Below, piece by piece: positions 1 through 64,000 of a stretch of DNA of 64,000 nucleotides. The DNA lies in NCBI RefSeq assembly GCF_027568395.1, contig NZ_JANKZL010000002.1, forward strand, positions 100,301-164,300. Reading direction: 5' to 3'. The position numbers were made by a program, and so were the translations under genes. The notes beneath the pieces were generated by a model. That model had not been told where the DNA came from and did not search any database. It worked only from the letters and a program-made list of their open reading frames with translations. Position 1 is the first letter of the stretch, and each line of letters begins with the position of its first letter. The stretch is from Aminobacter sp. HY435 (GTDB lineage: Bacteria > Pseudomonadota > Alphaproteobacteria > Rhizobiales > Rhizobiaceae).

Positions 1-184
1 ACGGTGAGGCATCGCGTCCGTAAAGCCAAAAGGCGATGACATGGGAGACGAGAAGTAGTATCCCCACGGCCATCGTGAGAACGAAACGGGACTGACGCGC
101 CGTCAGCCAGATCGCGACGAGCGTTCCGCTCAGGCATGCACCCGACAGGGCTGTGGCGAGCAGGAGGGAACCAAAGTCAAGCAC
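1..184 (-). CDS. membrane protein N-terminus (partial)
   Basis: An open frame runs leftward off the window edge from a GTG at 182-184, with AGGAAGG about 10 nt upstream. The roughly 61 visible residues hold two hydrophobic stretches (about residues 4-27 and 38-55) separated by a short basic segment (TARQSR), so this is the start of a multi-pass inner-membrane protein. It is divergent from parE. Rhizobial membrane-anchored signalling proteins often begin this way, but no catalytic domain is in view, so function is not assigned. Confidence 0.5.
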   Translation of the reverse strand, partial: MLDFGSLLLATALSGACLSGTLVAIWLTARQSRFVLTMAVGILLLVSHVIAFWLYGRDASP

Positions 185-440
185 GGGGGCGCGGCCTTCC
201 TGATGTCCGAATGTTCGGGCAGCAGTTATTGGGCATTCAGGTTAGCCGCAACCTTACAGACCCGCTTCAATCGCCGTCTGGTCGCAGCGATTTCGGTTAG
301 CGTTTACGAAAGGTTGCGCTGCCCTGGCCAATTTGGGCATATCGAACGGGCCGTGTACGAACAGATCAGGAACTGTTGCCGGAGCGGCAAAACTGGCAAA
401 CTCGACAAATGATTCGCAACACGGAAAAACCGTAGTGAGC

Positions 441-2501
441 ATGGACGACAGCAACGACCTCTTCGGCAATCTCGACAAGCAGCCCGCGCGCCCGGTTTCA
501 CGCCCTGCGGATCCATTGGTCGCGGCGGCTGCTGCAGCCAAGCGCGCGGCGCCGGTCAAGGACGCCAGCGACAGCTACAGCGCTGCCGACATCGAGGTGC
601 TCGAAGGCCTCGAGCCGGTGCGACGCCGTCCGGGCATGTATATCGGCGGCACCGACGAAAAGGCGCTGCACCACCTCTTCGCTGAAGTCATCGACAACTC
701 CATGGACGAGGCCGTGGCCGGCCATGCGACCTTCATCGAAGTCGAACTCGATGCCGAGGGTTTCCTGACCGTCACCGACAACGGTCGCGGCATCCCGGTC
801 GATCCCCACCCGAAGTTCAAGAACAAGTCGGCGCTTGAGGTCATCATGACCACGCTGCATGCCGGCGGCAAGTTCGACTCCAAGGTCTATGAGACCTCGG
901 GCGGCCTGCACGGCGTCGGCGTCTCCGTCGTCAACGCGCTGTCCGACCAGCTCGAAGTCGAGGTAGCGCGCGGCCGACAGCTGTTCCGCCAGCGCTTTTC
1001 GCGCGGCGTCCCGCAGGGCGGGCTCGAAAGCCTGGGCGACGTGCATAACAGGCGCGGCACCAAGGTGCGCTTCCATCCCGACCCCGACATCTTCGGCAAG
1101 GGCGCGCATTTCGAGCCGGCCCGCATCTACAAGATGGCTCGCTCGAAAGCCTATCTGTTCGGCGGCGTCGAAATCCGCTGGAACTGCGATCCGGCGCTCA
1201 TCAAGGAAAAGGACGAGACGCCGGCCAAGGCCGTGTTCCATTTCCCCGGTGGCCTCGGCGACTATCTCAAGGCCTATCTCGGCGACGAGATGCAGGTCAC
1301 CCGCGAAATCTTCTCGGGCAAGAGCGAGAAGCAGAGCGGCCACGGCTCGGTCGAATGGGCCGTCACCTGGTTCGGCGGCGACGGCTTCGTCAACTCCTAC
1401 TGCAACACCATCCCGACAGGCGACGGCGGCACCCACGAAATGGGCTTCCGCAACGTGCTGACGCGCGGCCTGCGCGCCTATGCCGATCTGGTCGGCAACA
1501 AGCGTGCCTCGATTGTCACCAGCGAAGACGTGATGATTTCCGCGGCCGGCATGCTGTCGGTGTTTATCCGCGAACCGGAATTCGTCGGCCAGACCAAGGA
1601 CAAGCTCGCCACCGTCGAGGCCATGCGCATCGTCGAGACGGCGATCCGCGACCCGTTCGACCACTGGCTCGCCGACAATCCGCAGGAAGCGTCGAAGCTT
1701 CTCGACTGGGTGATAGCGCGCGCCGACGAGCGCGTGCGCCGCCGCCAGGAAAAGGAAGTGTCGCGCAAGAGCGCGGTGCGCAAGCTGCGCCTGCCCGGCA
1801 AGCTGGCAGATTGCACGCAGAATGCCGCCGCAGGTGCTGAACTGTTCATCGTCGAGGGTGACTCGGCAGGTGGCTCGGCCAAGCAGGCGCGCGACCGGAA
1901 GATGCAGGCGATCCTGCCGCTGCGCGGCAAGATCCTCAACGTCGCCAGCGCCGGCAACGACAAGCTGGCTTCAAACCAGCTGATCGGCGACCTGATCCAG
2001 GCGCTCGGCTGCGGCACGCGCTCCAAGTACCGTGAAGAAGACCTTCGCTACGACCGCGTCATCATCATGACCGACGCCGATGTCGATGGCGCCCACATCG
2101 CCTCGCTGCTCATCACCTTCTTCTACCAGGAGATGCCGCAGCTGATCCGTGGGGGCCATCTGTATATGGCCGTGCCGCCGCTCTACTCGATCAGGCAGGG
2201 CGGCAAGGTCGCCTATGCCCGCGACGACGCCCACAAGGATGAGCTGATGCGGACGGTGTTCACCGGCCGCGGCAAGATCGAGATTGGGCGCTTCAAGGGC
2301 CTCGGCGAAATGATGGCGGCGCAGCTCAAGGAAACGACGATGGACCCGAAGAAGCGCACGCTGCTGCGCGTCGAAGTCCTCGACGATGCCGAAGAGACCA
2401 AGAACGCCGTCGATGCGCTGATGGGTACCAAGCCGGAGCTGCGCTTCCGCTTCATCCAGGACCGCGCCGAATTCGCCGAATCCGAAGCGCTCGATATTTG
2501 A
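441..2501 (+). CDS. parE: DNA topoisomerase IV subunit B (ParE)
   Basis: ATPase subunit of topoisomerase IV, which unlinks daughter chromosomes together with ParC. The 686-residue product has a variable N-terminal tail (1-45), then the GHKL ATPase domain with RRRPGMYIGG (about 61-70), VIDNSMDEA and the glycine-rich GLHGVGVSVVNAL lid. The TOPRIM domain carries EGDSAGGSA (about 470) and the metal-binding DADVDGAHI (about 543). The start ATGGACGAC was chosen over the upstream in-frame TTG at 333 because family members begin near here. The sequence fits ParE better than GyrB in length and in the GTDEKALHH block. It is a single transcription unit followed by a convergent gene. Confidence 0.95.
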   Translation: MDDSNDLFGNLDKQPARPVSRPADPLVAAAAAAKRAAPVKDASDSYSAADIEVLEGLEPVRRRPGMYIGGTDEKALHHLFAEVIDNSMDEAVAGHATFIEVELDAEGFLTVTDNGRGIPVDPHPKFKNKSALEVIMTTLHAGGKFDSKVYETSGGLHGVGVSVVNALSDQLEVEVARGRQLFRQRFSRGVPQGGLESLGDVHNRRGTKVRFHPDPDIFGKGAHFEPARIYKMARSKAYLFGGVEIRWNCDPALIKEKDETPAKAVFHFPGGLGDYLKAYLGDEMQVTREIFSGKSEKQSGHGSVEWAVTWFGGDGFVNSYCNTIPTGDGGTHEMGFRNVLTRGLRAYADLVGNKRASIVTSEDVMISAAGMLSVFIREPEFVGQTKDKLATVEAMRIVETAIRDPFDHWLADNPQEASKLLDWVIARADERVRRRQEKEVSRKSAVRKLRLPGKLADCTQNAAAGAELFIVEGDSAGGSAKQARDRKMQAILPLRGKILNVASAGNDKLASNQLIGDLIQALGCGTRSKYREEDLRYDRVIIMTDADVDGAHIASLLITFFYQEMPQLIRGGHLYMAVPPLYSIRQGGKVAYARDDAHKDELMRTVFTGRGKIEIGRFKGLGEMMAAQLKETTMDPKKRTLLRVEVLDDAEETKNAVDALMGTKPELRFRFIQDRAEFAESEALDI

Positions 2502-2515
2502 TCGGAGTGCGGTGA

Positions 2516-3637
2516 TCAGGCCGCCGCTATCGCCAGCGCATGGCCGCGGGCATTCTCGCGCAGCGCGTCGAGATGGATCGACTTGACCAGACCGGCCAGT
2601 TCGCCCTCGGTGGCCTGGCCGCCCAATTCCCTTAGCATCAGCCAGCTGACTTCCTGGGCGCCGGCGACACGGCGGCCGTTGGCGACCTCGCGCCAGACCT
2701 TCAGCGCGCGCAGTATGATGGCATGGGTCGCCTCGGCAAGACCCGCGGAGCGCAACAGCGCCCGCAAGGCGACATCCTGGCCGCCAGCAAGCAACGCCCT
2801 CACCCGCGGCTCGTCTCGGCCAGTAAGCACCACCAGCGCCGCACCGAAGAAATCGATCTTGCCGTGCGCAAGCACGCGAATGATGAAGCTGGCCGTCAGA
2901 TCGCCGCGCAGGCGCAGATGTTCGACGAGTGCCGCGTGCTCGACGGCATGCGTGCCTTCGATCAGCGTCAGCGAGGCCTTGACGCAGGCGTCGCGGGTGA
3001 CTCGCTCGGCCCTGGCCGCCCCCATCAACGCAAGCACCAACGGGGCGGTCTTGAGCGCCTCGCCGAGCTTGACCAGCAGAAGATGCCGGCAGTCGGACGG
3101 CAGGCGCGGATCGGCTATCAGCGCCTCGCGCACCCCGGCGTCATGGCCGAAACGCTCGGCCATTCGCATGAAGCTGAGCGAGGCGATCCTGGCGCCGTAG
3201 TTGCCGATCAGGGCAACGCAGGCCTCCGGCTCGGCGACTTCGGCGATCGCCGCCGCCAGCGACATCGAGACCGCAGGACGATCGGCAATGAGCTTCTGGA
3301 TGACAACCGGACCTGAAGCGACGCGGTCGATCAGATCGGCATCGGTGAGTAATGGCGAGCGCGCCAGGACCACGCCGGCGACATCCGGCTGATCGGCAGC
3401 GAGTGCAGCGATGATCTGCAGCGGCGCATTGGCGCTCAACGACAGCGCTTCGGCCAGCGCGAGGCGCACCTTGGGGGACGGGTCGTCGAGCAGCAGCGTG
3501 AGTGCGGCTTCGGCGGCACAGCGGTCCTCGAACGGCAGCTCGCGCCCGACATATGCGCCGGCCAGAGCCGTAGCTGCTGCTGCCCGCTCGCCAACCTTGG
3601 CGGTGTCTATCCATCTCAGGAAATGCGAGACCACCAT
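2516..3637 (-). CDS. DUF2336 domain protein
   Basis: A 373-residue, alanine- and leucine-rich, almost wholly helical protein with repeated helical pairs of the type DDPSPKVRLALAEALS, resembling HEAT-like repeats. The N-terminus (residues 1-60) includes HFLRWIDTAKVGERAAAATAL, typical of DUF2336 proteins found across alphaproteobacteria. No catalytic motif is visible and the molecular role is unknown. It converges on parE with only 14 nt between the stop codons, and its start region faces the MaoC gene, so the 148-nt gap at 3638-3785 should carry divergent promoters. Confidence 0.7.
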   Translation of the reverse strand: MVVSHFLRWIDTAKVGERAAAATALAGAYVGRELPFEDRCAAEAALTLLLDDPSPKVRLALAEALSLSANAPLQIIAALAADQPDVAGVVLARSPLLTDADLIDRVASGPVVIQKLIADRPAVSMSLAAAIAEVAEPEACVALIGNYGARIASLSFMRMAERFGHDAGVREALIADPRLPSDCRHLLLVKLGEALKTAPLVLALMGAARAERVTRDACVKASLTLIEGTHAVEHAALVEHLRLRGDLTASFIIRVLAHGKIDFFGAALVVLTGRDEPRVRALLAGGQDVALRALLRSAGLAEATHAIILRALKVWREVANGRRVAGAQEVSWLMLRELGGQATEGELAGLVKSIHLDALRENARGHALAIAAA

Positions 3638-3785
3638 TCGCTTTTCTTCGCCCCCGGCAACACGTGCCCAAACCCGGAATCGACCCTAGGAACAAAAGGT
3701 TTACGAACGGTTCACCATATCCGTTAACCCGCTTGCCGCATGGCGTGGCAGCGCCTATCAAACGGTGCAACAGGAGGAATTGCGC

Positions 3786-4238
3786 ATGGCCGGTTTGTAT
3801 CTTGACGAGTTCGTTGTCGGCCAGGTGATCCGCCACCAGCTCACCAAGACCGTGACCGAGAGCGACAATATGTTCTTCTCGACCATGACGCTCAACCCGC
3901 AGCCGCTGCATATCGACTTCGACTTCGCCGCCAGGAGCGAGTGGGGCAAGCCGCTGGTCAATTCGCTGTTCACGCTCGGCCTGATGATCGGCATCTCGGT
4001 GCACGACACCACGCTCGGCACGACTGTCGGCAATCTCGGCATGACAGAAACCACCTTCCCTCACCCGGTCTTCCACGGCGACACCATCCGTGTCGAGACC
4101 GAGGTCCTGTCAGTGCGCGAATCGAAGTCGAAGCCCGATCGCGGCATCGCCGAATTCGAGCATCGCGCCTACAATCAAGACGGTGCGCTGGTCGCCAAGT
4201 GCAGGCGGCAGGCGATGATGTTGAAGAAGGCTGCCTGA
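3786..4238 (+). CDS. MaoC family hot-dog dehydratase
   Basis: A 150-residue single hot-dog-fold protein. MTLNPQPLHIDFDFA (about 37-51) carries the Asn/His/Asp arrangement of the R-hydratase catalytic motif, so an enoyl-CoA hydratase type reaction is expected. The ATG at 3786 is preceded by AGGAGG at a 9-nt spacing and is preferred over the GTG at 3765. The stop overlaps the next start as TGATG, so it is translationally coupled to the CitE-like lyase and the two probably act on the same CoA thioester. The substrate cannot be told from sequence. Confidence 0.85.
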   Translation: MAGLYLDEFVVGQVIRHQLTKTVTESDNMFFSTMTLNPQPLHIDFDFAARSEWGKPLVNSLFTLGLMIGISVHDTTLGTTVGNLGMTETTFPHPVFHGDTIRVETEVLSVRESKSKPDRGIAEFEHRAYNQDGALVAKCRRQAMMLKKAA

Positions 4239-5110
4239 TGCGTTCGCTGCTGTTCGTTCCGGGAGATTCCGAGAAGAAGCTCGAGCGTGGCTTCGCCTCC
4301 GGCGCCGACGTCGTCATCGTCGATCTCGAGGATTCGGTGGCACCGCAAAACAAGGCGCATGCCCGCGCCGTCGCCGCTCAGTTCATCGCGGCCCATCGCG
4401 ACGCGACCTCGCCCCTGGTCTATGTCCGCGTCAACGATCTCGCCACCGGGATGACCGACGACGATTTGCGCGCCATCATGCCCACGGCACCCCACGGCAT
4501 CATGTTGCCCAAGTCGAACGCCGGCGTCGACGTCCAGCATCTGTCGACCAAGCTGCGCGTGATCGAGGCAGAGAACGATCTGGCCGATGGGGCGACGCGG
4601 ATCATAGCCATCATCACCGAAACGGCAGCCGGCGTGCTCGCCACCGGCACCTACGCCGGCGCAAGCGCCCGCCTTGCCGGCCTGACCTGGGGGGCGGAGG
4701 ACCTGTCCGCCGCGATCGGTGCACGCGCTGCCCGCGACGAGAGCGGCCGCTACACCGACGTCTTCAGGCTGGCACGATCGATGACAATTCTGGGCGCGGC
4801 CGCAGCCGACACCGCAGCCGTCGACACGGTCTTCGTCAACTTTCGCGATCCAGAGGCGCTGATGGCCGAGTGCATCGAGGCCGAGCGCGATGGATTCACC
4901 GCCAAGATGGCTATCCATCCGGACCAGGTGGCAGTGATCAACGAAGCCTTCACGCCGACCGTCGAAGCGGTAGCGCGCGCGGCATCGGTGGTCGCGGCGT
5001 TCGAACAGGCCGGCAATCCCGGCGTCGTCGGCATCGACGGCAAGATGTATGACCGGCCGCATCTCAGGCTCGCCCAGCGCCTGCTGGCCCGGGCGCGCGC
5101 CGCCGGATAG
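4238..5110 (+). CDS. CitE/HpcH-type CoA ester lyase
   Basis: A 290-residue TIM-barrel protein of the HpcH/HpaI aldolase and citrate-lyase-beta family. Visible family motifs are RSLLFVPGDSEKKLERG at the N-terminus, DLEDSVAP (metal and substrate Asp/Glu), ITETAAGVL, WGAEDLSAAIGA and KMAIHPDQV near the C-terminus. Members cleave or form malyl-, methylmalyl- or citryl-CoA. The start ATG overlaps the MaoC stop, and the hydratase plus lyase pair suggests one branch of dicarboxylic CoA ester metabolism. No citrate lyase alpha or gamma gene is nearby, so true citrate lyase is unlikely. Confidence 0.85.
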   Translation: MRSLLFVPGDSEKKLERGFASGADVVIVDLEDSVAPQNKAHARAVAAQFIAAHRDATSPLVYVRVNDLATGMTDDDLRAIMPTAPHGIMLPKSNAGVDVQHLSTKLRVIEAENDLADGATRIIAIITETAAGVLATGTYAGASARLAGLTWGAEDLSAAIGARAARDESGRYTDVFRLARSMTILGAAAADTAAVDTVFVNFRDPEALMAECIEAERDGFTAKMAIHPDQVAVINEAFTPTVEAVARAASVVAAFEQAGNPGVVGIDGKMYDRPHLRLAQRLLARARAAG

Positions 5111-5161
5111 TGAACTATAAGAATTTCTGTCAGCTTAGAAGCCGGCTTACGGAGTTCGAAT

Positions 5162-5737
5162 TTGTTTCCGCTAAACATCACTCAGCAGGCGCTGGAAAAA
5201 GAAATTCGGGACATGAGCGAGGAGGACTTCGCTCGATTCTTGTATTGTCAGCATATGAGCTCAACATTTATGGCGATACACCAACTGGAGCATACGCTGA
5301 CTTCGGCAATGCTAATGTGCGATAAGATCAGCGTTGGAAAAGCTCTGCGCGAAGACATGGCTGCCTGGGAACGGCTACTAGCCAAGCAGAACACACTTCA
5401 AGACTCCACACTTGGAAGCCTCATCGCCATTCTTGACCGCCATGACATCTCTAAGCAGGACGTAGCATATCTCAAGTGGATTAAGCGCAAGCGCGACCAT
5501 TTCGTTCATCGTCAATTTCATGATGGTTCCTGGCCGGGAGATTTGTACGCAGAAGACTGCCGGCACGTCACTAGGCGCCTAGTGGCGATACAAATTTGGC
5601 TCTCCCGCGCAAACCGTCAGATATGGAAGATTTTCCAGCGCGCTGGTTTCATTGATGTTGAGGACCTCGGAGAAGACGGCCAACTAATCTTCAATACAGG
5701 GTTCTGGGAAACGCTTGCTTCGCCGGAGTCGACTTAA
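5162..5737 (+). CDS. hypothetical protein, lower GC
   Basis: A 191-residue soluble protein starting at TTG 5162. I do not recognise it. It is helical, rich in Gln, His and Trp, and has KWIKRKRDHFVHRQFHDGSW in the middle, a charged His/Arg patch. Base composition is visibly lower in GC than the genes around it, with codons such as ATA, CTA and AAT common, which suggests it arrived by transfer. Its stop overlaps the convergent flavin reductase stop by 3 nt, so it sits tightly in the locus without its own downstream spacer. The start codon is uncertain. Confidence 0.55.
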   Translation: MFPLNITQQALEKEIRDMSEEDFARFLYCQHMSSTFMAIHQLEHTLTSAMLMCDKISVGKALREDMAAWERLLAKQNTLQDSTLGSLIAILDRHDISKQDVAYLKWIKRKRDHFVHRQFHDGSWPGDLYAEDCRHVTRRLVAIQIWLSRANRQIWKIFQRAGFIDVEDLGEDGQLIFNTGFWETLASPEST

Positions 5738-6339
5738 TCCTCCCAGCGTGGCCGGCGCATCGAGAAGGTGGCGTCGATCGACGAATAATCCATGTAGCCG
5801 AGGCGGGCGACGTTGCCGGCCTTGACCGCATCGAACAGGCCTCCGGTGAGGAAAGCCTCGTCGATGTGGACGCCGACCACCTCGCCTATGACGACGACCG
5901 CGCCGGTCTCCTGTCCGTTCAGGCCCTTGGGCCGGAATATTTCGGTGACCTTGCATTCCAGCGCCGCCGGCGCCTCGGCGACACGTGGCGGTGCCACCAG
6001 CAGCGATGGCGCTGACGTCAGCCCGGCATAATCGAACTCGCTGGTGCCGCGCGGCGCATTGACCGAGCTGCGGTTCATCTTCCCGGCAAGATCGCGGCCG
6101 ACGATGTTGGCGACGAATTCGCGAGTCTCGCCGGCGAAGGTGGCACTGTCCTTCTCGCTCTCGGAGGAGAACCATACCAGCGGCGGCTTGCCCGACAGTG
6201 CGTTGAAGAAGGAATAGGGCGCGAGATTGAGCGCCCCGTCCTTGCTGACAGTCGAAATCCAGCCGATCGGCCGCGGCGACACCAGTGCCTTGAACGGATC
6301 ATGCGGCAGGCCGTGGCCCTTCGACGGTTCGTAGAACAT
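5734..6339 (-). CDS. flavin reductase-like, FMN-binding split barrel
   Basis: A 201-residue protein of the flavin reductase-like family. FKALVSPRPIGWISTVSKDG (about 14-33) and NLAPYSFFNALSGKPPLV are the usual FMN-binding split-barrel signature, followed by TREFVANIV and the C-terminal GEVVGVHIDEAF. It probably reduces or binds free FMN for a partner oxygenase. The start at 6339 lies 4 nt after the nitroreductase stop, so the two are co-transcribed as a flavoenzyme pair. Confidence 0.85.
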   Translation of the reverse strand: MFYEPSKGHGLPHDPFKALVSPRPIGWISTVSKDGALNLAPYSFFNALSGKPPLVWFSSESEKDSATFAGETREFVANIVGRDLAGKMNRSSVNAPRGTSEFDYAGLTSAPSLLVAPPRVAEAPAALECKVTEIFRPKGLNGQETGAVVVIGEVVGVHIDEAFLTGGLFDAVKAGNVARLGYMDYSSIDATFSMRRPRWED

Positions 6340-6343
6340 CGTG

Positions 6344-6928
6344 TCAGCCCGCCCAGGGGCCGGAATAGTCGGCGTAGAGCTTGGCGACATCGGGGCGCGG
6401 CCGTTCCTGCCCGGCGCCTTCGTAAGAGCCAATGTGGACGAAGCCGACGACGCGTTCCTGCGGCGCAAGACCAAGCAAGGCGCGACCTTCCTCGCAGTCG
6501 GAATACCAGTTGGTGATCAGGTTGGCGCCATATCCGAGCGCATTGGCCGCGAGGATCAGGTTCATCGCCGCCATGCCACCCGACAGGAACATCTCCCATT
6601 CTGGGATCTTGGGGTGCTGCTTGGGACTGGAGATCACACCGATGACCAGTGGCGCGCGCGAGAAACGGCTGAGCTCCTGGTTGCGGCGGCCTTCCGTCAG
6701 CGGTCCTTCGCGGCGTTCGGCAAGCACGGCCAGCTTGTTGCCGATCTCGATGCGGGCGTCGCCGCGATAAAGGATGAAGCGCCAAGGCTCAAGGCGGCCA
6801 TGGTCGGGCACCCGGCTTGCAGCGCGCAGCATTGTCTCTATGTCCGCGTCGGAAGGCGCCGGGTCGCGCAATTCAGGGATCGGTGCGGAATTGCGGGTCA
6901 ACAAAAGATCGATGATCGGCGATGTCAC
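6344..6928 (-). CDS. nitroreductase family protein (YdjA-like)
   Basis: A 194-residue FMN-dependent oxidoreductase. RAASRVPDHGRLEPWRF (about 36-52) is the FMN-binding signature of the YdjA-type nitroreductases, and GMAAMNLILAANALGYGANL is the conserved dimer-interface helix. LPPN-type bulky nitroreductase extensions are absent, so it belongs to the minimal-fold group. It is the first gene of a two-gene leftward unit with the flavin reductase-like gene. The native substrate is unknown. Confidence 0.85.
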   Translation of the reverse strand: MTSPIIDLLLTRNSAPIPELRDPAPSDADIETMLRAASRVPDHGRLEPWRFILYRGDARIEIGNKLAVLAERREGPLTEGRRNQELSRFSRAPLVIGVISSPKQHPKIPEWEMFLSGGMAAMNLILAANALGYGANLITNWYSDCEEGRALLGLAPQERVVGFVHIGSYEGAGQERPRPDVAKLYADYSGPWAG

Positions 6929-7063
6929 AGCGCGGGTGCTCCCAGGTTTTTCGGGCTGAAGCGACGCCCGAAAGGCTGCCGCTCTGGCTCGGCGCTTTAT
7001 TGGAGGATTCCATCACGCCGGAATAGCCTTGAAATTGCCACCGCCTTGGGCTTCAAACAAGGG

Positions 7064-8032
7064 ATGTCTAGGGGACGCTTCCGCTTTTTCGCGCCGATTC
7101 TGGGTGCCGCACTGTCACTGGTGCTGGCAAGCTCGACTTTCGCACAGGACGGAGCAGCCGCTATCGACGGGCTCAGCCTTCCCGGCATCTCCGGTTTCGC
7201 GCCGCCGCGCAGCGACGAGCCCCTGGCCACCAGCGCGCTCGGCGACGTCACCCTGACGGCCCAGCTGACAGACAAGGGCCAGGACATCAACCGCGGGCTG
7301 GTATGGCGTGTCTTCCGCCCGGAAGCCGGGCCTGACGGCAAGCTGCCGCTCGTCGCCTCGGCACAGGGCGGCACCAGCATGTTCCAGCTGCCGCCCGGCA
7401 GCTATCTCGTGCACGCCTCCTACGGCCGCGCCGGCGCGACCAAGCGCATCACCGTCGGCAAGCAGGCCAAGCGCGAGAACCTGGTTCTCGACGCCGGTGG
7501 CCTGAAGCTCGACGCTGTCCTTTCCGGCGGCGTCCGTATTCCACCGGCAAAGCTCAAATTCTCGATCTTCGAGGCCGACGCCGGCAGCGACGGCGAACGC
7601 GCGCTGGTTATTCCGGACGTCGAGCCGAACACCGTGGTTCGCCTGAACTCCGGCACCTATCATATTGTTTCGACTTATGGTTCGGTCAATGCGGTGATCC
7701 GCTCCGACATTCGCGTCGAGGCCGGCAAGCTGACCGAAGCCACCGTCGAACACAGGGCCGCCGACGTCACCTTCAAGCTCGTTCGCGAGGCCGGCGGCGA
7801 GGCCATCGCCGACACCTCCTGGTCGATCCTGACGGAATCCGGCGATCCGCTGCGCGAAGCCGTCGGCGCCTTCGCCTCCATGGTGCTTTCCGAGGGCGAC
7901 TACACGATCGTCGCCAAGAACCGCGACCGCATCTACCAGCGCGACCTCACGGTCGTCGCTGGGCGCAACCAGGATGTCGACGTGATTGCCGCCGAGGATG
8001 CGGCAATCGACCCCAACGAGGGCGCTGACTGA
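7064..8032 (+). CDS. periplasmic protein of unknown function
   Basis: A 322-residue protein beginning with a clear Sec signal peptide: basic MSRGRFRFF, a hydrophobic core ILGAALSLVLASSTFA, then a likely cleavage before the QDG segment. The mature part holds repeated beta-rich modules of about 85 residues with the pattern LPPGSYLVHASYGRAGATKR, LNSGTYHIVSTYGSVNAVIR and LSEGDYTIVAKNRDR, consistent with three carboxypeptidase-regulatory or Ig-like folds. I infer a periplasmic or envelope-associated role. The upstream in-frame extension overlaps the nitroreductase and is not coding. A bidirectional terminator follows. Confidence 0.7.
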   Translation: MSRGRFRFFAPILGAALSLVLASSTFAQDGAAAIDGLSLPGISGFAPPRSDEPLATSALGDVTLTAQLTDKGQDINRGLVWRVFRPEAGPDGKLPLVASAQGGTSMFQLPPGSYLVHASYGRAGATKRITVGKQAKRENLVLDAGGLKLDAVLSGGVRIPPAKLKFSIFEADAGSDGERALVIPDVEPNTVVRLNSGTYHIVSTYGSVNAVIRSDIRVEAGKLTEATVEHRAADVTFKLVREAGGEAIADTSWSILTESGDPLREAVGAFASMVLSEGDYTIVAKNRDRIYQRDLTVVAGRNQDVDVIAAEDAAIDPNEGAD

Positions 8033-8087
8033 TTTCAGGTGTCATGCCTTCTCGGCAACGCCTTCGAGCAGAAACGGCATAGGAAAA

Positions 8088-8107
8088 GGGCGGCATCACT
8101 GCCGCCC
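8088..8107. terminator. bidirectional intrinsic terminator
   Basis: A perfect 8-bp stem, GGGCGGCA with TGCCGCCC and a TCAC loop, sits between the convergent periplasmic protein gene and thrS. Read leftward it ends in TTTTCC and read rightward in TTTG, so it can serve both genes. Confidence 0.75.
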
Positions 8108-8118
8108 TTTGCTGGTTA

Positions 8119-10098
8119 TCAGGCCGCCTGGATGGCGCGGCGCCGATCCGGCGTCATCGCCTCGTCGACCAGCGAGGCAATCGCCTCGTCGAGGCTCATC
8201 GACTGCTGGTCGCGCGAGCCGAGACGGCGGACGTTGACGGAAGCTTCTTCCGCCTCGCGCTTGCCGCAGACGAGAATGACCGGAACCTTGGCCAGCGAGT
8301 GTTCGCGGACCTTGTAGTTGATCTTCTCGTTGCGCAAATCCGCCTCGGCCGAGAGACCGGCCGCCTTCAGCTTCGCCACCACCTCGCGCGCATAGTCGTC
8401 GGCGTCGGAAGTGATCGTCGCCACCACCACCTGCTGCGGTGCGAACCATAGCGGGAAATGGCCCGAATAGTTCTCGATCAGGATGCCGAGGAAACGCTCC
8501 ATCGAGCCGCAGATGGCGCGATGGATCATGACCGGCTGCTTCTTCTCCGAGTCCGAGCCGATGTAGAAGGCGCCGAATCGCTCCGGCAGGTTGAAGTCGA
8601 CCTGGGTCGTACCGCACTGCCATTCGCGGCCGATGGCATCCTTCAGCACATATTCGAACTTGGGCCCGTAGAAGGCACCCTCGCCCGGATTGATCGATGT
8701 CTTGATGCGGTTGCCCGAGCGCGCCCGGATCGTCTCCAGCACGTTCGACATGATCTCTTCGGCGTGGTCCCAGGCCTCGTCAGAGCCAACGCGCTTGTCG
8801 GGGCGGGTCGACAGCTTGACCGAGATTTCGTCGAAGCCGAAATCGGCATAGGTCGTCAGGATCAGGTCGTTGATGCGCAGGCACTCGGCGGCGAGCTGCT
8901 CCTCGGTGCAGAAGATGTGCGCATCGTCCTGCGTGAAGCCGCGCACGCGCATCAGCCCGTGCAGCGCGCCCGACGGCTCGTAGCGGTGGACGTTGCCGAA
9001 TTCGGCAAGCTTGACCGGCAGGTCGCGATACGACTTCAGGCCGTGCTTGAAGATCTGGACGTGGCCCGGACAGTTCATCGGCTTGAGTGCAAAGACGCGA
9101 TCGTCGTCAGTGTCGTCGCCGGCGACCGTCACCTTGAACATCGCATCGCGATACCAGCCCCAGTGGCCCGACGTCTCCCACAGGCTCTTGTCGAGCACTT
9201 GCGGAGCGTTGACCTCCTGGTAGCCCTGCGTGTCCAGACGGCGGCGCATGTAGCTGACAAGGTTCTGGAACATCTTCCAGCCCTTGGCGTGCCAGAAGAC
9301 GACGCCCGGGCCTTCTTCCTGGAAGTGGAACAGGTCCATCTCGCGGCCAAGCTTGCGATGGTCGCGCTTCTCAGCTTCCTCCAGCATGTGCAGATACTGG
9401 TCGAGCTGGGCCTGGTCGGCCCAGGCGGTGCCGTAGATGCGCGTCAGCATCGGGTTGTTGGCATCGCCGCGCCAATAGGCGCCGGCGACCTTCATCAGCT
9501 TGAAGGCGTTGCCGATCTGGCCGGTGGACGCCATGTGCGGGCCGCGGCAGAGGTCGAACCACTCGCCCTGGGCATAGATGTTGAGGTTCTGGTCCTCGGG
9601 GATCGCGTCGATCAGTTCGAGCTTGTAGGCCTCGCCCTTGTCGCGGAACACCTGCTTGGCCTTGTCGCGCGACCAGACCTCCTTGGTGAACGGCTTGTTG
9701 CGGCCGATGATCTCGCGCATCTTCTTTTCGATGGCGGGGAAGTCTTCGGGCGTAAAGGGCTCGTTGCGTGCAAAATCGTAATAGAAGCCGTTGTCGATGA
9801 CCGGTCCGATGGTGACCTGGGTTCCCGGCCACAGCTCCTGCACGGCTTCCGCCAGCACGTGGGCGGTGTCGTGGCGGATCAGCTCGAGCGCGCGCGGATC
9901 GTCGCGGGTGACGATCTCGACCTTGCCGGACTTGCCCAGCGGGTCGGAGAGGTCGCGCAGCACACCGTCGATCGCGTAGGCGACGGCCTTCTTGGCAAGC
10001 GACTTCGAGATCGACTCGGCCAGGCCGGAACCGGTCATCGCCGCGTCGTATTCGCGAACGGAACCATCGGGAAATGTCAGGGAAACGGAATTCAGCAA
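8119..10098 (-). CDS. thrS: threonyl-tRNA synthetase
   Basis: Charges tRNA-Thr with threonine. The 659-residue product has the N-terminal TGS domain ([13 protein letters not shown]), the editing domain with [11 protein letters not shown] (HxxxH-type metal motif) and SxxC-like CRGPHM, then the class II catalytic core with [31 protein letters not shown] and [13 protein letters not shown], and an anticodon-binding C-terminus. The start is a TTG at 10096-10098, with AGGAGA 6 nt upstream. The in-frame extension to 10236 has no ribosome site. GCGCTCG-rich inverted bases lie just upstream, but no T-box elements are seen. Confidence 0.95.
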
Positions 10099-10243
10099 GA
10101 TTGTTCTCCTATCCAGTCCCGCAAACGAGCGCGGGTGGTGAAAAAGCCGGATGCGTCCGGCGACGAGCGGTCTTTTAGGGCGAGATTTCAGCGCCGTAAA
10201 GACGTTGGCCGAGATGCGACATCGTCGCCCCGGCACTTGGTCG

Positions 10244-11074
10244 TCAGTTGGACTTGAACGTCATGGCGGGCAACCCGGCGAGAAAGTTCGCGCGCACCTG
10301 CGGCCCGAGCAGAACCGGGCTCTTGCCTTCGTTGACGAACAGGTTGGCGAAGACGATCTTGCGGCCGCCCTTTTCGGCCCAGCCGACAAACCAGCCAAGC
10401 GGCCTGCTGCGATCGGGCGTACCGTCCTTGCCGGGCAGCCAGCCGGTGCCGGTCTTGCCCGTCACGCGCCACGTGCCGGCCTGGAAATCGGGCAGCACAG
10501 CTTCCGTCATCTCGAAAGCCTTGGCCGACAGCGGCAGCGAGCGGTCGGCGATGCCGCGCATCAGGGCGACTTGCTGTTCCGGCGAGATCTTGAGCGACGA
10601 ACTCAGCCAGGAGTGCGCCAGCCCGTCCTTCTTGCCGCGATTGCCGGAGATGTCCCGGTTGCCGTAGCCGAGGCTGGTGATGTAGGCGGCAAAGCGCTCC
10701 TGGCCGAGCTTGCGGGTGATCTGCTGCGAGAACCAGACGACCGAGTCCTTCTCCCAGATCGTCGGATCGACCGGCTTGTGGTCGCGCTTCACCGCCTTGA
10801 ACTCGGGTTTGTAGTCCCAGCGCGGCGTATGCTCATCGACCAGGATGCCGGCATCGAAGCCCATCAGCGCCAGCGGCACCTTGAAGGTCGAGGCCGGGCT
10901 GACCTGCCTGTCGCAGACGCCCTGGCGCGCAAGCGTCGCGCCGCTCGCCGCATCGACGACCAACGTGCATTGCAGGAAAGGCTTGGTGGCGGCGGCCCCG
11001 GCCAAGGCCGGAGCTGCACCTGTCAACGTTGCGAGGGTGACGATGGACAGAACGAACTTGCGAGCGAGCAGCAT
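10244..11074 (-). CDS. class D (OXA-type) beta-lactamase
   Basis: A 276-residue periplasmic serine beta-lactamase. A signal peptide (residues 1-25, ending in PALAG) precedes the motifs STFK (S62 to K65), SVV (111-113), YGN (137-139) and KTG (207-209), in the order and spacing of class D enzymes. The start ATG at 11074 has GGAGAA upstream. It is likely chromosomal and intrinsic, because the neighbours are housekeeping genes and no mobile element touches it. Hydrolytic spectrum cannot be read from sequence. It reads leftward, upstream of thrS and 145 nt from it. Confidence 0.9.
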
Positions 11075-11208
11075 TGCATTCTCCGAGTGGCCGCCGAGGA
11101 CTATCGAGCGCAGTTGGCTCGAATATGACTGAATTCGGAAAGCCGCCGTTACCCTAAGCAAAGTCGGAATATGCCTGACAGAAAGTTAAGGCAGGTGCAG
11201 ACGAAGCG

Positions 11209-11574
11209 TTATGCCTCGGTGGTCTTGCCGCCGATGCGCCAATAGCGCCAGGGCGTGAACCAGACGTAGCGCTGGCCGAGCGCCTCCGGCACCCGGTCGA
11301 TGCCGTGTGTTCCCCAGGGCCCACAGCGCAGCACGCGAAACAGCCCCATCCACCCGCCGGCCCACAGGCCGTGGCGCGCGATCGCCTCATGTGCGTATTC
11401 CGAACAGGTCGGCATGTGGCGGCAGGAATTGCCGATGAAGCCGGACAATGTCAGCTGGTACAGCCGCACCAGCGACGTTCCAAGCACGCGGCCCGGCGTC
11501 TTGCGCCATGGCCCCGGCCAGTTGCGGCCGCGCGCAATCGGCTTGTCATGCGAATGGTCGTGACTGTGGCTCAT
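11209..11574 (-). CDS. yidD: membrane protein insertion efficiency factor YidD
   Basis: A short membrane-associated protein that assists YidC-dependent insertion. The DUF37/YidD core is plain: RLYQLTLSGFIGNSCRHMPT followed by CSEYAHEAI, then GLWAGGWMGLFRVLRCGPWG. The conserved cysteines (CRHMPTCSEY and RCGPW) are present. The start MSHSHDHSHDK (ATG at 11574, GGAG just upstream) gives 121 residues; an alternative ATG at 11622 adds 16. A His/Asp-rich N-terminus is common in rhizobial versions. It stands alone here rather than in the rnpA-yidC locus. Confidence 0.85.
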   Translation of the reverse strand: MSHSHDHSHDKPIARGRNWPGPWRKTPGRVLGTSLVRLYQLTLSGFIGNSCRHMPTCSEYAHEAIARHGLWAGGWMGLFRVLRCGPWGTHGIDRVPEALGQRYVWFTPWRYWRIGGKTTEA

Positions 11575-11609
11575 TGGCTCCGCCATCGGGGCAACACCCG
11601 ACATAGATG

Positions 11610-11835
11610 TCAATTCCGCCATGCCGACGCAATATCAAGGGCGTGGATGCCGTATTGCTGCGGCGCCGTGTCACGCAAACCAGCCAGGTTTCGCGCGACC
11701 GTGAGGGCACGGCCGCTGCGGCGCCTCAAGCTGCCGGGGGCCGGCATCGCAGCGCTTGGCCCGCATCACACCGCTGTCGGTCTGGAACGTCGCTATGCGC
11801 AACATGCCTGCGTAGACGTCAAAGATGGTGGACAT
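11610..11835 (-). pseudogene. small ORF, apparently frameshifted
   Basis: Between yidD and the divergent lysR, the minus strand begins MSTIFDVYAGMLRIATFQ at 11835 behind GAGACGAG, then runs into low-quality coding (GPRQLEAPQRPCPHG) and stops near 11671. A +1 shift around the C-run of GGCCCCCGG would restore a plausible helical tail (RALTVARNLAGLRD and IHALDIASAW) ending at 11610, next to yidD. Small DUF1127-type genes often lie divergent from GcvA-like regulators in rhizobia. I infer a decayed or mis-sequenced member, at low confidence. Confidence 0.35.
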
Positions 11836-11922
11836 GGTCTCGTCTCCTCTGCGCAAGGATTAGAGCGCCGCTGGCCGTTCGCCTCAAACGAGTATAACGT
11901 CCGCATCGGATAACTTGAGATT

Positions 11923-12843
11923 ATGCGAATGAAGCGCGGGCGCCTGCCTTTGACAGCCCTGAGGAGCTTCGAAGCGGCGGGGCGGCATCTCAGCTTCAGC
12001 CGCGCGGCTGAGGAACTGTTCGTCACGCAGGCCGCAATCAGCCGGCAGGTCCGCGAGCTTGAACAGTTGCTGGGCCAGCCGCTATTCCTCAGGCTGCACC
12101 GCCGTGTCGAGCTGACAGAAACGGGCCACAAGCTGCTGCAACAGCTGACCAGCAGCTTCGACGACATCGATCAGCAACTGACCGTCCTGACCGCGCATCC
12201 GGCGCAAGCCGTCGTGACCGTCAGCGTCGAGCCGTCACTGGCCGCTTCATGGCTGGTGCCACGTCTCAATAAATTCCGTGGCTTGCGACCGGATATCGAC
12301 ATCTCGCTCGAAGTCGACCCCAGACTGGTCGAGTTCCGCCGTGGCCAACCCGAACTCGCGCTGCGCTTCAGCGCGCACAACACGTCGTGGCCGAGATCGG
12401 ACGCCGAACAGCTTGCACCTGTGATCGACACGCCGGTGATGGCTCCCGCTCTCCTGGCTTCCGGCCCAGAACTCTCCGGCCCTGCCGATCTGCACGGCTA
12501 CACGTTGCTGCACGAAGAGAACCGCAAGGGCTGGGCGCGTTGGTTCGAGGCGGCGGGGGCGGCAAATCATGCCCTGCCCACCAGAGGCCCGCTCCTTGCC
12601 GACGCTTCGCTGGCCAAGCAGGCAGCGATGCTGGGGCATGGCGTGGCGCTTGGCGACCTGTTGCTGGTGCGCGACGAACTCGCCTCCGGAGCCCTGGTCA
12701 GGCCGTTTGCGACAAGCGTCGTCAGCGGCGCCTACTGGCTTGTCGCCCGGGACTTGCACACACTTAGCGACGGCGCGCACGCGTTTGCCGACTGGCTGCG
12801 GGCAGAGTTCGCCGAAAGCCGCCGCTATCTCGACAATTGCTAG
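11923..12843 (+). CDS. LysR family regulator, GcvA-like
   Basis: A 306-residue LysR-type transcriptional regulator. The N-terminal winged HTH reads LPLTALRSFEAAGRHLSFSR then AAEELFVTQAAISRQVRELE (about 6-50), the GcvA-type signature. The effector domain has SVEPSLAASWLVPRLNKF and the C-terminal GVALGDLLLVRDEL. It acts in the cytoplasm as a DNA-binding tetramer and usually controls the divergent gene, here the small frameshifted ORF at 11610-11835. The stop overlaps the convergent Fe-S scaffold stop by 3 nt. Confidence 0.85.
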   Translation: MRMKRGRLPLTALRSFEAAGRHLSFSRAAEELFVTQAAISRQVRELEQLLGQPLFLRLHRRVELTETGHKLLQQLTSSFDDIDQQLTVLTAHPAQAVVTVSVEPSLAASWLVPRLNKFRGLRPDIDISLEVDPRLVEFRRGQPELALRFSAHNTSWPRSDAEQLAPVIDTPVMAPALLASGPELSGPADLHGYTLLHEENRKGWARWFEAAGAANHALPTRGPLLADASLAKQAAMLGHGVALGDLLLVRDELASGALVRPFATSVVSGAYWLVARDLHTLSDGAHAFADWLRAEFAESRRYLDNC

Positions 12844-13280
12844 GCGGTAGCTTCCTTGCGCTCGATCTGGCCGATGGCGTCGACCACGGCATCGAAGGTC
12901 AGCATCGTCGAATTGTGCCGCGCCTTGTAGTCACGCACGGGCTCGAGATACTTCAGGTCTTCGAACCGGCCTTGCGGCGGCGTGCCATTTTCCTTGAGCA
13001 TGCGCAGCATGGTTTCGCGCACGGCGCGCAATTCCGCGGCGGTGGCACCAACCACATGCTGGGCCATGATCGACGATGACGCCTGGCCGAGCGCGCATGC
13101 CTTGACGACGTGGGCGAAGTCGGTGACCACGCCGTCCTTCATCTGCAAATCGATCGTGACCGTCGAGCCGCAGAGCTTGGAATGGGCCGTCGCCGTCGCA
13201 TCGGGATTTTCGAGCCGCCCAAGGCGCCCGATGTTCCCCGCAAAGGCAAGGATTTTCGAGTTATAGATATCGTCGATCAA
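12840..13280 (-). CDS. iron-sulfur cluster scaffold, IscU/NifU-N-like
   Basis: A 146-residue protein of the IscU/SufU/NifU N-terminal family. The three cluster cysteines appear to be in KLCGSTVTIDL (about 37), the second in KACALGQASSSIMAQHV (about 62), and the third position is not a clear Cys near the C-terminus, where family members have EKRKRC-like ends. The protein may therefore bind clusters weakly or assist assembly. It is convergent with lysR and divergent from folE. The product begins MIDDIYNSKILAFAG, as in rhizobial homologues. Confidence 0.75.
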   Translation of the reverse strand: MIDDIYNSKILAFAGNIGRLGRLENPDATATAHSKLCGSTVTIDLQMKDGVVTDFAHVVKACALGQASSSIMAQHVVGATAAELRAVRETMLRMLKENGTPPQGRFEDLKYLEPVRDYKARHNSTMLTFDAVVDAIGQIERKEATA

Positions 13281-13330
13281 CTTTTTTCACTCTGAGTGCG
13301 CATTTCGACCATCTCATGTCGATGTCACAT

Positions 13331-13361
13331 CTTTCAATCATCGTCTTCACCCATATATAAT
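13331..13361 (+). promoter_or_regulatory. candidate promoter for folE
   Basis: A perfect TATAAT (13356-13361) lies in an otherwise GC-rich gap, with a weak TTTCAA-type -35 about 18 nt upstream. It faces rightward toward folE, 150 nt away, and fits the long leader that carries a hairpin. Called from pattern only. Confidence 0.35.
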
Positions 13362-13476
13362 GGTGAGGTTCGCGTCCCGACAAGGCACAGAGGAAGCTTC
13401 GGGAGCGGACAGAATACGCAGCTTTGGGTACGGCACTATTACGGTGGTCCCTGAAGTGGCTGTGTCCGTTCAACTC

Positions 13477-13496
13477 GTCCCTGCGTCGACAGGGAC
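13477..13496 (+). promoter_or_regulatory. leader hairpin before folE
   Basis: A perfect 7-bp inverted repeat, GTCCCTG cgtcga CAGGGAC, lies 17 nt before the folE ATG and directly ahead of its ribosome site (GGAG at about 13501). It could fold in the mRNA leader and affect initiation, or be a protein-binding palindrome. No T-tract follows, so it is not a terminator. Confidence 0.35.
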
Positions 13497-13513
13497 TACT
13501 GGAGACGCCTGAT

Positions 13514-14155
13514 ATGGATGCCGTGATCAAGAAGCTGATGCCCCAATCAGCCTATATGGAAAAGCCTGCCACCGACCGGCCGAGCGAGGCCGAGGTCGAA
13601 GCGGCGGTGAGGGTGCTATTGCGCTGGACCGGCGACAACCCGGAGCGCGAGGGGCTGATCGACACGCCGAAGCGCGTGACCAAGGCATTTCGCGAAATGT
13701 TCAACGGCTACGACATGTGCCCGGCCGAAGAACTCGGCCGCACGTTCGAGGAAGTGGCCGGCTATGACGACCTGGTCATCGTCCGCGACATCAAGTTCCA
13801 TTCGCATTGCGAGCACCACATGGTGCCGATCATCGGCAAGGCGCATGTCGGCTACCTGCCGGACGGCAAGGTCGTTGGCCTGTCCAAGATCGCCCGCGTG
13901 GTCGACATCTTCGCCCACCGCCTGCAGACGCAGGAAGCGATGACGGCGCAGATTGCCGGTGTCATCCAGGACGTGCTAAATCCGCGCGGCGTCGCCGTGA
14001 TGATCGAGGCCGAGCATATGTGCATGGCCATGCGCGGCATCCGCAAGCAGGGTTCCACGACCCTGACCTCCACCTTTACCGGCGTTTTCCGGGATACCCC
14101 CGAAGAGCAGGTCCGGTTCGTGACAATGGTGCGGGCCGGCGGCCACGGGATCTGA
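13514..14155 (+). CDS. folE: GTP cyclohydrolase I
   Basis: Converts GTP to dihydroneopterin triphosphate, the first step of folate and tetrahydropterin synthesis. The 213-residue product shows [18 protein letters not shown], the zinc and catalytic segment [40 protein letters not shown], and [17 protein letters not shown] with the second zinc Cys. The ATG at 13514 is preceded by GGAG; the frame open to 13424 lacks these hallmarks. hisI follows after 36 nt on the same strand, so the two may share a transcript. Confidence 0.95.
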
Positions 14156-14191
14156 TCCCGCTTCGCCGGCGCCCGAATACAGGACCCGGCG

Positions 14192-14647
14192 ATGACCGTG
14201 AAATTCACTGAAGCGTCCAAGGACAAGCGCGCGCTCGAGGAAGGCGAGGCCTTCACGCCGCGCTTCGATGCCAATGGCCTGGTCACCGCCGTCGTCACCG
14301 ATGCTGCCGACGGCATGCTGCTGATGGTCGCGCACATGAATGCCGAGGCGCTGGCGCTGACGATCGAGACAGGCATCGCCCACTACTGGTCGCGTTCGCG
14401 CGGCTCGCTGTGGAAGAAGGGCGAGACGTCAGGCAATTTCCAGCATGTCGTGGAGATGCGCACCGACTGCGACCAGGACGCGGTGTGGCTGCGCGTAAAA
14501 GTTTCCGGCCACGATGCAACCTGCCACACCGGCAGACGTTCCTGCTTCTATCGGACGGTGGGGCAAAAAGACGGCGTGGCGACCCTCGGCACGGACGGCA
14601 GTGCACCGCTCTTCGACGCAGACGCGATCTACCGCAAAAAGCCGTGA
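14192..14647 (+). CDS. hisI: phosphoribosyl-AMP cyclohydrolase
   Basis: Third step of histidine biosynthesis, opening the adenine ring of PR-AMP. The 151-residue product is the single-domain form without HisE. It has the conserved [40 protein letters not shown] and the metal-binding [11 protein letters not shown] plus [10 protein letters not shown] cysteines. It follows folE on the same strand. Confidence 0.95.
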
Positions 14648-14731
14648 ACCGACTACCTTTCCTACCACACAAAGATTCACGATTTTAATACGGGTCGGGT
14701 GTAGTCTGTTCCTGGGACAAGGGAGATCGCG

Positions 14732-15703
14732 ATGCTCGAATGGGCATCTTTCCATGCGCGCCAGAACGTCCGGGAAGCCAACGGCTTTTCTTCCGGCACC
14801 GGCTCCGACAACTCCGAAAAAGCCAAGCAGACCGGAATATCCCTCGCGCTAGGCGGTGGCGGAGCGCGTGGCTGGGCCCATATCGGCGTGCTGCGGGCGC
14901 TGGATGAAGCAGGCATCCGCATCGACATGATCGCCGGCACCTCGATCGGTGCGCTGGTCGGCGGCTGCTATCTCGCCAACAAGCTCGACGAGTTGGAGGA
15001 ATTCGCGCGCAGCCTGACCAAGCGCCGCATCTTCGGGCTGTTCGACTTGCAGATCGTCGGCAACGGGCTGTTCGGCGGCATGAAGCTCGATTCGCGCATG
15101 CAGCAGCACATGGCCGGCGTCACCTTCGAGGATCTGCCCAAGCCGTTCGTCTGCGTTGCTGCCGAGATCCGCACCGGCCATGAGATCTGGCTATCGAGCG
15201 GTTCGCTGATCAAGGCGATGCGGGCCTCCTATGCCCTGCCCGGCGTGTTCGAACCGGTGACGTGCAATGGCCGCGTGCTGGTCGACGGCGCGCTGGTCAA
15301 TCCGGTGCCGGTATCGGTCTGCCGCGCCAACGAGCAGCCGCTGGTGGTCGCCGTCAACCTGCACTACGACCTGTTCGGCCGCGCCGCCGTGATCAAGCAC
15401 AGCGCAGGCGAACTGATGGTCGAACGCGACGCCAAGCCGGCTGAGCAGCATGACGCCAATCGCAGCGCGCGCGAATCGCGGCTCGGCATCACCGGCGTGA
15501 TGGTCGAGGCCTTCAACATCATCCAGGACCGAATCTCGCGGGCGCGCCTCGCCGGCGATCCGCCTGACCTGTCGCTGCAGCCAAGGCTCGGCCACATCGG
15601 CCTGTCGGAGTTCTATCGGGCCGACGAGGCGATCCGCCTCGGCTATGAGGCGACCAAAGCCCAGATGGAAGAAATCGTCAGGCTCCAGGCAGTTCTGGGC
15701 TGA
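14732..15703 (+). CDS. patatin-like phospholipase
   Basis: A 323-residue patatin-fold acyl hydrolase. The oxyanion loop LGGGGARGWAHIG (about 36-48), the nucleophile motif GTSIG (about 70-74) and the catalytic VDGALVNP (Asp of DG[GA], about 185) are all intact, so it is probably active on membrane lipids or acyl esters. There is no signal peptide, and the RssA/NTE-like compact form suggests a cytoplasmic or peripheral-membrane enzyme. AAGGGAG precedes the ATG. It converges on recJ with a 21-nt gap. Confidence 0.85.
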   Translation: MLEWASFHARQNVREANGFSSGTGSDNSEKAKQTGISLALGGGGARGWAHIGVLRALDEAGIRIDMIAGTSIGALVGGCYLANKLDELEEFARSLTKRRIFGLFDLQIVGNGLFGGMKLDSRMQQHMAGVTFEDLPKPFVCVAAEIRTGHEIWLSSGSLIKAMRASYALPGVFEPVTCNGRVLVDGALVNPVPVSVCRANEQPLVVAVNLHYDLFGRAAVIKHSAGELMVERDAKPAEQHDANRSARESRLGITGVMVEAFNIIQDRISRARLAGDPPDLSLQPRLGHIGLSEFYRADEAIRLGYEATKAQMEEIVRLQAVLG

Positions 15704-15724
15704 AGTCGCGCCTGGCCGCGGCGA

Positions 15725-17515
15725 TCACGGCCCGGCCAGCGATGCATCCATGACCCGCACCTGCACCGTGCGGTTGCCGTTCCAGTGGTTGACCGACAGC
15801 GAACCGGCGACATGGAGCGTGCGTCCGGCGTTGCGGAACAGGAAATCGCCGAGTGGCGTTTCGGCGGCGCGGAACGATATGCCCTGGATGCGACCGCCGC
15901 TTTCGGAACGCAGGTCGACACGAATATGGCCGGTGCCGATAATACGGACATCGGCAAGCTTATGACGCGGCAGCACGAATACCGGCGCAACGTGCCCGGC
16001 CCCGAACGGGCCAGCCTTTTCGAGCGCCTCGATCAGTGCAAGCGTCGCTCCCTCCGCTGCCAGCGCCCCGTCGATCAACAGGCTTTCTTCATCCTGCAGG
16101 CGAAACACGTCTGCTGCGGCGCGCGCCTCGAAGAAGGCGCGAAGCTCGCCGAGCTTGGCGCGCTCGACGGTGATGCCGGCAGCCATGGCATGGCCGCCCC
16201 CCTTGATAAGCAACCCCGCCTCGACCGCCTCGCGCACCAGGCGGCCGAGATCGAAACCGGAAACCGAACGTCCCGATCCTGTGCCGATGCCATTGGGATT
16301 GAAGGCGATCGCGAAGGCCGGGCGGCGGGCATGGTCCTTGAGCCGTGAGGCGATCAGCCCGACGATACCCGGGTGCCAGCCTGTGTTTGCGGTTACAAGG
16401 ACGGCAGGCCCCGGCCCCGCACCGATCTCCGCGTCGGCTTCGGCGCGCGCCTCCGCCAGCATTTCGGTTTCCATCGCCTGGCGCTCCTGGTTCAGGCGGT
16501 CGAGCGTTTCGGCAATCGTTCCGGCTTCGACCGGATCGTCGGTGGCAAGCAGCCTGCTGCCGAGGGCGGCGTCGCCGATACGGCCGCCGGCATTGATGCG
16601 CGGGCCGAGCAGGAAGGCGAGATGGAAGTTGTTGAGCGGTTCGCCGATGCGCGCCACCCGGGCCAGGGCGGTCAGGCCATCATTGTGCTGCTGGCGCATC
16701 GCCTGCAGGCCCTTGACGACGAAGGCCCGGTTGACGCCGATCAGCGGCACGACATCGCAGACCGTACCCAGCGCGACGAGGTCGAGCATCTTGAGCAGGT
16801 CGGGGCGCGGCGCGTCGGGCTGCCTTTCGCGCAGCACCTTGGCCGTCTGCACCAGCGTCAGGAAGGTTACGCCCGCCGCGCACAGATGGCCCTGCCCTGA
16901 AAGATCGTCATCGCGATTGGGATTGACGACCGCGACCGCATTGGGCAGCGGTCCGCCGACCTGGTGATGGTCGAGAACGACGACGTCGGCGCCGGCTTCG
17001 TTGGCGGCATCGATGGACGCGGCCGAATTGGTGCCGCAGTCGACCGTGACGATCAGAGTTGCGCCGCGGCCGATCAGTTCGCGCATCGCATCGGGGTTCG
17101 GCCCGTAGCCTTCGAAAATGCGGTCGGGAATGTAGATCTCGGACTCTATGCCAAAATGCCCGAGGAAGCGCTTCATCAACGCCGACGACGATGCGCCATC
17201 GACGTCGTAGTCGCCAAAGATCGCCACCTTTTCGCCGCGGAACACCGCATCGGCGATGCGGGCGGCGGCCGGTTCCATGTCCGTCAGCGAAGCAGGATCG
17301 GGCAAAAGATCGCGGATGGTCGGATCGAGGAACCGTTCGGCATCCTCCGGCATCACGCCGCGCCCGGCCAGCACGCGGGCGACGATATCGGGCACGCCGT
17401 GCCCCTGCGCGATGGCAAGGGCCAGCATGTCCTGACGCTCGGTCAGCCGGTGCTCCCACGAGACACCGGTGGCCGAACGCCGCACACCCAGGAAATTACG
17501 CTTTTCAATCGCCAT
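15725..17515 (-). CDS. recJ: single-stranded-DNA exonuclease RecJ
   Basis: A 5'-3' ssDNA exonuclease used in recombination and mismatch repair. The 596-residue product contains the DHH phosphoesterase motifs IFGDYDVDGASSSALM (about 98), TVDCGTNS and VVLDHHQVG, and the DHHA1 half with GWHPGIVGLIASRLKDH and GGGHAMAAGI. All metal-binding Asp/His residues appear present. It is the last gene of a leftward unit hom, glpX, recJ and lies 56 nt downstream of glpX. Confidence 0.95.
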   Translation of the reverse strand: MAIEKRNFLGVRRSATGVSWEHRLTERQDMLALAIAQGHGVPDIVARVLAGRGVMPEDAERFLDPTIRDLLPDPASLTDMEPAAARIADAVFRGEKVAIFGDYDVDGASSSALMKRFLGHFGIESEIYIPDRIFEGYGPNPDAMRELIGRGATLIVTVDCGTNSAASIDAANEAGADVVVLDHHQVGGPLPNAVAVVNPNRDDDLSGQGHLCAAGVTFLTLVQTAKVLRERQPDAPRPDLLKMLDLVALGTVCDVVPLIGVNRAFVVKGLQAMRQQHNDGLTALARVARIGEPLNNFHLAFLLGPRINAGGRIGDAALGSRLLATDDPVEAGTIAETLDRLNQERQAMETEMLAEARAEADAEIGAGPGPAVLVTANTGWHPGIVGLIASRLKDHARRPAFAIAFNPNGIGTGSGRSVSGFDLGRLVREAVEAGLLIKGGGHAMAAGITVERAKLGELRAFFEARAAADVFRLQDEESLLIDGALAAEGATLALIEALEKAGPFGAGHVAPVFVLPRHKLADVRIIGTGHIRVDLRSESGGRIQGISFRAAETPLGDFLFRNAGRTLHVAGSLSVNHWNGNRTVQVRVMDASLAGP

Positions 17516-17571
17516 TCAGAAATGGTCCACCCGCTTCGGGTCGACCATAGGCGACCGGAACAGGCGCGTAA

Positions 17572-18546
17572 TCAGAATTTTTCCAGATCCTGATGGCGCG
17601 CCTTGATCTCGCGCACCGTCTTGGACGACGAGCGCAGCACGATGGTGTGGGTGGTGATCGAGTCGCGGCCGAACTTGACGCCGGCCAGCATGTTGCCGTC
17701 GGTGACGCCGGTGGCGGCAAACAGCACGTCGCCACGCGCCATTTCGTCGGTGCGATAGACCTTCTTCGGATCGGTGATGCCCATGGTGGCGGCGCGGGCG
17801 ACCTTGTCAGGCGAATCCAGCAGCAGGCGGCCGAGGATCTGGCCACCGGTGCAGCGCAGCGCCGCTGCCGCCAGCACGCCTTCAGGGGCGCCGCCGGTGC
17901 CGAGATAGATGTCGATGCCGGTCTCTTCCGGATTGGTGGTGTGGATGACACCGGCCACGTCGCCGTCGCCGATGAGGCGGATGGCGGCGCCGGTCGCGCG
18001 CACGGCTTCGATCAGCTTGGCATGACGCGGACGGTCAAGAATGCAGGCAGTGACTTCGTTCACCGGAACGCCCTTGGCCTTGGCGACACTGGCGATGTTT
18101 TCGGCCGGCGATGCGTCGAGGTCGATCACGCCCTCGGGATAGCCCGGGCCGACGGCAATCTTGTCCATGTAGACGTCGGGTGCGAACAGCAGGCTGCCCT
18201 TTTCGGCAATGGCGATGACCGCCAGCGCGTTGGGCAGGTTCTTGGCGCAGATGGTGGTACCTTCGAGCGGATCGAGCGCGATGTCGACCTCGGGGCCGCC
18301 GGCGCCGACTTCCTCGCCGATGTAGAGCATCGGCGCCTCGTCGCGCTCGCCTTCGCCGATAACGACCGTTCCCTTGATGGCGAGGTTGTTCAGTTCCTGG
18401 CGCATGGCGTCCACGGCCACCTGATCGGCGGCCTTTTCGTCACCGCGTCCGCGCAGCCTCGCGGCAGCCACAGCGGCGCGCTCGGTGACGCGCACGAGTT
18501 CCATGGTGAGAATCCGGTCGAGGCCGGCAACAACGCTTTTCGCCAT
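17572..18546 (-). CDS. glpX: class II fructose-1,6-bisphosphatase
   Basis: Hydrolyses fructose-1,6-bisphosphate in gluconeogenesis. The 324-residue GlpX-type product has VVIGEGERDEAPMLYIGE and the metal/substrate motif DPLEGTTICAKN, plus YLGTGGAPEGVLAAAALRC. The start at 18546 (MAKSVVAGLDRIL) has AGGA upstream; an in-frame extension to 18612 lacks support. It lies between hom and recJ on the same strand, an arrangement often seen in rhizobia. Confidence 0.95.
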   Translation of the reverse strand: MAKSVVAGLDRILTMELVRVTERAAVAAARLRGRGDEKAADQVAVDAMRQELNNLAIKGTVVIGEGERDEAPMLYIGEEVGAGGPEVDIALDPLEGTTICAKNLPNALAVIAIAEKGSLLFAPDVYMDKIAVGPGYPEGVIDLDASPAENIASVAKAKGVPVNEVTACILDRPRHAKLIEAVRATGAAIRLIGDGDVAGVIHTTNPEETGIDIYLGTGGAPEGVLAAAALRCTGGQILGRLLLDSPDKVARAATMGITDPKKVYRTDEMARGDVLFAATGVTDGNMLAGVKFGRDSITTHTIVLRSSSKTVREIKARHQDLEKF

Positions 18547-18702
18547 ATCAGGGTCCTGAAATCGATGAGTTCGGGTCGCCCGAACCGGGCTGGGGCTCTT
18601 ATTGTCAAACACTTATGACAACGGCAAGACCCATGGCCAGCTTTATCGAAAGCGAAACAATATCAATCGATTGAAAGGGAAACGTATGATTTCGCGCTGT
18701 CG

Positions 18703-18720
18703 GGGAGCGTTACCGCTCCC
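18703..18720 (-). other. 7-bp hairpin downstream of hom
   Basis: GGGAGCG TTAC CGCTCCC forms a perfect stem between hom and glpX, but no T-tract follows on either strand. It may slow transcription or stabilise the hom message, and could partly insulate glpX. Termination is not supported. Confidence 0.3.
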
Positions 18721-18737
18721 TAGGCTTGGACAGCCAA

Positions 18738-20054
18738 TCAGCCGGCGCGTTCGATGCGGATGACCTGCGGCTTGTCGGTCAGGTGACCGTCCTTGGTCAC
18801 GCCGTCGACGGCCTTGCGGACCGCAGCTTCGGTGGTTTCGTGAGTCACCAGGATCACGGTCTTCTGGGCAACGCCACCTTCGGTGCCGTTGGCATGCTGG
18901 ACGATCGATTCCAGCGAAATGTCGTTGTCGGCCATGCGCTTGGCGATCGCCGCAAACACGCCGATGCGGTCATGCACGGTCAGGCGGATGAAATAGCCGC
19001 CGGCGTGGCTGCGCATCTGCGCCTTCTTGTAGGGCTTCAGTTCCTTCGCCGGATAGCCGAACACCGGACCATGCTGGAAGCCCGGACGGCTCTTGGCGAT
19101 GTCGGCGATGTCTCCAACCACGGCGGATGCGGTGGCGTTGCCGCCGGCGCCCGGGCCTGACAGCAGCAGTTCGCCGAGAATGTCGGTTTCAATTGCAACG
19201 GCGTTGGTCACGCCATGCACCTGCGCGATGACGGAGGCCGTCGGCACCATGGTCGGATGCACGCGCTGCTCGATGCCGCTTTCGGTGCGCTGGGCGACGC
19301 CGAGCAGCTTGATACGGTAGCCGAGTTCACCCGCGGCGCGGATGTCGGCCTGGGTGATGTTCGAGATACCTTCGAGATAGATCGCATCGGCGGCGATCTT
19401 GGTGCCGAACGCCAGGCTGGTCAGGATCGCCAGCTTGTGGGCCGTATCGTTGCCTTCGATGTCGAAGGTCGGGTCGGCCTCCGCGTAACCCAGACGCTGC
19501 GCGTCTGCCAGGCAGGCTTCGAAGGTCAGGCCTTCGGCTTCCATGCGCGTCAGAATGTAGTTGCAGGTGCCGTTGAGGATGCCGAACACGCGATTGACGC
19601 TGTTGCCGGCCATCGCTTCGCGCATCGTCTTGATGACCGGGATGCCTCCGGCTACCGCCGCCTCGTAGTTGAGCAGCACGCCCTTCTTTTCCGCGACCTC
19701 GGCAAGGGTCACGCCATGCTTGGCAAGCAGCGCCTTGTTGGCGGTCACGACATGGCGACCGGCGTCGAGGGCCGCGCGCACGCAGGCACGAGCCGCGCCT
19801 TCGTCGCCGCCGATCAATTCGACGAACACGTCGATGTCGGCTTTTTCCGCCATTTCAACCGGATCGTCGAACCACTTGGCGCCACCGAAGTCGACGCCAC
19901 GGTCGCGCGAACGATCGCGCGCCGAAACCGCGGTGACGACGATTTCGCGGCCGCACTGACGCGTCAGTTCGGCTGCCTTGTCGCGCAGCACACGCGCCAC
20001 CGAAGCACCGACCGTGCCAAGACCGGCAATTCCAATACGCAATGCTTCAGCCAT
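18738..20054 (-). CDS. hom: homoserine dehydrogenase
   Basis: Reduces aspartate semialdehyde to homoserine, the branch point to threonine and methionine. The 438-residue product has the NAD(P) motif GIAGLGTVGASVARVL at the N-terminus, VTANKALLAKHG, GILNGTCNYILTRM, the catalytic EADPTFDIEGNDTAHKLAIL block, and a C-terminal ACT domain (GGYFIRLTVHDRIGVFAAIA) for feedback by threonine. It lies 48 nt downstream of the aminotransferase and is probably co-transcribed with it. Confidence 0.95.
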   Translation of the reverse strand: MAEALRIGIAGLGTVGASVARVLRDKAAELTRQCGREIVVTAVSARDRSRDRGVDFGGAKWFDDPVEMAEKADIDVFVELIGGDEGAARACVRAALDAGRHVVTANKALLAKHGVTLAEVAEKKGVLLNYEAAVAGGIPVIKTMREAMAGNSVNRVFGILNGTCNYILTRMEAEGLTFEACLADAQRLGYAEADPTFDIEGNDTAHKLAILTSLAFGTKIAADAIYLEGISNITQADIRAAGELGYRIKLLGVAQRTESGIEQRVHPTMVPTASVIAQVHGVTNAVAIETDILGELLLSGPGAGGNATASAVVGDIADIAKSRPGFQHGPVFGYPAKELKPYKKAQMRSHAGGYFIRLTVHDRIGVFAAIAKRMADNDISLESIVQHANGTEGGVAQKTVILVTHETTEAAVRKAVDGVTKDGHLTDKPQVIRIERAG

Positions 20055-20102
20055 GGTCGTCGGCGCCTCTTTACTTCGGTATTTCAGGATTTCGCGGTGC
20101 GC

Positions 20103-21320
20103 TCAGCGATGGGCTGCGAGCGGAACCACGTTGTTGGGATGTTTGGACGTGGACGTCAGGAAGCGCTTGATGTTGCGCGCCGCCTGGCGGATCCGGTGCT
20201 CGTTTTCGACGAGAGCGAGACGGACATAGTCATCGCCATGTTCGCCAAAGCCGACGCCAGGCGCCACGGCCACATCGGCGTGCTCGATCAGGAGCTTCGA
20301 GAACTCGAGCGAACCGAGATGCTTGAACTGCTCGGGGATCGGAGCCCAGGCGAACATCGTCGCCGCCGGGGCCGGGATATCCCAGCCGGCGCGGGCAAAG
20401 GAATCGACCATGATGTCGCGGCGCTTGTGATAGACCTCGCGCACTTCCGCAATGTCGGCACCATCGCCGTTGAGGGCCGCTGTCGCCGCCACCTGGATCG
20501 GCGTGAACGCACCGTAGTCGAGATACGACTTCACGCGCGTCAGGGCGGCGATCAGGCGCTCGTTGCCAACGGCAAAGCCCATGCGCCAGCCCGGCATCGA
20601 GAAGGTCTTCGACATCGAGGTGAACTCGACGGTGACGTCGATGGCGCCCGGCACCTGGAGTACCGAAGGCGGCGGATTGCCGTCGAAGTAAATTTCCGAA
20701 TAGGCGAGATCCGACAGGATGATGATGTCGTTCTTCTTGGCGAAGGCGACGACGTCCTTGTAGAAATCGAGCGTCGCGACTTGCGCCGTCGGGTTCGACG
20801 GATAGTTGAGGATCAGGGCCAGAGGCTTGGGGATCGAGTGACGGACGCCACGCTCGAGCGCCGGGATGAAGCCGTCGTCGGGCTTCGCCTGCAGCGAGCG
20901 GATGACGCCGCCCGACATGATGAAGCCGAAAGCGTGGATCGGATAGGTCGGATCGGGGCACAGCACCACATCGCCAGGCGCGGTGATCGCCTGCGCCATG
21001 TTGGCAAAGCCTTCCTTGGAGCCGAGCGTCGCCACGACCTGGGTATCGGGGTTGAGCTTCACGCCGAAACGGCGGGCATAATAATTGGCCTGAGCGCGGC
21101 GCAGGCCGGGAATGCCGCGCGACGACGAATAGCGATGCGTGCGCGGATCGCGCACGACTTCACACAGCTTGTCGACGATCGCCTGCGGCGTCGGCAAGTC
21201 GGGATTGCCCATGCCGAGATCGATGATATCGGCTCCGCGCGAACGGGCCGAGGCCTTCAGCCGGTTGACCTGCTCGAAGACATAGGGCGGAAGGCGACGG
21301 ACCTTGTGAAATTCTTCCAT
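20103..21320 (-). CDS. class I/II aminotransferase (AlaC-like)
   Basis: A 405-residue PLP-dependent transaminase of the AlaC/DAP-aminotransferase group. Motifs include DLGMGNPDLPTPQAIVDKL, the PLP contact NYPSNPTAQV, and SMSKTFSMPGWRMGFAVGN with the Schiff-base Lys. Members transaminate alanine or glutamate, or LL-diaminopimelate. Linkage to hom suggests a role in the aspartate family or in balancing alanine and glutamate; the exact substrate is unknown. Confidence 0.85.
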   Translation of the reverse strand: MEEFHKVRRLPPYVFEQVNRLKASARSRGADIIDLGMGNPDLPTPQAIVDKLCEVVRDPRTHRYSSSRGIPGLRRAQANYYARRFGVKLNPDTQVVATLGSKEGFANMAQAITAPGDVVLCPDPTYPIHAFGFIMSGGVIRSLQAKPDDGFIPALERGVRHSIPKPLALILNYPSNPTAQVATLDFYKDVVAFAKKNDIIILSDLAYSEIYFDGNPPPSVLQVPGAIDVTVEFTSMSKTFSMPGWRMGFAVGNERLIAALTRVKSYLDYGAFTPIQVAATAALNGDGADIAEVREVYHKRRDIMVDSFARAGWDIPAPAATMFAWAPIPEQFKHLGSLEFSKLLIEHADVAVAPGVGFGEHGDDYVRLALVENEHRIRQAARNIKRFLTSTSKHPNNVVPLAAHR

Positions 21321-21368
21321 GTCAAATCCAGGTAAAACGGGGGGCGCTTTTGCGTGCGCGGTATATAC

Positions 21369-21758
21369 TCAATTGCAGGCGGGGTCGATAGGGTCGCACT
21401 TGCCTTCGATTGCCTTCAGCGTGTCTTCGCCGTGCTTCCTCGCCAGCGTCGTCATGGCACCCGGGTCGGATGCCGCAGCACCGGCGCGGCCGCCCTGGCG
21501 CTGCCTGGCGCCCTGGAGCGCCGCCAGCTTCGCAGCCTTCTGGTCTTCGGTGAACTGCGGCGCCGCGACCTTCGGCGCGATGTTCAAATTCGGATAGGTA
21601 CCCGTGTCCTGCGCGCCACGCGTGCCGGACGCGAGGGGAGCCGTGTCGACGGTGCTCGTGCTCGAGCAGCCGGCGACCGCGAGCGGCAACACGGCAACTG
21701 TCGCGGTCAACATCATGCGCGCGCAGAAAAAAACATGCCGACCAACACTATATGTCAT
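21369..21758 (-). CDS. small lipoprotein of unknown function
   Basis: A 129-residue exported lipoprotein: hydrophobic MLTATVAVLPLAVAGC with lipobox LAVAGC, Cys at about residue 30, then a disordered Ser/Thr-rich linker and a helical charged domain (EDQKAAKLAALQGARQ), ending in CDPIDPACN with a possible disulfide. GGGGA lies before the ATG at 21758; a second start at MMLT is possible. It is the last clearly host gene before the phage region. Its upstream sequence may already be affected by the junction. Confidence 0.6.
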   Translation of the reverse strand: MTYSVGRHVFFCARMMLTATVAVLPLAVAGCSSTSTVDTAPLASGTRGAQDTGTYPNLNIAPKVAAPQFTEDQKAAKLAALQGARQRQGGRAGAAASDPGAMTTLARKHGEDTLKAIEGKCDPIDPACN

Positions 21759-21901
21759 AAAGTTTCCCCGACAGGCGCGGTAGAGCGCGTTGGACCCGGT
21801 AAGACGTCACATGATAGTATGTCAATATCCCGGCGTGGCGGCGTAACGTTGATTTTGTTGCATTAAATAGGGTCGCAACAGCCCCGTGTATGACAGTCCC
21901 G
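21759..21901. other. host-phage junction interval
   Basis: These 143 nt lie between the last host-like gene and the first phage-like gene. They are AT-richer than either side (GATTTTGTTGCATTAAATAG) and contain no convincing tRNA, integrase or long repeat. The octamer GACAGGCG occurs at about 21769 and again at about 21905, which may be chance. If the phage is integrated, one attachment site should be here. Confidence 0.4.
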
Positions 21902-22174
21902 TTAGACAGGCGTTTGAGCGGCCCTAAGCTCCACCTGGGCATTTGCCAACAGGCGCATAACCTCGTTCAACTCGGCCACGGTAGGTTTGGCCCGCGCACC
22001 CATAGTAGCACGCTCGCCTAGGATGCGATGCGCCGCCGCCACGTTGCCGAGCGCTTCACTGAAGGATACCGCAATCATGAGCATACCGATTAGCTCTAGG
22101 AAGGTAAAGAGAAAATCCCAGGCCCATTCCTTGGCACGCATGAGGCGCGACACGTTGCGGGGCTCAGCGCTCAT
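21902..22174 (-). CDS. phage small membrane protein (early block)
   Basis: A 90-residue protein with one strong transmembrane segment (WDFLFTFLELIGMLMIAVSF, about 19-38), a basic N-terminus and a soluble helical tail rich in Ala, Glu and Arg. GGAGG lies about 9 nt before the ATG at 22174, which overlaps the end of the upstream gene. It is the phage gene nearest the host junction. A holin-like role is possible, but its place in the presumed early block argues for a host-takeover or superinfection function instead. Function unknown. Confidence 0.6.
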   Translation of the reverse strand: MSAEPRNVSRLMRAKEWAWDFLFTFLELIGMLMIAVSFSEALGNVAAAHRILGERATMGARAKPTVAELNEVMRLLANAQVELRAAQTPV

Positions 22175-22472
22175 TGGTGGCGGCCTCCGCCCGCTTGTCG
22201 GCAATCGTGAAGTGGTGCGAGTAGACCCCAGCGCGAACCCAGACATAGAAGTCGCCGCCATCCGCCATATGCCAGTCGCCGGCCCAACCCAGGCGCTCCG
22301 CCAAGGCCTTTGCGGCGGCCTCATGGTTGCCTACGCTGTCTAACAGATGATCCCAGTTAAGCGTTAGCGTGCGCTGTTCACCTGGACGGCCACTGTCCAT
22401 CACGCTGGCCTTAACGCGACTGCTACGTGTGTTCGTATAGCCTAGATAGGCGGTCTTGATTGCAACGGGCAT
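22164..22472 (-). CDS. phage hypothetical protein (early block)
   Basis: A 102-residue soluble protein starting MPVAIKTAYLGYTNTRSSRV, with GAGGAG 10 nt upstream of the ATG at 22472. It has a central helix (NHEAAAKALAERLGW) and a beta segment (GDFYVWVRAGVYSHHF). No catalytic motif is seen. It overlaps the next gene by 11 nt. Small proteins of this kind are common in podovirus early regions, but no function is assigned. Confidence 0.6.
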   Translation of the reverse strand: MPVAIKTAYLGYTNTRSSRVKASVMDSGRPGEQRTLTLNWDHLLDSVGNHEAAAKALAERLGWAGDWHMADGGDFYVWVRAGVYSHHFTIADKRAEAATNER

Positions 22473-22587
22473 GGCTTGAAGTCTCCTCAACATGCTGCCC
22501 CGCTTGATTGCCAGGCAGTGGCGCACAGTGGCCATGTAGAGGGCCGCGCTGGGCCCTCCTCAAAGCGACTGAGGCGGTGTTGTTGGG

Positions 22588-22950
22588 TTAGGCGTGGATT
22601 AGGCCATCATCGCCTATGTAGAGGTCCACGTTGCCGAAGCGCTTGGCGGCCTTGGTGAGCTTTGCGCCTTGCTTGTCAGGCCAATCGCCGTCCCAGAAAC
22701 CAGCGCCATGGCCGCACCGCGTGAGCCAAAAATCGTGGCCCGCTTGTGCGAAGTCCTCACAGTCGGCCAGCGTGTCCTCTGTGGCTGCATAGAAGGCGTC
22801 ACAATCGGCCCGCATCTTGGTGAGCGTATCAGGCGCGATGTCGCTGGCGTCGTGGTTTTCGTCCAGCGGCCTGGCGTCGTCGCCTGTTGAGGACCATAGG
22901 GCGGCCCCCACGTAGGCATCGAAGAATTCTTCAGGGGCGGCCATGGTCAT
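22588..22950 (-). CDS. phage hypothetical protein (early block)
   Basis: A 120-residue acidic protein, rich in Asp, Ala and aromatic residues, with ATMRADCDAF-like helices, FAQAGHDFWLTRCGHGAGFW and DWPDKQGAKLTKAAKRFGNV. Conserved aromatic and Gly/His residues suggest a compact fold met in many phages, but I know no function. GGGGAGGG precedes the ATG. The start overlaps the stop of the upstream gene by 4 nt. Strong negative charge would fit a DNA-mimic inhibitor, which is speculation. Confidence 0.6.
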   Translation of the reverse strand: MTMAAPEEFFDAYVGAALWSSTGDDARPLDENHDASDIAPDTLTKMRADCDAFYAATEDTLADCEDFAQAGHDFWLTRCGHGAGFWDGDWPDKQGAKLTKAAKRFGNVDLYIGDDGLIHA

Positions 22951-23282
22951 GCCCTCCCCATGATGTCGGCACGGAGGGAGTGCGGAACCAGATTAAGGCT
23001 GGCCGCGACTGTGTAGGCTTGAACCTTTGGGCCCGTGTCCCTTACCAGGGCGTCCGCAACGCTGTCGTCTGTGCCCCTGTTGAGTAGGGCGATGGCGTCC
23101 ATTGCGGCCCTGTGTGCGGCCCTAGCGCCTGCCGCGCCTGGGCTGTTTGCATGGTCGCGAGCGTAGACCCTGTGCGTTTCAGCAAGGTTGGCCAGCGCGT
23201 CGGCAAATAGCGACGGATGACACGCAAGAGACCGCAAGATAACGTCGCGGGCTGTGCATGTCGTGAAGTCGATAGGATACAT
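22947..23282 (-). CDS. phage hypothetical protein (early block)
   Basis: A 111-residue, Ala-rich helical protein, starting MYPIDFTTCTARDVILRSLA behind a strong GAGGAGG ribosome site. Most of it reads as amphipathic helices (FADALANLAETHRVYARDHA, AHRAAMDAIALLNRG). A longer open frame extends upstream but overlaps the next gene, so the ATG at 23282 is preferred. Function unknown. Confidence 0.6.
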   Translation of the reverse strand: MYPIDFTTCTARDVILRSLACHPSLFADALANLAETHRVYARDHANSPGAAGARAAHRAAMDAIALLNRGTDDSVADALVRDTGPKVQAYTVAASLNLVPHSLRADIMGRA

Positions 23283-23295
23283 CGTCGCGGCCTCC

Positions 23296-23532
23296 TCAAT
23301 AGCCAAGCCACTGGCGGACATCACGCCCAGCCACATGGGCAACCGCAAAGCCGTCAATCGGGTCTTGCTCAAAATACACAGGGAACACAGTGGCCTCCTC
23401 AAAGTACCTGTCATCACTATGGTCGCCGCCTGTTGCCGCCATGCAGGGCATAAGGCCAACCAAGCCTTCCGGCGTGTCGTACACCTGGAAGCCATTGGCC
23501 ACGATGAAAGCCTTAGCGCGTTCTGCAAGCAT
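23296..23532 (-). CDS. phage hypothetical protein, first gene of early block
   Basis: A 78-residue soluble protein (MLAERAKAFIVANGFQVYDT) with an acidic middle (TGGDHSDDRYFEEATVF). The ATG at 23532 has an AAGG ribosome site and lies about 65 nt downstream of a sigma70-like promoter at 23597-23627, so it should be the first gene transcribed by host polymerase after infection. T7 places gene 0.3 (anti-restriction) in the equivalent slot; there is no sequence likeness to it, and function is unknown. Confidence 0.55.
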   Translation of the reverse strand: MLAERAKAFIVANGFQVYDTPEGLVGLMPCMAATGGDHSDDRYFEEATVFPVYFEQDPIDGFAVAHVAGRDVRQWLGY

Positions 23533-23596
23533 GTCCTTAGTCCCTCTCTATCTGTGTTGAACCTTGTGGCCAACCACATGCCGAACCACAAGCCCA

Positions 23597-23627
23597 ACTG
23601 TAAGACTGAGTGCATTGCGGTTGTCAA
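23597..23627 (-). promoter_or_regulatory. sigma70-like early promoter
   Basis: On the minus strand a perfect TTGACA (23622-23627) is followed after 18 nt by TTACAG or after 19 nt by TACAGT (4 of 6 to TATAAT). It fires leftward into the five small genes. It is the best host-type promoter seen in the phage DNA, and its place suggests early transcription by host RNA polymerase. Confidence 0.5.
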
Positions 23628-23780
23628 GTGGGCGGCATGAAGAAAAGCATGCGGGTGGCACAAGGGCCGGTAGACCCCATGCGCTCAAAGTGACCTAGTT
23701 GCTAACCATGGATGAGATCATAAGGGCGACCACATGGCCAACCTAATGGGCAACACTCCATGTTGGCGACCAGGTAGCGG

Positions 23781-23807
23781 CCCAATGTCCTCCGGTAAGG
23801 ACATGGG
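23781..23807. repeat. hairpin inside the noncoding region
   Basis: CCCAATGTCC pairs with GGACATGGG around an 8-nt loop, with one bulged base. It is part of the nested set of palindromes downstream of terminase. Confidence 0.5.
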
Positions 23808-23931
23808 AGCGGTGCGATATCAAGCACTTAGGCACTAGGTTGGCCCCATGGCGGCCCAGTGCCGGCGTCCAGGTGGCGTAGTGCGGGCCTTTGGTGCGGC
23901 AGGAGGGGCACGGGGGGAATGCTCGCCGCAG

Positions 23932-23958
23932 CCCACACGAGAGTACGTCTCACGTGGG
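23932..23958. repeat. hairpin with symmetric internal loop
   Basis: CCCAC-ac-GAGA-gtacg-TCTC-ac-GTGGG: 5-bp and 4-bp stems separated by a symmetric AC/AC internal loop and a 5-nt apex. The symmetric design suggests a protein- or terminase-recognised element rather than a terminator, since no T-tract follows. Confidence 0.5.
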
Positions 23959-24165
23959 TGACCCCTAGTTTCATTGGGTGGGCATCAAGGGTCTAAGTGA
24001 AGTGGGGCCGGTATCCCCTCCCTCCCCACTGTCTCCTTATGGGTAGGCAGTAAGTAGGTCACTTTGAGCACAAGAGCAAAGCGAAGAGAGACGCTGCCTC
24101 CACACTGCAAGCATAGTGGGCACCCAAGGGAGGGCATAAAGTAGGGGCATGAAGTTTGGCATCAA

Positions 24166-24237
24166 GGGAGCCCTCCAAGGGATGATGGGGAGAGCAGGGG
24201 TGGTCTATATCTCTCTATAGAGGCACGGAGGGCTCCC
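24166..24237. repeat. 72-nt long stem-loop with inner TCTATA/TATAGA palindrome
   Basis: GGGAGCCCTCC (24166-24176) is a perfect inverted match to GGAGGGCTCCC (24227-24237). The loop holds a second palindrome, TCTATA (24204-24209) with TATAGA (24216-24221). It lies 75 nt after the terminase stop on the transcribed strand. It may be a late terminator, a processing signal or a phage-polymerase promoter (minus strand GCCTCTATAGAGAGA resembles the T7 core CACTATAGGGAGA). Confidence 0.55.
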
Positions 24238-24311
24238 CTGGCTATAGTCCGTCCTATTGGCTTCTGAGCAAAAGCGCATAGATGCCGCTATGGACACCTA
24301 CGCGCTCTCTT

Positions 24312-26291
24312 TCATCTGTTGGTGGGCCGAGTGGATGCAGGCCGACCATCAGGCCTTTTGGAGCCCCCACGGCCGACCGCTTCTTCCGTCTCGTGAAGCA
24401 GCCGCTCAAGCTCATCCTCGTAGCGGTCCTCACGGGCCCGTACAGCCATCCCCAGTGGGTCAACACCAAGCCGGGGCGCAAAGATACCGCAGGCACCCGA
24501 GAGGCTCTCCAAGCGGTCATCATGGCCCAGACAGTCACGCTCTCGCGTAAGGTGGGTGTACTGGTAGCCCCACGCATAGCGGTGGCGGCTGTCCTCGCCC
24601 TCGATCTTCTGGAGGGACGCATGGTCCCACTCGATGACCGCCCGGGAGACAACAAGCCGGTGCTGCTGGGTGATCGGCTCAAGCACACTGAGGATGCGCT
24701 TCTCCTTCTCCACCCTGCCGGACTTCACCTCTTCGATGACGGTGCCGCCGTGGTCATCCGCTCGGGCACCCTTGTTCGCCTTCTCCCACTCCTTGAAGAG
24801 AACAGGCTTCAGGAGGGCCACAAGCATGCCGTCACCGTAGTTGCTCTCCACGTAGAGAGTGGTGACGCGGAACCTTACGCAGGCCTTGGCGATAGCCGTG
24901 AGCGTCTCTATGCCGTAGCCATCGGTGTTGGCCCAGAGGTGGAGCCAGTAGAGGCGGCCGTAGAGTTCCGCCACGATGCTCAGGGAGGTTTCATCCGCCC
25001 CGCGCCCCGAGCCGTCCACGTAGCCGATGACCTCGGTGTACTTCTCGTAGACCGCCCTCTCCACTGGCACAGGGCCATAGTAGAAGTCGCCATCGTGGCC
25101 CATCACCGGGAGGTCGCGCTGGAGGTTCGTGGACCCCCATATGACCTCATCAGGGCCCATGCGGTCGTCCAGGTCCATGACGGTGAGGTCTTTGAGGCGG
25201 AGCGGGAACTTGTCCATGAAGGAGCCCGAAAGGTCCAACATGAACTGGAGCCGGAACTCCGAGTTGCCCATTGCGGCCCTGCGGCCCTCAAGGTCCTCGT
25301 CGGTAAAGCGGAAGGGCATCGTGGAGTGGCCCACAATGCTCGGCCCCTGCTTGCGCAGCTCAGCCGTGATGTACGGTGCCAGCCACTTCCCGTAGGCCTT
25401 AATCTCATCCTCGGACGGGAACAGGGCGGGCCAGATGCGGGCATCGTAGACAGGCTTGCCGTGGACATCCTTGAGGCGGAGCAGCTTGAGATACAGGCTG
25501 TCCACGTCGTGCGGGGTGCCAAGGTACTTGATGACGCCACCGGGCGTGAGGACGGACTCAAACTCCTTGACGGCCTCTTCGATCTTCTCCCGCATGACCA
25601 CAGTCAGGGAGTTCGTCTGGGTCTCCACGTCATCAGGGATGATGCAGGAACCACGGAAGCCGACGAGCTGGCCACCAATACCGAAGGCCGTGAAGGAGGC
25701 CGACTGGCCGGGGATGCAGTTGCCCACATCCCACATCTGGCTGGACTGTCGGTAGTCCGTCTTGGGCCGCATGTGTGCCAGCAAGGGCATCGTCATGACT
25801 AGCCCGAGGCACCAGTTGGAGGTAGCCACAGCACGCTTCAGCGAGCCCGAGACCACCATCACCTTCTCGTCTGGGTCACAGTACAGACGCCACAGGGCAT
25901 AGGCCCCGGTGATCCACGACTTGGAGAAGCCACGGAAGGCCATGATGATGGCGCGGCTGGGCCCATGCTGGAGCCAGTACGCCATGTCGAGCTGGATGGG
26001 GTTCGGGTCATTCCCGAGGAGGTGCCGCCAGATGAGCGTAAGGAAGACCCGGAAGTCTGCCTTGATGCGGGCCTCCAGGCTCACCGCTGGGGTGTGCGCG
26101 GTGGAGCTTAGGGCAACCTGCTTTATAGGCTGCGTGTCTGGCTCTGGGAGGGGTACAGGAAGGTGGGTAACGACATCCGCCGATGACGGAGCCTTGGCGG
26201 CCTTACGGTCCTCCTTGAGGGCCCTGCGAGCCGCCGCGCGTGGGTCTAGGGGCTCGCCTCCGACTAGGAGCGGGTCAACGAGTTTAACCAC
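24312..26291 (-). CDS. terminase large subunit (T7 gp19-like)
   Basis: ATP-driven DNA packaging motor with nuclease. The 659-residue product has the Walker-type FRGFSKSWITGAYALW, a Walker B-like SCIIPDDVETQTNS, the coupling KYLGTPHDVDSLYLKLL, and the RNase H nuclease part with VDGSGRGADETS and YVESNYGDGM, then GHDDRLESLS. These match T7 gp19 in order. The start GTG at 26291 overlaps the upstream gene's end (CGTGGTTAA); T7 gp19 is 586 residues, so this form is longer at both ends. It is the last structural-module gene. Confidence 0.95.
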   Translation of the reverse strand: MVKLVDPLLVGGEPLDPRAAARRALKEDRKAAKAPSSADVVTHLPVPLPEPDTQPIKQVALSSTAHTPAVSLEARIKADFRVFLTLIWRHLLGNDPNPIQLDMAYWLQHGPSRAIIMAFRGFSKSWITGAYALWRLYCDPDEKVMVVSGSLKRAVATSNWCLGLVMTMPLLAHMRPKTDYRQSSQMWDVGNCIPGQSASFTAFGIGGQLVGFRGSCIIPDDVETQTNSLTVVMREKIEEAVKEFESVLTPGGVIKYLGTPHDVDSLYLKLLRLKDVHGKPVYDARIWPALFPSEDEIKAYGKWLAPYITAELRKQGPSIVGHSTMPFRFTDEDLEGRRAAMGNSEFRLQFMLDLSGSFMDKFPLRLKDLTVMDLDDRMGPDEVIWGSTNLQRDLPVMGHDGDFYYGPVPVERAVYEKYTEVIGYVDGSGRGADETSLSIVAELYGRLYWLHLWANTDGYGIETLTAIAKACVRFRVTTLYVESNYGDGMLVALLKPVLFKEWEKANKGARADDHGGTVIEEVKSGRVEKEKRILSVLEPITQQHRLVVSRAVIEWDHASLQKIEGEDSRHRYAWGYQYTHLTRERDCLGHDDRLESLSGACGIFAPRLGVDPLGMAVRAREDRYEDELERLLHETEEAVGRGGSKRPDGRPASTRPTNR

Positions 26292-26529
26292 GCTTGTCGT
26301 CGTGCTCCTTGGCCTCGCGGAGATACGCCTCGCCCGACTTGCCGAAGCACCCATCCGGCCACTGGAAGTTGGACATGCGGATACGGGTGCGCCGCTCCGT
26401 GGGGCCCTCCATCTTGTCCGCGATGCGCTTCAGGCTGATGGCGATGGACACAAGCGCGGCTTGGTTCTGGTCGAACTCCTCGACCGCCTCCGACTCAAGC
26501 AGGTGGCCAACGTTACGCATGCTGCTCAT
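26284..26529 (-). CDS. phage hypothetical protein, 81 aa
   Basis: A small soluble protein starting MSSMRNVGHLLESEAVEEFD, with a helical N-terminal half (NQAALVSIAISLKRIADKM) followed by a Trp/Gly/Lys tail. Its start overlaps the stop of the upstream 59-aa gene as ATGA, and its end overlaps the terminase start, so it is embedded in the packaging operon. T7 has gp18.5/18.7 spanins at this place; this protein is not a spanin and its role is unknown. Confidence 0.6.
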   Translation of the reverse strand: MSSMRNVGHLLESEAVEEFDQNQAALVSIAISLKRIADKMEGPTERRTRIRMSNFQWPDGCFGKSGEAYLREAKEHDDKRG

Positions 26530-26705
26530 GCCGCCACCTCGATCCTTGTAGGCTTCTTCGTGTAGACCTTGCCGTCCGCCCTGCGCACCCGCGCCCAGCC
26601 GTGGCCGAACACCGTGATGGTGCCTTCGTGCTTGCCGTAGCGGACCTTGATGCCGGGCGTGAGGAAGCGGCCGTTCTTGTCGGTCACAGGCGCAACCGCC
26701 GTCAT
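26526..26705 (-). CDS. phage hypothetical protein, 59 aa
   Basis: A short gene starting ATGACGGCGGTTGCG at 26705. The product is basic, with TPGIKVRYGKHEGTITVFGH, GWARVRRADGKVYTKKPTRI: a compact all-beta pattern like an SH3 or KOW fold, which would suit nucleic acid binding. It overlaps its neighbours by 4 nt on both sides (stop/start), supporting real translation. No function is known. Confidence 0.6.
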   Translation of the reverse strand: MTAVAPVTDKNGRFLTPGIKVRYGKHEGTITVFGHGWARVRRADGKVYTKKPTRIEVAA

Positions 26706-26896
26706 TTGGACACCGCTGTAAGCAGGGCCTTGGCAAGCGGACCATATTGGCGCTCATCGGTGAAGGGCTTGGTGCCATCACGGCCCGCCCCCACCCAAAG
26801 GCCCTGTGCCCTCGCTGCCGCAAAGAAGTCGCGCACCTGACGTTTAAGGGCCTCCAACTCGGCCCCCTCGTGCGTTCCCCGGTTCAAGTCGTACAT
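26702..26896 (-). CDS. phage hypothetical protein, 64 aa
   Basis: Starts MYDLNRGTHEGAELEALKRQ; mostly helical with an amphipathic stretch (RQVRDFFAAARAQGLW) and ending in ALLTAVSK. It overlaps both neighbours by a few bases. Located between the small and large terminase genes. Not recognised. Confidence 0.5.
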   Translation of the reverse strand: MYDLNRGTHEGAELEALKRQVRDFFAAARAQGLWVGAGRDGTKPFTDERQYGPLAKALLTAVSK

Positions 26897-27111
26897 GCCG
26901 GGTCCACCAGCAAGACGCTCTCGGGCTGCTTCAGGCCCCCATTGGAGCCGTCCTCACCCTTGACGCGAATGTAGAGGTCTCCCCACTTGTCCAGCTCCGG
27001 GACCTTGTGGGGGACGATGATGCCGAAGCGCAGATGTGCCCGCTTGTAGGAGAGCGTGGCGTAGGCCACACGGTCCCCGAGCTTCAGGGGCTTCCCGAGC
27101 TTATCCTTCAA
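26884..27111 (-). CDS. phage hypothetical protein, 75 aa
   Basis: Starts at TTG 27111, with GGAG 6 nt upstream. The N-terminus KLGKPLKLGDRVAYATLSYK and FGIIVPHKV look like a small beta-barrel (SH3-like) protein. It is the first gene after the terminator at 27134-27152. Not recognised. Confidence 0.55.
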   Translation of the reverse strand: MKDKLGKPLKLGDRVAYATLSYKRAHLRFGIIVPHKVPELDKWGDLYIRVKGEDGSNGGLKQPESVLLVDPACTT

Positions 27112-27133
27112 TGCATTCTCCAGAAACGAAAGA

Positions 27134-27152
27134 CCCCTCCACTAGGGAGGGG
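27134..27152 (-). terminator. intrinsic terminator after small terminase
   Basis: On the minus strand CCCCTCC-CTAGT-GGAGGGG is followed by TCTTTCGTTTCT. A 7-bp GC stem with a T-rich tail, located 10 nt past the small terminase stop, is a convincing factor-independent terminator. Genes below it, including large terminase, would depend on read-through or a local promoter. Confidence 0.7.
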
Positions 27153-27161
27153 CCTAGGGGG

Positions 27162-27440
27162 TTAGCCGTAGTTCGGCGTCTCGAAGTCCGGGAGGTCCAG
27201 CGGAGCGACTTCCTCACGCGGGGCATCCGGGGGAATGCCGAGGGTAAGCCCGTTATCCTTCAGGATGTTGCGAAGGATGGCCTTCTCCTGATGATTGGCT
27301 TTGCCCGACCTGACCTTGCCCACGAGGTTGGCGAAAAGAGCCTTCTGGCCTTCGCGGAGAATGTCCTCGACGGACATCCCCATGAGCCGGTCGAACTCCC
27401 CCGCCTCCACGTCCGGGGCGTTAGGGTCTTCCTCGTCCAA
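27162..27440 (-). CDS. terminase small subunit (T7 gp18-like)
   Basis: A 92-residue protein, close to the 89 residues of T7 gp18, that would recognise phage DNA for packaging. The start TTG at 27440 has GGAGG 7 nt upstream; the frame is open further up but overlaps the preceding gene. Helical core MSVEDILREGQKALFANLVG followed by SGKANHQEKAILRNILKDN, then an acidic, proline-rich tail. Assignment rests on size, helix pattern and place; sequence likeness to gp18 is weak. Confidence 0.65.
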   Translation of the reverse strand: MDEEDPNAPDVEAGEFDRLMGMSVEDILREGQKALFANLVGKVRSGKANHQEKAILRNILKDNGLTLGIPPDAPREEVAPLDLPDFETPNYG

Positions 27441-27471
27441 AGGCGAGCCTCCGTTGTGCCCTATGCCGGCT

Positions 27472-27870
27472 TTAGGCAGCGGGCAGAGCCGGGGAAGTGT
27501 CGGACGTGTCGATGTACAGGAAGCCGTCCACAGCGCCGCCCGTGGCGAAGCTGGCAGGCTTGACCTGGATGCGGTCGCCCTTCTTGACGAAGCGGGTGGC
27601 CGAGCCCCCGGTTGCCGCATCGTTGTTGCGGGTGCCCTTGGTCGCACTGTTGGCGACTGCCACGGAGAGACCCGTAACGGTGACAGCACCGGCCGGGCCA
27701 GTCAGGACCGTAAGGGTGCCACCCGTGGTGATTGCGGCCTGGACGATGGTGTCCATTTCGTTGATATAGCCATCGGCCGGGGCCACGACTTCAACGGAGG
27801 TGTTGGCAATAAGGATTGCCTGCGGGATGAAGAAGGCGACCGGGAGCCGGAAGCCAGTTTTCAGGGACAT
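27472..27870 (-). CDS. phage structural or decoration-like protein
   Basis: A 132-residue protein with long beta-prone, Gly/Ala/Thr-rich stretches (TTGGTLTVLTGPAGAVTVTG, GSATRFVKKGDRIQVKPAS), a composition typical of capsid decoration or fibre-accessory proteins. AAAGGAAC precedes the ATG. It lies between a membrane protein and small terminase in the late operon. Role inferred only from composition and position. Confidence 0.5.
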   Translation of the reverse strand: MSLKTGFRLPVAFFIPQAILIANTSVEVVAPADGYINEMDTIVQAAITTGGTLTVLTGPAGAVTVTGLSVAVANSATKGTRNNDAATGGSATRFVKKGDRIQVKPASFATGGAVDGFLYIDTSDTSPALPAA

Positions 27871-27882
27871 GAAGTTCCTTTC

Positions 27883-28188
27883 CTATTTTGCGAGATAGGC
27901 CAACAGAGAAATGACAACGGCTGCTGCTGGCCAAACAGCATGCCAAAGACTTGATGCCATCCCCGAGCTGGCCCCAATGCGGGCGTGGCTCAGCTCAAGG
28001 GCCCTTATGCGGACCTCATGGTCATCATGGGTTTTCGTCATGGCCGCTATGTCGTCGGCCACGGTGTCCATCTTGGTGTCCAGCCGCGTAAGGGTGGAGA
28101 AGATGGAGTTGACTTCCCGGTACGTGAGGATGGCATTACGCCGGTCTTCACGGGAGGTCTCGGAGGCGTCCTCGGGGACTACTGCCAA
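27883..28188 (-). CDS. holin-like, coiled coil plus one TM (XhlA type)
   Basis: A 101-residue protein starting at TTG 28188. The N-terminal two thirds are a charged coiled coil (STLTRLDTKMDTVADDIAAM, DHEVRIRALELSHARIG) and the C-terminus is a single hydrophobic helix (WPAAAVVISLLAYLAK). This layout is that of haemolysin XhlA-type and related holin-associated proteins. It sits where T7 keeps its class II holin gp17.5, between tail fibre and small terminase, so a late holin or holin partner role is reasonable. Confidence 0.55.
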   Translation of the reverse strand: MAVVPEDASETSREDRRNAILTYREVNSIFSTLTRLDTKMDTVADDIAAMTKTHDDHEVRIRALELSHARIGASSGMASSLWHAVWPAAAVVISLLAYLAK

Positions 28189-28197
28189 CTAGCCGGC

Positions 28198-28737
28198 CTA
28201 ACTGTTCGGCGGCCAGCCGGCGTTGATGTCGATAGCCGCAAGGGCCGTCTTGTCGAGGGCCGAGGCGATGGCGCTGGCCAGAACGTCGAAGCGGTCAAAG
28301 CAGGCATCCACATGGCCAAGCATCGCGTCAGAGATTGCAATGATGGTCGTGGCGTCTACAGCGGTGCGGGTTCCATCGGCCGCCACCCACTTGGTCGTAA
28401 AGGCTGGGTCTGCGTCCGCCTTGATGCGGGCCCCGGTGACCATCAGCTTGGAGCGGTCATCGGTGTAGATCGGGAAGCCACCGACCACGATACCGCCCGT
28501 TTCGACCGCCCAACGCTTGGCAGCAAGCGCGACAAGCTTGGCCGCGCGGAGGTCCTCAAGGCTCGTCGGGGGTGGAGTGTAGACCCCACCAACTACCGTG
28601 CCCCCCGCTTCCCACTCGGGTTGCGCTATGGCAAAGGGTACTTCCGGCCTGTAACCTATCTCTTCCCCGAACTCCGAGAGTTCCTCCAGATAGAGAATGG
28701 TCCCCTGGTCATCCAGCTTGGCAAAGTACACGGTCAT
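28198..28737 (-). CDS. tail-fibre accessory protein, DUF4376-like
   Basis: A 179-residue protein directly behind the tail fibre gene. The N-terminus (TVYFAKLDDQGTILYLEEL) and VVGGVYTPPP resemble fibre-assembly proteins. The C-terminal part, LEDLRAAKLVALAAKRWAVE to DRFDVLASAIASAL, matches the DUF4376 pattern found next to phage and prophage fibres. It probably helps fold or cap the fibre. The start lies 1 nt after the fibre stop. Confidence 0.65.
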   Translation of the reverse strand: MTVYFAKLDDQGTILYLEELSEFGEEIGYRPEVPFAIAQPEWEAGGTVVGGVYTPPPTSLEDLRAAKLVALAAKRWAVETGGIVVGGFPIYTDDRSKLMVTGARIKADADPAFTTKWVAADGTRTAVDATTIIAISDAMLGHVDACFDRFDVLASAIASALDKTALAAIDINAGWPPNS

Positions 28738-28738
28738 G

Positions 28739-30526
28739 CTACTGCCTCTTGCGCCCGTAAAGATTAATGTCAGCGGTAATGTTCCCCGCTGATGCAGCTA
28801 ATCTGATGTTGTTTACCGCGCTCGCTGTCACGATGTAGCCGTTGGCAGCAAGGTTGCAGACGAACGACCCTGAGAACCAGCCAACACTTTCGTCAAACTG
28901 GAACATGGTGCCGTTGCACACGAACCGAATGTTTCCGCGAACGGCCCCAGTGGAAGTATTCTCGGAGTCGTTCGTCAGGGCGAAGGCGACCGCATTTGCC
29001 GCCGATTGGGAGCTAAGCGCATTGCTGCCGGAACTGTTCGCCGCAACACCTGCGTAGTTGTAACCGGTCGCTATGTAGGACGAGCCATTGTTCAAACTGA
29101 CAGTCATATGCAACGCGCTGCCAGTTGTTGCTGGATGGGCGCGTGAGACCACCATATCAAACACTTCGTAGCCATCTGCAATGAACGCCGCCAACGAGAT
29201 GCTGAGACTAGCAGCGTTAGTCGCGCTGAAGGTTCCGAGGAACTTCATGTCCGGCTGCGCCCACCCGGGGGCGGTGACGGCATCGTTCTGGGTCAGAACA
29301 GCTCCAGCCGTACCCTTAGGGAGACGTGCGGGAATCTTCGTGCCCGAGTAGTACGGGATATCACCCTGGACGAACGGGAGTGCCCCAAGGCCGCTCGCGG
29401 TGATTTCGACCCACGACTGCCAGGTAGACCCCGTGTACCAGCGATGCCGCCTGTATACGCGGGGACCATTGGCCTCGAAAGCAAACTGGATGTTCGCAAG
29501 GTTTGTGGGGCCTGCAATTGCCTGCTGGATCACCATTGCATAGAAACTGCCCGCAGCCGGTGCGTTAGCTGAGCCGTCTACGGCAAAATACCAACCGCTA
29601 TCTAAGAGGGTATCCCAATCATATGTGCCGCCTGCCTGCTGCTTGCCAAGGCGCTGGTTAAAGCCCAACTCAAGGTTGGTCTTCATCTGAGCAAGCGTAA
29701 TGTTCTTGCCCAGCCACGCAGCGGCGCTGTCCGCGACCACGAACTTGTCGGCATCTACAAGCGTGGCCTTGCTGCCGAAAGCGTTGATCGCAGCCCCGAT
29801 GTTCGTGGCTATATAGCTTGCCGCCTTGGCCGCATAATGCAGCGCCGAGCGGAGAGCCGGAAAGCCCGTGATCGGTTGATCTTCAGCCTTGGTGGCAAAC
29901 TCTTGGGCAAGCGCAGCCGACGCCGTTGCGCTGTTGGCCTGCGTGGTCGCAATGCCGCCCTGCGTCGTGGCGATCCCGGCTTGGGTTGTCGCTGTGGTCG
30001 CCCCTGTGGTCGCAATGCCAGCCTGAGCGGTTGCTGTGGCCGCCGCCGCCAAGGCCGCATCCATGTATCCCTCAAGGGTGTTGACGTTGGGGCCGAACGT
30101 AACGTTACCCTCCGCGTCCCACACGAGGGTGTCCCCGGCTGCGCCGACCTCAATGGTGCCCCCAGCTTGGAAGTTCTTGGTGAACCAGCCACGGGCCAAT
30201 ATGTCGGCCGCCTGGTCTGTCGCCTCCTGCGCCTTGTAGAGCGGCTGGAGGACGCCAACGTTGAGGTCTGCACTGTCCAGGTTGCCGGGCTGGAAGTTGG
30301 TGAGTGGCCCGTCTGGCGTTTGCCGCCTGCGCTCCACCACAGTGCCCACACTCGGGGCCCCCGCTACAAGCTGGACTTCGCCGTCCGACAGCCATGTGTA
30401 TTGATTGGCCGCAAGGAGGACACCGGCCACGCTGACCTTGGTGTGCGTCTTGTCGAGATACGGAAACGGCACCGAGAAGTTTGCAGTGCTTCCCGATGCC
30501 GTGCTCCGTGCGATACTGGAGACCAA
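28739..30526 (-). CDS. tail fibre (T7 gp17-like)
   Basis: The 595-residue receptor-binding protein. The N-terminal 150 residues (ANFSVPFPYLDKTHTKVSV to RRRQTPDGPLTNFQPGNLD) match the gp17 virion-anchoring domain. A collagen-like coiled region with ATTQAGIATTQGG repeats follows (about 165-205), then a variable beta-rich C-terminus with GYNYAGVAANSSGSNALSSQ. The start is a TTG at 30526 with AAGGAG 4 nt upstream. The C-terminal part is expected to set host range and shares no recognisable receptor motif. Confidence 0.9.
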   Translation of the reverse strand: MVSSIARSTASGSTANFSVPFPYLDKTHTKVSVAGVLLAANQYTWLSDGEVQLVAGAPSVGTVVERRRQTPDGPLTNFQPGNLDSADLNVGVLQPLYKAQEATDQAADILARGWFTKNFQAGGTIEVGAAGDTLVWDAEGNVTFGPNVNTLEGYMDAALAAAATATAQAGIATTGATTATTQAGIATTQGGIATTQANSATASAALAQEFATKAEDQPITGFPALRSALHYAAKAASYIATNIGAAINAFGSKATLVDADKFVVADSAAAWLGKNITLAQMKTNLELGFNQRLGKQQAGGTYDWDTLLDSGWYFAVDGSANAPAAGSFYAMVIQQAIAGPTNLANIQFAFEANGPRVYRRHRWYTGSTWQSWVEITASGLGALPFVQGDIPYYSGTKIPARLPKGTAGAVLTQNDAVTAPGWAQPDMKFLGTFSATNAASLSISLAAFIADGYEVFDMVVSRAHPATTGSALHMTVSLNNGSSYIATGYNYAGVAANSSGSNALSSQSAANAVAFALTNDSENTSTGAVRGNIRFVCNGTMFQFDESVGWFSGSFVCNLAANGYIVTASAVNNIRLAASAGNITADINLYGRKRQ

Positions 30527-30558
30527 GTGTGCTCCTTCCGCTAGAGGTTGTCGCCTAC

Positions 30559-33500
30559 CTACAGGCTGTTAAGGTCCACGCCGAAGCTGGTGCCCAGTTT
30601 CTTCATTGGGGTGTCTGCCCCCGCCGCCTGCCTGTTGGCCTTCCACTGGGCTCTCGCCTTGAGGTCGGCCGCACGGAACGCATCCCGTATCACAGGGTCA
30701 CGCTTCAGGAGCTTCATCGCGCGGGTGCGGTAGGAGTTGACGATGGGGTGGAGCAGCCAAAGCTTGGTGCCCTTTACGTCCATCGCCCCATCGGGAGCCA
30801 ACTGGTAAGTCTCGGACGCCATGCGCTTGGCAATGAGCGTCTTGAGGGCTGGCCCCTTGGGAGGATGACCCGCCCACTTCTGGTATTGCTCGTAGGCGTT
30901 GGCCCCGTCTGACAGCGTGATTTCCCTGAGGTCCACACCGTCATGGTTGGGCTGGGGGGCGCTGATGGCTGTGCCCGTCTCCACAAGGAGGCGCTGCATT
31001 TCCCGGTCCACAATCTGGTCCTCATCGCTGGACCACAGACCTTTGCGGGCCCGTATCGGATCACCCCAAGCATCGTGCCTTGCGGGCACTGTCTCGGAGA
31101 GCCCCGGCACGGTGGCCAAGAGCTTGTCCGTAATGTCCCGAGCTTCCCGGAGATACGGGTCGGGGTTGGACTGGCGGAGCAAGGAAGAGTACGGGATGAA
31201 GCTTGCAGCCGTGCCGCCCGCGTAGCCCGTCGCCTTGCTCTCGGGGTCCATCATCGCATCCATCATCTGGCTCACCCCGAGCAGGTAGGTCTTGGAGGTG
31301 AACTGCTTGGACATGGCGATGAGGAGGCCCCCGACAGCCGCCGAGAACTCTGGCGTTTCCTCGCCGTTGAGTGCCTCGTAGGCGTCCATAAGGTCCGCGA
31401 TGATGCCCATGGGGACTGCCACGGGATCGTATCGACCCCATGGGAGGTAAGTCTTGGAGCCGTCCTCGTTGACCGACACCACGGAATACTCACGCCACCC
31501 CGTTGCGAGGAGCGCTTGCTTGGCCTTGTAGTCACGCGGACCGCCCCCCGTGATGGTGCCCTGAGATACCATGAAGGCAGCGGACCCCATGAAGAGCCCA
31601 CCCATCATCATCTGGCCGGTGGCCTGGGCCTTGGCTTCAGCCCCCATAGCCCCGCGCAGCATGTCCCGATATTCGGTCTGCGCAACGTTGAGGATGGGGG
31701 TCATCTTCCAGCCGTACCGGATGACGTTCGTAGGGGTCTTCACGAAGGGGAGCATGAGGCGAAGGCCCGGGTGGGCGTTGACCCCTGTCTGTATCCATTT
31801 GCCGAGGGTGTTGGGGTTAAGCTCCTGCTGGAAGGTCGCGATGTGCGCCTCCCGCAGTGCAACCGCGTCGGTGCCCCTGCCCATGTCATCAAAGGCAACA
31901 TCAAGCTTGGACTTTACGGCCGCCCGCACATAGTCCTTGAGGGCCTTGCCCGAGAGGCCTGCCTCAGCGGCCTCATCCATAGCCTGGACGTGAGCGTTGG
32001 CCATGACCTTCGAGCGGTAGACCACCTGCTTGACCATTTCGTCGGTCGTGCCGAGCACCCGTGTCGGGAGCCCAACGGGCAGCATGGCCACCTTCAAGGC
32101 ATTGTTGAGGATGTTCCCCGGATTGGTCCACGGCTTCCACCCGCCAGTCGCCGCCCCCAAGGCCTGATTGCCCGCGTAAAGCTCCGTCCGGTGGGGCGCA
32201 ATCACGCTGTCGTTCTGGAGGAAGGCTTGGCGGGCGAACTTGAAGCCGTCCACGAAGGCGGCCCCGAGGTAGGTGTATTGTTTGGTGCTCTCACGCATGA
32301 TGCGTTGGGCAACCACATCGCCCCGCATAGCGCCGCCTGCCGAGCCCAGCATCCTCTCAAGGGGGCGAGCGCCCACCATGTAGGAGTTGGTCACGAGGTT
32401 GACCACCTGCGTAGTCCACCCGGAGACGAGGCCGTTGATGCGGAGGAACATGGCGAAGTCCACGCTCTTCGACCACCACCCCGGATTGACCACCTTGGCC
32501 ATGTTCTTGGGGTTGCCCCCGGTTGCCAATAGGACATCCGTAAGCTGGTCGGCGTTCATGGAGTTGAGCCCCTCGACGGCCTTGGGGTCCACCTTGAACT
32601 CCATCCGCATGCGCCTCATCGACCGACCAGAAGCCGCCGTCATGCTCCTTGAAGCCCCATAGACAGAGGCAGCAAGGGACATACGCTTCTTGAGTTCCAT
32701 CTGGGCGGCCTCGCGACTGCCGAACGCCGAATAGTCGCCCAGCTTGATCCGAGCGGCCAAGGCATAGGTGTCCTGAAACATGCGATTGGAGACCAGATAA
32801 CCGGCCTCCATCTTGGCGACCATGGAGCTGGCCTCCTTGCCCGCCTGCTGGACCATCCCGATGACCTGGGCGGGGTCGGCATTGTAGAGCTGGGCCATCT
32901 GGTGGGCGACCTTGGAGAGCTTCTCATCGGTCACCACAGCGCCGCCCTTGAGCCTATCCAGGCGCTCCTCTGCGACATCCACGACGCGGGCCATGAAGTC
33001 GTCCACGTCGCTGGGCATGTTGAGCTTGGCGTAGGGGACCCCCTCACCTCTCCCGAAGACGTGCCCCCCCTCAATCGCCTCATACCAACCGCCGTGCTGG
33101 CTGATGGCATCGGCGTCGGCTTCGAGACCCTTGAGGACCTCCTCGGTGTTTTCGTCGGAGAGCCTGATGCGCGGCTGGGCGGGACCCGTTACGACTGCAT
33201 CGGCGGCTTTGGCGTCCGTGGTGGAGGCGACAATCTGCGGCCCACCCACGGCCTCCGCCATGGCGGCATCGTGCTCAACTCGGGATGGGCCATCGGGGAT
33301 GCCGCCCGCTGACTCAGGGGAGCCCGTAGAGAGGCTTTGTGCCTCCGCTAGTGCCACCGACTCATCCACCACCATTGGCCCTGTAGGAGCCTCTGTGCCC
33401 GGCTGTGGGGCAAGCTCTTCGGCATCCTCTAGGGCCTGTCGCTCCATGGCCGCAGCCTTCTCCGCCTCAAACTGGGTAATCTCCTGCCCGGCCTTCTCGG

Positions 33501-34269
33501 CATCCCCCATGCGTAGCCACTTCCACGCCTTGGTGGAGGACACGAAGGTGCCCAGAATGGCGGCATCAAGCCCAATGCTCTCAAGGGCGGCCTTAATGCG
33601 GCCCTCTGCGGCGCTGTCACTGGGGTCGGCTGCAAGCCAGGCATTGACCGGGTTGGCCATGGGCGTGTTCTGGATGAGATTGCTGAGGCGCTCCTCGTGG
33701 GGATCGAAGGCGATAGCCCCAGCCAGCGCAGCCTTAGCCGTACCGGCCGCCACGGGGAAAGCCTCACGGGCAGCGGTGAGCCCCTTGCCAAACCAAGGCA
33801 GGGACTGGGCGACCTTGGTGGCCTTGCCTAAACCCACCATCGCCAAGGCAAACTGACCGACACCCGAGGAGAAGCCGCTAAGCATGCTGCTCTCGTCAAG
33901 CTGCTTATCGCGGGCCTCAATGGCGGACCTGAAGTTGGACTTCTCGCCCTCTACGGGTTCACCGAAGAGGAAGTCCTTCGTCTCGAAGACGGACTTGAGG
34001 GCTCCCGTCATGCCCGCCTCCATGACAGCCGGGGTGCCCGCAGGTGCTAGGGAGCCTTCCTGCTGGGCGAAGGGGTCCTTGCGGGTTGCCTCCGAGAGGG
34101 CCCGCACCCCAGCCTGTACGCCCGGGTTGTCCGCGAAGGACGTGCTCACGGGCTCCTGCTGGGGTGCCTGCTCCTGCTGGACCGGCGCTTGGGCTGGGGC
34201 TTGCTGCTGGCTCTGGCGGATACGCTCATCCGCACGCTTCATCAGAGCCTCAAACTCTTGCTGGTCCAT
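30559..34269 (-). CDS. internal virion protein D (T7 gp16-like ejection protein)
   Basis: 1236 residues, comparable to T7 gp16 (1318), expected in the capsid core and ejected into the cell to form the trans-envelope channel. The N-terminus is Gln/Pro/Ala-rich and disordered; the rest is mostly helical, with AYALAARIKLGDY, DMGRGTDAVALREAHIATF and VNAHPGLRLMLPFVKTPTNV, the last block conserved in gp16 homologues. Unlike T7 gp16, no lytic transglycosylase motif is visible near its N-terminus; that activity seems to have moved to the neighbouring gp15-like protein. Confidence 0.85.
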   Translation of the reverse strand: MDQQEFEALMKRADERIRQSQQQAPAQAPVQQEQAPQQEPVSTSFADNPGVQAGVRALSEATRKDPFAQQEGSLAPAGTPAVMEAGMTGALKSVFETKDFLFGEPVEGEKSNFRSAIEARDKQLDESSMLSGFSSGVGQFALAMVGLGKATKVAQSLPWFGKGLTAAREAFPVAAGTAKAALAGAIAFDPHEERLSNLIQNTPMANPVNAWLAADPSDSAAEGRIKAALESIGLDAAILGTFVSSTKAWKWLRMGDAEKAGQEITQFEAEKAAAMERQALEDAEELAPQPGTEAPTGPMVVDESVALAEAQSLSTGSPESAGGIPDGPSRVEHDAAMAEAVGGPQIVASTTDAKAADAVVTGPAQPRIRLSDENTEEVLKGLEADADAISQHGGWYEAIEGGHVFGRGEGVPYAKLNMPSDVDDFMARVVDVAEERLDRLKGGAVVTDEKLSKVAHQMAQLYNADPAQVIGMVQQAGKEASSMVAKMEAGYLVSNRMFQDTYALAARIKLGDYSAFGSREAAQMELKKRMSLAASVYGASRSMTAASGRSMRRMRMEFKVDPKAVEGLNSMNADQLTDVLLATGGNPKNMAKVVNPGWWSKSVDFAMFLRINGLVSGWTTQVVNLVTNSYMVGARPLERMLGSAGGAMRGDVVAQRIMRESTKQYTYLGAAFVDGFKFARQAFLQNDSVIAPHRTELYAGNQALGAATGGWKPWTNPGNILNNALKVAMLPVGLPTRVLGTTDEMVKQVVYRSKVMANAHVQAMDEAAEAGLSGKALKDYVRAAVKSKLDVAFDDMGRGTDAVALREAHIATFQQELNPNTLGKWIQTGVNAHPGLRLMLPFVKTPTNVIRYGWKMTPILNVAQTEYRDMLRGAMGAEAKAQATGQMMMGGLFMGSAAFMVSQGTITGGGPRDYKAKQALLATGWREYSVVSVNEDGSKTYLPWGRYDPVAVPMGIIADLMDAYEALNGEETPEFSAAVGGLLIAMSKQFTSKTYLLGVSQMMDAMMDPESKATGYAGGTAASFIPYSSLLRQSNPDPYLREARDITDKLLATVPGLSETVPARHDAWGDPIRARKGLWSSDEDQIVDREMQRLLVETGTAISAPQPNHDGVDLREITLSDGANAYEQYQKWAGHPPKGPALKTLIAKRMASETYQLAPDGAMDVKGTKLWLLHPIVNSYRTRAMKLLKRDPVIRDAFRAADLKARAQWKANRQAAGADTPMKKLGTSFGVDLNSL

Positions 34270-34284
34270 CAGGTTCCTTTCTGG

Positions 34285-37119
34285 TTAGACCCCCAGCGCC
34301 GCGTATACTTCGGCTGCGCGGGCGGAGGATCGGTTACGCCCTACCCCCGCATAATAACTTCTGCCGGTACGTGGGTTGGGCAGCGCTGCCCACTCTTGGC
34401 TCAGCCGCAGAGCGAATTGGCGCTTGGATAGGCGGCCGGCTTTGTAGAGCTGGTAGCCCCGGCGATTAAGGAGGGCCAACCCAAGGCGGTCCTGAAGCTT
34501 TCTGTTGAACGGCTCGTTGCCACTCAGCTTGAGTTCCCGCTTCAAGCCGCTCAGGGTCTCATACACGATCTGGTATTTGCCAACCGCCGTGCTCTCCACC
34601 CCACGCCGCCTTGCGACAACCTGGGTGGCGAGTATCTGGTTGAGGGTGAGCTTCGACAGGTCGCGAGCGTTCCCCGCGTTCCCGGCAATGGCGTTGTAGT
34701 TCCCGGCCGCCTCATGCCCCCCAATGAAATTGAGGATGCGGGCTGCCTGCTGGTCACCATCGGGAAGCTGGGCGCTGCCCTCATACTCGGTATCAAGCGG
34801 GTTGCCCTCAAGCGCATCGTCAAGGAAGGCCAACGCGGTCTTGCTGTCAAAGCCCCGAGGCCCATCTTTGGCGCGTGCAACATCCTGCCGCCCCATGTGT
34901 TCCCCGATGGCAGCCTTGGCCCAGCCGGGCAGGCTCTCCTTGCCGTAGCTCGGGCCCCATGCCCGCCGACCGCCTTTGTCCAGGTGCAGGCTTGTGGCGT
35001 ACACGCCGATGCCCGTGAAGCCCTTCTCGGAGGCCATGCGGATGAGGTTGACACGCTCGGCCTTGCTCAGATCGGACACGTCAATGTCCACCGCGTTGCC
35101 GTGTTTGTGCTGCGACTTCTTGGCCCCGCCCGCCTTCTTGTTGCGGGCAGCACCCCGGAAGCCCGAGACGATGGGCAGTGAGCGGCCCCACGCAGTCTGA
35201 AGGTCCTCGACCCCCGAGACTATCTCCGGGCGGAGGTTCTCCAGATCGGGCGAGTAGCCGCGCTTATCGGAGGACACAAGGGCCGCAAGGCCCCTGCCCG
35301 GTGCGGCCGTGAGGGCTGCATTCTGCGCCTCCGCACCGCCGCCCGGGGTGTAGTTGATGGGGCTGGCGCTAGCGGGGTCTTGGAGGACGAACTGGTCAAC
35401 GAACTGCTCAGGCGTCAGGCCCATCGCCTTGGCCCGTTCCTCCATGGCTTGGCGCTGGGGAGCCTGGAGCCCATCCAAGAGGTCCTGCGCCTCGCCCTGC
35501 TTGTCGCCCATGGGGTCGGCTTCAGGTTCGGCGCTGGGCTCCTCCACCTCGGGGACCCCGGTGCCGTCCGTGAAGGGGTTGTCAAAGCCGAGGTCCTCGG
35601 GTCGGCTGTAGGTCCCCGAGTTGAACTCCATTGCGTTCGGAAGCTCAATGCGGTCCATAAGATCCTTGCCGATCTTCGACACGGCGTCCTCAAGCTCCTG
35701 TGCGGAGGCATCGGGGTTCTTGATGACCCAATCCTGGACCATGCGGCGGAAATCGTAGGTGGCCTCAAAGCCCTCGTTGGACATGCCGCTGATGGGCTCG
35801 CCGCTCATATCCGAGATACCCTTGGTGCGAACGTCGAGCATCTTCAGGATGTTCTCAGCGGCGGGGTTGGTCAGGGCGGCGGTGATGCGGTCCTTGTTGT
35901 CCTCGTAGCTCTTCGCGAAGGCGTAGGCCTCACGGACATCCTCAATGCGCCCAAAGACGCCAGCCGAGAAGGCCTCTTGAACAGCCTTCGCTCCCTTGCC
36001 CGAGAGGATGTCCGCGTAGACATCGCGTATCTTGGCGGGGTCGGAGAAGCCGCGCCCGAGAGCACTGCGCCACTCCTCAATGCGAACCTTGAAGGTCGGG
36101 TCCACCTCACCCAGCTTGAGGACGCCATCAGGAATTGGGGCACCCGGGTTTTCGGAGAGTAGCTCAATGGCCTGCCGGTGGGCATCGTCCTTGCGCTTCT
36201 CCTCCAACGCCTTCTGCTTTGCGGCATCTTCGGTGAAGTTGCGCCGAGCGATGACCTCAAGGCTGGCCTCGGTCTCCAGCTTGACCTTGGCACCGTAGGG
36301 GCTTTCCCCATAGGTGTAGTCCTTGCCGGGGACCTTCTGGTCAAACCAAGCGAGGAGGCCCGGGTCGCGGGTGGCAAGCACCTTGGCGGACATCGCGTCA
36401 ACCATGGTCTTGTCGAAGTCTTCAGGCTTGCCACCAGACGCCACGAAGGCCGCCCGCTTCTCCTCGATCTTCTTGAAGACCACCGGGTAGTTGGTCCCCT
36501 CCTCTGTGGAGAGGCCCTCCCGGTTTAGCTCCTCAATGTCCTGGTTGGCTCCCGCCACGGCTGCATCAAGGGACCCCTGATAGGTTTGCTGGTGGCGGTA
36601 CTCGGTATAGCGAGCTTGGCCATTCGCGTCAATTTCCTTGATGTGGGGCATCAGGCCCCTAAGGACCTCGGGGTCTTCGCTATTGATGTTGGAGGCGAGG
36701 AAGTCAGCCACGAACCTGTCGTAGGCCTCGGGGTCATCCGAGTTCTTCCCATCCCAAGCGTCGAACGCAGCGTTGAACGTGGAGCGGAGCTTGTTGCCCG
36801 CCACGTTGCCCTGTGAGTTCTTGAAGCCCTTCACAAAGGCCGGGCTGTAGTGAGCCGGAAGTTTACCCGAGCGAACTGCCTCAGCGATGTCCCCGGAGTT
36901 GTCATCGTAAAAGGCCGCCTCGCCCCGGATACGATCCTCCTCCGCCTGCTTCTCGGCCCGCCTGTCCATGAACTGGCGCAAGGGCCGATCAATCTTGGCG
37001 AGAGCATCGGCAAAGTCTGCGAGGGCAGGACGTGCGGGTTGCACGTAGGTGTCAACTTGGCGAGCCTGCGGCTGTAGAAGCTCGGTGCTCATTCGCATGT
37101 CAACCGGGGCGCGAGCCAT
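34285..37119 (-). CDS. internal virion protein C (gp15-like) fused to two peptidoglycan-hydrolase domains
   Basis: 944 residues against 747 in T7 gp15. The N-terminal 600 residues are helical and gp15-like (ALAKIDRPLRQFMDRRAEKQ). At about 640-720 is an M15-type peptidase region, SQHKHGNAVDIDVSD and SLHLDKGGRRAWGP, with His and Asp metal ligands. The last 140 residues (about 800-944) look like a lambda R endolysin-type transglycosylase: FIGGHEAAGNYNAI with a likely catalytic Glu, STAVGKYQIVYETLSGL and FALRLSQEWAALPNPRTGRS. It would open the cell wall during genome ejection. AAAGGAGG precedes the start. Confidence 0.8.
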   Translation of the reverse strand: MARAPVDMRMSTELLQPQARQVDTYVQPARPALADFADALAKIDRPLRQFMDRRAEKQAEEDRIRGEAAFYDDNSGDIAEAVRSGKLPAHYSPAFVKGFKNSQGNVAGNKLRSTFNAAFDAWDGKNSDDPEAYDRFVADFLASNINSEDPEVLRGLMPHIKEIDANGQARYTEYRHQQTYQGSLDAAVAGANQDIEELNREGLSTEEGTNYPVVFKKIEEKRAAFVASGGKPEDFDKTMVDAMSAKVLATRDPGLLAWFDQKVPGKDYTYGESPYGAKVKLETEASLEVIARRNFTEDAAKQKALEEKRKDDAHRQAIELLSENPGAPIPDGVLKLGEVDPTFKVRIEEWRSALGRGFSDPAKIRDVYADILSGKGAKAVQEAFSAGVFGRIEDVREAYAFAKSYEDNKDRITAALTNPAAENILKMLDVRTKGISDMSGEPISGMSNEGFEATYDFRRMVQDWVIKNPDASAQELEDAVSKIGKDLMDRIELPNAMEFNSGTYSRPEDLGFDNPFTDGTGVPEVEEPSAEPEADPMGDKQGEAQDLLDGLQAPQRQAMEERAKAMGLTPEQFVDQFVLQDPASASPINYTPGGGAEAQNAALTAAPGRGLAALVSSDKRGYSPDLENLRPEIVSGVEDLQTAWGRSLPIVSGFRGAARNKKAGGAKKSQHKHGNAVDIDVSDLSKAERVNLIRMASEKGFTGIGVYATSLHLDKGGRRAWGPSYGKESLPGWAKAAIGEHMGRQDVARAKDGPRGFDSKTALAFLDDALEGNPLDTEYEGSAQLPDGDQQAARILNFIGGHEAAGNYNAIAGNAGNARDLSKLTLNQILATQVVARRRGVESTAVGKYQIVYETLSGLKRELKLSGNEPFNRKLQDRLGLALLNRRGYQLYKAGRLSKRQFALRLSQEWAALPNPRTGRSYYAGVGRNRSSARAAEVYAALGV

Positions 37120-37130
37120 ATGGGCCTCCT

Positions 37131-37634
37131 TTAGGCTACCATCTTGTCGTAGGTGTTATAGCCATCCAGCATGGCTCCCCCGATGCCCGCCACAAGGCTA
37201 AGGGCACTGGGCCGGGGTGCGGAGTTGATGCGGCTCTGGGCGTTGGACCGCGAAGCCTTCTTCTCCATCTGGAGCTGGGCTACGGTCATCTTGGTGTTCT
37301 CGAACTGGGTCTGGCGATTGGTAGATGCCCGCCGCCTGATGCCCGCCACAAGGTTGCCCACGCTGATGCCGGTGACGTTGGCAGTGGATGCAGACACCTC
37401 CACCTCGGCCACCTTCTCGGCTTCCTCAAGGTTCTGGAGCTTCTGCTTCTGTGCAAGTGCGTCGGCCTCCTGTATCTGGCGGAGGGACGCTTGGTTCTGG
37501 TCATTCTCGAAGGCCTGTATGGCATTCTTTTCGACCGCCTTGGCTTGCTGCTGCTGGGCTGCAAACTGGGCAACCGACTGTGCAACGCCAATAGCGGCCG
37601 ACATGACACCCATGGTCACGGGGTCAAAGCACAT
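37131..37634 (-). CDS. internal virion protein B (T7 gp14-like)
   Basis: A 167-residue protein (T7 gp14 is 196) starting MCFDPVTMGVMSAAIGVAQS, as gp14 homologues do. A hydrophobic N-terminus is followed by a long coiled coil (AKAVEKNAIQAFENDQNQAS to LQNLEEAEKVAEVEV) and a Gly-rich C-terminus. In T7 it inserts in the outer membrane during ejection. AAGGAG lies upstream. It overlaps the preceding gene by 11 nt. Confidence 0.85.
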   Translation of the reverse strand: MCFDPVTMGVMSAAIGVAQSVAQFAAQQQQAKAVEKNAIQAFENDQNQASLRQIQEADALAQKQKLQNLEEAEKVAEVEVSASTANVTGISVGNLVAGIRRRASTNRQTQFENTKMTVAQLQMEKKASRSNAQSRINSAPRPSALSLVAGIGGAMLDGYNTYDKMVA

Positions 37635-38088
37635 TGCGTCTCCTTACGTAGCGCAGGAAGGGCACCCGAGACCCCGGAAAGGTAACGGTGCGAACCTTCT
37701 TGAAACCGAAGTGCTCAAGCCAGCGGTGATGCACTGTGTTCTTTGAGGAGGGGTAGGCCTGTAGAACAGGGGCAAGCGCCGCTATGGGAGCCCACTCGTT
37801 GGCGGAAAACTCCCGGTGAATGAGGGGGGCAAGGCTGAGGTCATAGTCAGACGCAACAAGCCACAGGGTCCCCATGTCGCCGTCCACGTTACAGCCCCAC
37901 AGAAGCACACACCCCACCCCCGCAATCGACAGGGCCCGGGCATAGTGGCCCGGCCTGAGGACGACCGGGAGGAGGTCACGGGGGTGACCCCCGAGCCCGT
38001 CTTGCCACTCTTGGGCATCAGCCTCACGTATTGGCTTGGACAGGAACTCCTGGATATGCTCCGAGGTCATGTCCTCCACACGCATCAC
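37624..38088 (-). CDS. internal virion protein A (T7 gp13-like)
   Basis: A 154-residue acetyltransferase-fold (GNAT-like) protein. It has AGVGCVLLWGCNVDGDMGTL and the C-terminal SKNTVHHRWLEHFGFKKV, features shared with the gp13 family, in which the fold is structural and assembly-related. A GTG at 38088 overlaps the gp12-like stop as GTGA; an ATG follows one codon later. Located between tail tube B and gp14, exactly as in T7. Confidence 0.8.
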   Translation of the reverse strand: MMRVEDMTSEHIQEFLSKPIREADAQEWQDGLGGHPRDLLPVVLRPGHYARALSIAGVGCVLLWGCNVDGDMGTLWLVASDYDLSLAPLIHREFSANEWAPIAALAPVLQAYPSSKNTVHHRWLEHFGFKKVRTVTFPGSRVPFLRYVRRRNVL

Positions 38089-40454
38089 TTCTGGCCCGCC
38101 TTCCCGATGGCCGTGTAGTCGTAGCTGGCACTCTGCCAGTGGGATGGGAGGAAGCTGTCGTTCACGAGGGTAATCTCCGCGTTCTCCGCCAGCTCAGACA
38201 CCGAGGCGGTGAGCTTGTCGGTGCCGATCACGGGGGGCCCAAGGTCAGACCCCGGGAGACCCGCTGTGCGGCCTTCCCACCCATAGGAGCGCGTGGGCTT
38301 GTTGGGGGTGGCCACCTCAATGCGCGTGTAGCCGGTATCCGCGAACTCGACCGTATAGGTGTTCACGGTGAGCCGGTCGGCGTCCAAGATGCCCTTCTCG
38401 TTGCGCACGTAGAAACGGCTATCCAGGCGACGAGCCGAGATACGTTGGCCCGCATAAAACTTGTAGCCGGTCAGGTTGCCCTCTACGGTCACCGTGTAGT
38501 TGGTCACGTCGGTGACCTTGAACTCCCGGCCCCGCGAGTAGCCGCCTGGCTTGTCCTCACGCACGATCACGCGGAGGTCGGGGCCAGTTGGCTTGTAGGG
38601 TAGCACGAAGGCGGTGGTGTTGGTTCCAGCCATGTAGGCCAGCCCCGTCACCTGCGCCTCAGAGACCCGCATGTCCAACCTTGTGGCGTACTTTGCGCCA
38701 GCTACGGGGTCCACAACCTTTGGCGTCAGGTTGAACTTGAGGAGAGCCACACCCTCCGGGCGCTGCTGGAGGATACGCAGCTCGTTGTTCCGCAGGCTTG
38801 CCCACAGGATGGGCCCACCGGGGATACGCCACTTGTTCCATGCGCTCTGGAGGAACTCATCCTGCTGGACCAAGAGGTTGTACAGGAAGATGGCATCGGG
38901 CTCTCCATCGCTCACCACGAACACGCAGCCATGGGTATCCGACCCCGCCAGCCACCGCACCCCGGAAGGGATGTATTTGGAGACGTGGGCGGTGACGAGG
39001 ATGTCGCCTCCGGGCTTACCCGTCTGGAAGCGAACCGACCGCATGGTTGCATAAGGTCCGACATCCGTGGGGAAGTAGAGGTAGGACCCCAAGGCCAGCG
39101 GGTTGCAGCCCGTGGAGTATTCGTAGGCCGTGCTGGGTGGGGCCTCCACCGTGTCCTGCTTAAAGGGGTCTTGCCCCGACGACACCCGGAACTGCGCACG
39201 GGTGGCCCACAGGAAGAGGCTCTCATCGATCTGGACAGCAAAGTCCATTTCGGCGGCACCTCGGGAGGTCCCTGCGGCCACAAGCGCGATGTCCACCGGG
39301 GCCGTCGCTAGGACGGTCTGCACGGTGTCCGGGAAGTAGGTGAAGGGGAACCGGGACTTGGACCACACGGCACCACCGCTGTAGAGCAGCCCGAGCCGGT
39401 TCTGGTGGTAGAACACGTCCCGTATCTTCTTGCCGACGAAGCTGGGGTCCTTGGCGCTCTTCTCATCACCAGCAATGCGGGTGCTCCAGTCGCGGCTCCC
39501 ATACGTAAAGGCATTGGGGCCGGTGAGCGTGAAGGTGTGCGGCATCGTGGTTTTCTTGAGGGTGGTCTTGATGCCCGGCTGGACGATTTCCATCCAGGTC
39601 CCCGTGGCGGACGGGCCTGTAAAGCGCACATAGAAGTCATCGACTGCCGTCCGGCTCTCGCCCTGCACCGCAATGGTGAAACCATCAAAGCCACGTGCCG
39701 GCAGCTTGGAGTAGGCCGTCACGCGGTCCTTGAAGCCATAGAGGTATTCGTCGCCGTTGCCGTCAACAGTCTCAATGTCAAAGTCCGCGTTGTCGCCTCG
39801 GCTGACCTTGAAGGATGACCCGGATTGGACGGCCAGGTAGCCGCTATTGCCGTTGATGTCCGCACGCAGATCATTGGCGATGGCCAAGGAGTTAGCCTGC
39901 TCCCACGCATCCGAACTGCCCGAGGGCGTCGTATATGAGGCGGTCAGCGCGGCCGGGCCAGAGAGCTTCACTTGGTAGAAGGTGTCATAGGCTCCCGAAC
40001 GGCAGAACACCAAGGCTGCTGGCTGCACTGCGGGGGATACAATCGCGGGGTCCATGATGGGGGCCACATCGCGGTTGATGATGAAGGTTGTGTCCTCGAC
40101 CACCTGCGCCCGGAACTGGTCACGGGGGGACAGCGCAGAGGCATCCAAGTAGCCGTCCGCGTTGCTTCCCGTTATGGCCGCGTCAACGCCCGTGTCCAGG
40201 TTGATGCCGAACGGTGCCGCATTGTAGACCCCAATCGCGTAGTTCTCTTCCCCTCGAATTATCTCCGTGAAGAAGGCACCCGTGAGGACCCTTGATGGCC
40301 ACACCTTGACCACCTCCGCGCAGGGCCGAGCACCCGCCCCATCAGCCACCGAGTTGAAGCAGTCGAGCTGGTCCTCGCACTGGGTATCACGGCGCTGTTG
40401 AGCAGCCTGCTGGCTGACACCTTGGATAAGATTGGGGACGGGCTGTGTGGCCAT
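38085..40454 (-). CDS. tail tubular protein B (T7 gp12-like, nozzle)
   Basis: 789 residues, close to T7 gp12 (794), forming the tail nozzle. Conserved opening PVPNLIQGVSQQAAQQRRDT and QLDCFNSVADGAGARP, internal FYHQNRLGLLYSGGAVWSKS, and KYIPSGVRWLAGSD are typical of the family. Mostly beta-rich. AAGGAGCCCAT precedes the ATG. It sits 10 nt after the gp11-like gene. Confidence 0.9.
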   Translation of the reverse strand: MATQPVPNLIQGVSQQAAQQRRDTQCEDQLDCFNSVADGAGARPCAEVVKVWPSRVLTGAFFTEIIRGEENYAIGVYNAAPFGINLDTGVDAAITGSNADGYLDASALSPRDQFRAQVVEDTTFIINRDVAPIMDPAIVSPAVQPAALVFCRSGAYDTFYQVKLSGPAALTASYTTPSGSSDAWEQANSLAIANDLRADINGNSGYLAVQSGSSFKVSRGDNADFDIETVDGNGDEYLYGFKDRVTAYSKLPARGFDGFTIAVQGESRTAVDDFYVRFTGPSATGTWMEIVQPGIKTTLKKTTMPHTFTLTGPNAFTYGSRDWSTRIAGDEKSAKDPSFVGKKIRDVFYHQNRLGLLYSGGAVWSKSRFPFTYFPDTVQTVLATAPVDIALVAAGTSRGAAEMDFAVQIDESLFLWATRAQFRVSSGQDPFKQDTVEAPPSTAYEYSTGCNPLALGSYLYFPTDVGPYATMRSVRFQTGKPGGDILVTAHVSKYIPSGVRWLAGSDTHGCVFVVSDGEPDAIFLYNLLVQQDEFLQSAWNKWRIPGGPILWASLRNNELRILQQRPEGVALLKFNLTPKVVDPVAGAKYATRLDMRVSEAQVTGLAYMAGTNTTAFVLPYKPTGPDLRVIVREDKPGGYSRGREFKVTDVTNYTVTVEGNLTGYKFYAGQRISARRLDSRFYVRNEKGILDADRLTVNTYTVEFADTGYTRIEVATPNKPTRSYGWEGRTAGLPGSDLGPPVIGTDKLTASVSELAENAEITLVNDSFLPSHWQSASYDYTAIGKAGQK

Positions 40455-40463
40455 ATGGGCTCC

Positions 40464-41060
40464 TTAGCGTCTGCCCATGCGGGCGAAGTGCGGGCTTGTC
40501 TGTTTGAGGTCCGTATCCCCAAGCGCAGTGTCTTCCTGCTCCAGCAGGGACCTTGCCCCCAACACCAACTCCTCGGTGTACTTGAAGCTAGACCCGACAG
40601 GCAGGCGTGGGAGACAGAAGCGGCGTGCTGCCATGGCGGTGACGTAGAAGCGCCCCGCAGGCGTCAGCTCTGCGAACTCAAGAGCCAACACGAGGTTGAC
40701 CTTGACGGCCTCCCCGATGTTGTAGGTGCGCTTCTTGGGATCGTAGAGGCGGCCCTCACGCGGCACCAAGCGGTTCTTGCTGGAGTACCTGTAGGAGGTG
40801 ACCTGGAGCGTGTTGCTCGGGAGGCTGACCTCACCCGTGGGCTCGGGGTCCAGCGTCACCTCACGCTCTGTGTTGAACTCCCAGCCCTCCATCTGGACTT
40901 CGCGGGAGACATCATCAATGGCCTTCTTCGCCGCCGCCGCGTCCTCGTTGAGGTCCACCGTAGCGAGGGACGTAACGGAAGCCACGCGGATGGCATTAAG
41001 CAGGGTGTTCACGGCATCCAACAATGTGGACGGCGTGGTGGGGGTCGTGTCGATGGGCAT
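40464..41060 (-). CDS. tail tubular protein A (T7 gp11-like, adaptor)
   Basis: 198 residues against 196 in T7 gp11; the ring adaptor between portal and nozzle. It shows LLDAVNTLLNAIRVASV, EVQMEGWEFNTEREVTLDPE and FYVTAMAARRFCLPRLPV, with the gp11 helix-and-barrel layout. AAGGAGACCCT precedes the ATG. It is the first gene after the terminator that follows capsid. Confidence 0.9.
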   Translation of the reverse strand: MPIDTTPTTPSTLLDAVNTLLNAIRVASVTSLATVDLNEDAAAAKKAIDDVSREVQMEGWEFNTEREVTLDPEPTGEVSLPSNTLQVTSYRYSSKNRLVPREGRLYDPKKRTYNIGEAVKVNLVLALEFAELTPAGRFYVTAMAARRFCLPRLPVGSSFKYTEELVLGARSLLEQEDTALGDTDLKQTSPHFARMGRR

Positions 41061-41109
41061 AGGGTCTCCTTGGGAGGGTGGTGACTACGGGGTGTTCCTG
41101 TGTGGCTGC

Positions 41110-41140
41110 TGGCGTCCGGGCTATTATAGAGCCTAAGGCA
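41110..41140 (-). promoter_or_regulatory. candidate phage-polymerase promoter before tail genes
   Basis: Minus strand GCCTTAGGCTCTATAATAGC lies in the capsid-gp11 gap and shares the CTCTATA core with the element at 24204-24221 (GCCTCTATAGAG). Both lie in intergenic gaps on the coding strand, as T7 promoters do. Only two or three examples are seen, so this is weak. Confidence 0.25.
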
Positions 41141-41193
41141 TAAGCCGTGCGGGATTGGGCTTTCCCCTTTGGGTCACCACCCACCTAAAGAGA

Positions 41194-41227
41194 CCCCCGG
41201 TGCGAGAGGGAGGACTAACACCGGGGG
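41194..41227 (-). terminator. terminator-like hairpin after capsid (Tphi position)
   Basis: A perfect 9-bp stem, CCCCCGGTG with CACCGGGGG and a 16-nt loop, followed on the minus strand by TCTCTTTAGG. It lies 32 nt downstream of the major capsid gene, exactly where T7 has its phage-polymerase terminator Tphi. The T-tract is poor for a host terminator. Confidence 0.55.
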
Positions 41228-41258
41228 CCCGCTTAGCGACTAACCGGGAGGAGGACGG

Positions 41259-42239
41259 TTAGGCGCGAACTGCCGTGGCCAGTTCGAAGGATGCTTCAGG
41301 GCGAAGCACGTCGTGGCCGTTGAACTGCGAGGCAATGATGATGGTGCCGAGGCGTTCTTCCTGGTCCTTCATCACGATACGCATGGCCTTGCGCTCCAGG
41401 GAGCCAACCGCCATCTTGGTGGACACGTGGCCGACCGAGGTGGTGAAATTGCCCTGATACTTGGCGAGGCCCGTGGTGATGTTGGTCTTGGGGAGATGGT
41501 TCGTGCCCTTGACCGCGAAGCCGACAACCTTGCCCAGCTCACCCTCAACGCGGTTGCCCGAGCCAGCCTGCGGGTTGGCCGCAGTGCCGTCAGCGGCGAA
41601 GCCGAAGTTGCGGGCCAGCATGAGCACCTGCTGGTGCGGAAGCATGCACACAGGCTGCTCGCCGGAAATCTCGTTGACGAGCAGGTATTCCTTGGCCGCC
41701 CAGAGGCCGCCTTCGAGTTCCGCCGCCGAGGTCTTCATGTTCGCATGGAAGGCATAGCCCGGTGCAGGCTGGCCCTGCGGGACATCGGTGGGGGTGTTGC
41801 CGACATAGTATTTGCGCGATGCCAGGATGTGCATGATGGCCACACGGCGGGCCTGGAGCGAGCCGAGGGACTGGCCGAGCTGCTTGGCGTAGGGCTCGCG
41901 CACCGAGAAGTGCGCAATGAGTTCGTCAATCTCGGGGATGAAGACGGCGTCATAGACCATCTTGTCCAGCGAGATTTCAATCTCATTGCTCTCGATCTTG
42001 CCGCCAAGGATCAGCTCGCCGGCTTCATGCTCGGAGGCATCACGCTTGCGGCCGATAATCGGGAAGGTGTCGCTCTTGCCCTGCGTGATGTTCTTGACCC
42101 AACGCAGGTCCATGTAGTCCATGGTCTCATCATAGGTGTTGATGACGAGGCCGCCAAATTCGGTCAGGAAGAGTGCGCGATCATCGCCAGTTCCGGCCTT
42201 TTGGCCAAAGCGCGATGCGGCATCTGTGTACTCACTCAT
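41259..42239 (-). CDS. major capsid protein (T7 gp10-like)
   Basis: 326 residues (T7 gp10A is 344), HK97-fold head protein. Features include MSEYTDAASRFGQKAGTGDD, ALFLTEFGGLVINTYDETM, the E-loop region TQGKSDTFPIIGRKRDASE, ASRKYYVGNTPTDVPQ and the C-terminal EASFELATAVRA. The start ATG at 42239 overlaps the upstream endonuclease-like stop as ATGA and has AAGGAG 11 nt upstream inside that gene. A 16-nt-loop hairpin follows the stop. Confidence 0.9.
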   Translation of the reverse strand: MSEYTDAASRFGQKAGTGDDRALFLTEFGGLVINTYDETMDYMDLRWVKNITQGKSDTFPIIGRKRDASEHEAGELILGGKIESNEIEISLDKMVYDAVFIPEIDELIAHFSVREPYAKQLGQSLGSLQARRVAIMHILASRKYYVGNTPTDVPQGQPAPGYAFHANMKTSAAELEGGLWAAKEYLLVNEISGEQPVCMLPHQQVLMLARNFGFAADGTAANPQAGSGNRVEGELGKVVGFAVKGTNHLPKTNITTGLAKYQGNFTTSVGHVSTKMAVGSLERKAMRIVMKDQEERLGTIIIASQFNGHDVLRPEASFELATAVRA

Positions 42240-42607
42240 GCGTGTGGTTTCTCCTTGAAGTTGCCGCTTACCGTTGTGGTTGCCTCTATGGCGCGGCGCA
42301 TCTGTTGCTGTTTGACTTCCCCGAGGTGATGGCGGAGAAGGTTTTCGACGGTGAGGACATCCGCAAGAGCGCCTGCCGTCCACTCGTAGAAGGGCCCACC
42401 GTTCGCGGTGCGCACCTTGATGTTCCCAACCTTGACGATGGCGTGGAACTTTCGCAGGACACGGGGGTCCTTCTGGCCCAAGCTGCAGCGGGCGTAGATG
42501 CGTGCCCGGTTGCCTGTCAGCCAGTGGCTACGGAAGTTTGAGGTGCAGCCCTCGCCGTCAAAGAGCCCGCAAGCCCATGCGACGTTAAGCGCGAACTCTT
42601 CAGTCAC
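42236..42607 (-). CDS. LAGLIDADG-like homing endonuclease
   Basis: 123 residues starting at GTG 42607. VAWACGLFDGEGC (about 9-21) resembles the LAGLIDADG helix and its acidic catalytic residue as seen in small phage-encoded enzymes of this type; IYARCSLGQKDPRVLRKFHA and NGGPFYEWTAGALADVLTVE follow as in group members. Only one motif copy is present, so it would work as a dimer. It is wedged between scaffold and capsid, overlapping the scaffold stop (GTGA) and capsid start (ATGA), so it is translated with them. Whether it cleaves is unknown. Confidence 0.7.
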   Translation of the reverse strand: MTEEFALNVAWACGLFDGEGCTSNFRSHWLTGNRARIYARCSLGQKDPRVLRKFHAIVKVGNIKVRTANGGPFYEWTAGALADVLTVENLLRHHLGEVKQQQMRRAIEATTTVSGNFKEKPHA

Positions 42608-43560
42608 TTCCAGAAGGTCGAAGCTGCCAGCCGCTTGCGCACAAGATCAAGCTGGGCAACGCGATCACCGGGAGCTGCCCGCTGGGCTTCCTTTAGGGCC
42701 GCCCGGTGTTCGTCCCCATTGGCGAACGGCTTGACGTTGCCGGTGCCTCCGGGATTTTGTGCCGCCTGGGTGGTCTTGGCGGGGCTTGCCGGGCGCTTGG
42801 TGGGGAGACCCTTGCGGACCTCTTCACGCTTGGCCTCGGGTGCCTTGTTGCCGGCCTTCTCCCAACGGGTATTGAGGAGTTCAAGGGCTTCTTCAGCCTC
42901 CGAACCGCCTGCCTTGATGGCCGCGTTAAAGCGGGCCTTCTGCTCAGGCGTGTAGTTCTCCTTGGCCCACACCTGTTTCTGGGTGTAGACCTCCTTGCCG
43001 CCGACGCGGGTGTAGAAAGCATCCTCGTTCTGCTGGCGTAGCGCGAGCTGGCCCTTGATGATGCTGTCGGCATAGGTCTTCGAGACGCCCATGCGATCCT
43101 TGAGCCAACCGTAGGTCGCCTCGTTGAGCACCGGGGTGCCGCCCTCCTTGGCCGCATTGGCTGCGACCTCGGTGGTGAAGGCATCCATGTTAAGCTCGGA
43201 GCCCTCCTTGAAGTAGCGCTCGTCAAACTTAGCGCCAACCTCCGTGTTCTCCGGGTCCCACTCACCAAGGTCCGAGTTGTCGCCCTCTGTGGCTTCCGTC
43301 TCGCTTGGCTTGTCGCCGCCCTCGTTGTCTTCCTCGGTGGTCTCCTCGGAGTTCTCCTCCTTGGGCTTCACCTTGTCCAGACCGGTGGCGGTGATTGAGC
43401 CATCCGTTTCGAAGTCGATGCCCTGCCCGCCGTCTTCCGTGGACTTGACCTTGTTGCCTCCGCCACGGACGGCATCAAGGCTGTCTGCCCCGCCGCCGCC
43501 CACGCTCAGCTCAAGGCGGGAGGGGTCCACGCTTGGTTTGGTTCCGTCTGTGTCTGCCAT
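42604..43560 (-). CDS. capsid assembly (scaffolding) protein, gp9-like
   Basis: 318 residues, near T7 gp9 (307). It is strongly acidic and disordered in the first half (ENSEETTEEDNEGGDKPSET) and helical and basic in the C-terminal half (FNAAIKAGGSEAEEALELLN, RVAQLDLVRKRLAAS), the pattern of a scaffold that binds capsid through its C-terminus. It lies between portal and the LAGLIDADG-like gene. Confidence 0.85.
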   Translation of the reverse strand: MADTDGTKPSVDPSRLELSVGGGGADSLDAVRGGGNKVKSTEDGGQGIDFETDGSITATGLDKVKPKEENSEETTEEDNEGGDKPSETEATEGDNSDLGEWDPENTEVGAKFDERYFKEGSELNMDAFTTEVAANAAKEGGTPVLNEATYGWLKDRMGVSKTYADSIIKGQLALRQQNEDAFYTRVGGKEVYTQKQVWAKENYTPEQKARFNAAIKAGGSEAEEALELLNTRWEKAGNKAPEAKREEVRKGLPTKRPASPAKTTQAAQNPGGTGNVKPFANGDEHRAALKEAQRAAPGDRVAQLDLVRKRLAASTFWK

Positions 43561-43574
43561 GTGTGTCTCCCTTT

Positions 43575-45203
43575 CTACTGGAGCGTTTGGGCTGGCTGCT
43601 GGGCCATCGCATCAGCGAAACCCTTCACGGCCGGGCCCGTGGCCTTGTCGATAAGCTGGCCCCCAAGGGCCTCCTGCTTCTGCTGCTGGATGTCTTCGGC
43701 CACCTGTTGGTCTGACTTGATGAGGCCATCAGGCTTGACCCCACGCAGGGCCGAGAGCCGCCTTGCGAAGTCGCCCGCGCTAAGCTGCACTTGGGCGGCC
43801 TGCGGGAAGAACTTGACGGTGGTCCCGACCACTTCCACGAGGTTGTCCGCCTCGGTGCTGTCGCCCAGCGCGTCCTTGCCGGTGATGACCTGGACCTCCA
43901 CAACGCCCTTCGGCAGTTGGGGAAGCCTCGGGTTCTCTTCCTCATTGAGCCTTACGGCCCGCATGATGATGACCCGCTGGTTGCCTTGGGCGATCTGCGT
44001 GTAGAGGCCGCCGAGGGCCTTATCCAGCTCCTGCCCGAGCCGACGCACCTCCTCCGCCGTGACGCGTTCGCCACTGCGCTGGACCGAGGACTGGAGCAGG
44101 AAGGCTGCACTAAGCCGCCTTGCCGCCGCCTCCTCACGGGTGCCCACGAAGCTCAGGTCCGCCGTCTTGTCGGAGCGGAAGACAGAGAGGTCCTCAGCCT
44201 GCCCGGAGAGGATGGACAGGTTCTTGGCCTCACGGACCTGCTTGATGCTCGTCTGGGAGCCAGGCTTGTTGAAGATCAGGGCGAGTGCCGCAAGGGCCGC
44301 ACCGTCGTTGCCTGCGGAGGCCAAGGCTTCAACCTGATAGAGGTCACCCCGGTACTGCTCGCAATAGCCTTGACCCCAATCCTGCCCCCAGACGGGGATG
44401 AGCCACCCGGCGTGCATGGGTGGGGTCTCGTAGTCCGTCTCCACGTGGGTGTCCGGGAGCACATGGCCCTCCCACTCTTCCCAGTAGAGCCAGACCTTCT
44501 CACCATCTTCGGCAAGGGAGAGCTTCTGGACGGAGTAGATGTCCACCTCACGCTCCCACTCAGCCTTGTCCTTGAACAGGTCGCTTGGTGCGTGGGCCAT
44601 GATGAGGTCCACATGGTCTTGGTCCATGCCCTGAAGGTTGACCGTTTCCTTGTGGATCACCAGAAGCTGCTCACCGGCCTTGTCCCGCTTGACCACATAG
44701 GAGGGGGGGCGGTGGGCGGTGGGTGAGGAGAGCTTCAGGTGTTTCCATAGACCATTGCCACCCACGAGGAGTATCTTGAGGTACTCCACATAGGCGGTCT
44801 CAATGGGTGTGGTCTGGAGGCGTTCGCGGTGGCTCAGCTCCAGGCGGGAGAGAGCGGTGTTAAGCCGGGTCCATAGCTCAGGGTCCTTGTCCACCTCCTC
44901 CTGCACCATGTACTCAAGAGCCTTGAGCCGCATGATGGGTTGGTTGGAGGGGAACGCCATGAACATCAGGGCGGAGGCCAGCGTGTTGAGGCACTGGGCC
45001 CCAATCGACTGGTTGTTGCCGGGGATATCGTCGCCGGTCTGGTAGCCATCGGGGGGGAAGACAGAGGGGACCGTAAGCTCGGCCATAAGCCTGCCCATGT
45101 CCACCACAGCTTGGCGCTTGGTGGTCAGACGGTTGTAAACGTCTTCGGCCTTTACGTCTGTCCCGAGGCTATACTTGGTGATGCCGTCCGTGTCGTCCGC
45201 CAC
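43575..45203 (-). CDS. portal protein (T7 gp8-like head-tail connector)
   Basis: 542 residues (T7 gp8 536). YNRLTTKRQAVVDMGRLMAE and the LTVPSVFPPDG opening are standard, with LNTLASALMFMAFPSNQPIM, GWLIPVWGQDWGQGYCEQY and the Q-rich C-terminus (AEDIQQQKQEALGGQLIDKA). It starts at GTG 45203. The dodecameric ring at the head vertex; it is the first gene of the head module. Confidence 0.95.
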   Translation of the reverse strand: MADDTDGITKYSLGTDVKAEDVYNRLTTKRQAVVDMGRLMAELTVPSVFPPDGYQTGDDIPGNNQSIGAQCLNTLASALMFMAFPSNQPIMRLKALEYMVQEEVDKDPELWTRLNTALSRLELSHRERLQTTPIETAYVEYLKILLVGGNGLWKHLKLSSPTAHRPPSYVVKRDKAGEQLLVIHKETVNLQGMDQDHVDLIMAHAPSDLFKDKAEWEREVDIYSVQKLSLAEDGEKVWLYWEEWEGHVLPDTHVETDYETPPMHAGWLIPVWGQDWGQGYCEQYRGDLYQVEALASAGNDGAALAALALIFNKPGSQTSIKQVREAKNLSILSGQAEDLSVFRSDKTADLSFVGTREEAAARRLSAAFLLQSSVQRSGERVTAEEVRRLGQELDKALGGLYTQIAQGNQRVIIMRAVRLNEEENPRLPQLPKGVVEVQVITGKDALGDSTEADNLVEVVGTTVKFFPQAAQVQLSAGDFARRLSALRGVKPDGLIKSDQQVAEDIQQQKQEALGGQLIDKATGPAVKGFADAMAQQPAQTLQ

Positions 45204-45212
45204 CTTGGCGGG

Positions 45213-45410
45213 CTACTCCAGGTTTAAGCCAGTGCCCGAGGCACCAGCGCCGCCGTCCGTAAGGGAGCGGTCAACGCGGAGGTCTGGCACGCCGCCGAAG
45301 AGGGCTTCATCCTCGGCAGCACGGCTTGCCCCAATCTCGTCGGGTTCCGCCACCTTCTCGGGCTGCGACATTTCCTTCGCGACCGCTGGCGGCTTCTGTC
45401 CAAAGCACAT
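45213..45410 (-). CDS. virion-associated small protein, gp7.3 position
   Basis: 65 residues, starting MCFGQKPPAVAKEMSQPEKV, disordered, with a Gly/Ser-rich tail ending in GTGLNLE. T7 gp7.3, just before portal, is likewise small, disordered and ends in GGGINI; many podoviruses start this protein with MCFG. It probably helps attach the tail fibres. Assignment is by place and pattern. Confidence 0.5.
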   Translation of the reverse strand: MCFGQKPPAVAKEMSQPEKVAEPDEIGASRAAEDEALFGGVPDLRVDRSLTDGGAGASGTGLNLE

Positions 45411-45427
45411 TCTTGTTGTTGTTCCTT

Positions 45428-45706
45428 CTAACGTGCGGGCTCGCCATCCAAGATGGGGTCGCCCTCTTCGGGGTCCGTCCGCACCTGCTCGAAGCGGGCG
45501 CGAAGGTTGGCCACGAACTCCACCATACCGGCGTACCGGAGGTGTTCCTCAACGGTGTCCGCCCGGCCAAGGCAGCGCGGGGGGTAGAGGCGTTCCAAGC
45601 GTTCGATCTGCTGGCGCTCAAGGACCGGCAATTCGGGGAGCACATCGTGGCCCGAGAAGGCGGCCTCCATGGCGCGGGTCACATGGTTCTGCGGTTTGGC
45701 CTGCAT
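45428..45706 (-). CDS. phage hypothetical protein, 92 aa
   Basis: A helical, charged protein starting MQAKPQNHVTRAMEAAFSGH and including LERQQIERLERLYPPRC. Its ATG is joined to the HAD-like stop as TAATG, so it is co-translated. Immediately precedes the gp7.3-like gene. T7 gp6.5 to gp7 occupy this place, but there is no clear likeness. Confidence 0.55.
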   Translation of the reverse strand: MQAKPQNHVTRAMEAAFSGHDVLPELPVLERQQIERLERLYPPRCLGRADTVEEHLRYAGMVEFVANLRARFEQVRTDPEEGDPILDGEPAR

Positions 45707-46080
45707 TAGGCGAGCCCCCTTTCGCGCGTGGAGTAGCCCACGAGTTGGCCCGTATTGGCCTCCACCTGGACCGCTCGGTCGTCGTAGAGTTCGACCATAT
45801 GGAAGTCCTTGACGTTGGTGGCCTTGAGTTCGGGAAGACCAGCCCCCAGAAGCCAGTGGGCAAGCACATCTGCAAAGTCTGCCGCTGTGTCGCCGTACTC
45901 ATCCATCCCGGCCGACATGCGAGCGGTGAAGATGCGGACCTCGTAGCCCTCGGCCAGCCAACCCTTGATGCGCTCCACCATGGGCACGATAGGCTCCCCG
46001 ATGTGGGCTAGACCCCGCCACCCATCGTAGTGCGCAAGGGTCCCATCAAGGTCCACCCCAATCCAGCCTTTGGCCGTCAT
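45706..46080 (-). CDS. HAD-like phosphatase
   Basis: 124 residues with the HAD signatures: motif I WIGVDLDGTLAHYDG (nucleophile Asp), motif II FTARMS, and a C-terminal VELYDDRAVQVEANTG acidic motif. A minimal-cap enzyme of the type seen as 5'-nucleotidase or polynucleotide phosphatase in phages. Start overlaps the upstream stop as ATGA. Next to DUF3310 and P-loop proteins, so nucleotide metabolism is likely (inference). Confidence 0.75.
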   Translation of the reverse strand: MTAKGWIGVDLDGTLAHYDGWRGLAHIGEPIVPMVERIKGWLAEGYEVRIFTARMSAGMDEYGDTAADFADVLAHWLLGAGLPELKATNVKDFHMVELYDDRAVQVEANTGQLVGYSTRERGLA

Positions 46081-46292
46081 GGGAAGATGTCCACGAAGGC
46101 GATGGCGGAGGCTGGCCAGACACGCAGGCGATCAGGGCGGGTTTCGCTATAGCCGTTGCGGAGTACCTTGTCAGCGAAGGCCGGTGCCTCTGCCAAGCCC
46201 ACAGTGTCATCAAAGGTGAGACCATTGTGCAGCCCCACGACCACCCGGGCATCCACCGGCTTTGGTTTGCGGTCGGGGATAACCTTACCCAA
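46077..46292 (-). CDS. phage hypothetical protein, about 71 aa
   Basis: The likely start is a TTG at 46292, with GAGGA 8 nt upstream; the ATG further up lies inside the preceding gene. The product, LGKVIPDRKPKPVDARVVVG onward, is small and beta-rich with SETRPDRLRVWPASAIAFVD at the end. Not recognised. Confidence 0.5.
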   Translation of the reverse strand: MGKVIPDRKPKPVDARVVVGLHNGLTFDDTVGLAEAPAFADKVLRNGYSETRPDRLRVWPASAIAFVDIFP

Positions 46293-46707
46293 TACGGAAG
46301 TCCTCAGGCTTGCCCGCACGCCACCAGTCAGGATCATCCCTCAGGTAGCGGTCGTACATATTGGCGTAGCGGATGACCTTGGCGATATCCTCAAGGCCGT
46401 TCTTGGCGTCGTGCCGACAGACGTACTTGACGATGTTGCCTTGGAACCAGTCCAGCTTGTTCTCCCCGATGAACCGGATGGGTTCGATCTTGAAGCGGGC
46501 ATAGTGCGGCGGCAGGTTGACCATATCGACGCCACGGGACTTGGCCGTCATGACATTGAGTGCAACGGCTTCCTCGTGCTTGGTCATGGCTTCGTCTAGC
46601 CCAGCATCGGAGGGCACACCGGCATCCAGTGGCCACTCCAGTCGGGTCAGAGAGCGCTTGCGGGCGGGGTCGGGCATACCTGCCTTCTCCCAGTCAAGAG
46701 GCTCCAT
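46285..46707 (-). CDS. DUF3310-containing protein
   Basis: 140 residues. The C-terminal half fits DUF3310: PPHYARFKIEPIRFIGENKL followed by WFQGNIVKYVCRHDAKNGLE and KVIRYANMYDRYL. Such proteins are frequent in phage nucleotide-metabolism regions and are sometimes called nucleotide-kinase-like. The N-terminal half carries charged helices. The start at 46707 (MEPLDWEKAG) overlaps the P-loop gene's end. Confidence 0.75.
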   Translation of the reverse strand: MEPLDWEKAGMPDPARKRSLTRLEWPLDAGVPSDAGLDEAMTKHEEAVALNVMTAKSRGVDMVNLPPHYARFKIEPIRFIGENKLDWFQGNIVKYVCRHDAKNGLEDIAKVIRYANMYDRYLRDDPDWWRAGKPEDFRIG

Positions 46708-47254
46708 CGTCCTCGTCTTCTCCATCAATGAGTTCTTCAAAGACCCGGTAAGGGGCCTCGTGGTCCGACAAGACTTCCATCGCAAAGTCTTCCTCGCCGT
46801 CTCTGGCTTGGTCGAACAGGTGGCCAATCTGGGTGTCCAACGTCATGGCCTCCGCAAGGGTCTGGCTGCGGCCATAGGTTTGATAGGCGCGGTCCCCACG
46901 GCTGATGAGCACGTGGAAGTTCTGGTAGCGCCTGAAGGCACCCCATACGGCGGGCACCAGCCACTCCTCGTATTCTGGCGTCATGTAGACGATGCCGAGC
47001 GGGAGGGGGCTGTCGGTGATGACCCAATCCACCTGGCCCTCCAACCGACGAAGGCGGCGGTCCTGCTCAGCAAGGATGGCAAGCTGGTTTTGGAGGAGCC
47101 CAAAGTTGCGCTCATATGTCGTGTCCTTCGCGAACTCGGTGACCAACTCCACCCTGTATCCGAGGTTCTTGAGCAGGTTGAACAGGCCAGCCGCAAGGGT
47201 GGACTTGCCCGCACCGGGGCCAGCATAAAGGTTCACAACCTTAAGGTTGAGCAT
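46694..47254 (-). CDS. P-loop NTPase, kinase-like
   Basis: 186 residues, starting at ATG 47254 (GGAGAG 5 nt upstream). LKVVNLYAGPGAGKSTLAAG is a Walker A P-loop near the N-terminus, and VDWVITDSPLPLGIVY is a Walker B-like DxxP motif, as in deoxynucleoside or nucleotide kinases and AAA-type phage ATPases. An acidic tail (FEELIDGEDEDDG) ends it. It is followed by DUF3310. Confidence 0.75.
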   Translation of the reverse strand: MLNLKVVNLYAGPGAGKSTLAAGLFNLLKNLGYRVELVTEFAKDTTYERNFGLLQNQLAILAEQDRRLRRLEGQVDWVITDSPLPLGIVYMTPEYEEWLVPAVWGAFRRYQNFHVLISRGDRAYQTYGRSQTLAEAMTLDTQIGHLFDQARDGEEDFAMEVLSDHEAPYRVFEELIDGEDEDDGAS

Positions 47255-47726
47255 AGAACTCTCCATGGTTTTGACGGCGGAAGCTCTCCGCAATTGCCGA
47301 TGCCTCGGCCACCGTGTCGTAAGTCCCGAGGCGGTGTGTATGCCCGTTGTGTGTCACGGCAGCATAGAAGCGTCCCGGGGTTTCCTGGTATACGCAACGG
47401 GGCAAGACTCTCCGGGAGCGCCTAGAGTTCTGCATGTTCTGCTGGTGGGTGGCGGCCCTTAGGTTGGCCCCAGCGTTGTTCGCGGGGTCCCTATCTGCGT
47501 GGTCTACCTTGGCTGGGAGGGTCGTATGGATTAGCGCGTACTTCAGCCGGTGGTAGTCTAGCCGCCATTCGCGCCCAAGGGCTCGGCCTAGCCATACACT
47601 GTGGTAGTGAGACCCACAGGTTGGCGTGACGGCCCTACCGTTGGAGACACGGACAACCTCTTCACCCTCTAGCCGAAATGCAGATAAGGCTAACTCTAGG
47701 ACTGCCTGATTTGGTCTGGTGTCCAT
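47241..47726 (-). CDS. HNH homing endonuclease with AP2-like domain
   Basis: 161 residues. The HNH part reads YHRLKYALIHTTLPAKVDHA then DRDPANNAGANLRAATHQQN, in which DHADRDPANN carries the conserved His and Asn; the C-terminus (RCVYQETPGRFYAAVTHNGH onward) resembles an AP2-type DNA-binding repeat. It overlaps exonuclease by 31 nt and the P-loop gene by 14 nt, so it is tightly inserted. Such genes spread between phages by homing. Confidence 0.8.
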   Translation of the reverse strand: MDTRPNQAVLELALSAFRLEGEEVVRVSNGRAVTPTCGSHYHSVWLGRALGREWRLDYHRLKYALIHTTLPAKVDHADRDPANNAGANLRAATHQQNMQNSRRSRRVLPRCVYQETPGRFYAAVTHNGHTHRLGTYDTVAEASAIAESFRRQNHGEFYAQP

Positions 47727-48559
47727 AGCGTGATGCTCTGGGTTTCCCTGTCGTAGTCCTCATGCTGGAGGATGTGGGCGAGCCGAGCGGTAACCAGCGC
47801 TTCGGCTTCGCCTTGCCCGCCCTTGCGGTAGTGGCTGACCACCATCGCCCAGAGGTCCCGCGTGGGCTCAGAGACCCACTTGGTCGTGGAGTTGCCCTTG
47901 TTGACCCCGCGAGTGATGACGCCCTCCTGAGGGGTCAGCCTTACGGGATTGTTGAGCAGCTCCTCGGCCCGCGTCTTGCCGATGCCAGGGCACCCCGGAT
48001 AGCCATCCACCGCGTCACCCGTGAGTGTCTGGAAGAGGTGGAAGCGCTGGGCCTCCCATGCGGTGGTCTCCCAGACGACAGGCTTGCCCCGGGGGTCCAG
48101 CTCCTTGAGGACGTGGTAGGAGCCCGGCAACGTGCGGTAGTCCTTGTCCTTGCCCACGAGGATGCGCTTGCCGGGGAAGTCCTGTGGCTCCGTATTCAGG
48201 ATGCCAAGCACGTCGTCCGCCTCCAGGCTGGGCCAGTGGAAGGCGGCGTACTTCTCCCGCATGTAGTCCTTGAGCTTGTCCAGAAGGAGCGGCCGGGCGG
48301 TGTCCTTGCGGTTGGACTTGTAGGCCGCGTAAAGACCCCGCCGCCAGTTCTCCACCGGGTCGGTCAGGACGATGCGGTAGTGGGTGGCCGAGAAGAGCTG
48401 CTCAAGGCCGATGATGATGTTATCCACCACAGCCTCCCCCTCCCTCCGATTGGCGAAGGGGGTGACGAAGCCGAACTCATCCTCGTGTATCTTCTGGACA
48501 GCGGAGGCGGCCGTAAAGGCTACCACGTCGCCGTCGATGAGGAGGGTGACTTCGGTCAC
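47696..48559 (-). CDS. 5'-3' exonuclease (T7 gp6-like)
   Basis: 287 residues. The active-site Asp cluster is spread over LLIDGDVVAFTAASAV (about 6-21), WPSLEADDVLGIL and ILVGKDKDYRTLPG; PGCPGIGKTRAEELLN is the helix-hairpin-helix DNA-binding motif. It matches T7 gp6, which degrades host DNA and removes RNA primers. The GTG at 48559 overlaps the upstream stop as GTGA; an in-frame GTG 5 codons earlier is possible. Confidence 0.9.
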   Translation of the reverse strand: MTEVTLLIDGDVVAFTAASAVQKIHEDEFGFVTPFANRREGEAVVDNIIIGLEQLFSATHYRIVLTDPVENWRRGLYAAYKSNRKDTARPLLLDKLKDYMREKYAAFHWPSLEADDVLGILNTEPQDFPGKRILVGKDKDYRTLPGSYHVLKELDPRGKPVVWETTAWEAQRFHLFQTLTGDAVDGYPGCPGIGKTRAEELLNNPVRLTPQEGVITRGVNKGNSTTKWVSEPTRDLWAMVVSHYRKGGQGEAEALVTARLAHILQHEDYDRETQSITLWTPDQIRQS

Positions 48560-48717
48560 TTCCCGGTCTCGCACTCCGAGGCATCCTCCACGAGGCGGAA
48601 GATGATGGTGAACTCGGGGCTTGACCAGATGTCCGTGAGGGTCCCGATGTCGGGCGTAAGGCCATGCTCAATGAGCGTCCCTTCGCCAGCGCTTACGGCA
48701 AACTCGTACATTCTCAT
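48556..48717 (-). CDS. phage hypothetical protein, 53 aa
   Basis: Starts MRMYEFAVSAGEGTLIEHGL, joined as ATGA to the preceding stop, and ends in DASECETGK. A small acidic beta-type protein between a winged-helix-like gene and exonuclease. Not recognised. Confidence 0.5.
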   Translation of the reverse strand: MRMYEFAVSAGEGTLIEHGLTPDIGTLTDIWSSPEFTIIFRLVEDASECETGK

Positions 48718-48965
48718 CGCGTCATGAGGTCCTTGTGCTGGAGGGCGTAGAGGCCAGCGGCCGTAATGCGCCATCGGTTGCTATAGGCGGACCCATCGGG
48801 GTCCACGTTGCTTATCCACCCACAAGACGCCGCAAGGGCGACCTCGGGGGCACAGGCTCGGGCGAAGTCCCCTTGTATGGCGATGCCGTGCTCCCACGCT
48901 TGGAGGAGGACCGGCCAGAGGCCATCAGGGTATTCACCCCGGTAGCGCTCGGGGACTAGGTTCAA
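48714..48965 (-). CDS. phage hypothetical protein, winged-helix-like
   Basis: 83 residues starting at TTG 48965 (TTGA overlap with the upstream stop). It contains helical WPVLLQAWEHGIAIQGDFAR and a C-terminal SNRWRITAAGLYALQHKDL, the latter reminiscent of winged-helix beta-hairpin ends (RITAAG). A DNA-binding role is suggested only by pattern. Confidence 0.45.
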   Translation of the reverse strand: MNLVPERYRGEYPDGLWPVLLQAWEHGIAIQGDFARACAPEVALAASCGWISNVDPDGSAYSNRWRITAAGLYALQHKDLMTR

Positions 48966-49699
48966 GGATTGGCCGCTGCGAACGCTCGGGAGAAACCGGT
49001 GGGCGTCATGGACCGCAGCTCCTTTGTACGCTCCGACTTCCCGCCAAACTTCTGGCTGATGAAGGATTGCGTCTTGCCGCTCTTGTCCTTGTAGACGATG
49101 GGCTCCACCGGCTTGCGCTCCAGGTCGGTGTTGAACTCCCCGTAGAGGCAGGTGAACTTGGTGTATGCCTCAGCGCTTGGATCGTCCGCCCAGCCTGCAT
49201 AGAAGCAGGGGTCGAAAGTGAGGCGCAATGGTCCGACCTCGGGGACGAGGGAGGAGAGCCGACCTCGGGGGTTCTCTAAGACCCACCAATCAGGCTTCAC
49301 AAAGTCCTTGATCCAGAGGCAGTGCTTGGCGATTGACACGGAGACAGCCGTGCGGCCGTCCGCATCCTTGACTTTCCACAGCCGACTACAAGCCACCGTA
49401 AAGTCCGTGCATGGGGGAGCCATGAGGACCCCCACCACGGGTAGCTTGAAGAAGTCGGGTTGCGCGTGGAGTACGTTGAGCAGCGCGTGGACGCTGTAGG
49501 AGAGACCGAAGCCGCCATCCGCCATGGGCACCATTGTGCCGTTGCCGACGATGCGGTCAGTCATTCCCCTGTCGTTGTAGTGTTCTCGCCACTCCCCGAA
49601 TTTGGGGTCCACCCGGATGACCAGGTAGCCTTGGGCGATGTACGGCCTACTCCACGCTCCGCTCATTTCACAGAGGGAGAGGATGATGCCTTTGTACAA
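48962..49699 (-). CDS. C5-cytosine DNA methylase-like protein
   Basis: 245 residues starting at TTG 49699. LSLCEMSGAWSRPYIAQGYL looks like motif I of C5-methyltransferases, MAPPCTDFTVAC carries the motif IV Pro-Cys catalytic pair, and WWVLENPRGRL is the ENV-like motif VI. No clear motif VIII-X target domain is seen; the rest may be shortened or phage-specific. It could modify the phage DNA to evade restriction or make a modified base. It lies between DNA polymerase and exonuclease. Confidence 0.65.
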   Translation of the reverse strand: MYKGIILSLCEMSGAWSRPYIAQGYLVIRVDPKFGEWREHYNDRGMTDRIVGNGTMVPMADGGFGLSYSVHALLNVLHAQPDFFKLPVVGVLMAPPCTDFTVACSRLWKVKDADGRTAVSVSIAKHCLWIKDFVKPDWWVLENPRGRLSSLVPEVGPLRLTFDPCFYAGWADDPSAEAYTKFTCLYGEFNTDLERKPVEPIVYKDKSGKTQSFISQKFGGKSERTKELRSMTPTGFSRAFAAANP

Positions 49700-49702
49700 G
49701 AG

Positions 49703-49831
49703 CTAGTCGCCGCGTATTTCCCGAATGAGTGCCTTCCAGAACAGGAGAGCACCAAGCCCGAGTACGGCTGCGCATCCCACGAAGATGATGGCCAATAACA
49801 CATACTGCCCATACACAACGGCTAGTGGCAT
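49703..49831 (-). CDS. 42-aa single-TM protein
   Basis: ATG at 49831 overlaps the DNA polymerase 3' end by 10 nt. The product, MPLAVVYGQYVLLAIIFVGC onward, has one hydrophobic helix and a short basic tail (KALIREIRGD). Positive-inside residues place the C-terminus in the cytoplasm. Very short, so often missed; function unknown. Confidence 0.5.
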   Translation of the reverse strand: MPLAVVYGQYVLLAIIFVGCAAVLGLGALLFWKALIREIRGD

Positions 49832-52002
49832 TCGGCCCAGTTCTTTCCCGTCTTGGCGTCCCCACGGTACTGCCCACGGAGCCCGAGGATTTCCCCGGCT
49901 TCCTTGATGCAGTCCTTGGCGACTTCTGAAATGATTGGCCCGAGGCCGGGCCGGTGGGTGAACTGGAGTTCATCGTGGACCCACAAGGTTTGCTTGTAGT
50001 CCACCCCGATCTTCAGCCCCTTCTCAGCTAGGCGGCGATGCACCAGCATCATCCACAACTTACACGTCTGGGCACCCGCTGACTGGAGCAGGGTGTTGAG
50101 CGCGGAGTAGGCCTTACGGACATGGAGGCGTCGGCCATCCAGACCCTTGAGCCAACCCCGAGCTGCCGTCTCGCTCACCCTGTCGATAAGGTCACGGAGG
50201 CCCTCAATGTTCTTTTCGAACTTCAGGATGATGGTGCGGGCCTTGGCTATGCGGGCCTTCTGGTTGTCGTCCAGCTTGTCCACAAAGTCTTGGTCGAACC
50301 GCTTGGCGAGGTTCTTGAGGAGCATGGGGAGGCCCTTGTAGCCGAGATACTCCAGCTCCTCGTGGGGTTCCACGCTCAGGTCCAAGGACAGCTTGTAGGC
50401 ACCGCCGCCGTAGACGAACAGGTAGATGGCCGTCTTGGCATCCGCTCGGGTCATGTCGGCAATATCAGCGTGCTCTTGGTGCGGGTCCCTAGACGGGTCA
50501 CACACGCGGGCGCTGAAGGCACCTTCGTCCAGAGGCAACAGGTAATGCCCAAGGTCGATAAGCTCCAAGCTGGAAGCGTCAACACCCGTCTGCTCCCACC
50601 CCTCATCTGCGATGAAGAGGGCACGGCATTCCCAGCCATAGCGGCCCTTCAGGCCCTTGACCACAACCTCGGTCTTGGTGCCATCCGCAAGCACCACCTT
50701 CTCCTTCTTGACGGAGGGGGTGCCCGAGAGGTTCGGGTCCTTGTGGGTCCCTCGCCCGGTGACCGCCCCCGAGGGGTCCATGCGGCCGTGGATGCGATTG
50801 GTGTCCGGGGTGCAGAGGCCGAGCCACGACTTCTTGCCGTTGGCCAAAGTGCCCAGCGTCTTGGAGACCACGAAGTAATCGAGGATGAGCTGTCGGGTGG
50901 CCTTCGGCATGACGGCCTCAGGGATTTCCTCAAGCGTCGTCTCGTCCACCGTGGGCTTGCCATTGCTGCCGAACTTCTTGGGCTTCCACCCGTAGACAGC
51001 CTGGAGCCGCTGGCCGAGGTGGTCGCGGGAGGACGGCTGGAAGGTCGTCCACACAACAGGCGTATAGGGGGCATCAGGTGCGTAGCGTTCAACGGGCGGG
51101 CCTACGTAGGGGGCCAGCTCCTTGCCTGTCTTGCCGAAGCGCCTGCGGGTGACACTAGGTAGGTCGTCCCGCTTGAAGGTCCTGTCGCGGGCGGGGGTGG
51201 TGGCCTTCCCGGGTGCCCACCATGAGCCGAATGCCTCCACGAGGAGAGCGCCGGTACGGGCCTGCTCGTTGGCCAGCTCGGCAGAGAGCCGTTCGGCCTC
51301 CGCGCGGTCGAAGTGGACCCCGTGCATTTCCTGCTGCTTGATGATGCGAGCAACTTCGTGCTCAACCTCAAAGACCAGCTCGGGCCACACGAGAGCAGCC
51401 TTACTGCCCTCGGCCCAGCCCACCCGGTCCTCAATCATCTTCCAGAGCTTCACGCCCGGCCGACAGTCCTGCATCATGTAGGACGCCATCCACGGGTTCC
51501 AGGCCTCGAAGCCTCCCGTGTACTCATCCTTGTAGTCGCCCAGACGGTAGCCCCACGCCTTGAGGCTGTGGCGCTTCGCCATGGACATGGGCATGATGCC
51601 GGCCTTGACGCGCTTCAGGTCGGGGCCCAGCAGGGTGTCGTAGGGCCAGACCACCTTGGCGGCCACCAAGCTGTCCCATGCTTTCGGACAGCGTTGGAAC
51701 CACGGGTAGAGCTTCTCGATGGCAATGTAGTCGTAGTCGATGCCGTTGTGGGCGACCGAAAGCTCAGCCTGCTCAAGAGCCCTGATGCCGTCCTCAACGG
51801 TCCCGGCTGGGTTGCCGAGGATGGGGGTCCAGAGGTCCTCTCCCGTGACGGGGTGCTTAGCGTCTCTCGGGACAGGGGGGCCGTAGTAGAACTCCTCAAG
51901 GGTGTCCAAGTCGATGATGCCGAGGCACCACATGCTATGGAGACCGGGGAGAAGGTCGTTGCCCTCCGTGTCGAAGTAGAGGCGCTTGCCGGGTTGGCTC
52001 AT
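49822..52002 (-). CDS. DNA polymerase (T7 gp5-like, family A)
   Basis: 726 residues, similar to T7 gp5 (704). The N-terminal 3'-5' exonuclease starts LYFDTEGNDLLPG (Asp/Glu pair), with SVAHNGIDYDYIAIEKLYPW. In the polymerase half are motif A (GVDASSLELIDLGHYL), motif B (RADAKTAIYLFVYGGGAYKL) and motif C (WVHDELQF). Catalytic Asp and Lys residues appear present. In T7 the host thioredoxin is the processivity factor; the thioredoxin-binding loop cannot be pinned here. Replicates the phage genome with the primase-helicase. Confidence 0.95.
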   Translation of the reverse strand: MSQPGKRLYFDTEGNDLLPGLHSMWCLGIIDLDTLEEFYYGPPVPRDAKHPVTGEDLWTPILGNPAGTVEDGIRALEQAELSVAHNGIDYDYIAIEKLYPWFQRCPKAWDSLVAAKVVWPYDTLLGPDLKRVKAGIMPMSMAKRHSLKAWGYRLGDYKDEYTGGFEAWNPWMASYMMQDCRPGVKLWKMIEDRVGWAEGSKAALVWPELVFEVEHEVARIIKQQEMHGVHFDRAEAERLSAELANEQARTGALLVEAFGSWWAPGKATTPARDRTFKRDDLPSVTRRRFGKTGKELAPYVGPPVERYAPDAPYTPVVWTTFQPSSRDHLGQRLQAVYGWKPKKFGSNGKPTVDETTLEEIPEAVMPKATRQLILDYFVVSKTLGTLANGKKSWLGLCTPDTNRIHGRMDPSGAVTGRGTHKDPNLSGTPSVKKEKVVLADGTKTEVVVKGLKGRYGWECRALFIADEGWEQTGVDASSLELIDLGHYLLPLDEGAFSARVCDPSRDPHQEHADIADMTRADAKTAIYLFVYGGGAYKLSLDLSVEPHEELEYLGYKGLPMLLKNLAKRFDQDFVDKLDDNQKARIAKARTIILKFEKNIEGLRDLIDRVSETAARGWLKGLDGRRLHVRKAYSALNTLLQSAGAQTCKLWMMLVHRRLAEKGLKIGVDYKQTLWVHDELQFTHRPGLGPIISEVAKDCIKEAGEILGLRGQYRGDAKTGKNWAECH

Positions 52003-52005
52003 TCC

Positions 52006-52104
52006 CTACCGGAGGAAGAGCGCAATAAGGACCGGGCCAATGACGAAGTAGCCAACGGCAAAGCCAACGATGCAGGAGACAGCGAGGGGCAAGATGGTGT
52101 CCAT
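52006..52104 (-). CDS. 32-aa single-TM protein
   Basis: Starts MDTILPLAVSCIVGFAVGYF and is almost wholly hydrophobic. It fills the gap between the SAM-methyltransferase-like gene (1 nt upstream, TAAATG) and DNA polymerase. Being flanked exactly by two genes with no spare bases supports a real gene. Unknown function. Confidence 0.5.
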   Translation of the reverse strand: MDTILPLAVSCIVGFAVGYFVIGPVLIALFLR

Positions 52105-52911
52105 TTAGGCTTCCTTCTGGAGCAAGAGTTTGATGTGCGTCGGGTCGGGCACGTAGATGCCGTACTGCTCCCGCCACTTCCGTTGGAGGAAGGCGAGAGG
52201 GGCGTGTTCGAAATGCCGGAGCTTGTAGCCGGTCCCGATGGTGGTGAAGTTGAGCCACTGCTCGGCGGTCAGCGGGAAGTAGTTCTCCCGCAACTCGTTC
52301 TCGAAGTTGTCCGCGTAGTCGGCCTTGAGGAGAGCCTGAAGCCAACCAGCTCGGGTTGGACGCTCGTTGTAGACAACCGTTCGGATGCGATCGTTGTCCC
52401 ACGTGGCTGCATACTCGGCCGGTTCCGGGGACACATGGTGCGCCCTCTCCTCCACAGCCATGTCCCGCACCGCGATGTAGTCACAGCCGAGGAGCCGGAT
52501 GTTGTGCCAGAAGGCCTCGAACTGGAGGGGGTCCTGAGAGAGGACCTCATGCACCACCGAGGACAGCACGAGGCAGGACTTGCGGCCGAGCCTATGGTGC
52601 CTGTCCAGGCGGGCGGCGAACATAGCGAAGTCGCTGGTGAACTCGTAGACCCCTATGGTGCGTCGGGCCTTGGCCTCGCGGATCATGTCGGGGTTGTGGT
52701 CGTAGCCGATGAAGTGGCAATCCCACCCACCGGGCCACTCACGGCGCTCCATGTGGAGCTGCCTAAGGAGGTAGCCGTCTGCACAACCGAAGTCGGCAAA
52801 GACGGTGACCTCACCCGGGACCCTCTCCACAAAGAACAGCTTGTCCACCATGGAGTGGCGTAGCCTTTCGTTGTAGGCCACGATGTCATTCGGGGTCGCG
52901 CATTGGTTCAT
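52105..52911 (-). CDS. SAM-dependent methyltransferase-like protein
   Basis: 268 residues (start MNQCATPNDI at 52911; an upstream in-frame ATG at 52977 would overlap the previous gene). VFADFGCADGYLLRQL is the motif I SAM-binding loop (DxGCxDG), FIGYDHNPDMIREAK is motif II and KSCLVLSSVVHEVL a motif IV region. C-terminal residues (LNFTTIGTGYKLRHFEHAPL) contain a substrate-binding-like part. Not a DNA methylase by motif; the target is unknown. Located between primase-helicase and DNA polymerase, so action on DNA precursors or RNA is possible. Confidence 0.65.
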   Translation of the reverse strand: MNQCATPNDIVAYNERLRHSMVDKLFFVERVPGEVTVFADFGCADGYLLRQLHMERREWPGGWDCHFIGYDHNPDMIREAKARRTIGVYEFTSDFAMFAARLDRHHRLGRKSCLVLSSVVHEVLSQDPLQFEAFWHNIRLLGCDYIAVRDMAVEERAHHVSPEPAEYAATWDNDRIRTVVYNERPTRAGWLQALLKADYADNFENELRENYFPLTAEQWLNFTTIGTGYKLRHFEHAPLAFLQRKWREQYGIYVPDPTHIKLLLQKEA

Positions 52912-52942
52912 GCGGAGAGGGTCCTCAGGTCGCCTTGGGAGG

Positions 52943-53260
52943 CTATTCGGGTTTGTCGGGGTCGGGCTTGAAGTCATGCACCTTGAACTGCTTGCGCCGT
53001 ATGGCCGCCTTCAGGGCATTCTCAAGCCGGGTGGTGTAGTTGAGGACCTTCCACTGTGCCGCGTGCGGCTTCAGCTTGGCGGCATCCTCAAGCTCCTTCT
53101 GGTCCTGCCATTCGGGGAGCTTCATGAAATCCACCCCGTAAGACCTCAGGGCGGAGTACGCATTCAAGAGGAAGTGCCCCATTGCCTGAGCACCCATGAG
53201 GCGGGCCACAAGGTCCTGCCTATCCTCCTTGACGAAATCAACCTCATCCTTCAGGCGCAT
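52943..53260 (-). CDS. phage hypothetical protein, 105 aa
   Basis: A helical, charged protein with coiled segments (DEVDFVKEDRQDLVARLMGA, KAAIRRKQFKVHDFKPDPDK). Its 3' end may overlap an alternative start of the methyltransferase. No motif is recognised. Located between primase-helicase and the SAM protein. Confidence 0.5.
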   Translation of the reverse strand: MRLKDEVDFVKEDRQDLVARLMGAQAMGHFLLNAYSALRSYGVDFMKLPEWQDQKELEDAAKLKPHAAQWKVLNYTTRLENALKAAIRRKQFKVHDFKPDPDKPE

Positions 53261-53312
53261 CGCCTGTGGGTATCCTTTTTATTCGAGGTCACCCGGTCGT
53301 CTGTCGCCGGGC

Positions 53313-55106
53313 CTAGTAGTCGGTGCTGCTCACTGGGGAGAAGCCACCGGGCTGGCTCTTGGCCTCCCCATCGGGCTTGCCGATTGGTGGGAAGGGAAGC
53401 GGGGATTTGACCAAGCGGCCATCCTCCCCATAATACAGCACGTCTGCCAAGCCAGACTTGCCGGTCCGCCTTGAGGGCTTGATGATGCGGGACTGAGTGA
53501 CCCGCCATGCTTCACCCGCAGCTTGGTTGTTCCGCTCCCAACCCACGACGTAAGAGGCGAAGTTGGAGAGCCCCCCGGAGGAACGGACCTCGTTAAGGGA
53601 GGTTGGTGCGCCCTCCTCGTGGGGGATGCCTTGGGTGCGTCGGAGGTGGTGGGCAACCTGAAAGTGACAACCTGTCTCCTTCGCCTGCTTGGAAAGCTCG
53701 GCGGCCACCTTGTCGAGTACCCGCCGCTCATCTGCTGCGAGGTCAATGCCCGCCGCCATGAAGCTAAAGGGGTCGATAACCTGGACCATACAGCCTAGCG
53801 CAACGGTGCAATATCGTGTGTAGGTGAGAAGCGCGTCTAGTGACCACTCGGCTGTCTCGGGGTCGAACACCTCACACAGGCCAGAGCCAAAGACTTCGGC
53901 GTGCCAACGGAGCATGTCCCTATCATAGGCTTCGAGCGCCTTGGTGTCCGCTATGTCTGGCACGGGGCGGAGCTGTAGGCGCTCGCCTGCTCGCACGGAC
54001 ATGAGGCCCATCATGGCGTCACGCTTGGTATCCTCAAATGAGAAAACCGCGATTTTGACATTCTGCTCAAGGAGGTGGTTCTGTATCTCCCGCATACCGG
54101 CCGTCTTGCCAACACCCGTGCCTGCCACGTGGAAGACCACCTCGCCCGGATACATCCCGCCAGTCATCTCTTGAAGCTTCGCCATCGCTGGTGGGTAGCT
54201 GTAGGCGTGAACTCTCTCGCGCGGCGCTAGGATGGCCGACGTGCTTTCCTTGGCGTTGACGATGCCCTTGGGCCGCCATGCCTGGGCCGCATAGACAGCC
54301 GCCGTTATGTCCCCGGGCCGGTTGGCCTGAAGCATGTCGGAGGCGTCCTTGCACTTCTCCTTGCCGTCGAGCTTGAAGCCCGAGGCCGTGGCGATGCGCA
54401 CCTTGCCGACCTTGAAGAGCGGGGCACAGTCGGCCACAGCCAGCTTGCCCGCATCGTCATTGTCGAACCACAGAATGATTTCCGTGAAGCGGTCCAGCCA
54501 GAGGTAGTTGGCCTTCATGTGCTTGGCGGCCGACTGTGAGCCGGTGCCTACGGAGACCACCGCAACCTTGAAGTTGGTAGCCTGGGCCACGGAGAGGGCA
54601 TCAAGCTCACCCTCGGTGACGATCACCTGTCGGTCAAACCTGTCGCCAAACACGTGGTGGCCGAAGAGCTGGCATTCGGAGAGGGACTTGTAGCCCTCCG
54701 CTTTCAGCAAGGGGAAGTCCTTGGTGGGGGTCCGTAGCTTCTGGGCTACCAGCTCCCCGCCCTGGTCGTAGTAGGGATAAGCTTGGACCGGCTTACCGCT
54801 GTAGCCTCCGTGGAAGACGCCGTAGCGCTTCATAGTGTCGGAGGTGAGACCCCTCTTGTTCAGCGGCGCATAGGGGTTGGCCTGCTGCGACGGGTCTAGA
54901 AGTTCGCCATAGTCCTGCTTGAAGGTCTCTCTCGGAGCCGAGGCTGTCTCGCCACCAGCGGGCACATAGTAATCGCACCCCGCGCCATAGCAGTGGCGGT
55001 GCCCATCCAAGTAGGTTACGCACGACTTCTCCCGGCTACACTTTGGACAAGGCCCCTTAGACACCACAACGTCGTGGCCCTCGGGGCGCTCTTGGTCGTC
55101 ACTCAT
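53313..55106 (-). CDS. DNA primase/helicase (T7 gp4-like)
   Basis: 597 residues (T7 gp4 566). N-terminal zinc-binding CPKCSREKSCVTYLDGHRHC and GAGC; TOPRIM-type primase with VIVTEGELDALSVAQ and LWFDNDDAG; then the RecA-like helicase with AGTGVGKTAGMREI Walker A and MVQVIDPFSF Walker B. Makes RNA primers and unwinds DNA at the fork. An internal start that would give a T7-like short form without the zinc domain was not identified. Upstream gene overlaps by 8 nt. Confidence 0.95.
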   Translation of the reverse strand: MSDDQERPEGHDVVVSKGPCPKCSREKSCVTYLDGHRHCYGAGCDYYVPAGGETASAPRETFKQDYGELLDPSQQANPYAPLNKRGLTSDTMKRYGVFHGGYSGKPVQAYPYYDQGGELVAQKLRTPTKDFPLLKAEGYKSLSECQLFGHHVFGDRFDRQVIVTEGELDALSVAQATNFKVAVVSVGTGSQSAAKHMKANYLWLDRFTEIILWFDNDDAGKLAVADCAPLFKVGKVRIATASGFKLDGKEKCKDASDMLQANRPGDITAAVYAAQAWRPKGIVNAKESTSAILAPRERVHAYSYPPAMAKLQEMTGGMYPGEVVFHVAGTGVGKTAGMREIQNHLLEQNVKIAVFSFEDTKRDAMMGLMSVRAGERLQLRPVPDIADTKALEAYDRDMLRWHAEVFGSGLCEVFDPETAEWSLDALLTYTRYCTVALGCMVQVIDPFSFMAAGIDLAADERRVLDKVAAELSKQAKETGCHFQVAHHLRRTQGIPHEEGAPTSLNEVRSSGGLSNFASYVVGWERNNQAAGEAWRVTQSRIIKPSRRTGKSGLADVLYYGEDGRLVKSPLPFPPIGKPDGEAKSQPGGFSPVSSTDY

Positions 55107-55383
55107 TCGTTGAGATTGGCCCTCTTACTCGTTCGAACCATTCGACCGCCGCGAGGCGTTCATCGTTGGCGATGGTAACGGCAAAGCCGGTGCCGGCGTT
55201 TAGGTCTTCGCGGGTGACACGAGCCTTGAACCACTCGGGCAGGTGCGGCCACCACTTGAGGAGCTTGTGGCAGTGGTCGTCAAAGTCCTCGTCGGTAAGG
55301 ACCGCGAGGTCCCACTCGTAGTAGAGCACCGAGGCATAAAGGAACATTTCGCACTGCCACCGCCAGATGGCCTCTGGGGTCAC
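55099..55383 (-). CDS. phage hypothetical protein, 94 aa
   Basis: Starts at GTG 55383, joined by a GTGA overlap. It has an aromatic-rich N-terminus (IWRWQCEMFLYASVLYYEWD), an acidic middle, and ERLAAVEWFERVRG. Aromatic-rich and soluble; not recognised. Confidence 0.5.
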   Translation of the reverse strand: MTPEAIWRWQCEMFLYASVLYYEWDLAVLTDEDFDDHCHKLLKWWPHLPEWFKARVTREDLNAGTGFAVTIANDERLAAVEWFERVRGPISTNE

Positions 55384-55595
55384 CTACCGGTGAAGAGTTC
55401 GACACACCAGATGATGACAGACAGCGCCAGCACGATGCCCAAGATGAGGAGCAGGATGCCGATGGGTGCCCACAGCGGGGCCAGCACCCACCACCAAGGC
55501 CACGCGATGTAGCCGGTGAGCTTCAGGGCAATGAACAGGATGGCGAGCAGCGGGAGGAAGATGCCCCCGCCGTTGAAGGTGGTCTTGTGGTTCAA
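55380..55595 (-). CDS. two-TM small membrane protein, Fragile-X-F type
   Basis: 71 residues starting at TTG 55595. Sequence GGGIFLPLLAILFIALKLTG followed by YIAWPWWWVLAPLWAPIGI is the pattern of the small transmembrane Fragile-X-F proteins found in many phages and bacteria. Two hydrophobic segments joined by a Trp-rich turn. Function unknown. Confidence 0.6.
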   Translation of the reverse strand: MNHKTTFNGGGIFLPLLAILFIALKLTGYIAWPWWWVLAPLWAPIGILLLILGIVLALSVIIWCVELFTGR

Positions 55596-55942
55596 GCTTT
55601 GAGCTTCCCTTTTGCGGGCCTGAAGACGGCCTCGATGTAGGCGACAAGGTCCGGGTTATCGCGCCAGACCTGGATGAGCTGGTAGGAGAGTGCGCCCACA
55701 AGGCGCTCCTCTGAGACGTGCTCGTGGATAGCCGTCATGCCAGCCGCAGCGTAGGCCGCATGGAGGACCTCATGCACCAGCACGTGGGCCTCCCACTGGG
55801 GCGTCAAGCCCTCCTGTATGAGAATGACCAGAGTGCTCCGGTCGCACATTCCGTAGGCCCCCGTGTTGTCGGCGGCCATGCGGTTCCACGGCTTGATGGT
55901 GTAGTCGAGGCCGCCCACGCGAACGGTGGCAGGCATCTTCAT
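55592..55942 (-). CDS. HExxH metallopeptidase-like protein
   Basis: 116 residues starting MKMPATVRVGGLDYTIKPWN. HVLVHEVLHAAYAAAG (about 55-70) holds a complete HExxH zinc-binding motif, and a downstream acidic helix (EHVSEERLVGALSYQLIQ) could supply the third ligand, as in SprT-like or ImmA-like peptidases. GGGAG precedes the ATG, which overlaps the upstream stop as ATGA. Possible role in processing a host or phage protein; a regulator such as a repressor would be a typical target. Confidence 0.6.
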   Translation of the reverse strand: MKMPATVRVGGLDYTIKPWNRMAADNTGAYGMCDRSTLVILIQEGLTPQWEAHVLVHEVLHAAYAAAGMTAIHEHVSEERLVGALSYQLIQVWRDNPDLVAYIEAVFRPAKGKLKA

Positions 55943-56592
55943 CCGAGCCACTCCCGATCATGTCCAACGTTGCTGTCGAAGATGCAGAACTCCGTGGACA
56001 CTGAGGGGTTGATGTCGAAGTGGTCCTTATGGAGCCTCTCCGCCAACTGCATGGCTGCCCATTGGAAATCCTCAAGCACGCCCTCGGTCACCCTGAGGGT
56101 AACGTAATGGCGCGTGCCATCTTCGCGGGAGGAGACCCCTGCCCCATGGACGTTCGCCACGCGGACCAGCTCGGCGTAACGGTCGGTGGACAGCTTGCCG
56201 AGGACCTTGACGTGGGCTTCGAAGTAGCGGCCCGCGAGGATAGCCAACCCGTTCCGCTTAGTGGGAGCCTCGGGGTGCCACGGGGTCGCTTCGATCTTCA
56301 TCCGGGTGACCGTGAAGCCGCTGACCGCAAACACGAAAGCAGTGTGGTGGAGCAATGCCCCCGGCGAGCCATGCAGGCTAGCGGTGGAAGAGGTCAGCCA
56401 CTCGGTGACCAGCACACCGCCCAAAGTCCGGTTCTTGAGGAACACAGGCTTGGCACCGAGTTCCCGGCACAGCTCGGAGAATGCCTCTTCGCTACCCGGC
56501 TTTGGCTCCACGGTAACATGGAGCTGCACGAGGTGGGCCTTGTCGGGCCCCGCCCCCGCAACCTCGCAGTTGTCGCAGTCAGCGCAAGTCAC
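55939..56592 (-). CDS. phage hypothetical protein with internal duplication
   Basis: 217 residues starting at GTG 56592. It seems to be built of two similar alpha/beta halves, HLVQLHVTVEPKPGSEEAFS with ELGAKPVFLKNRTLGG and FEAHVKVLGKLSTDRYAELV with VHGAGVSSREDGTRHYV, each followed by a beta strand, suggesting tandem ferredoxin-like folds. An N-terminal CADCDNC motif might bind a metal. Function unknown. Confidence 0.55.
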   Translation of the reverse strand: MTCADCDNCEVAGAGPDKAHLVQLHVTVEPKPGSEEAFSELCRELGAKPVFLKNRTLGGVLVTEWLTSSTASLHGSPGALLHHTAFVFAVSGFTVTRMKIEATPWHPEAPTKRNGLAILAGRYFEAHVKVLGKLSTDRYAELVRVANVHGAGVSSREDGTRHYVTLRVTEGVLEDFQWAAMQLAERLHKDHFDINPSVSTEFCIFDSNVGHDREWLG

Positions 56593-56807
56593 GGGGCGAG
56601 GTCGTACTTCTTGAACTCACGGCCGAAGCCATCGGTTTCGCGCCGGTCCACAATGTTGTGGCCCATGCGGCGAAGCTCAGCGATGCGGCTGGAGAGCGAC
56701 CCCACGCCGAGCGCGGTGATGGCCACAAGGTTGGTCAGAGTGCGGCCGTGCTTCAGGTAGTCCAGCACGATTTCCTGCTGCTTGGTCAGTTTGGGTTCGT
56801 CACCCAT
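56589..56807 (-). CDS. small helix-turn-helix protein
   Basis: 72 residues starting MGDEPKLTKQQEIVLDYLKH. The pattern GRTLTNLVAITALGVGSLSS followed by RIAELRRMGHNIV fits a winged HTH DNA-binding fold. GGAGAAGG lies upstream. Joined to the next gene by GTGA. Possibly a phage transcription regulator, a class that T7 itself lacks. Confidence 0.65.
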   Translation of the reverse strand: MGDEPKLTKQQEIVLDYLKHGRTLTNLVAITALGVGSLSSRIAELRRMGHNIVDRRETDGFGREFKKYDLAP

Positions 56808-57232
56808 GCTCTTGCCTTCTCCATGTTGATCGCTGGGCACTGGCGTGAGTGCCGGGGGTACGCTTCCGAGTGGCCAACCAGAGGCAGCGGCCCATAGAAG
56901 TCTGCGAGGTAGGCCATAAGCCCCCTCAAGGTCTCGCCCTGCTCGGGCGTGAAGTTGCCTTCGGGTTCCCCCGCCTCATCGACGCCACCACCAAGACAGA
57001 CCGCGATGCTGTCCGCGTTGCGGTGGCGCATATGGGCACCCCATGCGTTGTGCGGTCGGCACTCCAACAAGCGCCCATCACGGAGGATGAGGTAGTGGTA
57101 GCCGACAGCCAACAAGCCCTGGGCCCTGCCCTTGACGGCGAGGAAGTGCTTGAGGTTGGTCTGGGAGGGGGGCGTCTGGCTGTCGTGAAGGACAACCTTG
57201 GTGGTGGCTTCGCGGGGCCTAAAGGTCAGCAC
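56786..57232 (-). CDS. N-acetylmuramoyl-L-alanine amidase (T7 lysozyme gp3.5-like)
   Basis: 148 residues (T7 gp3.5 151). VVLHDSQTPPSQTNLKHFLA has the first zinc His, GYHYLILRDGRLLECRPHNA the conserved Tyr, and LVGHSEAYPRHSRQCPAINM the second His and the Cys ligand. In T7 this enzyme also binds and inhibits RNA polymerase. Here it is next to the spanins but its context differs from T7 because an M15 peptidase is also nearby. Confidence 0.9.
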   Translation of the reverse strand: MLTFRPREATTKVVLHDSQTPPSQTNLKHFLAVKGRAQGLLAVGYHYLILRDGRLLECRPHNAWGAHMRHRNADSIAVCLGGGVDEAGEPEGNFTPEQGETLRGLMAYLADFYGPLPLVGHSEAYPRHSRQCPAINMEKARAWVTNPN

Positions 57233-57234
57233 GA

Positions 57235-57522
57235 CTAGAGCCGCGCGTTGACCCTGTCGAGTTCATCACGCAGTGACTTGGTAAGCAGCGCTAGGCGGTC
57301 CGCTTGGATGGCCACCTTGTCCACGATGGGGTCTGCCGCAACGGTGGCGAAAGGGGATGGGCCGGGGTTCGAGGGTGACGAAGCAGGGTCGTCGGTGGCG
57401 TAGCCTACGAGACGGCGAGCCAGCATATAGACATCCGCCATGGTATCCACGAGGTCATCCACGCGGCGCTCAAGGGTGTCGAAGGGGGATATGCGGGTAG
57501 CCTGCTTAGGGGCGTCGAGCAT
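57235..57522 (-). CDS. phage hypothetical protein, 95 aa
   Basis: Starts MLDAPKQATRISPFDTLERR, with helical VDDLVDTMADVYMLARRLVG and an Ala-rich KVAIQADRLALLTKSLRDEL. Coiled-coil type, disordered linker in the middle. It begins inside the outer spanin gene end and stops 2 nt before the amidase. Not recognised. Confidence 0.5.
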   Translation of the reverse strand: MLDAPKQATRISPFDTLERRVDDLVDTMADVYMLARRLVGYATDDPASSPSNPGPSPFATVAADPIVDKVAIQADRLALLTKSLRDELDRVNARL

Positions 57523-57796
57523 CGGGTGTCTCCAGGTTCTTGTAGAAGGCGAGGAGCCGCTTGCCGCATCGCGACTTGGCAACCTCGGATGTCCGAAGGT
57601 CAATGATGAGGTCCTGCACCTGAGCCTTTGTCAGGGGCTGGCCACGCTCGCCGGGGATGGGGGTCAACCAAGCAAAGCAGTGTTGGAGGTCGGCCGGTGC
57701 CTCCGGGAGGTGCCTAGTCCTGATGCCAGAAAGTATCCCGCAGCCGGTCAGCATCCATGCTGTCAAACACAACAGCATCACGGTCCTTAAGCGCAC
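57506..57796 (-). CDS. outer spanin subunit (Rz1-like lipoprotein)
   Basis: 96 residues with an N-terminal basic MRLR, a short hydrophobic stretch and lipobox LTGC (Cys at about 19), the mark of a lipoprotein. It overlaps the inner spanin's 3' end by 83 nt in another frame, as in many Rz/Rz1 pairs. Acts in the outer membrane and fuses it with the inner membrane in the last step of lysis. Confidence 0.75.
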   Translation of the reverse strand: MRLRTVMLLCLTAWMLTGCGILSGIRTRHLPEAPADLQHCFAWLTPIPGERGQPLTKAQVQDLIIDLRTSEVAKSRCGKRLLAFYKNLETPDARRP

Positions 57797-58046
57797 TCTT
57801 CAACTCCTTGGTTTTGGCGGCCACTGCCACCTCGTCCTCCCTGTCTGTCTTGGCCTGCATGGCATCCAGCACGCGAGCGTTGTGCTCCGCCGCCATGTCA
57901 GCCTCAAGCCCCCTGATGCGCTCTTCAAGCTTGGCTCGTTGGGCGGCGTGGGTGGCATCAAGCCTGCCCTTGGCATAGAGCCCAGCCACCCCGGCAAGTG
58001 CCAGGATGGAGAGCGCCAAGTAGACGTAAGGGCGGAGAACGGTCAC
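57714..58046 (-). CDS. inner spanin subunit (Rz-like)
   Basis: 110 residues starting at GTG 58046. One N-terminal membrane anchor (YVYLALSILALAGVAGLYAK, about 7-26) followed by a long charged coiled coil (AQRAKLEERIRGLEADMAAE to KTKELKSALKDRDAVVF). It pairs with the lipoprotein in an overlapping frame. The start overlaps the 27-aa peptide's stop as GTGA. Confidence 0.75.
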   Translation of the reverse strand: MTVLRPYVYLALSILALAGVAGLYAKGRLDATHAAQRAKLEERIRGLEADMAAEHNARVLDAMQAKTDREDEVAVAAKTKELKSALKDRDAVVFDSMDADRLRDTFWHQD

Positions 58047-58126
58047 GGCTGGAAGAGCAACCAGATGATGAAGCTGACAGCGAGCAACATGACGATGAGG
58101 TCGATGGAGAGGAACAGGAGGTCCAT
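58043..58126 (-). CDS. 27-aa membrane peptide, lysis-cassette associated
   Basis: ATG at 58126 overlaps the endopeptidase stop (TAATG) and its TGA overlaps the inner spanin GTG (GTGA). The product is one continuous hydrophobic helix (LDLIVMLLAVSFIIWLLF pattern) with a single acidic residue. Its place between endolysin and spanin, with coupling on both sides, makes a minimal holin-like or regulatory role possible. Confidence 0.5.
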   Translation of the reverse strand: MDLLFLSIDLIVMLLAVSFIIWLLFQP

Positions 58127-58800
58127 TACGCCCCTCCCCCTTTTGCCTTCTTGTAGGCGAACCACAGGCCCACCCCGATGATGACCACGGCGATGGCAAT
58201 GCGGACGCCCTCCCCGCTAGTCAGCTCGTATTGCTGGGCCGCAATGCCATCCACGAGGTTGGCCAAGGGGTCAGCCGCAAGGGAGCCACCAAGGGTGACC
58301 GAGCCGCCCGCACTGGCGACTGCCTTGTAGGCGGCGGACTGGTCGGTCTCATAGTCGGTCGGGTGATCGCTCATGACCTCCTCGGAGAAAGCGCCGAGGG
58401 CGGCTACGCTGTTCGCACCCTTGGGGTAGACGGCAAAAGGCAACTGCCAGTGCGGCCCGTCCTTGAACTTGCGCCAGTCACCGCCCCATTCGAGAGCCAC
58501 ACCGACTTGCCGGGCGGCCTCCTTCATGGCGGCTGCGAGCTTCCGATAGAGCGGCCATGCGAACATTTCGGCCGAGCTAATCTTCCCGTCGCGATTGAGG
58601 TCAACGAGCGGCACAATGTCCACCGCGTGGCCAGTCAGATGGCGGGAGTTCATGGTCGTGGACGCGCCGATACGGACAAGCTCACGCTGGCGCTCCACTG
58701 AGCGAAGGCCTTCAATGACCTTGAACGGAATGTCCGAGAGTTCGGCGGCCTTGAGGACCACCTTGACGAGGTCCGGGTGGACCCCCTTGAGCAGCCGCAT
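58126..58800 (-). CDS. M15 endopeptidase endolysin with C-terminal TM
   Basis: 224 residues from the ATG at 58800 (MRLLKGVHPDLVKVVLKAAE). RHLTGHAVDIVPLVDLN holds the SxHxxGxAxD zinc motif of M15 (VanY-type) peptidases, and DGPHWQLP the third His. The catalytic domain is followed by a linker and a C-terminal membrane helix (IAIAVVIIGVGLWFAYKKAK) with a positive end. A stronger ribosome site (AAGGAG) sits 36 nt upstream ahead of a non-standard ATC, so the true start is unsure. Likely cuts peptide cross-links at lysis. Confidence 0.8.
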   Translation of the reverse strand: MRLLKGVHPDLVKVVLKAAELSDIPFKVIEGLRSVERQRELVRIGASTTMNSRHLTGHAVDIVPLVDLNRDGKISSAEMFAWPLYRKLAAAMKEAARQVGVALEWGGDWRKFKDGPHWQLPFAVYPKGANSVAALGAFSEEVMSDHPTDYETDQSAAYKAVASAGGSVTLGGSLAADPLANLVDGIAAQQYELTSGEGVRIAIAVVIIGVGLWFAYKKAKGGGA

Positions 58801-58832
58801 CGAGGCGGCCGGTAGGGCAAGGGTGATGGAGG

Positions 58833-59000
58833 TTACTCCTTGACAGGGCGGTGGGTCCGCTTGTCGATGGGCGGGAAGACCTCCTCCACACGAGGGGTCT
58901 CCAGCGGGATGACGGTGGGGTTGGCGTAGTCGCTGATGCCGTGCTCGTCTCGGGGCCACAGCAAAGTGGCGAAGCGCTCAACCCTTATGGGCGTAGCCAT
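58833..59000 (-). CDS. phage hypothetical protein, 55 aa
   Basis: Starts MATPIRVERFATLLWPRDEH at 59000, behind a strong AAGGAGGGG ribosome site, and overlaps endonuclease I's end by 23 nt. It ends THRPVKE*, and its last codons form the AAGGAG in front of the endopeptidase. Small, basic and acidic mix; unknown. Confidence 0.55.
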   Translation of the reverse strand: MATPIRVERFATLLWPRDEHGISDYANPTVIPLETPRVEEVFPPIDKRTHRPVKE

Positions 59001-59478
59001 AGGGCCCCTCCTTGATGAGGTCCCTTGGGTCCTGCTCGGGGCCCTGCTCGTGGAACCAGCTCTCAGGGATGAGCTTGTCTGCAAACTGGTAGCCGTATCG
59101 GATGCACCAATCGGCCAGCGTGGTCTTGGAGCCGGGGTTGATGGGGGCCTTGGACCGCGTGAAGACGAAGCGGATGTCCAGCCCGGGGAACTGCGCCTTG
59201 ACGAACAGGTGCTTGGCCCGGTCGGTGCTGTCGAAGATGCCTTTGACTTCCACGAGGATGCCATTGGGCAACAGGAAGTCGGGCGTGTAGAAGTGCCGTT
59301 TCTCAGGCACCATGTAGGGGAGCTTGAAGGTCTCGTAGACCACAGGCATGGAGTGGGCGGCGATCTGCTCCCCCACCCTCACCTCATCACCCGACCTGAA
59401 GCCGTGCTTGAAGCCTGCCTTCTTGCCTGTCGTCCCCTGCTTGGCCTTGCGGACCCAATCGGGGATCACGCGGCCCAT
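58978..59478 (-). CDS. endonuclease I, Holliday-junction resolvase (T7 gp3-like)
   Basis: 166 residues (T7 gp3 149). TPDFLLPNGILVEVKGIFDS carries the catalytic Asp, Glu and Lys, LVHLFVKAQFPGLDIRFVFT-like text follows, and YQFADKLIPESW is the conserved end motif. It resolves branched phage DNA and degrades host DNA. Start overlaps the preceding stop (TGATG). Confidence 0.9.
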   Translation of the reverse strand: MGRVIPDWVRKAKQGTTGKKAGFKHGFRSGDEVRVGEQIAAHSMPVVYETFKLPYMVPEKRHFYTPDFLLPNGILVEVKGIFDSTDRAKHLFVKAQFPGLDIRFVFTRSKAPINPGSKTTLADWCIRYGYQFADKLIPESWFHEQGPEQDPRDLIKEGPYGYAHKG

Positions 59479-59780
59479 CAGCTCAGCTCAGTGACCTTGG
59501 CGTCCCCGTTGGCGGAAGCCCACAAGCCCGTGACCACGCCGACATAGCCAAAGGGCAGCTCGTAGGACGCGGGGACGCCTGTCGCCGAGGGCGCAAGCTT
59601 CACGGTGTAGTCTGACTGCGAGGCCCCGACACCCAGCTTGATGGTCAACACTGCGGTGCTGTCGTTGGTGATGACCGCGCCGAGCCGGTTACGGTTGGCC
59701 GCAAGGAGGGTCACGAGGGTAGCCGACGAGGCCACCACCGAGACCGCCCCCACGTTCGCCTGTACGGCGACTTGGCGCAT
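59478..59780 (-). CDS. phage hypothetical protein, 100 aa
   Basis: Starts MRQVAVQANVGAVSVVASSA, ATG at 59780. All-beta with Val/Thr/Ser-rich stretches and ENDSTAVLTIKLGVGASQSD-like text, like a small structural protein. It sits between ssDNA-binding protein and endonuclease I. Function unknown. Confidence 0.5.
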   Translation of the reverse strand: MRQVAVQANVGAVSVVASSATLVTLLAANRNRLGAVITNDSTAVLTIKLGVGASQSDYTVKLAPSATGVPASYELPFGYVGVVTGLWASANGDAKVTELS

Positions 59781-59782
59781 GG

Positions 59783-60415
59783 CTAGTAGTCCGCGCCGGG
59801 GTTGGAGGGGGTCTCGTCTGCGGACCCGAAGCCGTCGCCCTGCTGGCCATCGTCCTGGTAACCCTCGACAGCACCGAAGCCGCCACCGTTACCTTCAGAC
59901 AGCTTGCGGACCTGGACGCGGGAGAAGTCGAGGCGCACGCCGATCTGCTTGAGGGACTTCATCGGGATGGGCCGCATGCAGTAGTTGATGCGGATTTCCG
60001 AGCCGCCCCGGACCAGCTTGTGCATTTCCTTGCCGGCCGCATCGTAGAGGCCGATAACGACATCCTTGACCGTGCCGTCCTTGAGGCGGATGCGGGCGTT
60101 CTGCTTGAAGTCGAACACGATGGCACCCGTGGGGTTGCCGTCGCTGTCCTCCTCCACCTCGTAGGGGTAGTAGACGGCGAACTTCTTGCGCTCGCCGGGC
60201 GTGAGGCTCTTGCCGTCGCCGTTCTCGAAGTAGTCGTCAAATGCCGCCTGTGCGGCAACGTCCACCTTCTCCTTCTGGCGCTGGGCCGCTTCACCTTCGA
60301 GGCGGAGGCCGGTCTTGAAGAGGGGGTTCTCGGCATTGAACTTGTTGTCGGGCCTGTTGAGGTGCGGGTAGACCGCGATGCCGAAGGCGCTGTCGTAGTA
60401 CGTGTGTTTGGCCAA
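59783..60415 (-). CDS. single-stranded DNA-binding protein (T7 gp2.5-like)
   Basis: 210 residues (T7 gp2.5 is 232). It has an OB-fold-like middle (NARIRLKDGTVKDVVIGLYD) and an acidic C-terminal tail (GFGSADETPSNPGADY), typical for contact with the polymerase and helicase. Start is a TTG at 60415 with AGGAGA 5 nt upstream. Place in the middle region before endonuclease I matches T7. Confidence 0.75.
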   Translation of the reverse strand: MAKHTYYDSAFGIAVYPHLNRPDNKFNAENPLFKTGLRLEGEAAQRQKEKVDVAAQAAFDDYFENGDGKSLTPGERKKFAVYYPYEVEEDSDGNPTGAIVFDFKQNARIRLKDGTVKDVVIGLYDAAGKEMHKLVRGGSEIRINYCMRPIPMKSLKQIGVRLDFSRVQVRKLSEGNGGGFGAVEGYQDDGQQGDGFGSADETPSNPGADY

Positions 60416-60424
60416 AGAGTTCTC

Positions 60425-60754
60425 CTAGTTGGCGGTGACTGTGTAGGTGTCCGTCTTGGGGTTGTCCCCGAGGACCACCGTGGCGGTGAACGTGAGGCCG
60501 CCCTCAGGCAGGGCGGCTCGCTTGTTGTCTGCGAGGTGCCGCTGGCGCTCGTCTGCAATGAGCATCTTGAGGCTGTCCTCAATAGCTGCGGGAACCTCGT
60601 GGAGGTCTTCGAGCTTGCAGACACGCTTCCAAAGCGGCTCTTCGTATCGCGCCCACAGCCAGCCGCTCAGCGATGTGCCCACCTGTCGGTAGAGGGAAAG
60701 CGGGTAGAGGTCGTCCCACGGCCGAGCGCAGACCTTATAGGTGTAGACGGTCAT
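60425..60754 (-). CDS. phage hypothetical protein, 109 aa
   Basis: Starts MTVYTYKVCARPWDDLYPLS (ATGA overlap). Mixed alpha/beta, with VPAAIEDSLKMLIADERQRH and VVLGDNPKTDTYTV. Not recognised. In the middle region between a membrane protein and ssDNA-binding protein. Confidence 0.5.
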   Translation of the reverse strand: MTVYTYKVCARPWDDLYPLSLYRQVGTSLSGWLWARYEEPLWKRVCKLEDLHEVPAAIEDSLKMLIADERQRHLADNKRAALPEGGLTFTATVVLGDNPKTDTYTVTAN

Positions 60755-61011
60755 GCCATCCCCCGGCCGATGAGGCGGAGGATGTCGAAGGCAAGCACCA
60801 CGGCCAGCGCAATGGTGAGCAGCCAGCCTTTGGTGATGAGGGTGAGGACCACAATAATCGTCGCGACCAGGCAGGCGAGGATGAAGATGACAAAAAACAT
60901 GGCGTGGTCGTCACCATCCATTGGGTCCTGCCCGAGGAGCTTAACGACAGCCTTCACGCCCCGCCAGAGGCGCGGTAGCGTCCATTCGAAAGGCTTGGGG
61001 ATATCGCTCAC
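60751..61011 (-). CDS. two-TM phage membrane protein
   Basis: 86 residues starting at GTG 61011 (GTGA overlap). It has a soluble N-terminus and two hydrophobic helices, AMFFVIFILACLVATIIVVL and WLLTIALAVVLAFDILRLIG. A small inner-membrane protein of unknown function; too early in the map for the main holin. Confidence 0.55.
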   Translation of the reverse strand: MSDIPKPFEWTLPRLWRGVKAVVKLLGQDPMDGDDHAMFFVIFILACLVATIIVVLTLITKGWLLTIALAVVLAFDILRLIGRGMA

Positions 61012-61364
61012 CCTATGGTCACCTCCTTGGCCATGACGCGGGCCCCAAGGAAATCCCTGAGGCTCTGCAAGCTGTCGTCCGTGGGTCTGTCCCCATCCTC
61101 GGGCGCAAGGAGGACCTTCCTACCCATGCCGAACAGGGCGGAGGGTTCCAACCCGCAGCGCAGGCACATGGCCGCGAACAGGACGCCGACCCCGAGCACC
61201 TGCTCCTCGGGGACCATGATGTCCTGGAGCTGGAAGAGAGCCAGATGCGCAGCCCTTGCGGCGGCATCACGCGGCACCATGCTCAGCTTGTCGCGGTCGA
61301 GGGGCCGATGGCCCAATAGGTGGGGGGGGAGGTTGAGCCCATGGTCGTGCTTACGGACCCGCAT
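61008..61364 (-). CDS. phage hypothetical protein, 118 aa
   Basis: Starts MRVRKHDHGLNLPPHLLGHR (ATG at 61364, TAGTATG junction with the upstream gene). Helical, with AARAAHLALFQLQDIMVPEE and an Ala/Leu-rich middle. Not recognised. Confidence 0.5.
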   Translation of the reverse strand: MRVRKHDHGLNLPPHLLGHRPLDRDKLSMVPRDAAARAAHLALFQLQDIMVPEEQVLGVGVLFAAMCLRCGLEPSALFGMGRKVLLAPEDGDRPTDDSLQSLRDFLGARVMAKEVTIG

Positions 61365-61365
61365 A

Positions 61366-61788
61366 CTATGCCCCCATCGCCGTATGGACGGGGCGGCGCT
61401 CAACGGTAGCTTCCCGGTGCGCCATAGTCAGTTGCGTGTCGTAGCCCATGGCGTTCGCCGCCAAGCTGTCCGCAATGCCCTCGGTTATGACGATGGGCTT
61501 CTTGCCGGATGCCTGCTGGAGCGCCCTGCGTTCTCTCCACCTGGCCTTGCGCTCGGCGGCCTCGGCCTTCTTCTGCTCGTGATACTTCGACCACTGCTTG
61601 CGGGAGCCGATGCCGTGGAGTTCACAGAGGGTCTTGGCGAGGTGCTCGCGCCCGGCCGGGCTGGTGTTGGCGAGGGGAATATGAATGACTTCGCCGGTAT
61701 CGTTGTCGATGGTTGACATATCGAATGCCGCAGAGGTCATGCGGATGGTGGTGGATACGTTGCGGCGGGCAAGGCGGTTGCGTGACAT
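61366..61788 (-). CDS. phage hypothetical protein, 140 aa
   Basis: Starts MSRNRLARRNVSTTIRMTSA behind AGGGAAG. Very basic middle (KKAEAAERKARWRERRALQQ), then PIVITEGIADSLAANAMGYD, so it may bind nucleic acid. It is the first gene after the terminator that follows RNA polymerase. Not recognised. Confidence 0.55.
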   Translation of the reverse strand: MSRNRLARRNVSTTIRMTSAAFDMSTIDNDTGEVIHIPLANTSPAGREHLAKTLCELHGIGSRKQWSKYHEQKKAEAAERKARWRERRALQQASGKKPIVITEGIADSLAANAMGYDTQLTMAHREATVERRPVHTAMGA

Positions 61789-61886
61789 GGTGTCTTCCCT
61801 GATGATGTTGCCTTGGGGTCTGGGGTGTGGCTTGTCGTGGGGGCTGGCGGTTACATGGCACCCTCCTCTGCTCCAGAAACACAAAA

Positions 61887-61906
61887 GCCCGCCGATGAGG
61901 GCGAGC
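61887..61906 (-). terminator. early terminator after RNA polymerase
   Basis: On the minus strand GCTCGCC-CTCATC-GGCGGGC is followed by TTTTGTGTTTCT. A 7-bp GC-rich stem with one G.T pair and a good T-tract, 34 nt downstream of the RNA polymerase stop. It corresponds to the T7 early terminator that stops host RNA polymerase. Confidence 0.7.
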
Positions 61907-61939
61907 TTCTGTTCTCAAAGGTCCGTCTCATTGGAGCGG

Positions 61940-63931
61940 CTAGGCGAAGAAGTAGTCACTCTCCAGCACCAGCCTTAGGTCCAGCGACCCCTTTGCCAGC
62001 GGTTCGGGCAGCATCCCGTCCGCCTTCTCGCTGGCCGCAAGCGGGTCCAAACCTTCCTCAACCACCAGCCAATCCACCAGCACCCTTTGGCAGTCAGCCC
62101 TAAAGTTCGCCAGCACGTCCACCTCATGGGTCGCCACGAAGGCCTCACGCAGGAACACCGAGAGCGCCCCCATGTTGGCCGCATGCGTGCCGTAGGCATC
62201 ATGGACTGACACGAACTCCTCAATGCCCGCCTCACGGCAACGCTTGATGCACTCCACCAAGCACGACGCATCAAGCGAGTGGATGAAGTTGGGCGCTATG
62301 CCCTGTGTCTGTTCCCTGGTGGAGAGCTGGGCGGTCTTCTCATTCCGCGTCACCTCCACTCGTTCACCGTCCAGCATGATCTTGTGGACTATGGAGCGGT
62401 CCAGACCATAGAAGTGGCGCACCACGAAGCCCGAAGGCACCGTCCAGTAAATCGGCTGGTTGGCCACAGCGACCGCCTTTGAGCAGTCCTGAAGCCACTT
62501 CATGACCTTCATGCCACTCTTGACCACCTCATTGACGGTGTCCCAGAGGTGGGCGGCGAGGAAGACCACACGCTTGGTGCGGAGGTCCCCTAGGAGGTCG
62601 TCAAGCTTCCTTGGCTTCTCCTCGCCGTCGATGAGCGTAACGCCGTTGGCCTCAAACTCCGCGACCTGGGCGGCCGAGGGGAACTCATCGTCGGTCGGTT
62701 CGGGGGCCGGTGCGTATTCGTCCAGCCACTTCCTCGTGTAGGTGAAGAAGCTGTCCTTGGTGCCGCCATAAGGAAGCACCATGACTTGCCGCTTGGTGAG
62801 GGTGCGGGGGAGATTGCGCTCGCACAGCTCCAGCCAATAGGTGGCCTTCTCGCCCTCTGCGCCGCCCGCCCGTTCGATGCGCTCAAGGGTGTGCTGGAGG
62901 CCGAGCACGGCTTCCTGCGCAATCCTGTCAGTCTCCGTCTCCTCAGGCACAGCGGGGGCACCTGTCGCCACCACCTTGTAGATGTCCTGCGGCTTGTCGG
63001 CGGGCACGAGGTTGACATAGCGCCCGGCCACCTCGTCCCTGAGGATGGCGCTAAGGTGCTGGATACCATTGCAGGTGCCGTCCACCATGACCGGGAGGTG
63101 GGAGATATAGCCGTAGCCCTCACCAAGGAACTCGACCCACTCGAAGATGGCGGCGAGTGCCTGGAAGGGCTTGTCGGCCTTCTGCCACTCGGTGTTGGTG
63201 TAGGGGTCCGCAGCGATACGCCGCCACTGCTCCTCGTGCGCCTCCACCCACTCAATGCGGTCACCCATGGCCACCTTGTCCACGCCGCAAGCGCTCGCCA
63301 GTTGGATGGCCAACCAGCCCGCACCCCCGTTCTCCTCCGTAATCGGCAGGCCTTCCGCAAAGGTCAGTAGACCCCGCGCAAGGTCGGAGCCTTGGGGCTG
63401 CAAGAAGTTGGCTATGGGATAGATGCGCCCCCGGAAGTCCAGCATGTGGGGGAAGTAGATGGACGGGAAGCGGGCGTATTCTTGGGCAATGAGGATCGTG
63501 GTGGAGGTGGCCCGCATCTTGGACAGGCGCTTGGCGTTGAAGCGGTACACCGGGGCGGCCTTACGCTTCCACGCAAGGATTTCCTTATCGGTCTGCTCAT
63601 CGCGTGCTGGCTTGGGGAGGCCCTGCTCACGTGCCCTGCGGCTGGCCTCTGCGTGCTCTGCCATCCGGGGTGTACGGGCGGGGAGCTGCTTCTCGTCTAT
63701 CTGGGGGAGGCCCGCAACGCTGGCGTCACCGGCCTTGGCCCATACGGCTACCGCAACGTCAAGGACGCGGGTGTTGACTTGCCATGCCGTCTCCTGAAGG
63801 AGGTGGATGGCGTTGAAGACATTGGGCATGTCGAGAGCATCATACTCATCGGCCGCCCGATCACGCTGGGTCTCCTGACTAGCCCTGAAGCGAACTAGTT
63901 GAGGGGTCCGAACGTAGGGCGTCCAATACCC
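61940..63931 (-). CDS. single-subunit RNA polymerase (T7 gp1-like), 5' end missing
   Basis: About 663 residues remain; the frame runs without a stop past the internal ATG near 63829 to the contig edge. The matching T7 protein begins about 250 residues earlier, so the promoter-reading N-domain is gone. Present are VDGTCNGIQHLSAILRDE (catalytic Asp), TLTKRQVMVLPYGG (the essential Lys and Tyr), VHDAYGTHAANM (second Asp) and ESDYFFA* end, all aligned with T7 RNA polymerase. It would transcribe the middle and late genes. Confidence 0.95.
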   Translation of the reverse strand, partial: GYWTPYVRTPQLVRFRASQETQRDRAADEYDALDMPNVFNAIHLLQETAWQVNTRVLDVAVAVWAKAGDASVAGLPQIDEKQLPARTPRMAEHAEASRRAREQGLPKPARDEQTDKEILAWKRKAAPVYRFNAKRLSKMRATSTTILIAQEYARFPSIYFPHMLDFRGRIYPIANFLQPQGSDLARGLLTFAEGLPITEENGGAGWLAIQLASACGVDKVAMGDRIEWVEAHEEQWRRIAADPYTNTEWQKADKPFQALAAIFEWVEFLGEGYGYISHLPVMVDGTCNGIQHLSAILRDEVAGRYVNLVPADKPQDIYKVVATGAPAVPEETETDRIAQEAVLGLQHTLERIERAGGAEGEKATYWLELCERNLPRTLTKRQVMVLPYGGTKDSFFTYTRKWLDEYAPAPEPTDDEFPSAAQVAEFEANGVTLIDGEEKPRKLDDLLGDLRTKRVVFLAAHLWDTVNEVVKSGMKVMKWLQDCSKAVAVANQPIYWTVPSGFVVRHFYGLDRSIVHKIMLDGERVEVTRNEKTAQLSTREQTQGIAPNFIHSLDASCLVECIKRCREAGIEEFVSVHDAYGTHAANMGALSVFLREAFVATHEVDVLANFRADCQRVLVDWLVVEEGLDPLAASEKADGMLPEPLAKGSLDLRLVLESDYFFA

Positions 63932-63945
63932 CCCCCCCCGGGCGG

Positions 63946-64000
<55 letters not shown>

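Follow-up and report, generated by a model that had tools for sequence, protein, structure and literature searches.

Phage T7 itself is strictly lytic, and its temperate relatives are reportedly the subject of a study by Boeckman et al. (2022). T7-like prophages have been described as widespread (PMC10134795), and rhizobial integrated T7-like phages seated in tRNA-Leu sites have been published (PMC8631192), so the kind of element dealt with here is already known, and the preliminary description of this DNA, which had called integrated T7-like phages uncommon, put it too strongly. No stable lysogens are reported for Pseudomonas phage LUZ100, for which a MarR switch was hypothesised (PMC10134795), and T7-like cyanophages are stated to integrate without stable lysogeny (PMC8776855); by what means T7-like phages hold their highly active polymerase silent during lysogeny is thus far unsettled.

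The Rhizobium vTRX32-1 group (vB_RleA_TRX32-1; Autographiviridae, with RHEph01 in Paadamvirus) is likewise temperate and T7-like and integrates via a short core into rhizobial chromosomes (PMC8631192). That core is 12 bp long and located in a tRNA-Leu, with a replacement tRNA, whereas the Aminobacter prophage described below, whose RNA polymerase is 36% identical to that of the group, occupies a non-tRNA site before phaC, and its integrase is a different one. Mesorhizobium phage vB_MloP_Lo5R7ANS (Pairvirus) resembles the prophage in being T7-like and in having small early genes and an integrase upstream of the RNA polymerase (terminase 43%, RNA polymerase 36% identical); it has, however, a gene annotated as a transcriptional regulator immediately ahead of the integrase gene, and neither of the two recombinases of the prophage, Int1 and Int2, matched this phage at E 1e-5. 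Rhizobium phage Pasto and LUZ100 are, like the prophage, T7-like phages of the temperate type with an early-region integrase, but carry two features not seen here, an HTH/MarR regulator close to int and a phage-encoded tRNA-Leu. Such a regulator beside the integrase, as in LUZ100, Pasto and Lo5R7ANS, is not universal among temperate T7-like phages.

In the window (the whole 64,000-nucleotide stretch of Aminobacter sp. HY435 contig C21 analyzed here), host DNA extends up to position 21827 and is followed by T7-like phage DNA to the end of the contig, the homology of the locus with eight same-genus genomes breaking off at 21825-21827. The second junction, which the preliminary description had proposed to look for, was found outside the window, on contig C22 of the same genome, where the second piece of the RNA polymerase gene is followed by small genes (the missing early ones), two tyrosine recombinase genes and then phaC. 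Both junctions are internal to their contigs (C21, 164,300 bases; C22, 318,488 bases) and carry the same 10-bp core, TATGTCAATA (attL at the host/phage border, 21818..21827, plus strand; identical 10-mer at C22:5150-5159), a perfect direct repeat at the prophage borders that is present in three copies in the whole 4.6 Mb genome (C21:122118, i.e., window 21818; C22:5150; and one on C29). Once joined, the host flanks align ungapped with the empty site in 8/8 same-genus relatives having the locus (a ninth same-genus genome, 81% complete, has no ortholog and stands outside this count). The second junction, the shared core and the ungapped empty sites in relatives therefore indicate a real site-specific prophage of ~47.2 kb, and the earlier proposal that the phage had circularized and joined the chromosome inside its early region is supported. 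We put at roughly 0.88 the probability that this is a T7-like prophage, intact-looking except for an assembly gap in its RNA polymerase gene, with a lipoprotein gene and phaC as its chromosomal neighbours, and likely inserted by its own Int1 acting on the circularized genome inside the early region.

The insertion site falls between genes, with the start codon of phaC 30 bp further on. Its left flank comprises a host aminotransferase gene (20103..21320, minus strand; PF00155, 8.1e-55), whose orthologs in 8/9 other same-genus genomes are 96-98% identical, and a lipoprotein-like gene (21369..21758, minus strand) with homologs in Aminobacter and Mesorhizobium, the true start of which probably lies downstream of 21758. 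Left on this side by the insertion is a near-invariant noncoding block of 105 bp upstream of phaC (21723..21827), 94-99% identical to the eight relatives, as opposed to 52-67% for the 75 bases next to it and 82-89% for a 130-base portion of phaC; an Rfam search at the block gave no match at the gathering score. A tRNA attachment site (attB in tRNA-Leu) was considered and discarded, the site being intergenic before phaC, with no tRNA in the window or in the empty-site loci L008-L015, and with the nearest tRNAs on L037 being a pair of tRNA-Glu at a distance of over 3 kb from the core.

The phage genes in the window are on the minus strand and run, as the preliminary description had correctly read, in the T7-like (Autographiviridae) order of RNA polymerase, DNA metabolism, structure and terminase. 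The single-subunit T7-type RNA polymerase is spread over two contig pieces, a C-terminal one (61940..63928, phrog_414 positions 281-816, open to the contig end) and an N-terminal one (C22:10-951, phrog_414 positions 5-257, RPOL_N), its gene being broken by one assembly gap between C21 and C22. The contig terminates in homopolymer runs (63929-63939 and 63947-64000, within 63929..64000) that are likely a sequencing/read artefact, so the phage end formerly placed at 63931 is in fact the end of C21, and of the window, inside the RNA polymerase gene; a C run is also seen at C22:48-72. From the polymerase downwards follow a gp2.5-like ssDNA-binding protein (59783..60415; phrog_112, 2.8e-16), endonuclease I (58978..59478; PF05367, 6e-51), a lysis amidase (56786..57232; phrog_822, 3.1e-34), a small winged-HTH protein (56589..56840; PF14090, 2.3e-8), primase-helicase (53313..55106; phrog_239, 9.1e-127), DNA polymerase (49822..52002; phrog_17, 2.5e-101), a DNA methyltransferase (48962..49699; phrog_757, 9e-37) and an exonuclease (47696..48574; phrog_107, 4.9e-54). 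The structural genes encode the portal, or head-tail adaptor (43575..45203; phrog_449, 9.3e-99), scaffold (42604..43560; phrog_1052, 2e-14), major capsid protein (41259..42383; phrog_267, 3.4e-32), tail tubular proteins A (40464..41060; phrog_446, 3.3e-40) and B (38085..40454; phrog_457, 5.3e-155), two small internal virion proteins (37131..38088; phrog_805, phrog_308), a virion protein with endolysin/peptidase-like domains (34285..37119; phrog_90, phrog_894), an internal virion protein (30559..34269; phrog_6651, 9.6e-49), the tail fibre (28739..30526; phrog_19294, 6.5e-18) and a tail-fibre associated protein (28198..28737; phrog_10508, 3.1e-26), with the terminase large subunit (24312..26354; phrog_38, 3.1e-86) coming last.

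Beyond the terminase lie, as had been noted, a stretch of 779 bases with no recognized gene (23533..24311, holding only short unrecognized ORFs), five small genes (23532 down to 21902) and then host DNA. The noncoding region contains a 24-bp inverted pair (repeat I2, 23680-23703/24049-24072) and likely holds the fused genome ends. The reading of the five small genes as early genes of the phage left end finds support in relatives in three cases: gene 1 (23296..23532, no Pfam match) has weak homologs in L083 (2e-3), flanked by terL and int1, and in L084 (5e-5), before int1; gene 2 (22947..23282, no Pfam match) has a homolog in L073 (E 5e-21) that immediately precedes the early module; and gene 4 (22164..22535; phrog_3199, 2.1e-10, unknown function) has one in L071 (E 5e-8) that is flanked by terL and the early module. 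Genes 3 (22588..22950; phrog_1915, 1.1e-22, unknown function) and 5 (21902..22174, an ORF with no Pfam or PHROGs match) had no match in the 13 early stretches compared. The sigma70-like promoter previously placed before these genes was not recovered: a sigma70 consensus scan, which leaves room for other promoter types, gave 0 sites in window 21300-24400 vs. 1.0 expected in shuffles (and one vs. 1.2 expected in C22:1-5300), and the TTGACA hexamer at 23627-23622 has, judged by eye, no fitting -10 position 17 bases on. A search for phage promoters via repeated 11-13-mers returned nothing that was read as promoter-like. Profile scans, which a divergent regulator may escape, gave no Pfam match of any kind in the nine small early proteins and no regulator among their PHROGs matches, and a MarR/HTH regulator beside the integrase was accordingly not seen; one HTH_39 protein is encoded in the phage, in the middle region only.

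Both int1 and int2 lie on C22 before the RNA polymerase gene, i.e., in the early-region position of the integrases of LUZ100/Pasto/Lo5R7ANS-type temperate phages. Int1, a large recombinase adjoining att, scores above the PF00589 cut-off. Its gene begins 54 bases from the core if TTG is taken as the start codon and 108 bases from it if ATG is. Of its motif residues, which we take to be catalytic, R389, H484, R487 and Y519 are invariant in 11 proteins and H510 is nearly so. The permuted phage map is explained by the position of attP within the early region, with the five left-end genes on one side of it and int1 and the polymerase gene on the other. After entry, the phage genome would circularize, and Int1 would recombine this attP with the attB that precedes the phaC start codon by 30 bp, so that one prophage end would hold the left-end genes and the opposite end int1, int2 and the RNA polymerase gene.

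An assembly chimera, in which a free or contaminating T7-like phage had been wrongly joined to host contigs, might be entertained in view of the contig breaks and homopolymer artefacts inside the phage, but it is scarcely credible: two independent junctions on two contigs have one common core, they meet exactly at a site that is contiguous in 8/8 relatives, and a complete integrase gene stands beside one of them, a pattern that a chance misjoin would not yield. A free phage contig was rejected likewise, on the second junction and the empty sites. An element that is real but defective, a grounded remnant instead of a functional temperate phage, is unlikely though not far-fetched, given that its RNA polymerase is in two contig pieces and that no repressor was recognized; against this, the structural, replication, packaging and lysis genes are open frames fitting their families, the 47.2-kb size falls within the 44-48.4 kb of seven relatives, and the core is a perfect direct repeat. 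The "intact-looking" of the preliminary description stands for the rest of the phage but not for the RNA polymerase gene with its assembly gap.

As for the enzyme, integration of this real prophage by Int2, with Int1 as a passenger or in another role, seems quite improbable, even though Int2 could act in place of Int1: its gene, situated between those of Int1 and the RNA polymerase, starts at 2.5 kb from the core, Int2 (R154, R251, H275 and Y284 invariant in 14 proteins) is the sole integrase found in four (G026, G414, G418, G419) of the seven lineage contigs, 44-48.4 kb long, that were scanned over their full length with PF00589, and 7/10 T7-like relatives with an RNA polymerase have int2 with no int1 relative in the stretch compared (one of the seven, G421, has an additional unclassified integrase). 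A further point against the main reading is that the core is short and was absent from the eight relative stretches searched (L083, L084, L113, L114, L071-L073, L075), int1 carriers among them. Against Int2, the core is directly beside int1; Int2 reaches only 24.9 bits for PF00589 (cut-off 27.1); the nearest relatives, G415 and G416, have no int2 and a single integrase gene, an int1 relative at the equivalent position immediately ahead of the same early gene; and the Methylobacterium ajmalii prophage, with int2 and a third integrase gene, has its att beside the third.

The insertion would break two connections, one between the polymerase gene and the host promoter, whichever it is, that drives the left end, the other between phaC and the conserved block upstream of it, and excision would restore both; silence of the phage may come from the parting of polymerase and promoter itself or from a repressor unrecognized here. 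It is a rather doubtful suggestion that integration might act as a lysogeny switch and a host switch at once, attP splitting the early region so that the RNA polymerase gene, parted by ~42 kb from the left-end host promoter, would be silenced without a MarR-type repressor, and storage-polymer synthesis would come under reversible prophage control as phaC is parted from its 105-bp control block. A further TTGACA hexamer between the core and int1 may be a promoter of its own and would then weaken the separation argument. Among the titles and abstract openings listed in the literature search, none states the idea of integration as a switch. An intact-looking lysogen with a split early region and no recognizable MarR regulator by the integrase offers a testable case, and the phaC site a clean test of a prophage effect on PHA storage in a rhizobial relative. 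New here are an insertion site that precedes phaC by 30 bp and follows a near-invariant noncoding block, a large Int1 beside att, a second recombinase (Int2) common to a lineage of mostly uncultivated phages, and the lack of a recognizable MarR-type regulator.

Phage proteins were compared across 17 of 38 loci (L071-L087, three genome loci included), the 21 weakest Int1 matches (L088-L108) being left out. The nearest relative found is G415 (IMGVR_UViG_3300046460_000048, IMG/VR; terminase 70%, capsid 72%, RNA polymerase 59% identical), which differs in that no Int2 was found; its 48,432 bp are likely circular because the two ends share 127 identical bases. The integrated prophage of Methylobacterium ajmalii IF7SW-B2 (L079, L109-L111) belongs to the same lineage and has int2 upstream of the RNA polymerase, but it is inserted by a 22-bp core in what is read as the terminase gene of another prophage, and its att lies in the middle region, in contrast to the early-region att of the Aminobacter prophage. 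Its early region is unsplit, and the idea that integration divides the early region as a general rule was rejected; the lineage suggests that integrase modules are exchanged among phages of this lineage, with att at differing map places. In a search for gene order, a T7-like RNA polymerase match was obtained in 8/396 other genomes, one of which (G102; weak RNA polymerase match only, E 6.4e-4) was dropped. Of the remaining seven, three have no assigned integrase position (G142, G151, G167); in another three (G281, G106, G395) an integrase match follows the polymerase at 38-42 kb downstream, and in one (G306) it lies 1.2 kb upstream, these integrases belonging, to judge by position, to the same prophages as the polymerases.

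A T7-like phage is inserted between a lipoprotein gene and phaC of this Aminobacter genome, and the insertion, its core, the empty site in relatives and the gene order can all be observed directly. The left third of the window is host DNA (recJ, homoserine dehydrogenase, an aminotransferase and a lipoprotein-like gene, among others), and from 21828 onward all of the genes that could be named are phage genes on the minus strand. Their PHROGs and Pfam assignments (RNA polymerase, gp2.5-like protein, endonuclease I, amidase, primase-helicase, DNA polymerase, methyltransferase, exonuclease, portal, scaffold, capsid, tail A and B, internal virion proteins, fibres, terminase) bear out the T7 order from RNA polymerase to terminase recognised in the preliminary description. 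The noncoding stretch and five small genes it had placed past the terminase are also present, as 779 bases without a recognised gene followed by the five (23532 down to 21902). This noncoding stretch also contains a 24-bp inverted pair (23680-23703 and 24049-24072; 88% complementary, 345 bp apart), which perhaps brackets the packaging end.

The second host-phage junction, for which a search had been proposed, was found on contig C22 of the same genome assembly (4.6 Mb, 29 contigs), where phaC adjoins a tyrosine recombinase gene and the rest of the phage. The window (C21:100301-164300) shares its last base with its own contig, C21, and the remaining phage part, absent from C21, occupies C22:1-5149: an N-terminal RNA polymerase piece (C22:10-951), small genes, int2 (C22:1742-2647, 301 aa), a further gene (C22:2736-3365) and int1 (C22:3392-5095, 567 aa), with phaC next. 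The facing contig ends are homopolymeric (runs in 63929-64000 on C21; a C run at 48-72 of the C22 stretch, L037), as from read-end artefacts, and both lie inside the RNA polymerase gene, of which little is missing from the assembly, since the C22 piece matches positions 5-257 of phrog_414 and the C21 piece positions 281-816. The prophage thus measures ~47.2 kb (about 42.1 kb on C21 and 5.1 kb on C22) plus the assembly gap.

The core, TATGTCAATA, is found in the same orientation at window positions 21818-21827 and at C22:5150-5159, with only one further copy in the whole genome, on C29; the phaC start codon is 30 bases past the core end. An aminotransferase ortholog (96-98% identity) is present in eight of the nine other same-genus genomes, the ninth being 81% complete, and all eight show the order lipoprotein gene, strongly conserved noncoding block, phaC. 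Homology to this locus ends at 21825-21827 in our genome, where the phage starts, and the two host flanks, when joined at a single core copy, align without gaps with the sites of all eight relatives, five of which differ from TATGTCAATA by a single base. GC content drops only from 0.631 to 0.598 between the 2 kb ahead of the border and the DNA past it, so composition is no marker of the border. The block between the lipoprotein gene and phaC (21723-21827; 105 bases, core included) is 94-99% identical to the eight relatives, whereas identity is 52-67% over the preceding 75 bases and 82-89% over the opening 130 bases of phaC. The block has no Rfam match at gathering score and may contain some regulatory element, for instance divergent promoters. 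The best named matches of the lipoprotein gene are from Aminobacter, at 71-72%, and Mesorhizobium. Elsewhere in the host part, a THF-II (folE) riboswitch scored 59.7 bits, above its gathering score (13466-13504, plus strand).

In the predicted attP, the core is flanked by perfect 10-bp inverted arms; when arms of 10 bp separated by a loop of at most 30 were sought, the 42,103 phage bases of C21 gave one more pair, and the 5,078 phage bases scanned on C22 gave none. Int1 would carry out the integration, which would separate the left-end genes from int1 and the RNA polymerase gene, and phaC from the conserved block in front of it. Sigma70 scans (window 21300-24400; C22:1-5300) confirmed no promoter; a TTGACA hexamer between the core and int1 might drive int1 itself. 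Pfam and PHROGs comparisons of the nine small early proteins turned up no recognisable MarR-type gene.

T7-related prophage elements are described as widespread and a T7-like prophage has been noted in Pseudomonas putida KT2440 (PMC10134795), an induced T7-like prophage, vB_PaeM-G11, has a 14-bp repeat (PMC10142737), and published rhizobial T7-like prophages use a 12-bp core in tRNA-Leu (PMC8631192). The present prophage is of the same kind, but differs in its integrase, its site and its two recombinases. No paper combining prophage, phaC, integration site and Mesorhizobium was found in the literature collection searched, which says little on other wordings.

The lineage was gathered by protein-guided scans of IMG/VR and genome contigs, and 17 of the 38 loci were compared with the proteins of this prophage. 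Among these, 10 contigs carry a related RNA polymerase, eight of them with an int2 relative and three with an int1 relative, one contig being counted in both groups (G417, int1 reversed). In locus L071 (11148-12788), from a relative with both recombinases, the Int1-like gene is inverted and behind int2. In G415 and G416, int1 directly precedes a homolog of the C22:2736-3365 gene, as it does here; the two ends of G415, the nearest relative found, have 127 identical bases in common, as a circular genome might. In relatives, small genes 1, 2 and 4 have homologs immediately ahead of the early module, which puts the five-gene block in the early region; none was found there for genes 3 and 5 in the relatives compared. 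For 16 of the 120 Int2 relatives listed, the longest contig is 42-48.2 kb, about as long as these phages. Where Int1 relatives have a named source, it is bacterial (Mesorhizobium, Rhizobiaceae and Stappia among them), except for one eukaryote-collection entry (P0084). Phage regions in Labrys (L080) and an IMG/VR contig (L082), with no RNA polymerase match within the stretch compared, have a pair of Int2-like genes plus one Int1-like gene that faces the opposite way, adjoining a homolog of this prophage's internal virion protein.

A lineage member in Methylobacterium ajmalii is read, from its junctions (L109 17560-17581 and L111 11072-11093, with a 22-base core common to both gene parts), as sitting inside another prophage's terminase gene. 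Pfam identifies the downstream part of the interrupted gene as a terminase (PF17289, 3.2e-12); the upstream part, for which there was no Pfam match, is presumably the other half. The break in this prophage lies between an HTH gene and the primase, outside the early region, and an integrase gene (PF00589, 6.9e-26) ends 33 bases from one junction; att position and integrase thus vary within the lineage. In both readable cases, the M. ajmalii prophage and the present one, att adjoins an integrase other than Int2.
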